Made by a program: the position numbers and the translations under genes | DNA from: Trichodelitschia bisporula | Taxonomy: Eukaryota > Ascomycota > Dothideomycetes > Phaeotrichales > Phaeotrichaceae | Length of the DNA: 64,000 nucleotides | Assembly: GCA_010356995.1 (NCBI GenBank) | Contig: ML996691.1 | Span: 1,124,021 to 1,188,020 of the forward strand | Reading direction: 5' to 3' | Notes under the pieces: generated by a model | Seen by the model: the letters and a program-made list of their open reading frames with translations, nothing else | The model's database searches: none | Told to the model about the DNA's origin: nothing | Shown here: positions 1 through 64,000 of the stretch, piece after piece | Layout: every line of letters starts with the position of its first letter | Position numbering within the stretch: the stretch's first letter is position 1

Positions 1-111
1 GGGCGCATGTGGAAGCTCGATGGTGGGGGGTGTGATTGTGGTGATAGGGAATTGAGCGACGAAGAGGCGCGGGTGGGGGAAGTGTTGAAAGCGAAGTACC
101 GCGAGTGGTGA
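1..111 (+). CDS. 3' end of an unidentified gene (partial, runs off the left edge)
   Basis: Frame 1 is open from the first base to a TGA at 109-111 and encodes 36 residues ending in ELSDEEARVGEVLKAKYREW. The mixture of acidic, basic and aromatic residues ending in a K-x-K-Y-R-E-W tail looks like the natural C-terminus of a soluble protein rather than random translation. The gene must start left of the window. It lies on the same strand as the Lte1-type gene downstream, so 112-1244 would hold its 3' UTR and the promoter of the next gene. The family is not recognised. Confidence 0.4.
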   Translation, partial: GRMWKLDGGGCDCGDRELSDEEARVGEVLKAKYREW

Positions 112-1078
112 AGCCGGACGTGAAGTCTCACGGCTCAGTCGCGTTCGTCGTCCTCGCGCCCATCGTCGCCGTTGTCGACTGTCGTCGACCGTCGCAGTGC
201 TTGCCTCGACCGCAATGCTTCCCGACGGCCCCTCGCTGCCCACCGGGACCACCCTGTATGCGAATCCTCACCTCCCGCAAGCTCCCACCGAAGTGCCTGA
301 AGAAAGACGCGCGAGAAGCATGCTTGTATCCGAGCCAGCCGAGCTCTCTTCTTCATCGATCGGTGTTGCCTCGAAAGCAATCGGGATATTGAAGCGGGAC
401 GGTGCATGGGAAAGCCGTTGGCAAGGTGTCGTGTATTGATTGTGCGTAGATCTGTGGTAGGTGGTACGGATGTGTCGTCAGTGATCGGTTGTTGCTGTTG
501 TGCCGCCCTGCCGCAAGGGAGAGAGTGAGCGTGTCTGCGTCTCCACCGTAGGGCACGAGTCGCCTGTTTTTAGCGCACCCCCCCCCCGCCTGTGAAGGGG
601 AGGATTAGGCGGTACCCCCCCCCCCCTGTGCCGGTGACCAGATGCACGTTTACTGCACACTTTCACTGCACTTTCTAACTGAACATCGACTGCGAGCCTA
701 CTGTACAGCCTACATCTACGGCTCATTGACTGTACACATTCAACAGCCCGTCCAAAACAGTACAATGCAAGTTCCATGCCGCACAAAGTGACGTCTCGTA
801 CCGCTCGTGCCTCTCGCCATCTCCGCGTAGCTCGTACCAGTAACCCGTACCGGCAACTCGTGCCAGTAGTGGGGATTCAGCGTGGGCAGTTGATCACGGA
901 CCAGCCCCCAGGCAGCGCGCCCCCCCCCCCCCTCCCCCAGCCCCAAAGCCGCCGTGCAAGCCAAAAGCCATTACTAACCAACCAAAGCTTCGCAAACCGC
1001 ATCTCAGGATCTGAGAAGGGAGCAGAATGTGACTGGTGGACAACTGACTCCTCATCCTCCTCCTCTCACTCGTCCTCA

Positions 1079-1123
<45 letters not shown>

Positions 1124-1244
1124 TTCATCTTCATCTTCATCTTCTTCTTCTTCCTCTGCCTCTTCCTCCCTCTCCTTCGACTCCCTCCATCCAGCTTCAT
1201 CATCGCGACATGTCCTACTCGCAGTAACACACCATACGCATCCA
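112..1244. other. Intergenic region upstream of the Lte1-type gene
   Basis: No frame here looks coding; the short open frames overlap one another on both strands and have low-complexity composition. The region holds two poly-C runs (about 577-589 and 616-626), another C-rich run near 920-932, and ends in a long pyrimidine tract directly before the start codon of the next gene. It probably contains the 3' UTR of the left-edge gene and the promoter and 5' leader of the Lte1-type gene. Confidence 0.6.
1084..1153 (+). repeat. (CT)n microsatellite followed by (TCATCT/TTC)n, a pyrimidine tract before the start codon
   Basis: Positions 1084-1120 are an uninterrupted CT dinucleotide run, followed at 1121-1153 by a run of CATCTT and CTT units. 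The tract lies about 90 bp upstream of the ATG chosen at 1245. Pyrimidine-rich tracts just before the transcription or translation start are common in highly expressed filamentous-fungal promoters. The run is translatable in several frames on both strands (Ser-Leu on +, Glu-Arg on -), which explains long spurious frames here. Confidence 0.9.
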
Positions 1245-4200
1245 ATGCCGCGTCTCCCCCCGCCGCAATCCCAGTCCTCGTCCATCATCACCCCTCTCCC
1301 CAGCAAAACAGCAACACCACCAGGCCCAGGCAACAAGACACCCTCATCGCCATCCAAGCTCCCCCTCACCGGCCAACCACGCATCAAACCCTCGGCTCCT
1401 CTACCCAGTAGCACCACCCGCCGCTCGCGCCATTCCTTGCGCGCCGCGCCCACCAGTAGCAAACATGTAGCCTCCGCGCCCGCATTCACACCCGCAATGC
1501 CCGTCCTCGACCGGTCAGAACCCGCGAACCCTCCCACAGCCGCGGCCAGCAGCACCTTGCGCGATCCCAATGCCGCGCGACTGCGCGCCCACGGACGGCA
1601 GTTCACCGTCGGCAACATCGGGAACAACGGGCGCATCTATCTCAGGTACGCACGCCTTCTATATTGCCCTACCCGATCTCCTCTCTCCCAATATTACATC
1701 TTACCTATCCTCACTCGCGCTCCATATTACCTCCCCATCTCCCCTTCCCGCTTCACCCTATACCCATCCCCCATCTCCTCCCCCATTGCGTCGATCCGCA
1801 ATTAACCCCCCAACTACAGACCCGTAATCCGGCCCGCCGCCGCCGCCCACCGCGCTCCTCACGATCCCACCTCCCCAACCCCACCCTTCCACTTCTCCCC
1901 ACCGCCCAACGACACCACCACCCTCGCGCCCCCTACAACCCCGCGCCGCCCCCGCCCCGTCTCCTCCCTCGCCCGCGAAAGTACCTTCTCCAGCACAACA
2001 CGCACCGCCCGCGCCCCCGAACCCGCACCGCGCGATGTCCCCTCCTCCCCCTCTCCCCCGCGCGCAACAACGCACATCAGAGCGCACAGCTTCAGCACCG
2101 TCGACGAGCACACCGCGCCGCAGCGGCCCACCATCGAAGCACCCGGCATCTTCAAGGTCGTGATCCACCGCGCGCCCGCCGCACGGCGGGGGAAGCCCTC
2201 CGGCGCGAATCTGAAGTCCCCCGTCCTCGAAGTCCCGATTCCGCATTACCGCCTCGGCACCCCGCAATTCGGCCTCGGGGGCACCGCGATCCTGCGCTCG
2301 TCAGTGTACACGCGTAGCTCCGGGCGCGACGGGGGGACGAGCACGCCAGCGCGCGAGGATCGCCGCGCGCGCGAAACGCGGGACAGCGAGATGGGGCGGC
2401 TGGCGGAGGAGTTCCCGCTGTCATCACTAGAAGGGGACATGCCGCGCTCGCGCTCCAGCTTCACATGCCCAACAACCCAGCCCAGCGCCACGCAACTCGC
2501 CCCCCGCATCTACGACGCACTAGTCGAAGCGCCGGACGACGCGAGCGTCGTGCGTTACTCTTCCTCAACAGGCGAGATCACAGCCGCGACGCCGTCGCGC
2601 CTGATCGCGCACATCACATCCCCTTCCTTCCTGGACTACGAGCTGCTGTCCGATTTCTTCCTCACCTTCCGCTCGTTCCTCGCGGCGGAGGATCTGGCCG
2701 CGTTCCTCGTGGCGCGGCTGCGCTGGGCTGTCGACCGGAGCGATGATTTCGGGCGTATAGTGCGGGTGCGCACGTTTGTCGCGCTGCGGCACTGGATTCT
2801 GAATTACTTCCGCGACGACTTTGTACCGGATTTCGAGCTGCGGATTGCATTTTGCGCGCTTGTTAATGCGCTTTACCGTGATCTGCGGGCGCGCGACGCG
2901 GGTGTGACCGTGGCATCGGGACCCGGAACCGGGGCGGGCGCGGCGGGGGACATCAAGATCATCGGCGAGTTGAAGAAGTGCTGGCGGCGCACCTGCGCGT
3001 TCCACCTCGACAGCGTGGACGACGCGACAAGTCCCGAGGACGACATCCTCCCCGGCCGCTCCGCGCTGTCCTCCGCCGAAGACCTCTTCTCGCTGAATCC
3101 GGCGCCCACGCAACAGCCCCCACCGCAAGCTACGCAGGGCCACTCAACCAAGCCCTCGACGACCTCAGCGCCCTATTCCCAGCCTTCAGCCCCACACACC
3201 CAATCCCACCCACACTCCTCCTTCCACTCGCAGGTGCACCACCCCCCCCTCTCCCCCGCTTCCGACTTCTCAATGCACATCCTCTCCTGCTCGCTCCCGA
3301 GCCGGCACCCGCGGCCCGACGGCGAAATCCCGCTCTTCCCGCATCCCGTCCCCCTCCCCGCAGGCAGCAGCACCCACTCCCCCGCCCCCAGCCGCATCCA
3401 CCACGCGCACAAGCGCAGCGGCTCCTTCTCCGACGCCCTCCGCGCTAGGCCCCGCGCCCCTGTAGCCGCAGACTACGACGCGCCCAGCGCCAGCGCGCCC
3501 AGCTCCTACGACTCCGTGTACTACAACTACCTGCCGCCGAGCAGCCTGGTGCACGGGCTGGTCTATGCGCCCGTCTCCCCGCTCTTCGACATGAAGCCGG
3601 TGCCACCCGCAGTTAAATTCCGCCCGGACGCACCGCCCGAGCCCCCGCCGCAGCCGCCGAAAGCACCCCCCGCAAGCCCCGGCGTCAAGCGCCTCCTAGG
3701 GACCGTCCGCCGCGCCCTGTCCACGCGCCAAATCGCCCCGCAGTGGGTGCCGGACCCCATGCCCCGGGCTTATCCGCGTGGTGCGGCGGCGAGCGCGTCG
3801 GAGCTTGGTCTTGGACCTGACACGCATAACCAGCTCCCGCCGAGTCTGGGCAAGAAGCGCGCGACGCGCCCGCAGATGCGCATTGACCTGCTGTCCGCAC
3901 GAGTAGGGGAGTCGTTCGCGGCGATCGTGCGGTCCGCGGAGGAAGAAGAGGAGCGCGAAAGGCGCGGCGAGGCGCGGGATGCGGGGCCGGGGGCGCGGAG
4001 CGGATACCCTGTTTTCGGGCGCAGCTTTACGGTGGGCAGTCGTAGTATCGTTATTGTTGATGATACGGGCTCGGCCGCAGGCGAGCATCCCCTCCCCGGG
4101 GAGGGGAAAGTCTCGTTCGCGCCGGTCCTCCCAAGTGTGAGCGGCGATGAGGCGAGTCTGCGCGAGGCATTTATCGCATCGAGTCGTGCGCCGCCCGTAC

Positions 4201-6601
4201 CGCGCGTGCCGAGCGTGCATCGCGATGCGGGGGTTAGCATTGACAGCGTGCTGGGACTGGTCAAGGGGTATAAACCCCGCGCTGCGGTCCCAGGCGTAGC
4301 GAGCCCTGGCAACAATAAACCACCCGTGTATATCCCGACGGGCTTCCACCCGCCGCTCGATCCGCGCACGAGCGTGCGCCGCGCCGTCTCGGGACATATC
4401 CAGCCGCTGTCCGGCTGGAGCGAGCGCGACCGCGAAGCCTCGCTCACCCGCGGCGCGTTCGCGAATAGCATGCGCGCGGACAGCGAGCGCAGCAGTACGC
4501 TACGGAGGTATGCGTCGTATCACGGGGGCGGCTCTGTGGGAATGTCGCCTGCGCCGCTCGTTCGGTGGGTGCATGCCGACGCCGATGCTGAGGCTGGGGC
4601 TGAAGCGGACGCCGATGCCGAGGCCGATGAATCCGGGCTGGACGAGGCCTTCGTCCTGGCGCCCGCGCCGCCGCGGCAACTCCGGCGCCGGCCTGGAGGG
4701 GATCTCAAAGCTGCGGTTCAGGTGCTCGATTTGCGGCCCGCAGTACGGCGTCCGCGGTCGGCGGGCTCGCTCAGCGGGAGCAGTTTTGCGGCTAGCGGGG
4801 TCGGGTCGTTCAGTATGAGTCCTGGGCACCGGCGGTTGCGGTCTGGGTCCGCGCATGTGATGAGTAGTCCGCCTGGGGCGGGCAGGCGCAAGAGCATCAG
4901 TTTGATTCTGACGCATAGTAGTCAGCCGAATTTGCGCCCGTCGTTTGAGATTGAGGTTGCCAAGTTGGCGGCGTTGCCGGATGATGTTGCGGATGGGGGA
5001 AGGGAGGCGGCGTTGCGGAAGTTGGAGGGGAGGGATGGGGGGGAGGGGGGGGTGGAGATGGGGTGGAGAGCGGAGGAGGAAGAGCGCCCGCGTACGAGAG
5101 GCCATTTGGTACCTGGCGAGTCGGATCTCAACCGCACGCTCCCTTCGTCTGGACTCGGCAGCGCGGTGCACCGTATGACGTCGCATTCCGCCTCCGCGTC
5201 CGATGTATCCTACTCCTCCATCCCCCTTCTCGAACGCGGGCTCAGCACCTCCGGCCCGACCAAACCGCCCCCTCCCGCGACGGGCGAATCCGACGACGAA
5301 GGCGGCGTCGCTGTACCAGCCGTGCACCTCCCGTCCCCCACCGGCAGCAGCATGTCCCACATTCACAGCACGGACAGCCTACGCCGCATCCCGAAGGGAG
5401 CAACGCAGCCCCTGCGCGCCTCCCCCATCATCCATGCCTCCTTTTTGCTCGACGACAACCAGGATCTAAGCGACTCGTCCAGCGTCCTCTTCACCACGGA
5501 AGGCGGCAGTGAGTCCGAACCCCGCTCCCAGGGCGTGCGCAGCTTCTTCGACGACGAGCCCCTGGATGCGGAGACAGTCTTCACCCACCCCCTGCGCCAC
5601 CCGGACACGCCCCCGCCCACCGCGCCGACGCTCTTCGCGCAGGGCCTGCCGACGCCGGGGGTCACGCCCGTGGCCCATGGGTTCGATGCGCATATCCATC
5701 CTGCCATGCGGCGGGCGAGTCCGGGCGAGCCGGCGCCCGCGCAGCATGGTCCCGCGCATTTGCCGTTTATCCTGGCGCATGATGTGGAGACGCTGGTGCA
5801 GCAGATGACGCTGATTGAGAAGAGCGCGCTGGACGAGATCGACTGGAACGAGCTTATCGAGCTGCGGTGGAACCAGGCGGCGCCACGTGTGCGCGATTGG
5901 GCGGCATATCTGGCCTCCCACCCGAGTGCGCGGGGCGTGGATCTGGTGATTGCGCGGTTTAATCTCGTGGCTAAGTGGGCGGTGAGCGAGGTGGTGTTGA
6001 CGGAGGAGGTGGAAGAGAGGGCGAGGACGGTGGCGCAGTTTATACGCGTGGCTGGCGAGGCGAGGAAGGTACGGAATTATGCTACGATGTACCAGATCAC
6101 GGTGGCGTTGCTTAGTGCCGACTGTGCACGGTTGAAGGCGACGTGGTCGCGGGTTCCCGAGGCGGAGATGCGCTTGCTGAGGGAGTTGGAGGATGTAGTC
6201 CGCCCCGTGAGGAATTTTTGGAATTTGAGGGGTGAGATGGAGGGGGGTGTGGGGATTGAGGGCGGGGAGGGGTGTATTCCGTTTATTGGTAAGTTTCGGT
6301 TTCGGGTCCGTATGGGGGGGTGGGGCTAATCCGGGGTACAGGCATTTATACGCGCGACCTTGTGTACAACGCGTCGAAGCCGCCGTATATCAGCACGCCA
6401 CCGTTGAATCCGCTCGAGCCGCTGGTCAATTTCGAGAGGCATCATACGGCGGCGACGGTGGTGAAGAGTCTGCTGCGTTTGCTGGAGGCGAGTTCGCGGT
6501 ATACGTATGCCGTCGAGCCGAATGTTATTGCGAAGTGTCTTTGGTTGGCGGCGCTAGGGGATGAGGAGATTGCGGCGAGGTCGAGGATGTGTGAGCCGTA
6601 G
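1245..6601 (+). CDS. LTE1: Ras guanine-nucleotide exchange factor, Lte1 type (RasGEF_N + RasGEF)
   Basis: Predicted CDS join(1245..1645, 1820..6288, 6342..6601), 1,709 aa. Intron 1 (GTACGC...CTACAG) and intron 2 (GTAAGT...GCTAAT...TACAG) join the frames cleanly. Exon 1 ends in the conserved QFTVGNIGNNGRIYLR block and continues as PVIRPA. A RasGEF N-terminal domain lies at about residues 375-490 (SPSFLDYELLSDFFLTFRSF; ALRHWILNYFRDDF). A proline/serine-rich disordered linker of about 950 residues follows. The catalytic RasGEF (CDC25-like) domain occupies about 1450-1709 (LVQQMTLIEKSALDEIDWNE, then the GIYTRDL block after intron 2). This wide split of the two domains is the architecture of yeast Lte1, a mitotic-exit and polarity regulator. 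The biochemical target of the fungal protein is not shown by sequence. The ATG at 1245 was chosen because it follows the pyrimidine tract; an in-frame ATG at 1029 would add translated microsatellite. Confidence 0.85.
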
Positions 6602-7427
6602 GTTGTTTTCTTTTGGGTCCGGGAAGTGCGGGTAGCGAGGCGTTGAGGGTGCTGGGCTGGATTGTGTTGGTACGCATGGGCTCTTTTGGGATCGGTTGGG
6701 TGGGCGGTGGTTGCTGGGACTCTGAGCGGTGATATCCCGATGAGCGATGGTGTTGGCCTAGACCTGTCTTTTCTGGTTGGGGATCTAATGGTAACGGATG
6801 TTGGTGGGGAGTGGGCTGGTTGTTGACTGGGCCGCTTTTCGTTTTGATACCGGCCACGTTAATGGAAACATAGGCTTGACAAGCGCAATGGTTACGGGTG
6901 AGGTAAAAGGTTGATAAAAGATGAAGAGGAGAGGAGAGTCAAGAGGCGCTCGAGACTAAATACGGATTACATAACGATGCCAAGTATCCTCCTATGTTCC
7001 TTCCTCCTATCATGTGCACATTACATCATATGCGCCCTGTTCTTTCCTGTCTATCAATGCCCCTTTCCTATGTCTACATCACACGTTTGCCCTGGTGAGG
7101 AGGAAGCCCGGAAAGCCGACGCATCGGCGCGGGGTAGCGTGGGACTGTGACAATGAGCTTCGCCGCAATGGATCTTTACGCACTTCGCTAGCCAGAGTAT
7201 GATTACGAGAAACCTGGGTGCTGACGCTCATGGCTTCTATTTTCATGGGTTACAGAGGCATGCAATGCCCAAGTCTTTGCCTTTGGTTTAGAACATCTGG
7301 TTCTGGTTTCTCAAGCTCAGGGTTTTCTAGATACAAGAATCCCTCAGAGATATATGATATGTTCCCATTGTCTTCCCATCCCCTCTCCGACCTGATGCCT
7401 TCGCAGCCTCGCCTGATCAATCCTCCC

Positions 7428-8031
7428 TTATATATGATCACGGATACTGCGCCAAGAACGACAAGACCTATGAGGCTCTGGCACAGAAGCGAAACCCTCG
7501 AAACCGCTGGATCGCTGCTCGCTTTGGCTTTTTGGGTGTGGATCATAGTTGCGCTGTGATATATGACACCCTTGAAGAAGCCTTATCCTCTTCGACCGGC
7601 GAACTTCGGGCAAGTATATAGGCGCTGGCCGAGGTCTGTCCCTCGGTGTAGGAGTAGCGGGCACGACGAATGGGACAGTGAGTCCATCAGCAAAGCCGAT
7701 GATAGCATCCCGCAGATATTCGCTCTGTTTTGACGGGTTGCGTGAGCGATCGCCCCTTGCAAAAGCGGAGTAAAGAGCCTGTTGCCCGGAACTCTTCGCT
7801 ATAGTAGGCACTCCCTGACCGTACGGATTGTATATGTCCTAATACGCGTGAGTATTGTAAAGTCGGATATGGATGAGACGGACTAACCGATGGTCTCTCA
7901 TTCGAGCCCTTGAGCTTATCTAGCGCGCGCTGCACAAGAATATGGCGACACATCGGCAGGATGAAAGCAATCGTCGTACCAGACCTCTCATCGTCCACTT
8001 CCTCTGCGGCAGAGGGAGTTTTCCAAGCCAA
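7428..8031 (-). pseudogene. Fragment resembling a vacuolar iron transporter (CCC1/VIT1 family)
   Basis: Two minus-strand pieces, 8031-7888 and 7838-7428, are joined by a textbook 49-bp intron (GTTAGT ... ACTCAC ... TATTAG) in phase 0. The second piece reads SKQSEYLRDAIIGFADGLTVPF. The block DAIIGFADGLTVPF is the hallmark of the first transmembrane helix of CCC1/VIT1 transporters, which move Fe2+/Mn2+ into the vacuole. After this motif the family sequence (normally ALTAGLSSLG and four more helices) stops and is replaced by a basic, proline-rich tail that runs to a stop. No ATG opens the first piece in frame, and an in-frame TAA lies just upstream. The remaining helices are not found nearby. 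It is most likely a truncated gene remnant; a real short gene with an upstream exon cannot be excluded. Confidence 0.45.
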
Positions 8032-8126
8032 GAAGATGACTTATCCGCTGCGCAAGAGTGAAATGGTGCGTGGCGGAGGGAGCTTTGCAAGCCAAGAGGA
8101 CAATCTATCCGCTGCGCAAGAGTGAA
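8013..8126. repeat. Direct repeat of about 50 bp, two copies 64 bp apart
   Basis: Copy 1 (8013-8062) and copy 2 (8077-8126) both begin AGGGAG and end in the identical 20-mer TATCCGCTGCGCAAGAGTGA plus A. They share the core CAAGCCAAGA, with about eight differences over 50 bp by eye. The repeat lies inside the decayed minus-strand region and does not give a continuous frame. It looks like an old local duplication. Confidence 0.85.
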
Positions 8127-9519
8127 CCTACCGTGAGAAACCCGCGGGACAATGTGAAGGGTGAACCAAACTTTACTGACTCCTGAAGGTTGAGAGCACC
8201 GAGGGAATATGCGTACTTACGAAGCAACCCATCCAACGTCCATTTGACCACTTCATCGTCTCGACAACATCTCCAGCCACTCGGATAATACGCCATATCA
8301 TCCCTCCGTCTCCTGCTCTGCTGCAGCGTCACTGCGGCGTTGATGTCGGCGACGAGCTCCGACAGTAAGTATGTTCCGCCCGAAAGCTCTGGCCAAGCCC
8401 CGAACCATGGGCGAGTTTGATGCTTGTCGGCTGCCAAATCAAGCTTCATAGTCCTTAGCATCTTCGGTCGGATATGCAAGGCTGGATACCAGTTTCAAGC
8501 TCCCGATCCCGTCCGGTTGCACGTGAGGCATTCTGATCCCAATGTTCCGGATGGGTACCATTTTCGGCCGGACAATAACTCCACAAAATGCAATCGTAGG
8601 CCTCAGGGCGTCCGACCCATTCGAGAAACGGCTGATGCAGACCGAAACGTGCAGTATCTCGACAAGCTTCCAGGACTTTAGCAACGCATTGCCGATTTTC
8701 GGACTGCAGGACTCAAGATCTCCAAATGCTGCCCCGAATGCATCAGCACCAGTGTCCAGCATGCACCTCCCCTGTTTCGCGGCAAAATGATCGTGCATAA
8801 GACCTTAGAAATCATCATATATGTTAAAATGACCGGTTCATGCACCGGCGATGAAGTCGTAGTGAGGTGGGACGGAAGAAAGTAAACCCTAGTGACCCTC
8901 CCACCCATGATGCCCATGCACAAAGTGGGGCTGTGCACGCTTCCCCTCCAAATGAGCAACCGGTCTCTCTCTCCCCTGCACGGCAACGGCCGCCATACCA
9001 ATAGTCGGCACTGATCGAAGTGAGTGGGAGCCTGGCCCAAACTTCCCATCTTCCAACCACATCTCCGTACGGCGCCATGGAAATAATCACAGCCACCTCC
9101 AACCGTATATCTGAACAGACGCACACACTGTTAACCCAGGAACCCTAGTCCTTTCTCTCCTAGAACCAACCATCGCAAATTATGTAGACCCGTTAACGGC
9201 ACATCCCGCCTCTCAACCGGCGGTCCCGTCTCCTTGCTTTGACTCCCGAAGCTCAGCCCCAGTGTCGGGTGGCAGCCTGCCACACGGCGCTCTACCATAC
9301 CTTTCCCTCGGTGGTCTGCACAGATCGAGAACGCCGTGGCTTGCTGTGTCGATGGCTAGTGGTCGATCTCACCGGGCACGATTTTTTTATGTATGGCTGA
9401 AGCGTGGGGCTGCCAGAACGACGGGAAGAGCCGTTTTACCTAAATTATTAAGAGCTTGTTGCCCTCGTCTTCGCGGTGCTGTTTTGGTTTTCGTCGCCTT
9501 CACTCTTTGATCTGTCGTC

Positions 9520-10789
9520 ATGATGCGGTCCTTGCTGGGTTTCGCGCTTCTAGCACATGGAGCGTTCGCTGCGAGTGCCAGTATGTAGACCCTGGGGCGA
9601 TCTGATATTAATGAGAACCTAATCGATCCTCCAGGCCCACCATTCTCCAACTCGTCCAGTACAAGCACCTATGCCTCCAGCAGTAATGCTCCCGCGGCTC
9701 TGCGACTAGAACCGAGCCCTTCCTCCTCTGGCAGTTCATCACCGTCCAGTTCATCACCATCCGTCTCCGGCAGCCTAGGCTCCTGCGCCGCAAATTGCCG
9801 CTACGATGCCATTCGAACGGGCTACATCTGGATACGCCAGCGAATCACGGCCGAAATAGTCGCCGCAACAGTCATATACGTCGTGAACAACCGCACCAAC
9901 ACCACACGTACCCTCACCAAACTCGCCCCCCTCCCCGCGGGCCTCACCCTCCCACCCACCAACGCCGCCGGCACCCACGTCGTTACAGTATCCTACAACA
10001 ACTTTGGCACTCCAGCCCAGACAGTCATGTAAGCCCCTCCTCCCCACACACCGCCCTTCTGACGCTCCAGCGCCTACCCAACCGGCTACGAAGCCTTCCC
10101 CGCCGTATATTCCTGGTGGGGCACGCTCCCGACCGTCACAGCCGGGAAGTCGAGCTGCGTCACTGCAACGACCCCCGCCATCACCGTGCCCATCAAGTCC
10201 TTCGCCACGACACAGGCTGCATCCGATGAGACTACAGCAGCCGACGACCCCGTCGGGTTTGAATACAAACTGTTCGACTTCGGGTGTCATGTCCAGCTGG
10301 ACCCCTCCATTGCGCCGAACGACGCAGCGCTTTCGCTGTGCCATCAGAACGCTATGTGCGGGATTTCAGTGGAGAATACTGCAAGGTTTCTGACCGAGAC
10401 GAGCACGAGCCATGAGGATACGCCCGCTGATCCGACACCAGCGCCAGCTCCGCCTACAAATAAGCAGACACCAAATGACCCTCCGCCTGCGAGTAAACAG
10501 ACGCCCAATGATCCCCCGCCGGAGAATAAGCAGCCTCCGAGCGATTCTCAGCAGAAGCAGGATCCTGTGCCCACTCCTGCGAAGCAAGATCCGCCTAGTT
10601 TGGGGGATACGATTGCAGGTGCGGTTATTGGAGGTACAAATGGGAAGTCTGATCCGGGCTCTGGCTCGGCATCGGGGTCTGGATCAGGGTCTGGCTCCGG
10701 TTCCGGTTCCGGCTCAGGTTCAGGTTCTGGTTCAGGCTCTGGTGGTTCAGGTTCAGGTTCTGGTTCAGGCTCTGGTGGTTCAGGATCTG

Positions 10790-10868
<79 letters not shown>

Positions 10869-11745
10869 CTCGGGCTCGGGCTCGGGTTCAGGCTCGGGCT
10901 CGGGCTCGGGCTCTGGTTCCGGTGGTTCAGGCTCAGGCTCCGGCAGCGGCTCTGGATCTGGCTCGGGTGGTGGCTCGGGGTCTGTTGGCTCGGGGTCTGG
11001 TGGCTCAGGTTCGGGTGATTCAAGCTCCGGTGGCTCAGGCTCGGGCTCGGGTTCCGGCAGCGGCTCCGGGCCTGGTCCCGGCAGTGACTCAGGCTCAGGC
11101 TCCGGCCCGGGCACCAACCCCCCCGCCCCACTCCTCCTCCCCCTACCCCCCTCCCAAACCCTCACCGCCAACCCCAGCAGCGCCTTCACTCTCTCCGGGC
11201 AAATCCTAACCCCCGGCGGCGTCATCACCGTCTCCGGAGCCACCATATCCCTCGCAAGCGGCGGGGGCGTAGCTGTCATAAACGGCGCGACCCAAACACT
11301 GTCTCGCGCTCCCGTAGTGTCGGCGACCCCTATCCTCACTGCCTTGGGACAGACGTTTTCTGCTGGTCCTAGCGGGGGGATTGTGGTGGGTGGGCAGACG
11401 CTGGGGGTGGGGAGTAGTGTCACGCTTGGAGGGACGGTGGTTGGGGTGAAGACGGAGGGAGGGAAGACAATAGTTGTTGCTGGGAGCAGTACTGTGGCCA
11501 CTTTGCCGGCGGCGACGGGTGTTTCTACGACGGGGACGGGTACGACGACGACGGGGATGACGACGGGGGTTGGCGATTTGATTGCCTCGGGGCTGGGGAT
11601 TGGATCTAGCACTACGAGTGCTGGGAAGGGGAGCGCGACGGGGAAAGGGAGTACGGGTGTGGCGGAGAGGGTGAGAGTTGGATGGTTGGGCGTGTTGGGG
11701 AGTGTGGTTGCGTGTGGGGTTGGGGTTTTGGCGGTTAGGTTGTAG
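9520..11745 (+). CDS. Secreted Ser/Gly-rich cell-surface protein, probably GPI-anchored
   Basis: Predicted CDS join(9520..9580, 9635..10028, 10071..11745), 709 aa. Intron 1 is GTATGT...CCTAAT...CCAG (54 bp) and intron 2 GTAAGC...CTCCAG (42 bp). A signal peptide ([20 protein letters not shown]) is followed by a Ser-rich stretch and a cysteine-containing domain of about 230 residues (motifs [32 protein letters not shown]). Next come a Pro/Asp/Lys/Gln linker and a (Ser-Gly)n tract at about residues 349-497. After it, blocks of the type [20 protein letters not shown] recur; these are common in Pezizomycotina wall proteins. The C-terminus is a Thr/Gly-rich stretch, a short basic spacer and a hydrophobic tail ([20 protein letters not shown]), as expected for GPI attachment. 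It is convergent with the transporter gene that ends at 12007. The molecular role is unknown; a wall or adhesion function is inference. Confidence 0.75.
10663..11107 (+). repeat. Hexanucleotide (GGCTCT/GGTTCA)n coding repeat, Ser-Gly tract
   Basis: About 445 bp of GGCTCT, GGCTCG, GGTTCA and GGTTCC units encode roughly 148 residues of almost pure Ser-Gly, with occasional GGS, SVGS and DSSS breaks. The perfect GGCTCT run near 10790-10870 is a hexanucleotide microsatellite; the flanks use mixed Ser and Gly codons, which points to an older tract with a recently expanded core. The reverse strand reads as Pro-Glu repeats, a shadow. Allele length probably varies between strains. Confidence 0.95.
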
Positions 11746-12006
11746 TTCTAGATGCTGTGGATGGGTTACCAGCGGCATGGGTATTTGGCTTTGATGGGAT
11801 TTGGGCTTTTTTTCGATACTTAGGCGCGGCGTCACGGGTGGCTGTAGTATTAGCGACATGATGAGATGCGAAACGCGTTACGTATAATTCTATCCAGGTA
11901 ATAATGCATTCAAACTACTTTTCCGATTCCGCCGCAACGAAGCCCAAACGCCTGTCACACTGGTGGTATCGCGCGCCCCCAACGCCAAATCCCAAGCACC
12001 GACGGT

Positions 12007-15000
12007 TCAGTACCCACGTAAAATTAGGCTGTCCTCGTCCAACTTGCCGTAAAGCTGCTCGATCAGCCGGAAGACGACTTTGATCTCATCAGCGATCTGC
12101 TTCGTGACAAGGGCTGCGGCATAATTAGTATCTTCCTTCCAACGGGAGTGAAAGGGGAGGAGTGACTCACCATAAGCGTAGAAAAGCTCAAAGTCCTCCT
12201 CAGTCGCCACCTTCTTGGCGGAGTTTTGCTCCCGATACTCGAAAATCTTCGCCAAAAACCGGTCCCGCACATGCTCAACATCCGGCAGCGCATCGTTCAT
12301 CGGGTACTCAAGCTTGACCGAGCTAGCCAGGACTACTGCCGTCAGCACGCCTCACAACCACCGGACCCTTACTTACCGGAAAACAAATGACTAATCCGTG
12401 CCGAAAGCTTAACCCGCTCCGCCTGCGTAAAGCGGAGCAATTCCGCCTCTCCGGGACTCGCCTTAAGCTCCTTCACAATAACCACATTCATCGCATGAAA
12501 CGCAGCCAGCATGCGGCTCGTAGCATCCAGCACCGAATTCATAAGCCGATCTGGGAACGGGCCCCGGAGCTCGAACTCGTGCCTCGCGCTGCCGCGCAGT
12601 CCCTCCAGATGCGTCAAGAACCGCTGCAAGCCGATAGCCTCGCGGATGTCCATGTACGCTGCCCGAGGCCGCCCATCGTCGCCTTCGACCAGGATAGTCA
12701 GCGGGTCGCGCTTCCAGATGAGCCCCATGCGGAGCCACAGAACGGCCAGCCCATCACGCAGATTGCGCCGCGCCGAAATCGGATAAATCAGGCGGCTAAC
12801 CACCAGGCCCCAAAGACAGCCAATAAGCACCGCAACAACACGATGCAGCACAATCTCCCAAATTGCCGGATCAATCCCACCCTCATCATCGTCATCATCG
12901 TCATCCTTTGCCGAAAGACTGTACGCATACAGCGCGGACAGGTTGTACGTCAGAAAGACGAAGCGGCCGAGCGGGCCTTTCTTCAGCACCAGGATGATGT
13001 GGAAACATGCCAGACTCGCGAGCCACCCGATGAAGCCGAGCACCCACGGGTTGTCGTCTGCTACGATCCAGGCTAGTATCGCGAATACTGCACCCAAGCC
13101 TGTGCCCCACACGCGTTGAAGTCCTGTCGTGTTGCTTGCGCCGATGGTCATGCTGCACACGAGCATGTAGGACAGCAGACCCCACTCGCCTCGCCAGTGC
13201 GCGTAGTACGGTCGCGTTTCGGGGATGAAGCTGAACATGGCGTAGAGAATGGCGCCGATGCCGACTTTGATTGCGTAGCGCACATCATCACGGCGGACGA
13301 ATTTGTAGGCCTTCCAAAGGATGCTGGAGATCATCTTTGCCGGAACAACTTGTGTGACGAGGGGTCTCGGGCGCCCGGCTACAGAGAGCCGCCGTGCCGG
13401 ACCTTCATCAGCGAGTAGTTGCTTGTAGTGCTCGCAAGCGGAATGACTCCGGCTGCGCGGGTGCCAAAAGTTGAGCCAGTGCCAGGACCGGCGTCGGGGC
13501 TGCGTCTCCAACTCCTTCTTCAACTCCGCCAGGATGTCGAGGTACTGTACCATGTCCTCTGCAAAGTCCTGGAGCGAGGAGCCGAAGTACCCGCACGCTG
13601 CGCCCACCTCCTCGTAGTCGGCGATGACCTCGTGCGAGGTGGATGCGCGCACTTTTTGGCGGTACAGTCTCTCCAAAGCCTCCTTGCGCGAGTCGGCGAA
13701 GAGGTTTTTGGCGACGAGGAGGCTGCGTCGGAAGTTACAGTTGAACACGATGTCGTATTCGGGGCCGGGACCGAAGGGGAGTTCGTGGAGAACTTCTTTC
13801 AGCGTGTAAGCCAGCGACTTCATAGACGGGCCAAGCTGCGCAATGAAGAAGCTGAAGATGTCGGCTGGGTTTGATGTGTAGCCCGGTGAAGGCAGAGGCC
13901 GAGGCTGCTCATTCTCCAATCCATCACTATCCTCGGGCTCTTCGAATATCGAGGGCAATTCCCCATTCGGCTCGAGGAATGAGTACCCAGTCATCGGGCG
14001 CCGCGGCTGAGGCCCAGTATTCCCCTGAGAAATGACAGCAAACTGGGTCGTCGCTGCACTGCGCAACCCGGCAGCGCTATGCCCCAAACTCTCTATGCAC
14101 TTGATCAGGCGCCCAGTAACCTTATGCACACTCTCAGTCCCCAGTATGTAGTGCTCGAACCGAGCTTCGCGGTAGTTCTTCAAAAGCAAGTTGAACGAGT
14201 CGCGATACTTGTCGGATAAGTGCGCAAACTCTTCCGTCTTGAGCTCATCCTCGCTGCCAGCTAGGAATGCGGTTGTTGATCTCGCAAGCATCTCCTCGAG
14301 ATGGTCCGTCACCTGCACGAGGTCTTTGCGGACTTCGAACCGCGCGGACTGTGGTTTGATGAGCAGGCTCACACCCGTCGCGGCACATATGCCCATGAGC
14401 ACGATCCTGAGCACCTGCGAGATCTTCTCATAGTTAAAGTTCCCCAGCTGTACAGGGCCCTCCTTCGTCAGCGCCGTGATGATGGTAAGCGACGCGAGCG
14501 AGCAAGCCTGGCGCCCAGTCAGTTCTACACCCACATCAGCATCGATCACCAACATACCACGTTGACGAGCGGGCTACTCATGCGCTGCTTCAGCCAACCC
14601 ACAAAGCCCAGCCCTCCGCCACAGAACACGACCAACACAAGCATATGTCCAATATGCAGCAAGCCCTGCGAGCGAAATGCCACCGTAACGGCCATACTCG
14701 CAAAAGCCACCGCTGCGGAGTAGCAGTACGCAACAACGGCAAGCAGCGTCGCCTCAATCATGCTGCCCGCCGTGCGCGCAGGATGGAAATACACCACCAC
14801 CGTCGCAACCATGTGCTTCCCATCATTATGCCCCAACAGCCCGGATATTGTGGGTGTCAGGGTTGCAAGGCTGGCGAGCAGGTACGCAATCGAGCATTTC
14901 AGAATCGCAATCCCGTTCGGCGACGTGATGAACTTGTACGCCGTGCCTAGAAACTCGCTCGTGAGACCGTAGACCGTTTTCGTGCGCCGGCGGCGCGAGG

Positions 15001-15253
15001 AACTGGAGCGGGGGAGGAGGGGTTCCAGCTCGCCGTTGCTGGTCCCCGAGCGCCGCCGGAAGGGCGCGTTGAGCGTGAAGGCGCGGCGTACGCGTTCGCC
15101 GGTTTGGGGGAGGATCCATGTTGCTTGTCGAAGCTGGATGAGAGTTGTGAGCAAGTGCTGAGGAATGATGTCGAAGGGGCCAGCGCTGCCCGGTGCGCGA
15201 CGGCGGGGAATAGAGAGTGATGAGTAAGGGGAGAGGCAGCGAAGAAACGCCAT
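12007..15253 (-). CDS. Large membrane transporter of the FUSC / DUF2421 (brefeldin A sensitivity-related) family
   Basis: Predicted CDS complement(join(12007..12113, 12171..12335, 12377..14507, 14558..15253)), 1,032 aa. Joins are supported by family continuity: LVNV|ACSLASL across the 50-bp intron, FS|VVLASSVKLEYP across the 41-bp intron, and YAY|ALVTKQIADE across the 57-bp intron with a perfect TACTAAT branch site. The N-terminal half matches the putative ER-transporter 6-TM region (DIIPQHLLTTLIQLRQATWI; SIAYLLASLATLTP). The centre has a second membrane block of the aromatic-acid-exporter (FUSC) type (FSFIPETRPYYAHWRGEWGL; CSMTIGASNTTGLQRVWGT) and a D7 acidic run. The C-terminus is the soluble DUF2421 region. 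The substrate is unknown; related proteins are linked to export of aromatic acids or toxins. The 5' end is uncertain: an upstream ATG at 15364 opens 23 sensible codons ending at a GTACGT donor (15296/15295), but no acceptor of normal length restores frame. Confidence 0.82.
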
Positions 15254-15904
15254 GGAAATCACAAGCTAATGATGGATGAGAGGTGCAGTACGTACCACAC
15301 GCTTTGGGCCGCGCCGCAGCGCAGGCGGCGGCGATGGGGAGCCGTTGCTGCCGGGAGAGCTCATTGTTGCAGTGAGGATTGTGGTGTTATGTCATCCTCG
15401 AAGCTGTGCGCGGTATAGCCAGCGAGGTAGGTAATGGATTTGGCTAGATAAGAGAAGAGAAGAGAGCGTGGAGAGCAAGAAGCCAGAATGTTGGGCTGAA
15501 CGCAGGTGAAGGCTAGAAGAGTGAGATGCTGATCCCCCAGCTCACCGGCGAGCTCATGCGCGTTGTCAGCGATCAAGATCCCAGGCTCAAGGTCAAGGCG
15601 GCCGCGCCCAGACCATCGCGCGCCCATGCGCGTTGGGCCAATCACTAAATGCGGGGAAGCTGCGCAACCGTTGAGGTTCGTTTTCCTTTGCGGGAATATG
15701 AAGCTGAACATCAACATATGCATGCAAGATTGAAGAGGTTATGTACTCCGTAGTAGAATGAAGAAGCTGTTGTAGAAGAGCAGTCGTAAAGGTCGTGCAT
15801 TCCAGGAGCTATCATGACGAGCACCTCTCGCCGACAAACGAGATCCAGGCAAAGCCGGGTAACCAAGATGCAGCATCTCATTGTACAAGAAAGAGATCTC
15901 CTTC
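15254..15904. other. Intergenic region between two minus-strand genes
   Basis: This stretch holds the 5' leader and promoter of the transporter gene, including the possible extra first exon at 15296-15364, and the 3' end of the dehydrogenase gene. A 120-codon minus-strand frame at 15361-15723 has no recognisable composition and is probably leader sequence. No RNA gene was seen. Confidence 0.5.
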
Positions 15905-17178
15905 CTACGCCTTCACCTCCTCAAACAAGCTCTCTTCAATCCCTTTCGGCTCCTCCTTCTCCTCCTTCTCCTTCTTCTCCGCCTCCTCCGTCGGCTGCGC
16001 AACCTGCCTCCCCCGCCATTCCCTCATCAACTTCCTCTGCCGCCCCCTAAGCCCAACCTGCAACCAAAGCGCCCATCCCTTCAGACCCATAAGATTCGCA
16101 TTTGCCCTCGGCAAGATAACATGCGCACTCTTCCCCGCCAACACGGAGTCGACAATCGCCCCCGCCACCGTCGCCGGATCAAGCGCATACTGCAAGAATC
16201 CATCGCCAGCATGGAAGCCCTCAAACAGCGCCGTACGCGTGTACCCCTGGCAAATCGCCACCGTGCGCACCTTTGGCGCCTTGTACACCGTCTTCAACTC
16301 CGCAGCTAAGCCCTCGTGGAATGACAGCGCCGCTGCTTTGCTCGCCGAGTAGTCGACGAGCTGCGGCGCTGTCACGTACGCCGCTAGACTGGCCACCGTC
16401 ACTACCATGCCGTGGTTCGTCTCCACCATGTGCGGCAGGAACGCCTGTGCGAGGTAGTAGTGCGCGAGGCTGTTAATCGCGAACGTAAGCTTCAGGTCCG
16501 ATTCCGAGGTCTCGAGGATCGTCTTGCCGCGCGCGAAGCCCGCGTTGTTAATCAGGACCGTCGGGTGGCCGACGTGCTTCCGCACGGCTTCGGCAGTCTC
16601 AGCGATGGCGGTAGGGGAGGCGAGGTCGCAGTGGAAGTAGTGGACGTTCGGGGTCGCTTTTACCATCAATAAGTGCGACTCATAAGTGCAACAGGAACAC
16701 ACTCACCCGTATACTGCAACGGCTGAATATCCAGCACCACAACCGTCACGCCCTTCTGCGCAAGCATCTGTACCGCCAGCGCCCCAATCCCATCGCTCCC
16801 ACCGGTAACAACCACAATCTCCTTATTCCAGTCGTAGGTATCATTGCTCCAATTATTCGTGACTGCGCCATCGAGGAACCCGTTCACCTTCCGATAGATG
16901 CCCAACCCGGCGAGGACCTTAAGCCAGCTGAACAACTTTGGCCGCCGAGCCGCAATTTCTCGCCCGCGCGCTGTATACAGCGCTGCGAGGAGGAGTGCGC
17001 CTGTTGGCAGGGGATTGAGCACCGTACGCTGGAACAGCGTGAGGAGCGTGTCGAAGGTGAAGCCTGCGAGCGGAAGAGTGAACATCGTCGGCGCAACCTA
17101 GCCACCCAACGTCGAAGAGACAAACTGACCTTCACGGGCCAGAAGGCCCTTATGAGGTTTGAGCTCAGCACCGGGCAT
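15905..17178 (-). CDS. Short-chain dehydrogenase/reductase, membrane-associated (17-beta-HSD11/RDH10-like)
   Basis: Predicted CDS complement(join(15905..16656, 16707..17063, 17130..17178)), 385 aa. The first exon (MPGAELKPHKGLLARE) was chosen over the later ATG at 17085 because a GTCAGT donor and CTCGCAG acceptor join it in phase to GFTFDTLL, a typical N-terminus of this fungal SDR group. A hydrophobic segment near residues 38-46 (ALLLAALYT) could anchor the protein in the ER or a lipid droplet. Rossmann-fold signatures are present: TGGSDGIG at 103-110 for NAD(P) binding, the acidic LDIQPL strand end, NNAG, the catalytic Ser in TVASLAAY, and the catalytic YSASK (Tyr-x3-Lys). The lysine/glutamate-rich C-terminal tail is unusual but short. 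The substrate is likely lipophilic (retinoid-, steroid- or fatty-alcohol-like) by family analogy only. Confidence 0.85.
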
Positions 17179-17928
17179 ATTCAAAGATTCTCCAACAAGG
17201 TTGAGTGTCGCGTGTTTGCAGCAATAACGTCTTGAACAAGAGGAGAACGAGGTCAATCTCTCGCCCCAGCCAGCGTGCGGGGAGCCTCATGTAAAGACAG
17301 CCCATGGCAAGCTCCTAGCCAGCCACCAGCATTGGCAGGCATGGCAGGCTGCTGCCCCCCGGATGAGGGTAAGGATGAACAGGCGGCACTAGGCGACGGT
17401 AGCGGGCTGCTATCTGCGGGGGATGGCAAGTCGTGTGGTGCGGGGGACGCTGGGGTAGAGGGCTCGGCTGTGGACCGAGGTGTGGCTGCGACTAGTGCAA
17501 AGACTCGTGAAGATTGTTGGCCAAGCATGAGGCTGCTCTTTAGACTTCATTGGTAGAGCGAAAGGAACTTGTGTTCCGCGAACCGATATTCATTATCGAA
17601 TGAGCAACATTCGGAGTTAGATCCCTCACAGATAGAAGCACTGTGCATCACACTGGAAGGAGATTCAGCGGAGAGTATACAATTAAGCTACCAGATATCA
17701 ACAAACAGACAATTACAACCGTTAGCCGGTCTACCGAGATACAAAGGAAATTCGTGTCTGGTCTCGTGAGACAAAGTCACAACCCGCGCCTCCCAATGCC
17801 TGCAAAATACAAGAAGCAAGTAACAACAAGACAGAAAACAAGTGGAGTGAAAAGACCCAACTCCTCGCCATGCAGCAAATGGAGTATATCGCGAAGGAAT
17901 ACCAGCCGCCAGATCCGAAAGTGTACAA
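17179..17928. other. Intergenic region: SDR promoter and leashin 3' flank
   Basis: About 750 bp lie between the start of the dehydrogenase gene and the stop codon of the giant gene, both on the minus strand. The short frames (for example 17253-17528) show no family resemblance. The part next to 17929 should be the 3' UTR of the giant gene. Confidence 0.5.
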
Positions 17929-20900
17929 TCAACCAATGTGGCTCTCCGGCAGCATGCTCGCCATGCTGCGCTTCTTGTCAATGTCCATTGCGCCGCTCAT
18001 GACGCGAACCACTTTCTTGTTGGAGTTCGGTTTCGCGATGAGGACCTGCGCGGGACACACGACAATCTCATCGTCCCCTTCACCGTAGTCGTTCCCCTTC
18101 TTGACAACGAGGGGGAACAGCACAATTTTGACAACAGCCTGGCGGCTCTCAAGCTCCTCATTGGACGTGACGTCCCCGCTGCGCTCGTTCATAAGTGATG
18201 CATTGAACGACACCTTTTGGACCAGATCGCCATTGTCGTCAAACTCGGGACGCAGCGGCGCGAGCATGATGTACTCGGCGCGTTGGCACCGCATTTCAAT
18301 GGCGAGTTCGACTGCAAGGTTCATGACTTTGCGGAGTGAGTCGGTGATCTGTTTGACGAGGTGCGCCGGTGGGGGAAGGAGCTTCGAGAGAGTGACATAG
18401 ATCTCCTGGACAATGGCCTCCGTATCTTGCTTGCGTGTTGCGGCGAAAGATTCGCGCCTCGAGAGGAGCGTAAGGGTGATCGCACGCCATTGAGCAACTG
18501 CGCGTTGAGGGCCTGAGGAGTTAGCCGAAGAATCGCAAACTGGATCGTGAAACCTACCAACTTCCGTGAGAGTCTTCTCGAGCTTCTTGAGCGTCTGCCG
18601 TTGATCCCGATCCATCCCGAACAAGTACCGCGTGAAAACATACTCCCACACCATCGACATGACAAGCGACATAAAAACATCCCTACGCCTGACCCGATCC
18701 GCCAACAACATATCCACATCTGTACCATCAAGAATAGCATCATCCAAGCGCTCCTCCAACTTCTCATCCCGAATATCTGAAGACAACCTACAAGCCCTTG
18801 TATCCGAAAACTTAGAAAACCGCAACACCCATTGCTGCACATGCTGACACAACTTCTGACACGCCTCATCGAAATAGTCCTCATCCCGAACCGTCAGGAA
18901 GCTTTCGCCCTGCTTCGAGAGCAGAATCTGTTGCTGCAAATCCTTGATCTGCTCCACCGCATCGGCCAACTCGCCCTGTAGCCGCTCGATCTCCTCATTC
19001 CGATCCGCCAATGCCGTGTCCATCTCTTTACCCATGCCTGACGACATCTTGTCATGCTGAGCTCGCAGTTCGTCGAGAGCTTTGACAGCCACCGCCCACT
19101 GAGCGTGGGCATGGGCGCTCTCCGTTTGTAGGCTGGCATATTGCTCGTTTGCTGCGTTGGCCAATGTCTGGTTTTGTCCCGCGAGTCGCGCGGTGTCCTC
19201 TTTGAGTTTTGCAACCTCAGCCTGCAGCACCTCGACCTTCTTTCTCAGCTCAGCGATGAGTACATCCTTCTCTTGGATCTGCTGATCACGTGAGGCGATG
19301 GCGTCCGTCGCTTGGCGCACCGTGTTCGTGAGTGTTTCGCGTTCCTGGCTGGCAGAGATCATTAGCTGCTCCACCCTCAGCTTTTCATCTTGGAGCGCGC
19401 GTTTATCCGATGCGAGCTGATCGACTTTGGTCTGGAGCTCCGCGATATGCATGCTTTGCCGTTTGCGAATGCTTGGCGGGCGCGTGGGAGACATTGGCGA
19501 TCCGGTGCGATCGCCCCAACCCTCCTGTTAATGCGGATTAGCATCATGGATACCATTAGTAAATAACTAATTGCACTTACAAGGACGCCTTCCATCTCGG
19601 AGTCGCGTGATTTGTTAGCACGGTCACGGCCGCTGGCAAGGTAGGAGGACGCTGCAGCAACAGCCGCTGCGGCAGGGAGAAGTTGGGGTGCAGCAAGGCC
19701 GGACGGGGAAAACTTTCTGCCGTCCCGAGCCCCACCACTCACAGTGCGCAAGTCGCCGGACCGGCTAGTACGCCGCAGCGAGCGATCAGATCGGTTGCTC
19801 ATTGCACTTGTCGGCCGATTACTCATAGAACTGCCGGGTCGCATGTCATCTGGACTCCGGACACGCCCGATATTTGCGTCGCTGTGATTGCTGAGCGCAC
19901 TCTCTGACCGGAGCTCATTCAGAGGCGACATGCGCCGCAACTTGCCCAAGCTGGGAGTCCGGTTGCTCACACTGCGACGGGTGCCCGATCCACTGAGTGC
20001 TGTGCCGAGAGCCACTATCTCCTTCTCCTCGTCGATATGAGGCCATGATTTGCGTGCAATGAGATCGTCGATGCTTTCGGCAGGTGAGATTGCTAGACTA
20101 GCGGAGGGAGGAGTAACGCGCAAGTCTCCGCGAGGGGAAGGTCGCAAGCGCCGAGTCTGGATATCCTCGGGGGTTGCCGACCGTCGTGCAGCTTTGAGAT
20201 CACGCTGGGGATCTGCAGCATCTTGGAACCGGCTGCGTTTCTTGGCTAGCGGAGAGTCACCGGGGCTGGCTTCTGGGATCGTGTCAAGTACGGTGCTCGG
20301 CGTGTAGTCCTGTGGTAGAGGTGTGCCAACAACGGGGGTCTTTGTCCCAGCGGGTGGTTCAGGTTTCGCGAAGATTGACCGCGACAGTGGCTTCTCGGGT
20401 TCAACTTCTATGGGAGTTGCTCGGGACCGCGGAGTTGATGACTTGCGTGTCGTCTCTTGCGGCTCCGGGGCCGGTGTCTGAACCATAGCTTGGATGTCGC
20501 GCGTGGACGGCGATGACTGAAACAGGGTCGTCGATGCCCGGTCTTTGGTAGTAGACTCCACTGCGCTAGGAGAGATGCGCGGCCCCGTTGCAGAATAGAC
20601 GGGCAGAGACTCTTGCGAATCGCGATGAGCAAGCTTATCCGTTGTTGTTGCCTCCTTAACGAAAACGTTCCAATCCATGGGCACTTCAACATCAACCTCT
20701 GTCGGATCCTTGTCTGGCGAAGTGATGACAATGTGCTTGGAAGTGGTTGGAGTGGTCGGGGTGTCGTGGTATCCGCTGTCTCGAACAGAAGCCACAGAGA
20801 AGGGTTCCTTCATTTCGGATTCAGGCAAAATGATTCCGCTGTCACGATTGTCGGGGAAGGACCAGGCAGACTGAGAGATATCTTGAGCGGAAATCTGTCG

Positions 20901-23900
20901 CTGTAGGGTGGGTTCCACTGTCGAAAGGGTAAGTGGCGGTTCCTTCACACTCAAGTCTTGATAGTTGTCCGTGAACACGATTTTCTCTGGTTCTTCCTGG
21001 GAGGTTTCCTTGCCCGTGAAGAGTCGCTTCGCCGGATTGAGCTCGTCACTTTGGTTACGCGTTGGTGCCCTCCTCTTCTGTGAGGGGCTGAGGGGTGAAC
21101 GCCTGAGTGTAGGCGACATGCTCTTGTCACGCTCGCTGGACGACGCTACCAAAGTTGGTGTGGGACTGTGCCCATCTGAGAACATCCCAGCATCCAGATC
21201 TCGGGGGGTGACCGTTTGATGGGTGGGGCCAAAGACGTCAATCGGAGGTGTGGATTGAACGGTTGATGATTCGAATGGGGCCTCCGCTTTGACTTTCGGC
21301 TGGGTTACCGCGCGGGGCTCAGGAGTGACGGCTCGAGGCATCTGAGCTGCAGCCATAGCTGCAACAGTTGCTGCAGCTGCAGCGGCGGCGGCGGTAGGGG
21401 GGAGCCCAGAGTATGGGTGTAACCCAGTGGTGGTCGAAGGCGGAATCTCTTTTTGTACCCCGGGAGGCTCTTCTTCGTCGTGCCGTATAGATCGAGGCGC
21501 TTCTTCGACATGCTGCATAGGTTGAGGCTCTGCTTCGGCGTGCTGAGTGGACAAAGGCCTCTCCTGTATATAGCTTTCTTCAAGGGCTGGAAGCGGACTA
21601 ATATCGCGCGTAACCTCCTTTTCCCGGTCGAGGGTACTCGTAATACTTTTCTCCTTGTTAGCGTCGCTCTTCTTGCTCTTGCGCATCTTCTTGACAGGTA
21701 TATCCCAAGCTTCCGTTTCCGGTGCTGGCGTTACGAAAATATCTTTCGAACCTTCTTCTCTCACCTGCAGCTCCTCGGCCTCAACAGCGCTCGACTCCTT
21801 TTTGCCCCTCTTTTTCTTGAGCGACAGGCGTCGCTTGATGACCTCAGGCGTGGAGTCCATTTCCATCTCCGAGGGATGGGGAGTCGCGGCACGGGCTTTG
21901 GGGAACGCGGGTTCCTCGTCGTCAAAATCATCTGGACTCGCCATCGCAGCTCGCGTGGCCTTCTTGCCTTTGCCTTTCCGAGATTCAAACAGAGCAGCAT
22001 CCTCCGCCGCGGCTTTCCAGACATTCACGGCAGGATCCTCCTCCATGGCGGCAGCATCTGCGGCCGCCTCTTTCCACAGTTCAACCTCACGATTAGACTT
22101 CGCCGCAGCTTCTTCCGCGGCTGCTTTCCAGGCCTCAACCTCGCGATCGAGTTCAGCTCGAGTCGAAACTTGCGCCTTTGGATTCAGGATTTCTTCCTGA
22201 CGCCGAGTGAGGTCTTCAGTACGTTTGGTCTCAGCATGTTCTGCCACAGCATCCCACACACCAATCTTGTTCAAAGCCACACCGGCCTCTTCAGAAGTCG
22301 AATCTTCGGGACTCGCTTTGGTCTTCTTCTTCCGATGCTTCTTGCCACCAATACGAGTCTCGGGGTGCAAATCTGAGACCTCCACTGACTTCCAGGCAGC
22401 AAGATCATCATTAGCTTTGTCCTTGCTCGAACCTTCCACGAGTTTGGGATCCAGGCCTGCAGCAATTAGTCCAGCTGCGAGGACTGTGGCGAACTCGTCG
22501 CGGTCGGTGGGCGGCGGATTTGCGTCGTCCATTGCGGTACCTTCAAGGAACGGCTCGCGTGAGCTAGCCTCGACAGATTGACGACGGCTGCGGCGCCGGG
22601 AGCTGGGGCGCGAGGGGCCACGGCTGTGCTGGAGGGGTAACTCGTCGAAGGTAGGTTCTTCGAGAATGCCGGTCCGGGACGAGGGACGAATGAATGCGGG
22701 ATCAGTAGCGGCAATTGATGAATCAAAGCCCGCGTCCTGAAGTGCAGCGCCGACGGTGGCGGCAAATTCGTACGGCGAAGATGCGCGGGCAGGTTCCGCT
22801 GCTTGTTCAACCGATTTTGAGGCCATATCGGTAGTGCGAATGGGGCCAGGTGTCGACACGGGCCTGTACACTGTTGCCGGAAGCAGCTCCTCATCATCAT
22901 CATCGTAATAGTCCATCAGCAGGGCTGCTTTTCTGTTGACCTCAACCTGTTCGCTTGACATGGCATCGTGCATTTGGACGTCTTCGCTGGAGCCTGCTTC
23001 CAGCACCCGGCGGGCGTGAGCATCGGTCTCTTCGCTAGGACTGAAGTGACGAGTGGGCTGAGGAGCCGGTTCGTCCGACGGTCCTTCCTCGGGAGCATCG
23101 AAAATGATCGTCTTCTGCCGCTTCGGTTTGTTGAACTTGGGCTCCGGTTCCGTCGGGTTCTCGGCAGTATCTTTGGCGGTACGAGCTGCCTCGCGGTCAG
23201 CAGCGGTCTTTTTCGAAGCATGTTCAAGAGCAAAGTCTCGAATCTTGATGCCTGCGAACGAATCTTCAGTTGTTGCCGGGACAGGATACGGGATGATTGG
23301 CTTAGCGCCTGGCGGAGAGTCGTCGGCTTTTCGCTTACCCTTTGTGCTGGAAGTGACTGGAGTAAGCTCGCGGGCCGTTTCGACGGCTGTCGTCTCCGAA
23401 GAGGAGGAATTTGCAGCAACAGCTCCAACAACAGTTAAGGCAACAGCTCCGGCCGCAGTGCCGGCAACGAGTGCGCTGGCGACAGACGTTACATCAGTTG
23501 GCGATACAGTATCAGTGGCGTCTGCAGAGGCTTTCTCCTCAGTTGGCACTGCGGGCTCTGACTCTACTTCTTCGATAGGGGCCCTTTTGGTCGCTTCAAC
23601 TTCGGTCTCTTGATCCCTAGCAGCCGTAGATGAGCCCTGAGGCGTTCTAGCTGACGATTCGGCCTCTTGCAGCTTTCCTTTGCCCTTCTTTGCGTTCTTT
23701 TTGGCCTGTTTCTTTTGCTTCGCGGTCAAAAATGGGGCTTCAGGCTCCGCCACAGCAGCCTTGGATTGAGTGACAACTTCACTCTCTGCCCTCTCAGGCG
23801 TGGCTTCCTCCTTAACCGTTTCCTGACTCTGTGTCGTGTCTTCCTTCACTTCTTTCGTCTCCTCAGCAGGCGAATCCTTAACAACCTCCACCGCTTCCGC

Positions 23901-26900
23901 TCCTGCTACGGTTTCTCTGGTGTCCTGTGAGCGCGTGATTTTCGACTTGATAGTGGGCTCTTGATCGGTGGGGGTGCGTTCAAGAGTGGGCTCGGCAAGA
24001 GCAATGCTTTGCTCCACAATGGGAGGGGCTGGAGGCTCAGCTTGCGCCTGGGCCGAAGGAAGGTCGCGCACTTCACGCGCTTCCTCTCGCAGGATCTCGG
24101 TGGTGACAGTTTCCGTATCAGGGACTGCAAGACTAGTCGTCTTCTTGGCCCCGGGCCCAGTGGTCTCCATAGTAGGTGTGATAGGCGTTGCCGCACTGGA
24201 AGATTCTTCCGCAGGCATGGACTCGGTCTGGAGTTCGGACAGAGGCATCAGCTTCCCGGTCTTCTTCTTAACCTTCTTTGCTTTCTTCTTTGCAGCCCGC
24301 GAAAGGAGAGGATCTTCGTCCGCAGTGACCGGGTCAGGCAGGTCCTTAACTTCGGGGACGACCTCAGGCGCCGGCGATGCGGGATGCGGCTCCTGTGTGG
24401 GCGAAGGGTCGACTGTCCATGTGGTAGTAATAACGCCGGGTGCCTCACGCGTACCAGCTGGCTCGACAGACTTGGCAAGTTGGGGTTCAGGATCTGGAGT
24501 TGGCGCGTCCGCAACAGCTTCGCGCACCATAGCAGCAACGACGTCGGTTCGAGACGGCTCTGTAACCACCTTTTGCGCTTCTTCAACGATAGGCGAGGCA
24601 CCAGGAAGTGAGTCAAGTGCGATGGTCATCTTATCATCTTGAGCGATGGGCTCTTCCGCGGAGGCAGGAGTGATTTGTCCAGATGCCTTTTTGCCCTTCT
24701 TTTTCTTAGCTTTCTTGCTCTTGAGCGAGAAGAATGACTCCTCGATGGGCTCAGGCTCAGAGATGGCTTGAGCTGGCGTAGAGGCAGCTACTTCAACAGC
24801 AGCTTCCGCAGCGGAAAGAGTAGGTTCGGGCTCTTCAGACACAATTCTTGAGGAAGTGGCCAGAGCAGATGTGGACGGGAAAGTTTCAACAACATCGCGC
24901 GACGATTCAGCCGTGACCTTTGGCACCACTTCCGCAATATAGGGTGGAACAGCTTGATGCGTGACTTCGGTGAGATTGTCAGGTCCAGCAAGCTTCACGG
25001 GCTTCTCTTCTGTCGTCGGAGAGGCGTTCATGGCGGCCGCCGGCTCAGCTGCAGAGACCTTGTTCTTGCCCTTCTTATTTTTCTTTTTCTTGCCCCACAG
25101 CTCTCCTTGCAGCCAATCGTCTTCGGCTGCATCAACTGGAGATACCGCGACAGTCGGAGTGGCCTCAGGACCGGAGGTGGCTGTGACAACCGGAGTAGCT
25201 TCGACGGACGGAGTCCCCTCCACGACCGGGGTGACGTCAACGGCAGACGTGGCCTCCGCAACCGCGGTGGCTTTTAGGACTGGGGCAGCTTTGGTAGTTG
25301 AAGGAACTTCGGCAACCGTCTCAGAAACAGCAACTGGGGTGGATTTGGCCGACAGAACAGGCTCGGGAATAGAAGGGGCTGCGGCCATGGACGCTTCCTT
25401 ATCGCGGATGGTATCGTCACGAGTAGGTACGGCTCCTTTCCCGATGTCGTCGGAGATAGCAGGCTCAATCATAGAAACTGAGAGGTCTTCAATCGCATCC
25501 GCAGCGGCAGCGGCTTTCTGCTGCTGCTTAGCCTTCTTTCTAGCCTTCTTGCTCATCGGAGGAGTAAAGGACGGCTCCTCGGTAGGCTTGATTTCGGTGA
25601 CCTTTGATTCCACTGCCTGGTTGACAGCAGGCATTTCGCGGGATTGCTCGTAGATAACAGCCTCAGTCGCTTCGGTAACCGACTCCGGGACAGGCGCTTT
25701 GGTAGGTGCCAAAGCAACGCCTTCGGTGTGCACTTTGGTGGAGGCATCGGTAGGGATATCCAGCTGGACTTGCGGCTCAGAAACATTGGCGGCCACAGTA
25801 GGAGTCTCATCAGCACCCGGAACTTGGGCCACAACCTCGCGAACGGTCGGCTCAGGAACCGAGGAAATGTCAGCGTCAATGACTGGCGTATCTTGCTCAA
25901 CCTTGGCTTCCGGCTCCGGGGTCGTCGTGCCCTCTCCCTTCTGCTTCTGCTTTCCAGTAAGCTTGCGAGAAAGCATGGAGAAGAACCCTTCTTCGGCGAC
26001 AGGTTCCGACATAGTAGTAGGAATATCCGCAGGTCCTTCAGTCAGCGCGGCCACAACATTTTCGAAGGTTTCAACCACGGGGATATCAGCATCAGCAGTG
26101 TCGGCGACAGGCTCCGCAACGGTCTCTGCAGCAGGTTGTACATCCAGCGTAAGAGCGTCCTTCGAGCGTTGAGTATCAGCACTCGACTGCACAGCGGAGT
26201 TCGTCTCGTGTAAGGGTTGAGCGGCCTCAGAAAAGTCGGTTGTGATCACAGCCTCAGACTCTTTGACGTGTTCATCAGTCTGGATCGGTTCAACAAGAGT
26301 TACTCCGTGCGCCGCTTCAAGAGCCGTCCCGACCGAAAAGGGCTCGGTCATCTCGGTGGCCTCGAACACTGGGTATCCCATGTCGGACTCCATCGTGTTC
26401 AGCGAAGTAGAGGGGGGAACGATAATTGTGGGGTAGACTGGAGGAGGGGCACGCATCGAAGTAGGCTCGGAAGTTTTGGTCTCCCGATGGCCAAACGAGA
26501 CCGAAGCCTCCGAGGGCTCGGGGGACGGAAATCTCAGGTCGGCAGTTGCGACGATCTCAGGGACAACAATGATCGTCGCGCCGTCGGGACCAATCTGCGC
26601 GATGGTTTCGGGAGTAATCTGCGCGATGGCATCAATCTTCTGCTGGTCAGAGGCAATCAGTTGCCCAAACGAGCCCGAAGTTTCCGAGGGTTCAGGGGAC
26701 GGGAAGCGCAGGTCGGCAGTGGCAGTGATTTCGGGGACAACGATGATCGTCGCGCCGTCGGGACCAATGCGTACGATGTCCTCGGGCGTGATCTCGGGCA
26801 CATGTTGCTTGATCTCTGGCTGCTCGAGCTCTGGCGTCGGCTGCACATCGTCCATCTCAGACGAACGCAGCGGTCGAGTAAGTGTGAGGCCCATGGTGGA

Positions 26901-29900
26901 TGGAGAAGCAGGTGTTTCGGAAAGGGGAATAAGAGTCTCTTGAACGGACAAGGGGGTTTGGGGTTCAAAAGCAGAAGGCTGGTAGGTAGAGGTCTGAGGA
27001 ACAAAATCAGGAGCTTCGTGAACAGAACGAGGTTCGTTAACAGAAGTGGAGATTTCGGGTGCGAAGGTTGGTTGTTGTAGTAGAGGTTTGGTTGAAGATT
27101 CGGCGGTTTGCTCTGGCTCAGGAACAAGGTCGGAGAAAGTGGCATCGGCTATTTGTTTTCCCTTCTTCTTCTTCTTCTTGATCACTTTCTTCTTGGCAGA
27201 TGTGGTCGATGCTTCAGTCTCGTCTGGTGTTGTCTGAACTCCCTCAACGGTGGGCTTTGTCTCTTCGGCTACCGGTGGTGTCTCTTCGGCTACTGGCGTT
27301 GCCTCTCCCGCCCTGGGTATCATCTCATCTGGGACGGGACGAACGCCCTTGGCCGTGATTGGAGCCACCTTGACAGACGGTTCAATGGTCGACCCCAGCA
27401 CTTCAGTGATCGCAACATCTTCGGAAGGCACTGGAACTTCGGCCACTTCGCTCACATGAGCACGCTCGGGCCCAGAAACGGACACTTCTTTGACTTCGGC
27501 GATATCATCCGTCGGTTGAGGCACGGGTTCTGTTTCCTCAGCAACAGGCTCAAATGTGGCTGGTGCTCGGGTAGACTCATCAATAGCCGGCTGCTCGATA
27601 GGCAACTGCGGGAGGTCCCTGGTCTCTTGAACCTCAGCTTCAGTCGCCCTGGATTCTTTCTGCCGAGTCACATCCTCCGCCTGGTCAGCCTTCTTACTCT
27701 TCCCCTTCTTCGTCTTTTTCTTGGGAAGGGTGGGAGTTTCTTGTGTATCTTCGGCGGTCTGGACAGGTTCGACCGTTGGCTCGATGACATCAGCTTGCTC
27801 GCTGGGTCGGTCAACCACAGAAGGACGCTCGTCTTTGACTTCGGGGACGGGTTCGGGCACTCCCTTTGCGATAGTAGGCTCCAATACCCCAGGGGTGTGG
27901 GCAGCTTCGATAACGGTTTCGGCAATGGATGATTCCGGAGCATGTTGTGTTTCCTCGGCGACTTCGAGAACAACTCCCGGTGCAATCCACTCGACTTCGG
28001 GTTCCACAGGAGCCGCCTTCTCGAATTCAGGCTCCGCAGGCGCAGGCGTTTGGAAGGGTTGAGCGTCATCAGTCGTCTCTGTCGCAGCTTTCTTCGCTTT
28101 CTTAGCTAACTTCCGCAGTTCCTTTGCACTCAGAGCCGGTGCTACTGGCTCCACCTCCGGAATAGCCTCTGGGGATGCTTCAACAGGAAGCTCGTCCTTG
28201 ACTTCGAGCACCATTTCGGGTACAACTTCGGGCACATCCTTTACGATAGGAGGCTCCAAGACCGCAGGGGCGGGAGCGGCTTCCACAACGGTTTCGGTCA
28301 CAGACTGTGCGGGGCCAGGTTGCGATTCCTCAGTAACTTCGGGTACAATCTGTTCGACTTCAGGCTCCAGAGGAACAGACGTCTCGGATTCAAGCTCCAA
28401 AGGCACAGGTGCTTGAGCGGGTTGAGCGCGATCAGTCGTCTCTACCGCAGCTTGAGAAGTCTTCTTCGCCTTTTTAGCCAGCTTCCGCAACTCCTTTGCG
28501 CTCAGGGCGGGTGCGGCTGTTTCTACTTCCGGAACAGCCTCAGGAGATATCTCATCGTTGCGGGGTTGCTCGAGGGGCGCTTCGGCAGCCGGTACGGGTT
28601 CCACTGCTTGGATTATTGACGAGGCTTCCTCGGCTTGCCGAGGTTCAGTGAGAACTTCAGTTTCCAGAAGAGCAGGCTTCTCAGATTCGGGTTCCGCAGG
28701 CGCAGGCGTTTGGAAGGGTTGAGCGTCATCAGCCGGTTCCGCTGCAGCTTGAGCAGCCTTCTTCGCCTTCTTTGCCAGTTTCCGCAATTCCTTTGCACTC
28801 AGAGCCGGTGCAACTGGTTCCACTTCCGGAAGAGCCTCGGGAGATATCTCATTGTTGCGGGGTTGCTCGAGAGGCGCTTCGACAGCCGGTACCGGTTCCA
28901 CTACTTGGACTGTTGACGGGGCTTCCTCGGCTTTCTGAGGTTCATCGACTTCTGGCTCCCGTTCAGGCTTCTGGTCAGCGAGGTCGGGGGCAGCTACGGG
29001 TACGACAAACTCTTCCTTGGCCAGCGGCTCGGCCTCAACGGCTACGGCAGGCGGAGGTTGCTGGAGTGGCTCCTCAGACCCAGGTTGCGAAAGAACAACT
29101 TCCGCGAGCTGCGAAGGCTCCTCGATCTTGCCGACGGACTCTGCGGTCTCAGTTGTCTGGATTACTGCTTCAGGTTCAGAAGCGAAGTCCTTTCGGGTGA
29201 CGGCCTCTTTTGGCAGGTCCAGTTCCGCGGGCGGAGCATCAGCTTCAGCGACTTCTTCCGAGATGGAACTCTGTCCAGCCTTCGCCTTCTTGTTCTTTTT
29301 GGCCTTCTTTTTTACAGCACGGCAGAGGGGCTCTTCTTCGACAGGAGTTTGGAGCTCGACAACAGGCTCAACGACAGGCTCAACGGCAGGCTCAACGACA
29401 GCAGGCTCGACGACAGGCTCGACGACAGCAGGCTCGACCACGCACTCAATCACAGGCTCGCGCACAGGCTCGACGGCAGCAGGCTCGTCGACAGTAGACT
29501 TGACAACAGAGGGCTCGACAGCAGCGGGTTGGAGAACAGAGGGCTCGACAGCAGCGGGCTCGACGGCAGTGCGCTCGGCAACAACAGGCTCGGGTTCAAC
29601 AACGGCTTCAGTCGCTGGCTTCTGCGCTTCAACAACTGGAGCCAGACTGAGTGTTGCTTCCGCTACTTCAGGCTTGCCAAGAGCTTCCGTCGTGACTTCA
29701 GGCTTGACAAACTCCAAAGGTTGCTGCTCTTCAACGGCCTCGGCTGGTTGCAGGATTTCCTTAGACTGCGACACTGGCTGAACTTCTTTGACATCCAGAG
29801 TCGGCTCCTCGAGTTTCATCGGAAGTGGTACGACATCTGCAGGCTTCACAAGTGCCGGCTCGATTACCACTGGCTGAACAACCTGCTCAGTGACCACCGG

Positions 29901-32900
29901 TGGCCCAGCCTTCGCCTTCTTAGCAGCTTGGTTGAGTTGGCGGATGCGCTCCTTCACGCTGAGCTGCCGTACGACCTTCTCAATGGCCGGTTCTTGCACC
30001 TTGACGGGAGGTTCGTCTTTGAAAGCAGCAGGGGTCGGGACGGCCGCTTTCGCGTCAGGAACAGCTCGTGAGGACTCTGCGACGACAGGGGCCGGCTCTT
30101 CGATAGCAGCCGGAAGAGTTAGTTCCCGGTCCGTCTTTTCGGGTTCTGGAATCAGCTCCGGGGTAGCCGCACCCTTTTTGGCCTTGTTCTTGCGCTGCTT
30201 CTTGGAGAGAGTCTCGGCTTCCTCTGCTATGGCCAGTGCTTCGACGGCCGGGGTGTCCACAACGGGAGCTTTGACAACCGGCTCGTCTAGAGTTGGAATT
30301 TCTGAGACGGGAACTTCAGCCGCTGGGGTTTCAGCAGCCGGCGCTTCTACAGAAGGAGCTTCAACGATCGTTGGCTCGACAACCGGTAGCTCATCTACAG
30401 GAGCCGGCTCTTCAATAGCAGCCAGAATGATCGGTTGCAGATCTGTCTTTTCGGGTTCCAGAACCGGCTCCGGAGTGGCCGTGCCCTTTTTGGCCTTCTT
30501 CTTGCGCTGCTTCTTAGAAAGGGTCTCCGTGCCTTTTAGAATGGCGGAGCTTTCCACGACTGGGGTGTCCACAACCGGACCTTCGACGGCCGGCGCGTCC
30601 ACCGCAGGGGCTTCCACAATCTTTGACTCGACAGCCGGCGTCTCCTCGACAGGGACCTCAGGAACCGGCTCTGGGACTGAATCGAATGGACCTTTAGCGA
30701 CTTCCGGAAGGTCTTCCAGTTCCTTGGTCCTATCAACAGGGGCCGTCGGTGCATCAGCCTGTGGTTCAACCGTCTCTGTGGTGGGCTGCGCAACTTCTAC
30801 AGCGGGCTTAGCAACTTCAGCCGTAGTCTCTTTGACTTCCGCGGTGGTCTCAGGGACATTGGCAAAAATCTCCTTAACCTCGGGAACAGCAGCAACCTCC
30901 TCAACCGGCAAAGCCTTCGAAAGCGGGTCCTCGGTCTCAACCGCTGGGGTGGATGCGATAATAGCCGATGTAGAGCTCTTCTTCTTCTTCTTTTTGCTCT
31001 TCTTACCCTTCTCCACTACAGATTCGGGGGCTTCTGGCACCGGTGCAGGTTCCAAGACGGGCTCGGATGCTTCGGCAGTGGGTTCGGGTACTTCTACGGC
31101 AGGTTCCACGACTTCGACTGGCTTGATGACTTCGAGTGGCTGGACGACTTCATCTGGCTCAACAACTTCAACAGGCTCGATGGTCTTCGACTCCGTCGGC
31201 AGAATTGGCTCTTCAATCGCAGCCCCTTTGGCTTCCGCAACAGTCTCAGGAACATCAGGCATGACCTCCTTGACCTCTGGAACCGCGGCAACCTCTTCAA
31301 CTGGCAAACTCTTCGAAAGTGGATCCTCAGCCTCAACAGCAGGGGTGGACGCAATACTAGCCGACGTAGAGCCCTTCTTCTTCTTTTTGCTCTTCTTCCC
31401 TTTCTCCGCTGCAGATTCGGGGGCCTCCGGCTTCGGTGTAGGTTCCGCGGCAGGCTCGGATGCTTCTGCGGCGGGTTCCAGTGCTTCCGAGACGGGCTCA
31501 GGTGCTTCGGCGATGTGCTCGAGTGCTTCGGTGACGGGTTCAGGTACTTCGGCGATGGGTTCGAGCGCTTTTGCGACGGGTTCGAGCGCTTCAGCAACGG
31601 GCTCGGGTACTTCCACCGCCGGTTCCACAACTTCGACTGGCTTGACGTCCTCGAGCGGCTGAGCAACTTCAACCGGCTCAACAACCTCAGGATCGGCAGG
31701 AAGGACAGGCGCATCGATGACCTCCCCAGCAACTTCAGGAGCCTCCTTAACATCCAGGACAGCCATAGGAATCTCGGAAGGAACCTCGGGAAGAACCTCT
31801 TCAACGTGCGGCAGCGCAGCAACGACCTCCTCAACCGGAAGCTCCTTGGACAGCGGACCCTCGGATTGAATAGCCGGCGTAGAAGGACCGCTGACAGAAG
31901 AGCCCTTCTTCTTCTTCTTCTTGCTCTTCTTCCTCTCCACAGCTGTTTCGGTCGTTTCTGGTGCAGGAGTGGAAGCTTCAACAGTCGGCTTAGGAGTGGC
32001 AGCTTCAATAGTCGGCTTAGGAGCGGCAGCTTCGATAGCCGACTCGGGCGTCTGAGTAGAGAGCTCGATGACCTCGGTCGGCTCTATGACTTCCGGTTCA
32101 TTAGTCGGGAGAAATTCCTCCTTGGCGGCTTCTTTGACGTCTGGAATAGTGGAAAAGACTTCAGGAGTAGCCCGTGTTGGTCTGGACGTGGTTGCCTTGA
32201 TCTCGGAGGCAGGCTCTACCACTTTCCGAGTAGCTTTGAGCTCAGGGGCGGTTTCTAATGCTTCGAGGGTTGTCTCTTTGACCTCTGGGACAGTCTCGTC
32301 GGCCTCTGGTACACCCTTGAGCTCCGCCTCCAGAGCTTCGGAGGTGATTTCCTTGATCTCTGGGACTGCCTCTACGCCAGAAGCAGGTCCCTCAGCAGGC
32401 AAGTCCTTCGAGAGCGGATCTTCTGACTCGACAGCCGGCGTAGAAGGAGTGCTGACCGAGGCGGCCTTCTTCTTCTTTTTCTTGGCCTTCTTCTTCTCCG
32501 CTGTCGTTTCGGTCTTCACTGAAGACATAACGGCTTTAGCCGCTTCGGGCACGTCGGTAGTGGCCTCGACGACATCAATTGGCTGGGCGACATGCTGTGT
32601 GGTGGTTGGGACGGGTGCCTCATATGCGATCTCCTTGACATCGGCTGGCAGGGTGACTTCCCGTGCGGCGGTTGGGCCGGGTTCCTCGTCTGCGATCGGC
32701 TTGACACCAGGGCGAGAAAGTGGTTCATTGACGACTTCAGCGGGCTCGGGCACAGTCTCAACGACCTCGCGAGCAGGTTCTAGGACCTCAGAAACCGCCT
32801 CTTTGGCCTCCGGAATGGTCGCTACAGCCTCAGGCCCATGCTTGTTCTCCAAGACGCTCTCAGGAGCTTCAGAGGCGACTTCTTTGACTTCGGGAAGAGG

Positions 32901-35900
32901 CTTCAGGGTCGGAACACTCTCGTCGATAGGAAGCTCCTTGGAAAGCAGATCCTCGGCCTCAACTGCTGGTGTGGACGGAATACTGACTGAAGTGGCACCC
33001 TTCTTCTTCTTGCCTTTCTTCTTCTTCGAGGGTTCGGCCTCCACGGTGATGGGCTCGGACTCGACAGCAGTTTCGGTCGTTGCAGGAAGTTCAGGCTCAA
33101 CGGACTCAGGAATGGTCTTTGCAACCTCGACAGGCTTCACAACCTCAACAGGCTTCACCACCTCGGAAAGAGGTTCCACAACCTCTGGCTCACCCTGAGC
33201 CTCCGCGACGATCTCAGGAGCTTCAGAGGTGACTTCTTTGACTTCGGGAAGAGGCTTCAGGGTCGGAACACTCTCGTCGACAGGCAGCTCCTTGGAGAGC
33301 AGATCCCCGGCCTCAACTGCTGGTGTGGACGGAATACTGATTGAAGCGGCACCCTTCTTCTTCTTCTTCTTGTTCTTCTCCTTCGAGTGTTCGGCGTCCA
33401 CGGTGATGGGCTCGGACTCGATAGTCGTTTCGGTCATCGTAGGAAGTTCAGGCTCGACGGACTCAGACATAGTCTTTGCAACCTCGACAGGCTCCACAAC
33501 CTGAACGGGTTCCAGAACCTCACCGGGATCCACAACCTCAGAAAAAGCCTCCTTGATCTCCGGGGTGATCTCCGGGGTGATCTCCGCAACCTCTGGCTCA
33601 TCCGTAGCCTCCGCAACGGTCTCAGGAGCTTCGGCGGCAACTTCTTTGACTTCCGGAAGAACCTCCACGATCGGAACACTCTCGCCAACAGGCAACGCCT
33701 TGGAAAGCGGATCTTCGGACTCGATTGCAGGCGTGGACAGAACAACTGCGGGCGTGGACGAAATACTGGCTGAAGCTGAGCCCTTCTTCTTCCTCTTGCT
33801 CTTTTTCTTCTTCGAGGGTTCGGCCTCCGCGACGATGGGTTCGGGCTCGATAGTAACAGTTTCGGCCGGTTCAGAGAGTTCAGGCTCGACGAGCGTCGGC
33901 TCGGCAGCCGCGGACTCGACAACCGCCGGCTCGGTGGCTACTGGTTCGACTGACGAGGACGGAAGGATCGGCTGAGTGACAGCTGGCTTATCTGAGACGA
34001 TAGATTCCGAAACGATAGCTTCTTCCGCAGCGGTCGTGATGGCTTCTGGGGTTACGGTCTCCAGGACATCAGCCTCAGATGCAATATCTCGTCCCGGGGT
34101 TGTTTCGGCAGTAATCGGCTCAGGAACCGCTTCGACTGGTATATCCTTGAGAAGCACCTCCGGCAAAGGCTCGAGGACATTGAACGCCTCCCGCTCCGAG
34201 GAAACCAACTCCGAAACTGCTGCCGCAGCAGTTGCAGGCTCAGTAAGTGAAATAGGTGCTTCTTGGATATCTTGGCTCCCGGGTTCGCGCTCAGCTTTGT
34301 CAACCGTGATCTCCTCTTTCACAGCCTCTGGCGCAGCCTCCGCCTCCGGTTCGACAGCTTCGGTGCTCTTGCCCTTCTTTTTCTTAGGCTTCTTCTTTTT
34401 ACCCTTGGGCACCGAAGCCTCTTCGACCGCCGCCGCTGTCTCCTCCGTGATCGGTGAAACCTCGACAGCGGGAGTGGGTTCGACTTTGACCTGCTGTGGG
34501 GCTTCGATGATCACTTCAGGTGCCTCGACAGTCCGCTCCTTCGAATCTCCAGGCGAGGATTGGATCTCTACCCGTGCCGGCTCCGGTTGAACAGGTCCCA
34601 GGACAGTCATCTCCGACTCGACCAGCTTCTCCTCTGGCATAGGCCCCTGCACTGCTGGCTCGGCGATGGGGTGGACCATTTCAACGGCATCAACTGCATG
34701 GGTGCCCTGCGGTTGCACTTCCGCCCCGACCGTCGCAAGAGGGGTCTCCACGACATCGCTCTTCCTCAATGAAAAGTCCTCCGCTTGAACCGCATCCGCC
34801 TTAACAGGTCCTTGGACCGGCGAGTTGACCGCCGTGACAGGTTCCTGCGCAATTGCGCGCTCAGTCACCTCCGCAGCCGGCACCGCTTGAGGTTCAACAG
34901 CAGGTACTGACTTTTCCTCAACAGCCTCAGGCACCTCAGATGACGCATCCTCCGTAGCAGCAGCAGCAGACGCAGCCTCCTCTTCCAGCTGCTTAGCCCG
35001 CTTTTTCTTCTTGCTCTTCTTCGACTTTGCGGACGCCGGGACAGGTACCTCGACCGTCTCAGCCGGCTTCACCTCAGCCGGCAATCCATCACCAAGAACC
35101 GCACCAGTGCGGCCCTTGTCCTGCGCACGCACACCCATCTCGTCTCGCACTTCACGCTGCCCAGCAGCCGTCTCGTCACTCCCAGAAACGTTGCGTTTAT
35201 CATCTGACGTTAGACGTGGCTCAAGAGACACGGGAGGGGATATCAAATCCGTAGGGACATCAGACAAGATGCTTCCGGCGGGAGCATCAACCTGACCAGA
35301 AATTTCCCTCGCGGCTCCAGGTGCAAGTCCCGTACCCACAAGATCAGCAAGCCCCACACCAACCCCAGCCCCCAAGCCAAGTCGTTGGTCGAGTCTAGCG
35401 CGCTCCACACCAGCGCTCGGACCAGCCGTCTCCGCGTGCGGGATCGGCTCATCCTCGGCGCTACCGGGAGTGGCGCTATCAGCCGCGCGTGTCAGGGTGT
35501 CATTGGCCGGGTGTATGGAGCCGCTTTCTGACCGCTCTGTGCCTGGTTCGGGCAATGCACGTGTGGACGCGCTGTCCGTCGGCGCCTGCTGCAAAGTGTC
35601 TTGCTCTTGCGGCTGCTGCAGTGCAGTGCGCTCGGTCTCGTCGTCGGCGGGCAGTGCAATGGAGGCTGGTTCTGGTGAGGTGGGGGTTGGTACTTGCGCG
35701 GTCGGTGCTTCTGCGATTGGTGCATCCGCACTGGCTGGCGGCGGTTCCTTAAGCTTCTGTTTAAATGCAAGCGCAGCGCGCTCGCGGGCCAGTGCCAGCA
35801 CGCCCACGTTGGCGAACGACATTTTGCGTGGGTCGATGGTTGGCATGGACGGCTTGTCGGACGGCTTTTCCGTTGGTGCGGGTGGCTTTTCTTCAGCCTT

Positions 35901-38900
35901 GGGAGCTTCCTTCTTGTTCAAGATGCGCCCGAAAGCAGACCAGATGGACGTGCCTGCTGCGGCGGCCTGAGAGGGCGTCTCGGACGGTGGAGGGCGTGGG
36001 GGTGATGATTCGAATGGCAAGCTGTCAGGGTCGGGGAATTCCTCGATTTCGCCCAGGGAAGCTGGGAGGTCGCGGGATGACGTTGGTTGGCTTTCTTCTA
36101 CCCGTTCCATCTGCTTGGAAGTGAGCTCCGCCGCTTTGGCAAGAGGCTGAGGCGCTGGCTTCTCCTTTTCAACACGCAGCAGTTGCTCCAGCGCCGCCTC
36201 GGGCGTGACAACACCCGTCATGTGAAGATCCGGATCGATTCCGCTGTCAAACATAGGGACCGATTCTGAAGGTGCGCGCAGCAGGGGCGCCTTGTCTGGG
36301 ACTGGTAGGGCCTTGGAAGCTTCCTCTTGGATCGGCTCCAGGGGTGTAGCATGGAACACCGCCGTCGTCTCCGGTGCGAGAGGAATCTCGCGCTTGTCCG
36401 TGACCACTTCGAGCACATCCGTCGGAATATCCTTCGGCACCACTGGCATCGACTCGGCGAGCTCAGGAAGGCGTTTGTTGGCGATAGGGCCAGTCTGGAT
36501 CGACAACGGCTCCACGCCCTTCTTCTTCTTCTTGCCCTTGCCTTTGCTCGTCGGGGTCACCTGTCCAACCTCCCCGCTCTCAACCCACGACTCGACTGTT
36601 GCCCGCGAATCCTGGCCAGTGATGTGCTCAAGCTCGGCGGAGGTGAGTTCTTTAATCTCAGAGGACGGCTCGGGGACAGGTTCAGCGGGTGTCTTGCCCT
36701 TGTTCTTCTTCTTCTTTTTCTTGGACTTGGAAGAAGCCTGAGAGGGAGCGATGGACACTTCTTTGGACGATGCTTCGGCGTCATCAGTCGGAAACTGCCG
36801 TGTTTCGTCCTTGGAGGCTTCGGATGATAGGAGTTCACGAGCCGCAAGCCCAGCAGCGGCACCGAGGGCGGTAGCCGCGACGACGCCAGTACCAGAGTGC
36901 TCACCACGGACGCCAACTTCCTGTCCGGGCGTTTCGTCCAGATCTCGCGCAGCTTCACCCGCCTTCCTTGTCGGCGTAGCATGTTGCACGGCAGGCTCGC
37001 GACCCCGCGTGGGCGAAACGCGCACCTCAGCCTCAGCGGCAGACTCCTCAGCATCCGACTGCCTCCAATGCTCAGGATACGGGTCCTCATCCCCGTCCTC
37101 AGATACACTCCGATCCGACGTCCCAAGCGGATGATTCGAAAACGTGTCCGCCGTCGGAGTCGCCTGCTGCGAGTCGAGATATTCGCTCGAGCGCTGGCTG
37201 CGCGTATCGATCTGCAAACCGAGGCCCTCGAACGGATCTTGGAAGTTCATCGGCGATTCAAGCGACGAACGCGTCGATCGCGCGTCTTCGTCGACTTCCT
37301 GCACTGATGGCGCACGGGAAGTAGCTGTGCTCTCGGGCAGAGCGGGGAGCACGGGGAGGATAGAGTCGATCTCGGGCGTGCGGCGGTTGCGCTCGGGCAG
37401 GTACAAGGGCCGCAGTTCTTGTGTGTTGACCCTGTATTCAAGCGAGGGCGTCTTGGAGTGCCGCCGCGAGTGTGTCCATGGTGAAGTTGGCGAATCGGCT
37501 GCCGGGGATGCACCGGCGGGAGAGCTGTTGCGGCCCCAGCGGAGGGCGATGGGAATGGCTGTTGTCGATGCGGCGCGGAGCTTTTCCAATGTTGGCCGCG
37601 GAGGAGTCTTGGGCTCCTGGTATGGCGAGCCGGGCCTGCTTCTGGGGAGGGCGGGAAGATCCTCGAGAGAGTTGACATCGATGGGAGATGCTGGTCGTGA
37701 TGGTGGCAGCTGAGGTAGGCTTGCAAGATCCAGATAATCCAATGCCGGGAGAGAGCGTGCCACTGGGTGAGGCGCAAGGTCTTTGTAGGATGTGCTTGGT
37801 CTGCTCTCAGGCGAGTCAAGCAGATCATGTACACTGAAGAACTCGGGCAGCTTTCGTTGGATGACGGGAGTTTCGGGTAAGTCCCTTGCTTCAACATGAA
37901 TGGGGGAAGGAGGCCTGCTGTCTGGAAGGCCGGGGAGATGAAGAACTGAGCCCACGTCAATAGGGGATGATGGGCGAGTAGGCGGAAGGGAAGGGAGGTC
38001 CACGAGAGAACCCACGGTGATAGGAGACGAAGGCCGAGTGAGAGGAAGAGTGGGGAGGTCTCGAAGGCTGCCAACAAGAATTGGAGATGACGGGCGAGTG
38101 GTAGGTAAAGATGGAAGGTCTCGCATGCTGCCAACCAGGATAGGAGATGAAGGACGAGTAGTCGGCAAAGAAGGGAGGTCCCGTAGGCTCCCAACCAAAA
38201 TAGGAGAGGATGGCCGAGTGCTCGGAAGGGAGGGAAGGTCGTTCACACTTCCCACAAGTATTGGCGAAGATGGCCGCGTGGTCGGCAACGAGGGGAGATC
38301 TTTCAGACTTCCTACCAATATCGGCGAGGAAGGCCGGGTAGTCGGCAAAGAGGGAAGATCTTTCAGACTTCCTACCAATATCGGGGAGGAAGGTCGAGTC
38401 GTCGGTAGGGATGGAAGATCCACCAGGCTTCCAACGAGAATCGGAGACGAGGGCCGCGTCGCCGGCAACGAGGGAAGATCACGCACGCTCCCGATCAAGA
38501 TCGGCGAAGACGGCCGCGTCCCCGGCAGCGAGGGTAAGTCCATAACGCTGCCGACCAGCAAGGGCGACGAGGGCCGCGATCCAGGGAGCGAGGGGAGATC
38601 AAGGACACTCCCGACTAGCAGAGGAGAGGTCGGCCGCGACTCCGGCAAGTCCGGCAAGTCGACGGTGCGACCAACGGCAATGGGCGAGGAAGGACGGGTA
38701 CTCGGAAGAGAAGGCAAATCGACAGCGCGGCCCACAGCGACAGGGCTCGAAGGCCGCGAGCCGGGCAAGGACGGCAAATCCACCGCGCGACCAACATCAA
38801 CAGGCGACGAAGGCCTCGTCGACGGCAAAGAAGGGAGATCGACACTCCTGCCGACATCGATAGGACTGGCAGGCCGGCTATGCGGGAGCAGCACGCTGAG

Positions 38901-41900
38901 CGCGGAAGTGAGAGTGCTAGCGGGCAGAGGGTCTACACTCTCATCCTCTGCCCGCACCCCTAAAAAAGACAGGTTCTTCTTGTCTCCGTTGCGCGTGTTG
39001 TCCCTAGGTTTGAAGTCCTCGGCGCTCAGCACGTCTTCCACGATGTCGTCGGGCGGTTGGCGCGGGTACCGGGACACGGGCCGCTCGGCGCCTTTGTCGT
39101 AGTCGTACATACCTTGATCTCGCTTGCTGCTGTGGTCGCCGGCGCTGGACCGCCTGCGCGACCGTTCTCGCTCTTCGCCGGTGCTGGACCTGCTCGAGCG
39201 GTTTTTGCTGGGCTCGGACGCGGTAGGCTTGTTGAACATGGCCATAAAGCCGGACTTTGAGCTGTCTCCTGACTTGCGCTTCTTCTCGTCATAGGCCTTG
39301 GACGTAGAAGCGGAAGAGACGACAGACGGAGCATCGCTGCCACGGCGGGGTCGTCCAGATTCGGTCTCTCCAGGCTCAGAAGCGGGATACTTGCGGCTGC
39401 GGCGCGGAGACTCGGACTCGTCGTCTCGAGGTTTGCGTACTTTCCTTCTTCTTCTCCTGCGCGTGCCGTCGCTTCCAATGACTGATGGGGTTGACTCAGT
39501 AACAGCCGAGATACTCGAGCGCGCTTGGCTGTCGTCATCGCTATCAGACGAAGGATCGTAGTCGTCTTCTGATGGAGCTTCCTGGACGGCCTCTGCACCA
39601 ACGGTTGCGTCACGAATATCGCTATAGGAGCGACGTGATATGTAGCCAGAATCATCCGTGGATGGCACGCGTTCAGAGTCGTCGGTATGGACGCCGTGGT
39701 CAGCACCGGTTGGAGTGGAGACAGGCTCCTTCGCTTTGGACTTCGACTTTTGGGTCGCCGCTACTGCTGCTGCAACTGTGCCCCAAGGGGCAGCAGACGA
39801 CTTCGAAGACGCCTTAGTAGACTTCACCGAGTCTGCCTCGTCCTTGAGGTCCCTCCTTCGCGACGTCGGCTCACCTTGCTCATCACTTGGAAAGCCACCC
39901 GGAATTTTCTTCGACTCAGGAGGAGGGGTCTCGTCATAGACTTCGCCTTCTATGAAGCCAGGATGCTTGGGCGTCGGACGCAAATCAAGCTCTAATTCGG
40001 GGATTTCGTACGGATCCGGCTCAACCACAACAGGCGTGACCTCCGGGGAATGCGACTCGATGATTTTTTCCGGATACACTTCCCGCTCCTCGGTAGGTGT
40101 CGACATGTCGTACCGTGCCACAGTGTCGCCGTTCTCTGCTTCCACGACGATTTCGCTCTGGTCCTGAGGCTTGGAGTCCGCCCCAGACCGGAAGTAGGAA
40201 GTCTGATGAGACGGATCCGGTGTCTGAACCTCATAGTACGGAGTCACCACGTCGTAGTGGAAGGTTTCTCTTTCCTCCTCAGCCCACTTGACCGACTTCG
40301 AGGGTTCTACTTCAGTCGGTGCCGCAACCGGTTCCGCTGCAGCAGGTTCCTCCTTTGGCTTGATCTCCGGTGAGGGCATAGGCGAGAATCCCTTCACCGA
40401 GCCAGAAGTACTTCCAGGAGGCGTGGGCGCAATGAGTTTGAGCGACGGAATAGGCCACGGTGCCATGAATCCATCCTTGCTTGTGGTGAAGGCGTACTGC
40501 GGGTGATATGGAGGTGCATGTGTAATACGGCTGAGCGTCAGGTCAGGCACCATATGCGGCTCCATGTCGCCATTAGGATCAATTTTTGGCGAGGGAGCGG
40601 CGCTATGATCGCGTAGCTCGGGCGGGGCGAAGAACTCAGCAGGGCTGACGGGGACCTCGTTATAGCGCTCCTCGAAGTCGTCCAGGACCTTGTCCGCGGC
40701 ATCGCGCGATTTGGCCTCGCGTGCGTTCCTCTCAGCCTGGCGTGCTTCGGCCTCGCGTGCCTTCCTCTCGGCTTCGCGCGCCCTCTTCTTAACGAAGTAG
40801 TCCGGTGCGAAGACATCCTCCTCGTGGAAGGAGTCAATCTCAACATTGCTCGGCTCGACATGGACGATGGCAGCTGGGGCCACGGCAACAACACTCGGTT
40901 GCGCAACCTTTGGCTCGACACCGACTGTGGAAGCGGCTTCGCGGTAAGAGGGTTCGACCTTGCGAGGCCGATCCTCCCGACTTGTACTGTCGCGCTCTTT
41001 ACCCTTCACAGAATCGGCGTACGAGACAACGGCGGCACCGGCTGCAGCGCCAACGGCTCCTGCCAGAATGGCTTCGGTGATGCCAGAACTGTTATTGTCT
41101 TCGTCGGCATACTTTGGCTGCTTGCGTCCCTTGTCGGATTGCGTCTTGCTGATGTCATATGCGCCTTGGCGTCCGGAGTCGTCGGCGTAACGTTTCCGCT
41201 CGAGCTCCACACGGGCCTCGCGCGTTTCGTAAGAGGCCTGCCGCATTCGGTCGGCCTCGTATTCTTCCCGGCGCAGTCGGTCAGCTTGTTCTTGTTCCCG
41301 ACGCCTGCGATCAGCTTCATCGCGTTCACAGCGCAGGTCCGCCGCCTCCCGCTCTCGACGCTGGCGCTCAGCCTCTTCCTGTTGACGCAGGCGATCAGCG
41401 TCCTCCTGTTGGCGCACGCGATCAGCCTCAACCTGCTTCCGTCGCAGCTGCTCAACCCGATCCCGTTCCCGCTGGAGTTGCAACTGCTCAGCCCGCTCAC
41501 GCTCAAGATGCTGCTTCCTCTCCGCCTCCTCCCACTCACGGCGAATGCGCTCGGCTTGTTCCCGCTCGCGCTGCAACTGCTGAGCCTGTTCACGCTCGCA
41601 CTGCTCCAACAACTGAGCCTCACGCTCACGCTGCTGCTGCAAAAGCTGAGCCTGGTCCCGCTCGCGCTGTTGCTGCTGTCGAGCCAGCTCACTCTCGCGG
41701 CGCTGCTGTTCAACCTTGCGTCGTTCTTCCTGAGCCTCGTACTCCAGGCGCTTCTTCTCCTTCTCGCGCCAGGCACGCTCCTCCTCGTCGCGCTGCTGGA
41801 GACGTTTCTGCCGCTCCGACTCCGTATCGTAGCGTCCCGTAAGGCGCTGATCGCGCTCGGGGGTGCTCTCCACGAAGCGGACGCCTTGGCCTTGGCTGTC

Positions 41901-44900
41901 TTTGCGCCGTGCTTGCTGTGCTTTCTGTGCAATGATAGATCCCCCGATGATGCCTCCGATAACGGGAGCGATCACCGAAGCTTCATCACGTCGAGGTGAC
42001 TTGCGACGGCGAGGAGGAAGCACGGGAGCCCGGTCGCTATCTGACGAGGAGCTGTGTCTAGAGTGCCGACGCCTATTCTTCTGCTGATAGCGAGGGTCTG
42101 GACGAGGGGGCTTTGGCGGGTTGGTGTAGTCAATCGGAGGGCCGTCTGGCGCGGTATATGTCTGCGCATTATACACAGAGTTCCGGATCGGAGCCTGAGG
42201 CTGCGGCTGTTCGTAGCGGGTGCTTCCCTGTCGGGATGGCCGTGTCGGCAATCCAGGTACAGCTTCGTAGCGACCAGGTTCATCCGTGAGAACTGGATGA
42301 ACAGGTACAATGCTCGGTGACGTTGTGATAGACGCTGCAACGCTTCCCTCAATGAAGGAAGCGTTCGGTGGGGTGAAATTCGCGTCGCCGTACCCAAGCG
42401 TCAAACTCTCCTGCGACGGCTTCTTACTTTGCCTCCTCGGCCATCGCCAGCTCCACTTTGTCACGCCGGAGCCATTCGAAGCCAGCGAGTCGCTACTCTT
42501 CCGAGCGGCGCTCTGTGCCTTGTAAAAGTCGCCAAAGGCAAGCGCAGAATCGTGGGAAGATGCGTTATCCGGAACATCTCCCTCATCCTCCCACTCTCCC
42601 TCGTCATCACCAGCCAGAACTCCAGAGTACCGTCCCGAAGATTTGCTTGGCTTGCTCGGTGCGATACCTCTGGTTCCCGGGTGCTGATTACGGCCCTTTT
42701 GCCTTCCCTGAGCGGCTTGCAGTGCCATGGTGGTAGCGCCAATACTCAGCAGCGTCTCGTTCAGCCGCTCCGTCGAGGTTTGGCGCTTGTGCTTGCGCTG
42801 CCGCAGTGATTCATTCGATTTACGGCGCTTGTGCCTCCGAGCATCTGTGCCATAGACAAGGCCGTTGTCGGCGGACGAGGACGCATTCCCGAGGCTGAAA
42901 AAGGATTTATTCCGCTGATGCTGCTTCTGCTTCTGCTTCTTCGTAGAAAACAGCCCGCCGAACAGACCCCCGCCAGCCGAGACATTTTCCTTTGAGGACC
43001 ACGCCAGAGACTGGTTCGAACGCCGCGAGGGACCATCATTCCGGTACACACCATCGACACTATCAGAACTCCCCTGGCGACCATGGTGCACACGGATATA
43101 TTCCTCGGAAGGTGACTTGGTCCGCCTCTGTCGTCGTCTGTCCTGGGTGGCAGCGATGGCAGATCCAGCAATCGCGGCTCCGGCAACGGCTCCAAGGCCG
43201 CCCGACATCCGTTCGCGGGATCTAGAACGGGAGCTGGAAGAATGGCGCCGAGTCCTCTCATAAAAGTAGGTGTTCGAATCGCGCCTTGATTCGGTGGGAA
43301 CACGCTCCAGGGATCGGCTTCGTCGACGTCGTGGCGCTTGAAAGGTCGAAGCGCTGACTCCGGTTCCACGGTCAAGAGATCTGCTGCGACGCCTGGTAAC
43401 ACCGCGGGATGTCTCGCTCGCCCTGTCGTCACGCACAGCAACTGACTCCCGCGAATCCATCCGACGGCCAGATCTGACGCTGTAGGTATCGTCGAAGTCT
43501 CCTTTGTGGTTGGTGATTGCGTTACCGACTTTCCCGGCACCATACGCCGCAGTACCCGCTAGGGCGGCAGTTGCCAACAGGTTCGTTTTGCTACGGCGCT
43601 TCTCGCTGTCAGAGGAATGATACCCGCTGTACCGCGATTCCTTGCTGATTCGACCAGTGGTGTGCAACTCGCCAGATCTGCCGAATTCGTCAGACCTTCT
43701 CTCACGAAGATTTCCCGAGGTGCGACGCCGAGGCCGGTGCTTGCGCGGCGCATCGCTTGGAGTAGTGCGAGGGTCGAAGCAATCCTTGCAGACGCCGATG
43801 TACTCCATGTACTCCTCCATCTTCTGCACGTCTTCGTGATCCTTCCACCAGTCCACGAGCTTGCTGATGGGGTTAAGACGCCTCCGCTCCATCATCTCCG
43901 ATGCGTTTCCAGAATAGTGTATATTGTGGCTCCCTGGGGGGCGATTGAACCCGTTTGTGGGCAGCGAAGCGGAGTGGTGGTGCGAAGCCTGGTGCGAAGC
44001 CTGGTGAGCCGAGTGTTGATGGTGAAGAGCATATGCGCCAGCAGCCAACCCTGCCGCCCCAGCGGCATATGCGCCGGTTTGAGAGTCGGACGAATGCTTT
44101 CCAGGCTTCCCGCTCGAGGAACCACCTTGGGGCCTCGTGGGAGTAGGCGGACCATATGTCCCAGCCGTTGGCCCTGGGCCATTCTGGTACGAGCCAACAC
44201 CGCCACTCATGCTTGTGGAGGAAGCCTGCTGGTAGTACGACGTGCCGCTGTTCTCCACATGTGAGCTTGGAGACTGCGTATGGCTCCCAGCATGGCTGAG
44301 TCCATAGCCAACAGCAGCTGCGCCGGCAAGGGCAGCCGCAGCAGGGACTCCGCTGCTGGATGGCTTCGAAGAGTAACTGGGCTGGCGGCCCGGGCGCGGA
44401 GAATTCTGCTGCGAGCTAGCCAGGACGGCAGGACTAGGAACGCTCTGGGGCCGAGGGGGCCTGGTAGGGGTTGCTGAAGGGCTGGTGGACGGCTGTCCTG
44501 GAGGCGGCCCACCACCAAAATAGTCATTAGCGGTACCTTGACCTGTCTCTTGAGGAGGCGCGGGGGTCGCGTGGGGCGTCATTAGGTGCGGTTGTGTACT
44601 CGCGATGACCTTTGGCGGCTCCGGGCGAACTCCGGGTTGCGTCAAAACGGACTGTCCATGGTCGCCGTAGTATTCGGCAGCCAGACCAGGGCTCGGAGCT
44701 GGGCCAACAGCCGGTTGGTACGGGAAGGGATGCTCATATGTGGAAGGGTCCTGGCCAGGAAACTGGTTCGTAACCTGCGGAGTCGGGTAACTGTTCTGAT
44801 GAGGGAGAGGAGGGGCCGCTACAGGCCCTTGACCGGGAAACTGGCCCACACCCGAAGCCGGCGCATTCGAAGGGACGTTGCTCTGAAAATCGTCCATGGC

Positions 44901-45401
44901 CCTACTCGACGCGTACTCGGGCTGGTCCAGTCCTCGGTCACTCTCACGCCTGTCACCGGTCCTACTCCGCCTCTTGGTGCGGTCTTTGCGCTTGCTGTCA
45001 CGCTCGCGACTCCGCGACCGATCCTTAGAGCTATAATTCCGGTCGCCGCGGTCGCGACTGGACGACCTCTGACGGCGCGTGCCAGCCCTGCTCTCCGTAA
45101 CATACGAGGCATTATCATCCAGCGTTGTGCGGCGATGAGTGCGGTCGGCGCCGATGTAGTCGGACCCCCTATCACGGGACGGGGCCGTCGCATAAGATGA
45201 CGCAACGGAATCGCCGTCTACGGGAGGGTACGCAGAGGTTCGAGAGGGGGTGCGACGGGTACGAGATTCGTCGGCAGGCGGATTTCGGGACGTGGAGGAT
45301 GAGACGACAGACTCGGGGCGATTTCGAGACGACGAAGATTCGCCTTTGCGCCGGGGACTCGGCGGCGTTGCATCGCTCTTCTTCCCGCCGAAAGGCCACA
45401 T
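17929..45401 (-). CDS. lah: Giant leashin-type protein (LAH; 'involucrin repeat protein'), predicted Woronin-body/septal tether
   Basis: Predicted CDS complement(join(17929..18512, 18558..19524, 19581..45401)), 9,123 aa (roughly 1 MDa). Exon 1 is an uninterrupted 25,821-bp frame. The 56-bp intron (GTAAGT...GCTAAT...AACAG) joins EMEGVL to EGWGDRTGSP; the 45-bp intron (GGCTAAC...CTCAG) joins LTEVG to PQRAVAQW. The N-terminus is RS/R-rich with a conserved globular block at about 500-545 (RLNPISKLVDWWKDHEDVQK, EYIGVCKDCFDP). A Q/R/E helix lies at about 1180-1405, a 20-residue repeat array at about 2175-2494, then thousands of acidic, Pro/Val/Glu-rich residues punctuated by lysine clusters. The C-terminus (about 8610-9123) has a long coiled coil (HIAELQTKVDQLASDKRALQ) and a helical domain (DEDYFDEACQKLCQHVQQWV). 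This layout matches leashin, which tethers Woronin bodies to septal pores in Neurospora and Aspergillus. The family name is inferred from architecture and remembered resemblance, not from a search. Confidence 0.8.
26486..26792 (-). repeat. Two-copy 58-residue unit in leashin with PDGATIIVVPE motif
   Basis: Unit 1 (26792-26619) and unit 2 (26618-26486, partial) are in-frame tandem copies with a 174-bp offset. Both contain IGPDGATIIVVPEI followed by ATADLRFPSPEPSE. The sequence is hydrophobic and well ordered in character, unlike its surroundings. Confidence 0.9.
28000..28830 (-). repeat. Three-copy LSAKELRKLAKKAKK module in leashin
   Basis: The motif APALSAKELRKLAKKAKK occurs three times at about residues 5530-5780, each followed by a threonine/alanine/aspartate spacer and AQPFQTPAPAEPE or a close variant. 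The basic amphipathic helix replaces the poly-lysine clusters seen in neighbouring modules. Copies one and three share the spacer more closely with each other than with copy two. Confidence 0.88.
30855..33835 (-). repeat. Seven-copy long module in leashin (lysine cluster + STPAV + DPLSK + LPEVKE)
   Basis: Seven modules of variable length follow each other at about residues 3850-4850. Each consists of a basic cluster such as KKSKKKKKGSTSASI, the motif STPAVEAEDPLSKxLPVEE, then a hydrophobic/acidic VPEVKEVxxxxPE motif, and a long Val/Pro/Glu spacer. The conserved core recurs at nearly invariant order while the spacers differ, so the core seems to be under constraint. The later copies (near 31300 and 30900) are the most alike, suggesting recent duplication. 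Confidence 0.9.
37920..38879 (-). repeat. Sixteen-copy 60-bp coding array in leashin (20-residue unit)
   Basis: The interval is exactly 960 bp, sixteen in-frame 60-bp units. The consensus is TRPSSPILVGSLRDLPSLPT. The first copies read SRPASPIDVGRSVDLPSLPS and VDVGRAV variants; the middle copies, near 38280-38400, are almost identical at DNA level. Two units in succession carry SLKDLPSLPT. A degenerate seventeenth unit (SRPPSPIHVEARDLPETP) follows, and two related motifs (SRPASPIDVNSLEDLPALPR) occur slightly further on, near 37620-37720. Each unit has an SP dipeptide that could be a proline-directed kinase site. Confidence 0.95.
41180..41870 (-). other. Leashin segment: 230-residue Q/R/E-rich helix (coiled coil or single alpha-helix)
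   Basis: Residues about 1178-1405 of the giant protein are almost entirely Glu, Arg, Gln, Ala, Leu and Asp in heptad-like order, with recurring units such as LRQQEEAERQRRERE and ADRVRQQEDADRLRQQ. No proline interrupts it, unlike the rest of the protein. This is the only long helical stretch outside the C-terminus, and it could be a rigid spacer or dimerisation rod. Confidence 0.75.
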
Positions 45402-47178
45402 TGTGACGCGCAGCGCCGTGCGCTATATGGGTATTGTTTGGTACGGCTGCTTTGAGCTTGAGGTTGTTGCGTCGCGTCGTTTCTTGGGCCAACGATGGCT
45501 GGGATGCCGTTCAAAACATGTTCGGGAGTGCGGAAGCTGGGAGTTGTTGTGGGCTCTAAGGGCGTGCACTGGCCGTTATGTCTCGTTCAGTTTCGTGATA
45601 ATGGTACAAATAAAGTGGCGCAAATTGAAGATATCTTCAAGGAACGACGCTACTGATCGCGATCGTGGTTCTGCTCGCGATGGGGGGATTGTTGAAGATG
45701 GGATGAGATGAAGTTGGTGGTTGGGAAGTGACTCTCTAGGGTGTTTGGATTGGGAGGTGAGAGCTTGCGCCTGTGCTTGGGGGGGGGCTTTGGGGCTGGG
45801 CGGCTCTCAAGCGCGCTTGTGACCGCATAGACCGGCCCGCTGTTTTCTGTCCACTCGTAGAGCTCGACGGCACTCGCTAAACACCTTCGAAGGGCATAAA
45901 AGTCATGGATCATGCACTTGAAGACGCACGGTAAGGGATCTAGGTGGGAGAAGAGGGTACTCAAGGGTTAGGCGGGGGGTAGCCTACTACTACGGGAGGG
46001 TCAACGGATAGAATGCGCTGCATGCAGTATGGGTTATGCTGCGAGAAGCACTGGAGTGGTGTCTGGATGGTCATCTCACGACAGTACTAGAAACTAGTTC
46101 TAAGCGGCACAACCACACAGCGAAATCGCATTAACCACCAAACAGCAAAGGAGCCTCAACTACGAGTATCGATTTGACCGCCTTGTGCTTGAGCGACGCA
46201 CACCGCCATCTGCAGTCGTTCACCTCCAATATCGAGTCATCCCGTAACTCTGGGAGAGCCAGATGGAATAGATTAATCTGCCCGGGTCGGAGAACTGCTT
46301 GTTATTATGGTTGCCGTGGTGCCGTGGATCCCGCTTAATTTTAGGGCGGGGAACATCATCTCGAACTTGCATCTAATTTGGATCCGATAGCGCCAAATTT
46401 GGACTATTCTGTCGCAAAATTGGATGGCTAAAATGCCGTTGATAAGGAAAAGCAGAATGATGCTGCTCTTGATCGGACCGAAGAGTGTTGCGATTTGTGT
46501 TGATTTTGGAAGTGCCAGGTAAATGATCAAAAAATGCTCGCAATCTGTCTTGCCTAAGAGCACGTCTGATGTAGAGAAAGCTACCATCCACGTTTGATGT
46601 CTAGACACGTAGAGCGCAGTAGACAATGTCGTGTACTCCGTATGTACTCGACCCGAAAGTCTTGAACCTTCTGTGTACTCCACATATCAGTGCCGTATCA
46701 CTTATTTCTCTTAAGCAGCGACGTCGATTCGTCGTGGACCCACCGAGTATGCACAGCATCCACTATGTCATACCGTGCCCGCATTGTGGCAAGTTTGTAT
46801 GCAGAGGGAATCGAGATTATGGATGGGTCATTCAATTGGATTACTTCTCTAGCGTATCTTCGTGCAGTAACACAATAACTAGCTGCCAGCTGTTGGGCAT
46901 CCTACTGGCCCAATCAACCCTTCTCGCCTTCCCATCCTGGCCTCTCGCAGCTCAAACACCTGCACCATTGGCCAATCTTCCCAAAGACAAGGTTCAATGC
47001 GTTAAGGCGCAGCTGAAGGCACCAGTAGCTCGCCACAAGCGGCCGAGTTTCAGAAAGCTGCATATGTAGCTCGTCGGAGAAAGCTACGCCGAGGATGCCA
47101 ACTTGGAGCAAACAAAAGTTGAACCGTCCTAGACAGGTGCTGCAGTTCCGACGTCTGTCCAGACACTTGGCCGGCCTC
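45402..47178. other. Intergenic region upstream of leashin
   Basis: About 1.8 kb separate the leashin start codon (minus strand) from the 3' end of the CstF-64 gene (also minus). It should contain the leashin promoter and 5' leader near 45402-46000 and the CstF-64 3' UTR near 47178. The short frames on both strands have no family resemblance. A G run near 45780-45788 is the only conspicuous simple sequence. Confidence 0.5.
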
Positions 47179-48146
47179 CTACCGCTGGTATTGCTGCATC
47201 AGGCTCTGCCTCAGAGTCATGATTTGCACCCGGTCGGCCGGTGGCAACGCGTCTATGGACTCCTGTGACATGCTCATCACTTGCTGGATGAGTGCTTCCC
47301 GGCTTAAGGGGGCCGCGGCGGGCGGGGGCGCGGGCGCGGGGGGAGGAGCATGGTAGACTGGTTGAACTGGAGGTGTCGGGACGCTCGCGTACGGTTGCGG
47401 AGGCGGATACTGCTGGTATGGTTGGGGCGGCGGGTAGGCTTGAGGCACGGGCTGCGGGCGCGCAGACTGCTGAGCCGCCTGTTGAAGGACGGCCGCTAGG
47501 GTTTGCGGGTCGACCAGTTGCATAAGGACCAGAATCTGGAGAATGGCATACGTCAACTGCGGCCCTTGTTTCAGCAGTTCGGCTGCCTTGTCCGGGTCTT
47601 CCTTCGCCAGCGCTTGCATCTGCCGCATAGCGTCTAGGAGCTGAAGGGGTGAGATTGTGGAGACGGTCGCAGAGATGGCATCCTGTGCGGTCAAATGGTT
47701 CCCTAGATCGGTACCAGGTGGAAGCGGAGGAATCATGACCGAAGGCTGGGGAGGGCCCGCGTCCTGGCCATTGGACGTGGGAAGCGGTGTGGGCGCTGTT
47801 GGATGATAACCCGGGGGTATAGCTCCATCATCGCGCGCTCCATCATTGGAGTAGTCGACACGAAGTTTGCGCCCCATGAGTTCGTGATCGTTCAGATTCC
47901 GTACGGCAGAAGCTGCCGCGTCCGCGTCTGCGTACTCGGCGAACCCGAATCCCTTTGGCTTGCCCGTATCCTTGTCGTACACCAAGCGGAAGTGCACAAC
48001 TTGGCCGACTCTGCTCAGTGTTTCCTGAATAAGCTCTTCGGTTACGCCTGCGAGCAAAGTCAGCTTGCTGGCCGGTAATCAAAGCCGATGAACGAAGTAC
48101 CGTAAGGGATGTTGCCAATGAAGACAACACGGTTGCCTGCAGACAT
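47179..48146 (-). CDS. RNA15: Cleavage stimulation factor subunit CstF-64 / Rna15
   Basis: Predicted CDS complement(join(47179..48047, 48101..48146)), 304 aa. The first 46-bp exon (MSAGNRVVFIGNIPY) joins in phase 1 across a 53-bp intron to GVTEELIQETLSRVGQV, restoring a complete RRM: RNP2 is VVFIGNIPYG and RNP1 is KPKGFGFAEY. Residues about 115-205 contain the CstF hinge helices (LQLLDAMRQMQALAKEDPDK; QLTYAILQILVLMQLVD), which bind the CstF-77/Rna14 partner. A Pro/Gln/Tyr-rich linker follows, and the C-terminal helical domain ends the protein (REALIQQVMSMSQESIDALP ... RQSLMQQYQR). The protein recognises U/GU-rich RNA downstream of the cleavage site during mRNA 3'-end formation in the nucleus. 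It is compact, closer in size to yeast Rna15 than to human CstF-64. Confidence 0.93.
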
Positions 48147-48589
48147 TCTCGAGTTGTTTTGTAACTCGTGGCCGAGCTACCTGAATGGGCTTTCTGTATT
48201 GCGCTGTAAAGGGTCCCGACTTCCACTCAACGCGTCCGCGTCGCAGGTTGAACCCTGAGCAAAATTGCAAACAAAGCGGCGGCGATTGAGGGGGGGAGCA
48301 ACAAGAGGTTTCGGCGCTCGTTTGGATGTAAGATGGGAAGACTCAAGATCGAAGGTTTAGAAGATTCGAAAGAATGATGTTAAGGTTGAAGTGGGAATAC
48401 GATGCGGCGCTGAATGCGGAGGGCAGATGCAAGCCGGAGGCCCGTGCATTCGAAGCCAAGATTTCGTCCACTTTGTTCGAGTAGAGGACCCGCGCGCACA
48501 ACAGAACTTTTGAGATCCGACGTCCTGCTTGTCGAAGTTGCATCCTTCACAACGACGGTTGACACCATTCCGCCTCACAGCCAGCAGTC
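48147..48589. promoter_or_regulatory. Divergent promoter between CstF-64 and IMP3
   Basis: The 443-bp gap separates the start codons of two divergently transcribed housekeeping genes and must hold both promoters. No TATA box stands out. The strand upstream of IMP3 has pyrimidine patches near 48540-48580 (for example CTTCACAACG and CATTCCGCCTC), common in fungal leaders. Confidence 0.6.
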
Positions 48590-49201
48590 ATGGTCCGGAA
48601 ACTCAAGCACCATGAGCAGAAGCTCTTGCGTAAAGTTGACTTTATCACCTACAAATCCGACAATGGACATCGCGACGCTGAGGTGTGCAGGCGCTACTGC
48701 ATCCAAAAGCCCTCGGATTACACTTCATACAATCGACTTGCCGGCTCCCTCCGCTCTCTAGCTCACAAACTTGCTGCACTCGACCCGGCCGATCCATTCC
48801 GTCGGAAACATGAAGAGCTCATGCTCGAGAAACTCTGGAATATGGGCATCCTAGGCACTGGTGGCGGCGGTAGGGGAAAACTGAGCGATGTGGAACACAA
48901 GGTTACGGTTAGCGCCTTTGCAAGAAGAAGACTGCCAGTCGTTATGACGCGTCTTGGGATGGCCGACAATGTGCAGGCGGCGGTCAAGTTCGTGGAGCAA
49001 GGACATGTGCGGGTGGGAACCGACGTTGTGACGGACCCCGCTTTCCTGGTCACTAGGTATGGAAACTGGACATTACGGGCAGTCCCCATTCTAACTGCTG
49101 CCAGAAACCTCGAAGACTTTGTGACTTGGGTCGACTCGTCCAAGATCAAGCGCAACATCCTCAAGTACCGCGACAAACTGGACGACTTCGATCTGTTGTA
49201 G
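48590..49201 (+). CDS. IMP3: U3 small nucleolar ribonucleoprotein IMP3
   Basis: Predicted CDS join(48590..49056, 49105..49201), 187 aa, close to the 183-184 aa of yeast and human Imp3. The 48-bp intron (GTATGG ... TTCTAACT ... TGCCAG) is a multiple of three without stops, so the unspliced frame is also open. Splicing is preferred because it joins FLVTR directly to [16 protein letters not shown], as in the family. Diagnostic blocks are [38 protein letters not shown], and the S4 RNA-binding region [20 protein letters not shown] with [20 protein letters not shown]. Imp3 bridges U3 snoRNA and the pre-rRNA 5' ETS in the SSU processome in the nucleolus. A GGGG insertion near residue 92 ([11 protein letters not shown]) slightly lengthens the linker before the S4 fold. 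Confidence 0.95.
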
Positions 49202-49534
49202 TGTTCTTTTGGGCAACTCGTCTCGTTCCGGAACATTCTCATGGCGACAACATCAACACGGGCGTTGGTTACGACATTGACCTATCACGGGCCTATTTAT
49301 CGCTTGACGGTTGGGCCGCGGCCTGGAATTTATGGTATGCGGAGTACGGAGTCACTTGTGGGGATGGTGGGAATATGGATTTGTTCAAAGGCTACTCTTG
49401 TCCCTCTTCCGGACGGGAAGCTTTTGTTCTTGAACTGGCCAACATTTGCTGGATGCGAGTAGTATTTGGCAACTCTGAGCTCATCTTTTCTAGCGGCTAA
49501 AAACGCATCGGCTCTATCAAAACAAGATCTTCTC
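49202..49534. other. Convergent 3' flank of IMP3 and the cutinase
   Basis: The two genes face each other, so this 333-bp gap contains both 3' UTRs. No gene or stable hairpin was recognised. Confidence 0.5.
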
Positions 49535-51054
49535 TTACAATATCAACCCGAGAAGCCCCTCAATCCCCTTCGCTCCCTTCGCCGCCTTGGCCGCGTTCCC
49601 CGTCCCCGCCGCCTTAGGCGCCCCCTTCGCAGCAGTCCCATTCCGGCTCCCCTTAGCAGCAGTCAACGTCCCCGTCCCCTTCGGAAGCTTAGGCGCCGTC
49701 CCCGTCCCTTTCGGAAGCTTAGGCGCCGTCCCCGTCCCTTTCGGAAGCTTAGGCGCCGTCCCCGTCCCCTGCGCAACTCCCGCGCCCTTCCCAGCTCCAT
49801 TCCCGGTAGCCTTCGCACTCCCAAGCCCAAGCTTCCCCGTCCCCTTCGCGGCTCCGGCCCCCTTCCCGGTAGCCTTCGCATTCCCAAGCCCAAGCTTCCC
49901 CGTCCCCTTCGCGGCTCCGGCCCCCTTCCCAGCTCCCTTCCCAGTCGCCTTCGCACTCCCAAGCCCAAGCTTCCCTGTCCCCTTCGCGGCCCCGGCCCCC
50001 TTCCCAGCTCCCTTCCCGATCGCCTTCGCACTTCCGAGCCCAAGGTTTCCGGTTCCCTTCGCGCCCTTCGCGGCCCCGGCTCCCTTTCCTGCTCCAGCTG
50101 CCTTTGCAGTCCCGTTCGTCGCGCCCTTGGCTGCCGTGATCGTGCCCTTGGCCGCCGTGGCAGCTACACCCGTGCCCTTCGCCGCACCCACGCCCTTGCC
50201 TGCGCCCTTCGCCGTGGCTTTCGGCGCGCCTTTCACGGACGTCGCCAGCGTGGTCGAGCCCTTGCCCGCGCCCTTAGCGGGGGCCTTAGGGGCTGCTGCG
50301 CCCGTCCCGGTACCGGCGCCGGTGCCAGCGGTAGAGTTCGTGCTGCTGAGGGTGCGCATGATGAAGTCGACGCTATCGGGCACGGCGCCGTTGGTAGCGT
50401 AGGCGAGATGCGCGGCTGAGATCAGGAACATGGAGTTGCAGACTTGGTCGCCCTGGTTACAGTTGATTTTGGTGTTGGCCGCGGGGATGTTCTGGAAGGG
50501 TTGCTTCATGAGGGGGTCGCCGAAGGTGACGGCGGCCTAGGGGGGGTTAGTGTCTAGTTCACGGCGTTGAGGAGGTATGCTTACCGCGACGTTGTTCTGC
50601 GCGGGCAGATTCATCAGCGCGCCGCGCACTTGCTCGGCGCCCTGGCTGTATCCGGCCAGTACGACTTTGCTGCTCGGACATGCGGTCGCGACTTTCATTG
50701 CCATGGCGGCCATGTTCTTTGCGCCGGCGGCGTTCTTGGGGTTGGTTGCGCCGGACGTCGCGCCTTGGATGTTGGCTGGGTAGTTCACGCCTTGCACGGC
50801 GACGGCGTCGGCGCCCAGAGCTTGCTTCATGGCCGTGGAGAGAGCCGGTCCTACGGTGCTGCCTAGGTTGCCTTGCTCGGTTGTACCACGGGCGAAGATC
50901 AGGGTTACCGGCCGACATGTCCCGTCCGTCACGTCGTTGGCGCTGATTTGGCCTGAGGGGTTAGTGGGAGGCGAGGATGGGGAGGGAGGGATGTACCTCT
51001 GTTTTGTGCGGCGGCGATGGCCGCAAGGGAGAGAAGGGCGAGAGAGGTGTGCAT
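49535..51054 (-). CDS. Cutinase (CE5 alpha/beta hydrolase) with long repetitive C-terminal tail
   Basis: Predicted CDS complement(join(49535..50536, 50585..50952, 50997..51054)), 475 aa. Introns of 44 bp (GTACAT...CTAAC...CTCAG) and 48 bp (GTAAGC...ACTAAC...CCTAG) join cleanly. A signal peptide (MHTSLALLSLAAIAAA) precedes a complete cutinase domain of about 190 residues. The nucleophile is Ser122 in GYSQG, the acid Asp172 in NQGDQVC and the base His185 in SAAHLAY. Four cysteines fit the two conserved disulfides (Cys32-Cys111, Cys168-Cys175). The enzyme would be secreted and hydrolyse cutin or other polyesters. Most cutinases end soon after the catalytic histidine; here about 265 residues of Gly/Ala/Lys/Thr repeats follow, ending in the hydrophobic GIEGLLGLIL. 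The tail's role is unknown; surface or wall attachment is inference. Confidence 0.9.
49668..50060 (-). repeat. Coding tandem repeats in the cutinase tail
   Basis: Two repeat families occur. Near 49668-49770 a 30-bp unit repeats three to four times, encoding KGTGTAPKLP. Near 49790-50060 a unit of about 75 bp, or 60 bp in shortened form, repeats four times and encodes variants of GTGKLGLGSAKATGKGAGK. Both are nearly identical at DNA level, consistent with slippage or unequal exchange. Confidence 0.92.
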
Positions 51055-53634
51055 GGTGATGATGTCGTCTAGTGTATGTCTAAATGGAGAAGAAGATCCA
51101 AACACCCTCGATCAACGAGAGTCTAACCAACGAACGAGATATTAAAGAGAGAGTTAAAGGTCCTAAGCGCGGAAAGGAACGATACCCGCAAATCCTATTA
51201 GTTGAAGAACTAGAACACTGTTCCAAGCACCATCACAGCAGCAGCACCCGTCTGCTAAGTACTCGCAGACCCCAAGCGTCTGGCCCGTCAGTCACCACTT
51301 CATGCGCATTCGTTTTCGCCTCAAACCCGTCATAGTCTCGGGAGTCCGGACAGAAACGCACATCATGCCGTCCAGCCTCGAACTCGAGTCTCGGCCCATC
51401 CAGCGGACACCGTCATCATTAGCCCGCATCCAGAAATCTGGGCGATCTCACGCCTCCCGCGGCCCCGATCTACACCCCACTTCCCACGCCTCAGCATGTG
51501 CCCGGGTCGGAATCAAGCATAACGTCCAGGGGGTTGGAGAGGCGAAGGGTATTTCCCACCACTCACGCCGCGTCCCAAAAACAGCAGACCGAGATGAGCA
51601 GGACCAGCAGCAAACAACGGCTTCTAGCGTCCGCTAAGCTTCTCTCCAAGATGCTACAGGTAGCGCGGCGCGGCGGTCTGAAACCCTTCTCGAAGCGCAG
51701 CCGAAACCGCGACGGCCATGCCGTGGCGCGGGCCGAAGCTTGGCGGGCCGAGGCGGGAGGTGCATTCGACACGCGAAGTGCGCGGGGTGTCAGAGTGTGG
51801 GTTGGAGGAGGTGGGGGCTGGAGGGAGGGGAAGGCGTGATGGGACGAGACACCAGTGTGCCTCGGCGGATGCTTGTGCGGTCTGAAACGGCTTGTGCTTT
51901 GTGGGGATTTTGGGTGGGTGTGGGTGTGACAGCTTGAGCGTTGCGAGACCGATTTACAGATAGCGGGAGATGGGCGGATGGGTGATGTTTGTCCGTTGTT
52001 GATGGGTTTGGATTTGTGGTGCTGAGGCCGTGTCGTTGAGTTGAGGAGGTGAGGCTGGTGATAGTGGTCGGTGCGCAGGGGAGGTGCGAGGCGGCGCACG
52101 TGAATCGGGTAGTCAGGGAAGGCTGACTCGGTTAAAGGGCAACCTGTTGCAAATGTCACTGGCTGCAGAGACTTGTATGGGCTTGCTACATATTTGAAAG
52201 GGGACGGAGTCTACCACACTTGAGTCGAACAGCCAACATCCGGAAGCCTCAGTCTCCCTCTACAGTCTTGTCCCGCACCCGACTACAACGCCGCATACTG
52301 CCGTACGTACCGGTACCTCTCACCACCACGCAGGCCCGGTCCCAGATCCAGTCAATTGTCCGCTGAGGAAGCCAACCAAATGAAGCGGTTAAGGAACCAT
52401 AGAACAGCTAAGGTTATGCTACATCACCAAGTCACGTGCAACTCCACAAAGGAAGCCTCTGCATTCAGACCTCACATCATCTTTGCAGCATCACCGACTC
52501 GGAGCACAAGTTATGGTAAAAATCTCATCCATTCCACAACGGGCTAATCTAGCTACAGCGCCAACCACCAGCGCGCCGGGGGGACCATTGGAGCCAAAAT
52601 CTCTCCTCTGGGAGTATGAAGCCGCGAAAGTTTCCAACGCCTTGCTTTGCCCCACGACGCCAGCAGCCCACCCATCAGGACCAGACCAGGTCGTCCAAAA
52701 CCCAACAACCTCCCCCGCTCCCGCTCCGCTGTGACATAGAATGAGATCTCAACTCCTCCTCCATCTCTTCTCCGTACATGGAACGTGGTGCATGTCCTCA
52801 TTATCGTTGATCGTCCGATTTTATGGATAAGCAACGTCGCGAGAAGGTTGTCGTGAGAGTGAGAAAGAATAAACACCACGAACGACATGCGTCAGACAAA
52901 GGAGCAAGAAAACAGTAGAACCGTTCGAGAAAAGGAAATTCGTTAAAGTTTCCACGCGGAAAGATCAGTAAGGAGTGTGATGTTATCGCTTTTCCCCCCT
53001 CCAAAAAGAATAGTACTAGGCTTCCCGCTCCATGCTCAGCACAAAACCCCAAGTTCATCAAACAAAAAACCGTCAAATATCTCTAGCGTAAGATCTCGGG
53101 GCGTGCCTGGCTCTAAAAGTACGAAAGAAGGAAGCCAAAACAAATGGATCCACGGGGGAAAGTCGATAACAAAGCTTCGGAGCAGTCGTCAGAAATTAAG
53201 TACATAAATGGGCGTTTGTCCCCATCCTTTTTGTGCAATGTCAACAAAAAGAAGCCGTTCGCAATGCGGTTGTTGGGAGAATCGTTGAACGCTCATGGAC
53301 GTGTCATCAAAGTCGTCACTTACGTGAGCATCGAAAAGAGAAGAAAATCAAAGGCCGGCTAGTCGAATGAGAATGAAGGAAGTGGTTCAAGTCGTCGTGT
53401 TTTGGAGCGCCGGGGGGCGGGGCGCTCAAGATCGGAATGAAAGGGCGGCTTGGCAGAGGAGGTCCCGGGCTCAGTTGAACCCAGGTCTACCAAATCATTC
53501 AGCGGCATGCTGTGTAGATGCCGAGGGCGCATAGGGCAACAGAGGAGGATGAGGCCGATAAGCCGGATATGTCCTGCCGGTGCTACGGCAAATGCACCTC
53601 CACTCCAGACGGGGCATCAGCAGTGACGTCCAGC
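51055..53634. other. Intergenic region between the cutinase promoter and the stuA 3' end
   Basis: About 2.6 kb without a supportable gene. The longest frame (minus, 51563-52159) starts at GTG, is rich in His, Pro and Arg and has no family resemblance. The part close to 51055 is the cutinase promoter; the part close to 53634 is the 3' flank of stuA. No tRNA, rRNA or transposon signature was recognised. Confidence 0.5.
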
Positions 53635-55563
53635 TCAGTTTGGCCGCCTGTTGCGGCTCGGAGCAGCTGTCGCACGAGGCCGATTTGCGGCGTAGGGACT
53701 GCCGCCTACGGGACCACCCTCGTTCGTCTCATGTGCCGTCTTTTGTCGCTTTCCGTCGGCCTCCTCGTCATCCTCCTCATCGCGGCCACGCTTGTTCGAG
53801 ATGCTCGGCTGCATGCTCGTGTACAAAGGCACATAGTTCTCGCCGCCATTGACGCTACGCGGTTCCATCACGCTATACACGTTACTGGATGCTGCAGGCG
53901 CCGTGTTGCGTGCTGGAGTACTATAATCGCCAGCCCATTGCGGAGCGGACCCAGATGCGGTTCGAGGAGTGGCGCGTCCAGAGCCATTTTGGTGTGGCGA
54001 TGCAGCGATATTGTCCTGCGGCACGTCAGACGAGATTGGTGTTACGCCCGAGTTCGGATATTGATATGAGCTGCGCGCCGTGCTGTAGTAGTGGTCCGAC
54101 TCCTGCTGGTCGTGCTCGGCCTCGTCATCGCCCGCCGGGTGTTGGCTGCCCGACTGGCTGAGTAGTCCGTCGTGCGCAGACTTCACGTCCCCAGAGTCGC
54201 CTTCGCCAGCGCGGGGAGGAGGCGCCATCTCGGACTTGGGATATGCTTGGCCGGGATATCGCATTTGGTACTGGCCCGGTTGGCTTGCGGGCGCGGTCTG
54301 TACGGGGCGGTAGTTGTCGTAGGCCTGAGACGTTGAGTATGATGGGATACCGGAAATTGGTGGTGTTGACACGGGAGGTGTTGGTACATTGCGGGCGTTG
54401 CTGAGACCAGTGTCAATGTTCAAAGATTGTGAGTTGCCGTTATTCCATTCGTACGTGTTTGGCTGCTGGCTGCCCATGTTAAAGTGGCCCGTAGCACTGG
54501 CAGGAGGGGTTGGGAAAGTCGCAGCACGCTCGATCAACGGCCGTGGTGGTGGGTGCGGTGCCAACGAGTGGGGGGGTGCCGGTTGTGAGGCAGGAACGGC
54601 ATTGCCCATGGAATGGTGATGCACCAGCGACTGATTTGACGTCGGGGGGAAGCGAGTATCCCTGCGACGGTCGGCTACCGCTAACGGGTTGCTTTGGGGA
54701 ACACCAGGACGAGGGTTGTTTGTAGGATGATATAATAGCGCTCCAATATCATGCACGAAAAGCGGATACAGTGCCTCCGTGATCTTCTCCTTGTTGGCGA
54801 ATTCCAGCGCCCGTTCGAAAGGAATCCTGAGAAGTCAGTTTGAGTCGGTCATTTTTCAGTTTACTTACCAAACACCCTTGAGGTGCATGGGCCCGATCTT
54901 GACAACGTGGCGGGTCTTCTCGCTCTTTAGAATGCCATCCCGACGGCCGCGCGTCATACCCGCCACATTTAGCAACTTGGTGCCGTTAATCATATGATTG
55001 TCTGCGTACGTTAGCGGATATCAAAATTTAACAAAAGGCAGAACAAACCTTCGCGCCGTGCGACGCACACACCCTTTGCTTCGACCTGGAAGCAAAGGCT
55101 GCCCTCATCTTCCCACAAGGTCGCCGTTACTCTGGGCTTCATGCCAGGAGGTGCTATTTGGCCACTGGTGTCAAACCCGGGGCCGTTGCTGTATTGCGAG
55201 CTCGTCAGGGATGTGGAATTTGGCGCTGACGACATCGCTGCTCAAGTTAGCACGACTCATACAGGTATTGATCACCATACCCGGTAATGAGGGTGGTTGG
55301 GGCATCATAGACATGGACGTCGTAACAGGAAGGACGGGGTGCACGGGGAGAGGCCCAGGCGGAGGTGCCGCTGACATACCGGCATACTGATATTGGCCGT
55401 ACGATGACGAGGGTCCAGTGTACGTCTGGTGTCCCGATTGCAACGGGGCAGGTTGATACGCATAATGACCCAGGGTTGGCGGTGGTCCTGACGTCGCAGC
55501 ATGATGTGAGAGTGCCATATGGTTCTGATGAACGTCGTTGTACGGCGCAATTGCAGAATTCAT
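53635..55563 (-). CDS. stuA: APSES transcription factor StuA (developmental regulator)
   Basis: Predicted CDS complement(join(53635..54826, 54869..55001, 55049..55237, 55281..55563)), 598 aa, close to the roughly 620 aa of Aspergillus StuA. Introns are 43 bp (GTATGG...GTGCTAAC...GAGCAG), 47 bp (GTTTGT...CGCTAAC...ACGCAG) and 42 bp (GTAAGT...CTGAC...CTCAG). The start [16 protein letters not shown] fits the usual StuA N-terminus. The APSES DNA-binding domain covers about residues 128-235 ([60 protein letters not shown]) and is split by two introns. The C-terminal half is Pro/Ser/Gln-rich with a bipartite-like nuclear signal ([18 protein letters not shown]). StuA proteins bind A/TCGCGT/ANA/C-type sites and control conidiophore shape, secondary metabolism and effectors. 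An upstream in-frame extension is discussed separately. Confidence 0.94.
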
Positions 55564-56357
55564 GCTGCCGTGAGAGTACTCTGACTGAAAGTGGAACGGA
55601 GGAGACGTGTGCTGGGATGACGTAGTTCCGTACGGGGACTCTTGATCGTTCAACGTCCCGGCACGGGAAAGCGACTGGGCGGGGGTGTTATCGGGAGAAG
55701 GTGTCTTGAAGCCGGTCGTTCCTTGGCCGTTTACTGACGGGGAAAACGAAGTGGCGGAACTCGCACTGCCGTTATACACGGAAGATCCGCTAAAGGATCC
55801 GCCCCGAGGGGAGGGGGACGCCGAATTGGACTGCGCCTGTATCTGGGGTAGCGCCGGGAGCCGTTCACTGTATGCTAGCCGTGGTGTGCACTGGGGGTTG
55901 CACCACGCTGCTTCGCCGCCCCGGGAGTTGACCTGGGAAATCGAGGGGAGAGCCAGTTTTGCGTTGTTCAATTTACTCGGCTTTCGCGCCAGGTATCGGG
56001 ACCCTTCCAACTGCAGAGCTGGGAGAGAAAATCGTGTACTGCAATTGCACGGATTAGGTACTGCGGAGGGACCGAAGCAAGCAGTTCACAACTTACTTGA
56101 TCTGCGCAGGTAGCCGATGCTGGTACGCGCAGAGATTGTTGCGACGGTACGAATCAACTGGTCGTGACGGTCGAGTTTATAAGGTTGTATCAAACGGACG
56201 GTTGCTTTCCAATGCAGCAACGACGTTGATGTGGATGGGGCAACCTGGATTGGGACGGCACGTGTTAGCGGGCTTAGCTTTCTCTGGCGACTCAGCTGCA
56301 CGCTCTAAGCGCGCGATAATGAGATGCGGCTGACTGACGAGCACGATAAGGCTCCGA
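55564..56357 (-). promoter_or_regulatory. ATG-free 5' leader / possible N-terminal extension of stuA
   Basis: Reading the minus strand upstream of the stuA ATG, no ATG occurs in any of the three frames for about 794 nt; the first is at 56360. The stuA frame itself stays open for roughly 170 codons, to a TGA near 56077, and translates to Ser/Pro/Gly-rich sequence (for example QGTTGFKTPSPDNTP) similar in style to StuA. A GTAAGT donor at about 56094 with acceptors (CCGCAG, TTGCAG, CTGCAG) near 56057-56012 suggests a leader intron. At 56360 a 22-codon upstream ORF (MSEPYRARQS...) opens. Long leaders with small upstream ORFs are known for Aspergillus stuA. Confidence 0.55.
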
Positions 56358-57312
56358 CATAATCAGAGCCCAAGAGCAATTATAGAACACGTACCGGTGA
56401 CACGAGGCTAAAAACACGACTCTAGGAAGATCTGGAGGCTCGCAGTCGGAGGAGAAGCGAGACAGTAGGGCCTGCGTAGCGGAAAAATAGTCGTTCCTGC
56501 GGGTTCGTGCTCCTGACAATGGGGAATTTTATAAAGCAGAACTCCAACGCTGCGACGATGCGAAGTCGTTATGGTCGTAAGAAATTCGTTTCGGGGTTTG
56601 CTTCGGGCCGTTTCGTGGGGGCAATGGATCGTGAGGGCGGCAGCCAACGCAGTTGACAGGATACCAAAAAGATATTGGTCGAGATGCGTAAGAACTGGTA
56701 GACGTATTGAAAGCACTCTACCCGCCGGGAGACAGAGCGTTGGTAAAATCGGTGCTGATTGCGGGGAATTGGTGGGAAAGGTTGCGAGAGAACTGGTCTC
56801 GAAATGCGCAAGACGGTGATGATTTGGGGGGATCGTGAAAATTCGTAAAAAGTCGTAATCTCGTAGCCGGCACACACGCGCACACGCTCCTATGGATACA
56901 GGAATCGTCGCAAGAAAACACACAATGGGTTGAAGGAATAGTCGTGTGCGTGTTGACGGTACAGCAACCTGCGCAGAGCGGAAGGAGAGAGGTCAGCAAA
57001 AGGACTACGCGATGAACAATTGCGCAGGAAGCACGGTAGGACGAAGATGGCACTACACTGGTTGGACCAGCACGTAGCCGCTGAGAGGTGGGAAGTGAGG
57101 GGAGTGTGCGAGTGGGTTGGATGGTGGGGGAACGAACATGCACTTCAATCTGCGGGTGGAGAATGGTGAGGGGTGGAGGATTGCGTGGTGTGGTGAGAGC
57201 GAAGAGAGGTGGAGGGGGAGGAGACGGGAGAGTGGAACCGCGAGAGAGGACAGCTGCAAAATGCAGACCCAATGCGGGAGGGGGTGGGGGAATCGGAGGT
57301 TTAGAAACGGAG

Positions 57313-57393
57313 AAGGGAGGGGGAGAGGGGTGGGTGGTAAGGTGGGTGGTAGGTGGGTGGATGGGGAGGAGGGGGGGGGGTGGGAGGTTGGGA
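57313..57393 (+). other. G-rich tract with quadruplex potential
   Basis: The plus strand has at least eight runs of three or more G within 81 bp, including one run of ten (around 57371-57380), separated by loops of one to seven bases such as GGTGGGTGGT. This meets the usual G3+ N1-7 quadruplex pattern. It lies about 1.8 kb upstream of the stuA start, on the strand complementary to its transcript. Confidence 0.8.
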
Positions 57394-60300
57394 TGTGACC
57401 ACTAACCAGTCCGCGGAGGGCGGCTGGGTCTGGGGCGCCCGGCCGCTGGTGCAGCTGGTGCGCTGTGGCCTGTGTTGTCGTGCCGGGTGCCTCTGAGATA
57501 GGCGAAGGGCTAAGGAAGAGAAAGAGGCGCGAGAGGCGGAAGCTCGGGCAGGGCCAGGCGGACCACCAGCAAATGTGTCCTGGCCGCTACACATGCACAC
57601 ACCTTCCCTACTTCTGTCTCTATCCTCTTCTCTCTTTATACGCTGTACAAACCCACACTCCGGGGAGGGAGTAGAGTCGATAGTAAGAGATGTTGGTTGG
57701 GGAATGGGGAGAAGAAGGAAAGTGAAGTGAGAAAGAAAAAAAAAACAAGATCGAAAGGGAATAGTGGTGGTGGGCTTACCCGACGAACGGTTCAAGACGC
57801 GATTGAGGCGGAGTGAGCTCCCCGTGTGTGAACCACTTGCGAGAAAGGAAAAAGCCCTGTGGCTGGTGTATAAACTTTTCACTCTTGAACCACCGGACAC
57901 GAGCCGTCAGGTCAGCCTTGGAGATTTGGCGAATCCGGGCCGAATGTCGTGGAGGAAAAGGACAAGAGAGGAAAGAAGTCTGTCAAGAAAGATCCAGGCG
58001 GACTTTTAGTTGCTCAATGTAGAAAATATGGATGAGAGAGGGTGAAGGTGAGAATATGGCGAGAATGCTTGCCAATGCTGCTTGTGCTGCTGTTGCTGGC
58101 TAGCCTGCAGGATGCGAAATGCTTGGTCTTCTGGGGTCAAGGAAGGTTAGACGGTAGTGGTGCTTGACCTCCGGACATCAAGCTGCTGGTCGAAGTGGGT
58201 GAGGAAAATGAAGATAGCGAACGTAATGTCACGGCCGAGAAAAGCGGCAGCGTTTCCGTCCAAAAGAGTTCCCAAGAAGCTCAAGAAAGCTTCTAAGGAA
58301 GGGGGTGCGCGTCGAGTGAGAAACTTGTTCCTGAGTTGAGTGTGAAGTCTCTCTGCACCCCGTACATCGGCAAAGGATGAACAACTGGCAAGGCGGACAA
58401 GGTCGTGTACTATGTCGCTTTGCCGCACTGGCCGCTTGAATTCCTTTCCTTAGATCCTGTGAAAAGAGTACTTTCCCCCTTGGGTCTGAGTTGAAAGCAG
58501 GTGCAACGGTTCAACACAAAAGACGACTACGCGTAGCCGTGTTGCCGGTTGAAGTGAAGCAGTAAGAACAAAGGTCTCAGAATAATAGCGAGCGGGACGG
58601 CGCGTTGTTGCTGGGATCAGAAAGGGCCAGGCGAGCCACAGGCGCGCAGGACAAGCTACAGGACGCAGGTCGAAAGATAGATAGTACGGAGGGGAGGTGG
58701 GTGGTCGGGGAAGCTAACGGGGGTATGGTTGAAGGTGGGGGGAATATGTGTGCGTGTCGCTTACTGCAGTAGACGAAGGAAGAGGGGAGGATAGGTAACC
58801 TTAAAGACGAACAGGCAAAAGATGTGCCAAATTACTTGGTGACTTGTGTCTAGAATTATTCGGCGCAGCGAATGCCGGTTTAATTCAACAAATCCAGCCA
58901 GATTTCACAAAAGGGCAACAGAGGAGGCGTGCTTGGATGGGATGGAGGGGGGGTAATGCTTGGTAGAAGGGTGTGGGTGTGGAGTGAAGAAGGGAGGGGG
59001 GGAAGTGTGGTGCTCCCTTTTGGAGCTTCAACTTCTTTTTCAAACCATGGAGCATTTCTCGCTTCGCTCTCTCCCGCGGCTCACTCTCTCGCTCTCGATT
59101 TCTCCGGTGGGCCATGAGCCCCCTCGCGAGCCCACGAGTCCCGGCGCACGATTTGGGATACACTTCCTACGGGAAGCTCAACCAGGACCATGGGAAGTAA
59201 GCATAAGAGGGCAAAAAGGCCTTTGCCCCGATTCATCTTCAAAGCTTGAACATCCCCATCCTATCGTCACGCCTTCCGTGACTGCCAGCAAATTCGCGAA
59301 GGAAAGATTGAGCCCGGCCAGCTGTGTCCAACGGAGCTCGTTCATCCTGAAGCAAAGCCGCGCAGCAAATCGGGGGTCGGAAAGGGTACGAAGAGAGAGG
59401 GGCAGGGCAAACCGGCGGTGGTGTGGCTGGCCCAAGAGAACCATTGGCCACACCCGGCACGAAAAGAGTCTTGGGGGGGCCAAGAGTCGCGAGTCGACGG
59501 CTTTTTGGACAGGCCTTCCATGTCCATAATTTTCGCCTCTCTTCTTGCTCTTGTGGCTTGAGAGCCTTTTCCACGGTCTCTTTTCCTACCCTAGGCGGCT
59601 TTTGAAAGGGTTGAATTGAACTGTGCGGCGTACCATGCATGGGAGGGGTGGTTGGTTGGCTGACAAGTTGATGGTGAGATGGGAAAATAGGAAGTCGGGA
59701 AAGAGAGACAACACGATGGTAGTACCGTTGTGTTCATCCACGACAATAGCTATCCGCACCTCGTCTTCGCTCCATACGGCATATGCTCTTTGATATCTCT
59801 CATGTCCATATCTACCCGTTTCCGCGTGTCGACGATGACACAAAGCAGGGCTCTTGGCAGGTTCGCAGGCTGGAAGTAGCGGGAGCGGAAGTGCAAGATG
59901 AGCGGAAGAATGAGGGTGGAGAGTGGAGACTTGGTGGAGGAGACGAGTGAAGCCGGGTGTGGTGGGCGAAGCGAAGCAGACTGACGACAAAGACTTGAGC
60001 ATGGAGTTGTGACAGAGAGTGAGAGAGTCACGGAAGTTGCTTGAGCTTTTGCCCACCCTTGTTGCCCTTAGCTCGCATCCTTGCTCGATTAGTTTAGCCC
60101 TGCGGGCTGCAGCTCTCCACCTTGAGACGCTAATGTTGGCGCTAGAGCCTACAAGGATAAGTGCCTTGGAGAGGGCAACAAGGGGTCAAGGACAGGGGTG
60201 GGAGAAGATTTGTGTGGCAGGGTCAAGGTACGGTAAGAGAGGCGGGGCAAGGGACTCTTACGGAGCTTCCTCTTGACATTTGTTGGTTCCTCTCGCGTAT

Positions 60301-62097
60301 GGTCATCGTCTTTCTCCGCACGGGAAGAGAAATAGGGCAGGTAGAGGGAGTAGAGTTAGGGAGCTCTCGTTCTCTCTCTCTTCCCCTCATCGCTTCTCTC
60401 TTACTGTAAAGCCTCACCCACTGGTCATCGGCGAACACCTTGCTGGTGTTGGTTCTTTGGAGATGTGGCTCAGCATCGTGCATAACTGGACATGCACGCT
60501 GCAAACCCTCAAAGATTAGTACGCATGTACTATATGTACGTACAGCAGTCGAGAATACCCTCGAAGTTTGCGTACTGTACCCGTACGGCATATCAATCGC
60601 GTACTCCTCCTTCCTGCGCACCGCGTACGTACACATCATGACACGGCGGCGGAACTGAATGTGCGAAATACTGATGCAGATAATTCACGACCAAAGCCCA
60701 TAACCAGCCGCCCTAAACGACTCCCACCTCCCTCCATGTCTGTCATCCTTCATCAGCCCGGCCGGTGGCAAAACGTCAGGCTGCTCTGGACCCTACTGGC
60801 GCGCCTCCGCGCACGGTACCGCAGATAGGCCCTGTGGCGATAATCCCCATGACAAGACGGGAAGTAGTAGACGAAACGAGAGAGTACTCTAATCCCGAAA
60901 AATAGCATTGAAGCGAGAACTCCCTCGCGCAAGGCCAACCACCAACCAACACACCGCGGCAACTTTCTACTTCTTTGCTAAGTAGCATGGTCAAACCGAA
61001 GTTAGCCTGAGCCGGGGCAAAAGTCAACTCGCGACAGGGAACTGCCGAACCAGCTGAATGGTGGCGGCCACGGCGGCACTTCGCTGGGCAACTGCACTGC
61101 GGCAGCCCCCGGGAATGCGCAGCATGATTTGCGACGCCTTCACTTGTGTCCAATCATGCCCTGTTCACACCCCAGAGCCTCCAGTTCTCGCTGCTCCCTC
61201 CTCCCAGGCTCCCCAGCCTTCAACTTCTTCGATCACCACATCTACCGGCTCTGGGCATCCTTCTTTGGCACAACTTTCAGCCCTCTTACCCGTAAGCCAT
61301 CCACATGTGACATCAAAGTGGTGCCGATTCCCGCAATCGCGATATTAACCCTTTCCCGACCTACCACCTTGATCTCCGTGCCGTCAAGAATTCCCATCCA
61401 ACCCTTGACCTCCTCCCCCACCCTATCCCCTCCGTCTCCGACGGCTTGACGGCGGCCCCTCCGCCAAGCGGCTGAAACATCAAACGCCGCTCGGAAACAA
61501 ACCACCGTCCGCACTGACGGGCTTCTCCCGTTCTCACCGGCTTTGAGTCCCCTTCCCCAGCGGAAAGAAACTGAGGGTGGGAGAGAGGAGGGGTGGAGCA
61601 TTGAGCCGATTGTTTCCCCCGCCTGAGACTCTTCATCCCGGCAGTTCAATGCTTCCTTTCTTGCTCCCTCCGTATCAGGCTCAGGCCACCAGGCACTAAG
61701 CCCGACTATCAAAAGCCGGTCGTTGGGCGAGCCCGGCCAGATCGCAGGGAGACCTGCAGCGGCCAAGCAGAGCGCCCTAACCGTGCCATGGGCAGCCTGC
61801 GCACCCGCCCCTTCTGCGAGCTGGCGCGCCAGCCGCGTGAGCATGCGTGAGCTGTAGGGCCGTTCACGGTGATGAGCAAGATGCATCGCGCATCGCGAAC
61901 TCTACTTACCCACAAACGACTGGTGCCGCTGAAATGGCCGCGTGTCAAGGGCAAGATCCGCCGTGGTGACGGTGCGCACGGCGGTACAAGCACCTGCGAA
62001 GACGTTGCAGTTGGTCGGCAAGGGCACTGCCAAATGCTGATTCGGACCGGTTTGGTGGGGATTTGCCGATGTGCTGCTGGGTTTTCCCCGCCCGGCT

Positions 62098-62132
62098 TAT
62101 CGATTACCCGTATCGATTATCGATTATCGATA
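62098..62132. repeat. Cluster of ATCGAT palindromes
   Basis: Within 35 bp the hexamer ATCGAT occurs four times, twice as part of the overlapping unit TATCGATTATCGATTATCGA, ending in the octamer palindrome TATCGATA. Another TATCGATAATCGA lies near 62902-62915. The spacing of eight bases between the last three copies suggests either a microsatellite or an array of protein-binding sites. Confidence 0.75.
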
Positions 62133-62229
62133 GGTGCAAGTGGGTTGGTTGACAGCTGGTGATGTACCCCGCGTATGTTTGCACCGTGGTGAAAGAGGCA
62201 TATCCTTGGGACTGTGACACCATAATTCG

Positions 62230-62487
62230 ATGCACCAAGGCTATATTCCGGTACTAACTACTGGCTGTCTTGTGGCGGCTGCGGTGACCGGTGACGCAAC
62301 AGTCGCGCTTGCCATGCCGTTCAACCCCACCACTGAAGCGACATCGTACGCCACAACCTCCAAAACATCAAATTCTTCTGCATCACCGCTGCATATCGGA
62401 AAATCTTCACCGTACTTGCGGTGTACATTGCTCGACCTGTTTGATTCTCGTTTCATGGTCCATTGGAAGCATTCCACTTATTTTTGA
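62230..62487 (+). CDS. Weak candidate: small secreted protein
   Basis: An 85-codon ATG frame begins MHQGYIPVLTTGCLVAAAVT and continues with a Thr/Ser-rich stretch (MPFNPTTEATSYATTSKTSN). The first 29 residues could be a signal peptide with an Ala-x-Ala cleavage site (VALA). The rest is short, has one further cysteine and no known motif, and a similar-length frame lies antisense. It may be chance; no intron or conserved neighbour supports it. Confidence 0.15.
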   Translation: MHQGYIPVLTTGCLVAAAVTGDATVALAMPFNPTTEATSYATTSKTSNSSASPLHIGKSSPYLRCTLLDLFDSRFMVHWKHSTYF

Positions 62488-64000
62488 GACCTCGACCTCC
62501 TGAATTTATCTAATTTTCGCCCCATCTTCATCATCCATATTCTCCCTCAGTCAGACAGTTGATCTCTTTCTCGAATGATATTGAGACAGGGAGCACAAGC
62601 TGCACCTTGTTAATCAGCTCGCATGCATATGTCCGTGGTACGGCGCGCACACCAGCTGTCCTTCCCACAAACAACCTGCACCTTATCTTGACATGGTACT
62701 GGGTCTGTATTCCGAGAACTTCGTCAAGGATTTAGTCATGGCTGCAGTAAATTTCCAGGTCTAAGTCCGAGTATGCTACCGGTCACGTTGTATATCACCA
62801 AGTCTATTGCGAAAGTCCTTCTCAAAGACCGATATCACGACCAAAATACTCTCGAGCATCAAGGACCAACGAGCATCATCTGTTAACCACCAGCCGCCCC
62901 GCTATCGATAATCGAGCCTCGCCGATTGCAACGTGGAAGACGACGATGGGCGAACAAAACGCCCCCATCATCTCTCGGTCGCCCATTCTAGTGTCATGCC
63001 CCCACCACACGCGACGACCAGATACGACTGATCAAATAATGCTTCCCCATCTCTCCATCGGAACGCATCATTCGTCCGGCTCTCAGACATACCTACCCGC
63101 GCACCAGCAAAATGTGCAGCGTGAGCGGTGCCAGCATCGTCACTCGCAGCTCTACTCGTGAACGGCGAAGGAGCATTCTCAGCGCGTCGTCTTTGCTGAG
63201 TCCTCCACCAAGGATCCCCGCTTCCGTGCGCCGCGGCGCCTCCAAACCGTCGAGGCTTGTTCGTGACCAGGATTCTGCGGGTGCGCTGCCGCCGTGATTG
63301 GGTATAAGGGCGGTGTGGGTCGTGGTGCGCTGGCGGCGCTAAACCGCTGCGGGAGTTTGGAATGGATGGTGGACGGGGGGTGCAGGTGCCGTTGACTTGG
63401 TCCGGACGCATCTCTGGCTAGGGCGAATGTCACAGGTCCTCGGAACGCGAGTGAGGGCGACCAAGGACCGAAGGACGACTCTCCATCGCTCTCTGCCTTT
63501 TCTCTCTTCTTCGTCGAGTAAGAGGGAGAGATGGTTTCCATGGTGGAGTACCGGATCTGCGGATCGGCCGCCGCGAAAGTGAGTCTGGATGTCAACGTGG
63601 CATGGGGTGGGAGTCGGAACAGGACCAGAATTCCAGATGCGGTCTCCGGCCTGTCTGAGCCTGTGAGGAACTGGGATAAGAGTTTCGTATCGTGGAATCG
63701 CTGTCGTGTCCGCCCTCTTGGCAGCAAATTCCCGACGACTGAGCGAGGGAGAGAGGAAGGAAGACGCCTGTCCTTGCTTGCCTACTTGCTCACTTGCTTG
63801 ACCTCTGCCTGGTCGCGCCAAAGCTTCTATCAATCATGATGCACACCCCCCCCGCCCTAACTCGCTAGCCTCGAGCGGGGTCAAGCCCCAGCGCACCCCA
63901 CTACCCCCTCATCGAGTCGCAGAATCGTAGAATCGTAAACCCTCTCACCATCGAACCGGGGCACATAATCGCCTCTCCAAGATTCGCTGAAAAGCGGCTC

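Follow-up and report, generated by a model that had tools for sequence, protein, structure and literature searches.

In Neurospora and Aspergillus, the N-terminal module of leashin (Lah) has been shown to bind the Woronin body, and in A. fumigatus the C-terminal module has been shown to sit at the septal pore rim. The A. fumigatus gene (AFUA_2G08060), annotated as an involucrin repeat protein, has been named in a published study as involved in Woronin-body tethering. Neurospora lah was first predicted to encode 10,821 amino acids and was later shown to be two genes; other Pezizomycotina leashins are given as 5,936–7,480 amino acids (PMC2690989). Ng et al. 2009 (PMC2690989) regard the fused lah gene as ancestral and the Neurospora split as derived, and they assign its origin to the lineage of Neurospora and Sordaria. 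The leashin family and its one-piece form are already known; the additions made by the locus described here are its excess length and a ladder of lysine-rich nodes. We analyzed a 64,000-nucleotide stretch of DNA (the window), in which one gene is very probably a single-copy leashin orthologue of the fused septal-pore type with a long linker that may act as a spring.

Gene model and coding evidence

An initial annotation of the window had described a single gene of ~9,100 residues with one unbroken 25.8-kb exon and two short introns leading to the C-terminus, together covering more than 40% of the window. All of this is borne out by the gene model, which fills 43% of the window and is composed of the following features:

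17929..45401, minus strand: coding span of the lah (leashin) gene, three exons, 9,123 amino acids, from the open frame and relatives
19581..45401, minus strand: exon 1, 25,821 bp, 8,607 stop-free codons, from the ORF scan
19525..19580, minus strand: intron 1, 56 bp, GTAAGT...AG, phase 0, from a pattern fit; four of six database models holding only the N-terminal part stop here
18558..19524, minus strand: exon 2, coiled coil and start of the C-terminal helical module, from the structure model
18513..18557, minus strand: intron 2, 45 bp, an in-frame length, its 15 residues absent from the consensus of aligned relatives
17929..18512, minus strand: exon 3, remainder of the C-terminal module and stop

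The minus-strand frame is open from stop to stop over 19377–45422 (8,681 codons), and the start ATG at 45401 gives an N-terminus (MWPFGGKK...) similar to the MWSKITGK... of relatives. As computed from this model, the encoded leashin has a mass of 979.9 kDa. Both splice junctions are backed by the relatives, whose proteins are continuous over them (YEGWGD..GSP.SPTRPPS and EVGP.RAV..WR). Base composition predicts ~295 stops in 8,607 codons and codon-position composition predicts 164 (probability of an open frame ~1e-72), thus the frame of exon 1 is not due to chance. First-position G, taken per 300 codons, is above background (0.36–0.56) from residue 2701 to ~8100 and near background in residues 1–1200, in the R1 repeats (2101–2700), and in residues 8101–8700. 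Base bias by itself is therefore no proof of coding in these latter segments; coding there is supported by sequence similarity to relatives.

Conserved ends and family relationships

Both ends of the protein were compared with relatives, and the C-terminal part was modeled. The features concerned are:

43737..43886, minus strand: N-terminal conserved motif, residues 506–555 (LVDWWKDHEDV..EYIGVC..CFDP....APRKHR), presumed part of the Woronin-body-side module, from the search
18916..19455, minus strand: predicted long coiled coil, model helices 24–160 and 168–203, from the AlphaFold model
18289..18882, minus strand: predicted helical bundle, presumed septal-pore module, span including intron 2, from the AlphaFold model
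18616..18678, minus strand: residues 8890–8910, VFMSLVMSMVWEYVFTRYLFG, which in the alignment lie opposite the stretch reported to be transmembrane in A. fumigatus Lah

The N-terminal search found 12 relatives among 557 scored proteins (best E 8.7e-120), and among the matches listed, residues 481–590 have a counterpart in 176 of 213 proteins, this leashin included. C-terminal searches started from two relatives scored 668 and 966 candidates, all of them 0.55–1.75 times the query length; 475 and 512 of these matched, and the best 120 of each set were listed. Three Exophiala dermatitidis entries that bear the name Leashin are among them, as is A. fumigatus P0169. C-terminal identity is 58% to Exophiala Leashin and 55.5% to A. 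fumigatus; over the C-terminal 433 residues, identity to relatives with printed alignment rows is 55–69%, and many residues are invariant across 29 aligned sequences. The leashin-type identity and the conserved coiled-coil C-terminus first proposed for this gene thus hold, the coiled coil as a prediction.

Database names for such proteins include Titin, Involucrin repeat protein and futsch-like, and one could suppose a giant low-complexity protein in the manner of titin or involucrin that has no kinship with leashin, the likeness of its ends being one of composition alone. The identity and invariance of the C-terminal alignment contradict this, and the exon-1 protein matches no Pfam family at E 0.01; we consider the idea scarcely credible.

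Alignment and model together predict a C-terminal coiled coil followed by a LahC288-type module with a hydrophobic segment. The AlphaFold models are of moderate confidence (mean pLDDT 69 and 66), and a fold search of the PDB with them gave no match reaching E 0.001. Positions 761–781, counted within the final 1,000 residues of A. fumigatus Lah, correspond to residues 8890–8910 here, and the distance from this segment to the C-terminus is 234 residues here versus 240 in A. fumigatus. In P0169, the two adjacent valines (VV) of this A. fumigatus segment fall at 5280–5281 versus 5303–5304 as published, an offset that we take as reflecting a different isolate or gene model. Because E and R occur within the segment, and because it is absent from the ten most hydrophobic stretches listed for the protein, its membrane role is at most putative.

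The exon-2 protein has one match in its own genome, so the C-terminal module is single-copy. The same genome (at C15) encodes a Hex1 that ends in CRL, has 76% identity to what we take to be the N. crassa Hex1 sequence, and matches the Woronin-body proteins 1khi and 8qlw in the PDB; this gene marks the host as a probable Woronin-body-forming filamentous ascomycete. In a C-terminal tree of 65 of the 207 proteins with a C-terminal match (this leashin included; hand-picked mainly by name, with no Sordariomycete among them), the protein groups with P0002 and P0004 with support 100/97. Its neighbors there are from Zopfia, Paraphaeosphaeria, Boeremia, Clathrospora and Pyrenochaeta, which we take to be Dothideomycetes, and the host itself probably belongs to this class, with Pleosporales among its kin.

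The unusual length that had been pointed out is real: the protein has 9,123 residues and its nearest relatives in the tree have 5,408 (P0004) and 5,527 (P0002). It is the longest of the 213 proteins compared, a rank limited to that set because these were drawn from the best 120 of 475 and of 512 matches under the 0.55–1.75 length filter. The broader claim that few fungal proteins are larger holds only in a loose sense, as some peptide synthetases exceed it. What does not survive is the view of the fused frame as a departure. Among the matches listed, both ends are present together in the proteins of 169 of 212 relatives (4,663–7,613 residues), whereas 37 show just the C-terminal part and 6 just the N-terminal part; the one-frame fusion is thus the common form and not the surprise, in keeping with the ancestral fused gene of Ng et al. 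2009 (PMC2690989).

Although both ends lie in one gene model, as one frame joined by splicing, the locus could still produce two proteins, a Woronin-body N-terminal one and a septal or apical C-terminal one, like lah-1 and lah-2 of Neurospora. An internal promoter is compatible with an open frame, the long linker gives room for it, and the two Neurospora transcription units were themselves first annotated as one gene. However, the last exon of Neurospora LAH-1 is 2,607 bp long and read in an alternative frame, and no terminal exon of this type was found in the locus, where open stretches in the other frames of the coding strand of exon 1 reach at most 331 codons (leaving out the exon 2/3 frame that overlaps the 3′ end of exon 1). 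In addition, the first-position G bias runs on across the linker, and the protein groups with Dothideomycetes, whereas the split is assigned to the Neurospora/Sordaria lineage (Ng et al. 2009, PMC2690989). We therefore regard two products as improbable and retain the reading of a single fused leashin.

The linker and its lysine-rich nodes

Between the conserved ends are a long linker and several kinds of repeat:

22827..37097, minus strand: linker, residues 2769–7525, acidic, P/E/V/A-rich, without Pfam match
37878..38837, minus strand: R1-like array at residues 2189–2508, in which the 20-residue unit LPSLP..TRPSSPI.VGS occurs 16 times in register
32823..33893, minus strand: node-plus-spacer unit duplicated in tandem, residues 3837–4075 and 3981–4193, 75.8% DNA identity over 714 nt
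22302..36743, minus strand: ladder of 25 lysine-rich nodes, cluster centers at residues 2896–7690, median spacing 169

The published accounts consulted describe the leashin linker only as unconserved, acidic and repeat-rich. Here its net charge per residue is −0.09 over residues 3401–7250, and it spans ~4,750 residues versus ~1,600 in P0004; these ~3,100 additional residues place ~85% of the length excess over P0004 in the linker. Two further R1 copies begin at residues 2562 and 2582, giving 18 by the strict pattern. Such arrays are not unique to this protein: a looser LP.LP count gives 28 in P0106, 22 in P0120 and 20 here.

The listed tandem duplication is one of several such pairs in the linker, and these pairs invite the suspicion that the extra length is an artefact, with repeats collapsed or expanded in the assembly or in-frame introns retained in the gene model. 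However, copies longer than 150 nt differ by 17–33% in DNA, too much for assembly stutter, and a pattern search that matches both lah introns found 1 intron-like string in exon 1 versus 2.3 in codon shuffles. An artefact is thus very unlikely. At the level of sequence, it is shown that the protein became the longest of those compared because its linker grew, in part through node-plus-spacer units duplicating in tandem. With general polymer scaling constants, the ~3,100 extra residues would increase the resting distance ~1.4-fold and the contour length 1.85-fold; a longer tether, and hence a different Woronin-body position as the initial annotation suggested, is plausible from this estimate.

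The 25 nodes compare with 0.22 in shuffles, and among the matches listed, nodes are present in all 123 non-redundant family members, in numbers from 4 to 50 that show only a moderate correlation with protein length (r 0.58). The 7,052 residues of P0005 carry 26 nodes, and beside it the 9,123-residue leashin is therefore long-spaced and not node-rich. Family-wide (123 members), W or F occurs at −8 to −3 before 1,179 of 2,131 nodes (55%, background 12%), but here before 4 of 25 (16%, background 8.6%), which counts against the unit-based spring proposed below. Further points weigh against it: across the family, S/T-P sites are enriched only modestly after nodes (1.33-fold); charge segregation at the 5–6 residue scale is strong in most leashins but weak in A. 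flavus (z 2.0); and sequence charge decoration over 400 residues of this linker is no different from shuffles (42.5 versus 41.0, s.d. 1.5). We found no description of lysine-rich nodes in the leashin literature searched.

By analogy with the described systems, the N-terminal module would bind the Woronin body, and the coiled coil and helical module of the C-terminus, with a hydrophobic helix, would be held at the pore rim. The ~4,750-residue low-complexity linker may act as an entropic, charge-patterned spring that retains the organelle close to the pore, its length giving a farther reach and a softer tether for the same job. A more detailed model, which we offer as a speculation and consider rather doubtful, is that the leashin linker is a spring of repeating units, with nodes condensing, phosphorylation tuning them and unit number setting the reach. 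Each unit would be an acidic spacer and then a lysine-rich node; across the family, slightly more than half of the spacers have an aromatic residue close to the node, and in this protein an S/T-P site often comes after the node. Condensation of nodes would be onto acidic spacers or other leashin chains, and phosphorylation might loosen or tighten them, so that tether length could be adjusted without a motor. Species could change reach by gain or loss of whole units, with this fungus at the long end. Keeping pores open is known to depend on ATP in Zymoseptoria, and a study of YakA in A. fumigatus found changes in Lah phosphorylation; this model, if true, links both to a physical mechanism. The node ladder is a concrete, testable feature of the linker, and tethers of ~4,700 to 9,100 residues with both ends kept form a natural series for asking whether organelle distance and sealing speed depend on tether length.

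Comparison with known tethers

The linker resembles the PEVK region of titin, a comparison made by Ng et al. (PMC2690989), in being a chain rich in P, E, V and K, but the exon-1 protein has no Pfam match; Steinberg et al. 2017 call the leashin–titin parallel speculative. The N. crassa leashin, compared through the paper of Ng et al. 2009, shares the conserved ends and the acidic low-complexity linker. It also has an array of 18 LP..LP-type repeats, the number of copies found here, although the core of the Neurospora R1 (LPVDEDLDLLPALPES) has a more acidic character than R1 in this protein. Unlike the single model here, it is made as two proteins, LAH-1 and LAH-2, from two transcription units.

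In A. fumigatus Lah (AFUA_2G08060; P0169, 5,515 amino acids) and A. flavus P0149 (5,727 amino acids), the ends have the same order in one frame. Both share the lysine-rich nodes (15 and 10), and P0169 shares the hydrophobic C-terminal segment, but they are shorter by 3,400–3,600 residues and have no strict R1 copies, in contrast to the 18 here. P0002 and P0004, the nearest proteins in the C-terminal tree, have 9 nodes each versus 25 in this leashin.

Gene structure and identity of the lah product

A single minus-strand frame (19377-45422 in the window) runs for 8,681 codons without a stop, and two short introns, 56 and 45 bp long, connect it with a C-terminal frame of 532 codons, stop to stop. 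From the start ATG at 45401, the spliced model predicts a leashin (Lah) of 9,123 residues and 979.9 kDa; the coordinates and size given in the initial annotation, which had claimed a giant fused leashin, were thus right. About 295 stops would be expected in exon 1 from base composition alone, and 164 from codon-position composition. A pattern search that recognises both real introns picked out one intron-like string of in-frame length in exon 1, where codon shuffles (n=100) averaged 2.3, so there is no sign of hidden introns in this exon. A first-position G bias is clear across the linker, the acidic low-complexity region of residues 2769-7525; it is near background at residues 1-1200, 2101-2700, and 8101-8700, where the predicted coding status rests on matches to relatives.

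With residues 1-700 as the query, 12 proteins matched (557 scored; best E 8.7e-120), and C-terminal queries from a Lasiodiplodia and a Coccidioides relative gave 475 and 512 matches, respectively, of which the best 120 each were listed. Source names among the matches listed include Leashin (three entries, Exophiala dermatitidis), Involucrin repeat protein, and Titin; according to a GWAS paper, AFUA_2G08060, annotated as an involucrin repeat protein, takes part in Woronin body tethering. In A. fumigatus Lah (P0169), IFMSVVMTMVWEFVFTRYLFG occupies positions 761-781 of the last 1,000 residues, the place of the published Lah transmembrane region (Leonhardt et al. 2017, PMC5345055), and its counterpart in the window protein, at 8890-8910, is VFMSLVMSMVWEYVFTRYLFG. 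A VV pair lies at 5280-5281 in P0169 and at 5303-5304 in PMC5345055, presumably reflecting a different isolate or model. The exon-2 protein has a single match in its own 25.65-Mb genome, which also encodes Hex1. We conclude that lah is a genuine leashin gene, very long and apparently intact, with both ends fused like most relatives seen.

The C-terminal module is predicted to form a coiled coil and a helical bundle containing the hydrophobic helix, with ten-residue pLDDT means of 74-96 in the bundle, the intron-2 loop excepted; fold comparison of the predicted module returned no significant match. The protein also carries nine hydrophobic stretches rich in Gly/Ala, each 17-31 residues long (at 348, 443, 732, 1438, 2836, 3341, 7303, 8002, and 8573). 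Four of them fall within the N-terminal 2,800 residues (shuffle mean 0.003), and A. fumigatus has eight comparable ones; these are possible membrane or self-association segments.

The surrounding genes and frames are as follows.
1806-6329, plus: RasGEF protein with N-terminal motif
12369-14573, minus: FUSC-type transporter-like frame
15905-16702, minus: short-chain dehydrogenase
47179-48078, minus: cleavage stimulation factor subunit 2-like frame upstream of lah, with RRM, hinge, and C-terminal domains
48563-49201, plus: Ribosomal protein S4/S9 family gene
49535-51079, minus: Cutinase domain over two frames meeting near 50536, a break that is perhaps an intron; tandem repeats (periods 21-138 bp) in the 3′ part

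Length and growth of the linker

The window protein is longer than every one of the 212 relatives compared, which bears out the unusual length proposed initially. In a tree of C-terminal modules (n=65), it groups with P0002 and P0004, relatives of 5,527 and 5,408 residues (support 100/97), and the neighbours of this group are Zopfia, Paraphaeosphaeria, Boeremia, Clathrospora, and Pyrenochaeta. Between shared landmarks (residues 2769 and 7525) the linker spans 4,756 residues in the window protein but 1,613 in P0004, a difference that makes up 85% of the total length excess over P0004. Within the linker, 28% of the sequence falls in self-similar stretches of >100 nt; residues 3837-4075 and 3981-4193, for instance, are 75.8% identical at the DNA level. 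An R1-like block of 20-residue LP..LP-type repeats has 18 copies under a strict pattern versus at most nine in any of the 212 relatives; when counted more loosely, two of these surpass the window protein.

Three leashin proteins (P0073, P0096, and P0101) have plants recorded as their source (Carpinus fangiana, Quercus suber). As P0073 falls among fungi in the tree, they are probably fungal contamination in plant genomes.

Lysine-rich nodes and the tether

The acidic linker is punctuated by lysine-rich nodes, each defined as at least six K within 12 residues.
22302-36743 (residues 2887-7700), minus: 25 lysine-rich nodes, median spacing 169 residues

Shuffles of residues 2701-7900 gave a mean of 0.22 nodes and a maximum of two (500 shuffles). 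Counted anywhere in the protein, at least four nodes occur in each of 123 non-redundant members (median 18) drawn from 213 proteins including the window protein. This ladder goes beyond the initial annotation and is common to the whole family compared. The consensus (2,153 nodes, 30-90% stretch) is acidic at about -12 to -7, has S at -1 (47%), and reads KKxKKKxKK. In the 30-85% stretch, 84% of 2,131 nodes have two or more acidic residues at -13 to -7, and 1,179 (55%; background 12%) have W or F at -8 to -3. The aromatic is mostly gone in the window protein, where it precedes only 4 of 25 nodes (background 8.6%). S/T-P follows within 25 residues at 17 of the 25, where random positions would give 9.2 (P 0.0015). 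Across the family it follows 45% of nodes, with a density excess of 1.33. Charge segregation in the linker at the 5-6 residue scale exceeds that of shuffles (z ~10, from the mean and s.d.; seven relatives range over 2.0-10.7), but sequence charge decoration over 400 residues did not differ from shuffles. The word lysine is absent from the text of Ng et al. 2009 (PMC2690989), and 'lysine-rich' was not found in the Woronin/leashin literature matches listed, a search that did not extend to the text of the A. oryzae linker study by Han et al. 2014. Both its length and its node ladder make the window leashin worth a note.

Earlier work showed that Lah attaches to Woronin bodies through its N-terminus and to the pore rim through its C-terminus (PMC2690989, PMC5345055). 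A YakA/low-iron phosphoproteome names Lah among the septal proteins whose phosphorylation changed most (PMC11166925), and Zymoseptoria pores are kept open by ATP (PMC5656841). We propose that the linker may work as a charge-patterned entropic spring and that phosphorylation could tune its nodes. Tether distances can be estimated with the prefactor and exponents of textbook scaling. Applied to the 8,135 residues that separate the two end modules, this gives an RMS distance of 50-110 nm and a contour length of 2.9 um; for P0004 the values are 36-76 nm and 1.6 um. The observed spacing cited by Ng et al. 2009 is 100-200 nm (PMC2690989).

Fused and split leashins

Both end modules lie in one protein in 169 of the 212 relatives (median 6,089 residues, range 4,663-7,613); 37 have the C-terminal part only, and six the N-terminal part only. 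Four of these six models (P0001, P0003, P0011, and P0012) stop at the position of intron 1, so that they lack the C-terminal module, probably an annotation fault. Leashin homologues of 5,936-7,480 residues have been described, and a fused gene is argued to be the ancestral state (Ng et al. 2009, PMC2690989). The idea that fusion itself is special here is therefore not supported, and the contrast with Neurospora marks the Neurospora lineage rather than this fungus. Neurospora leashin, once predicted at 10,821 residues, turned out to be two genes (PMC2690989).
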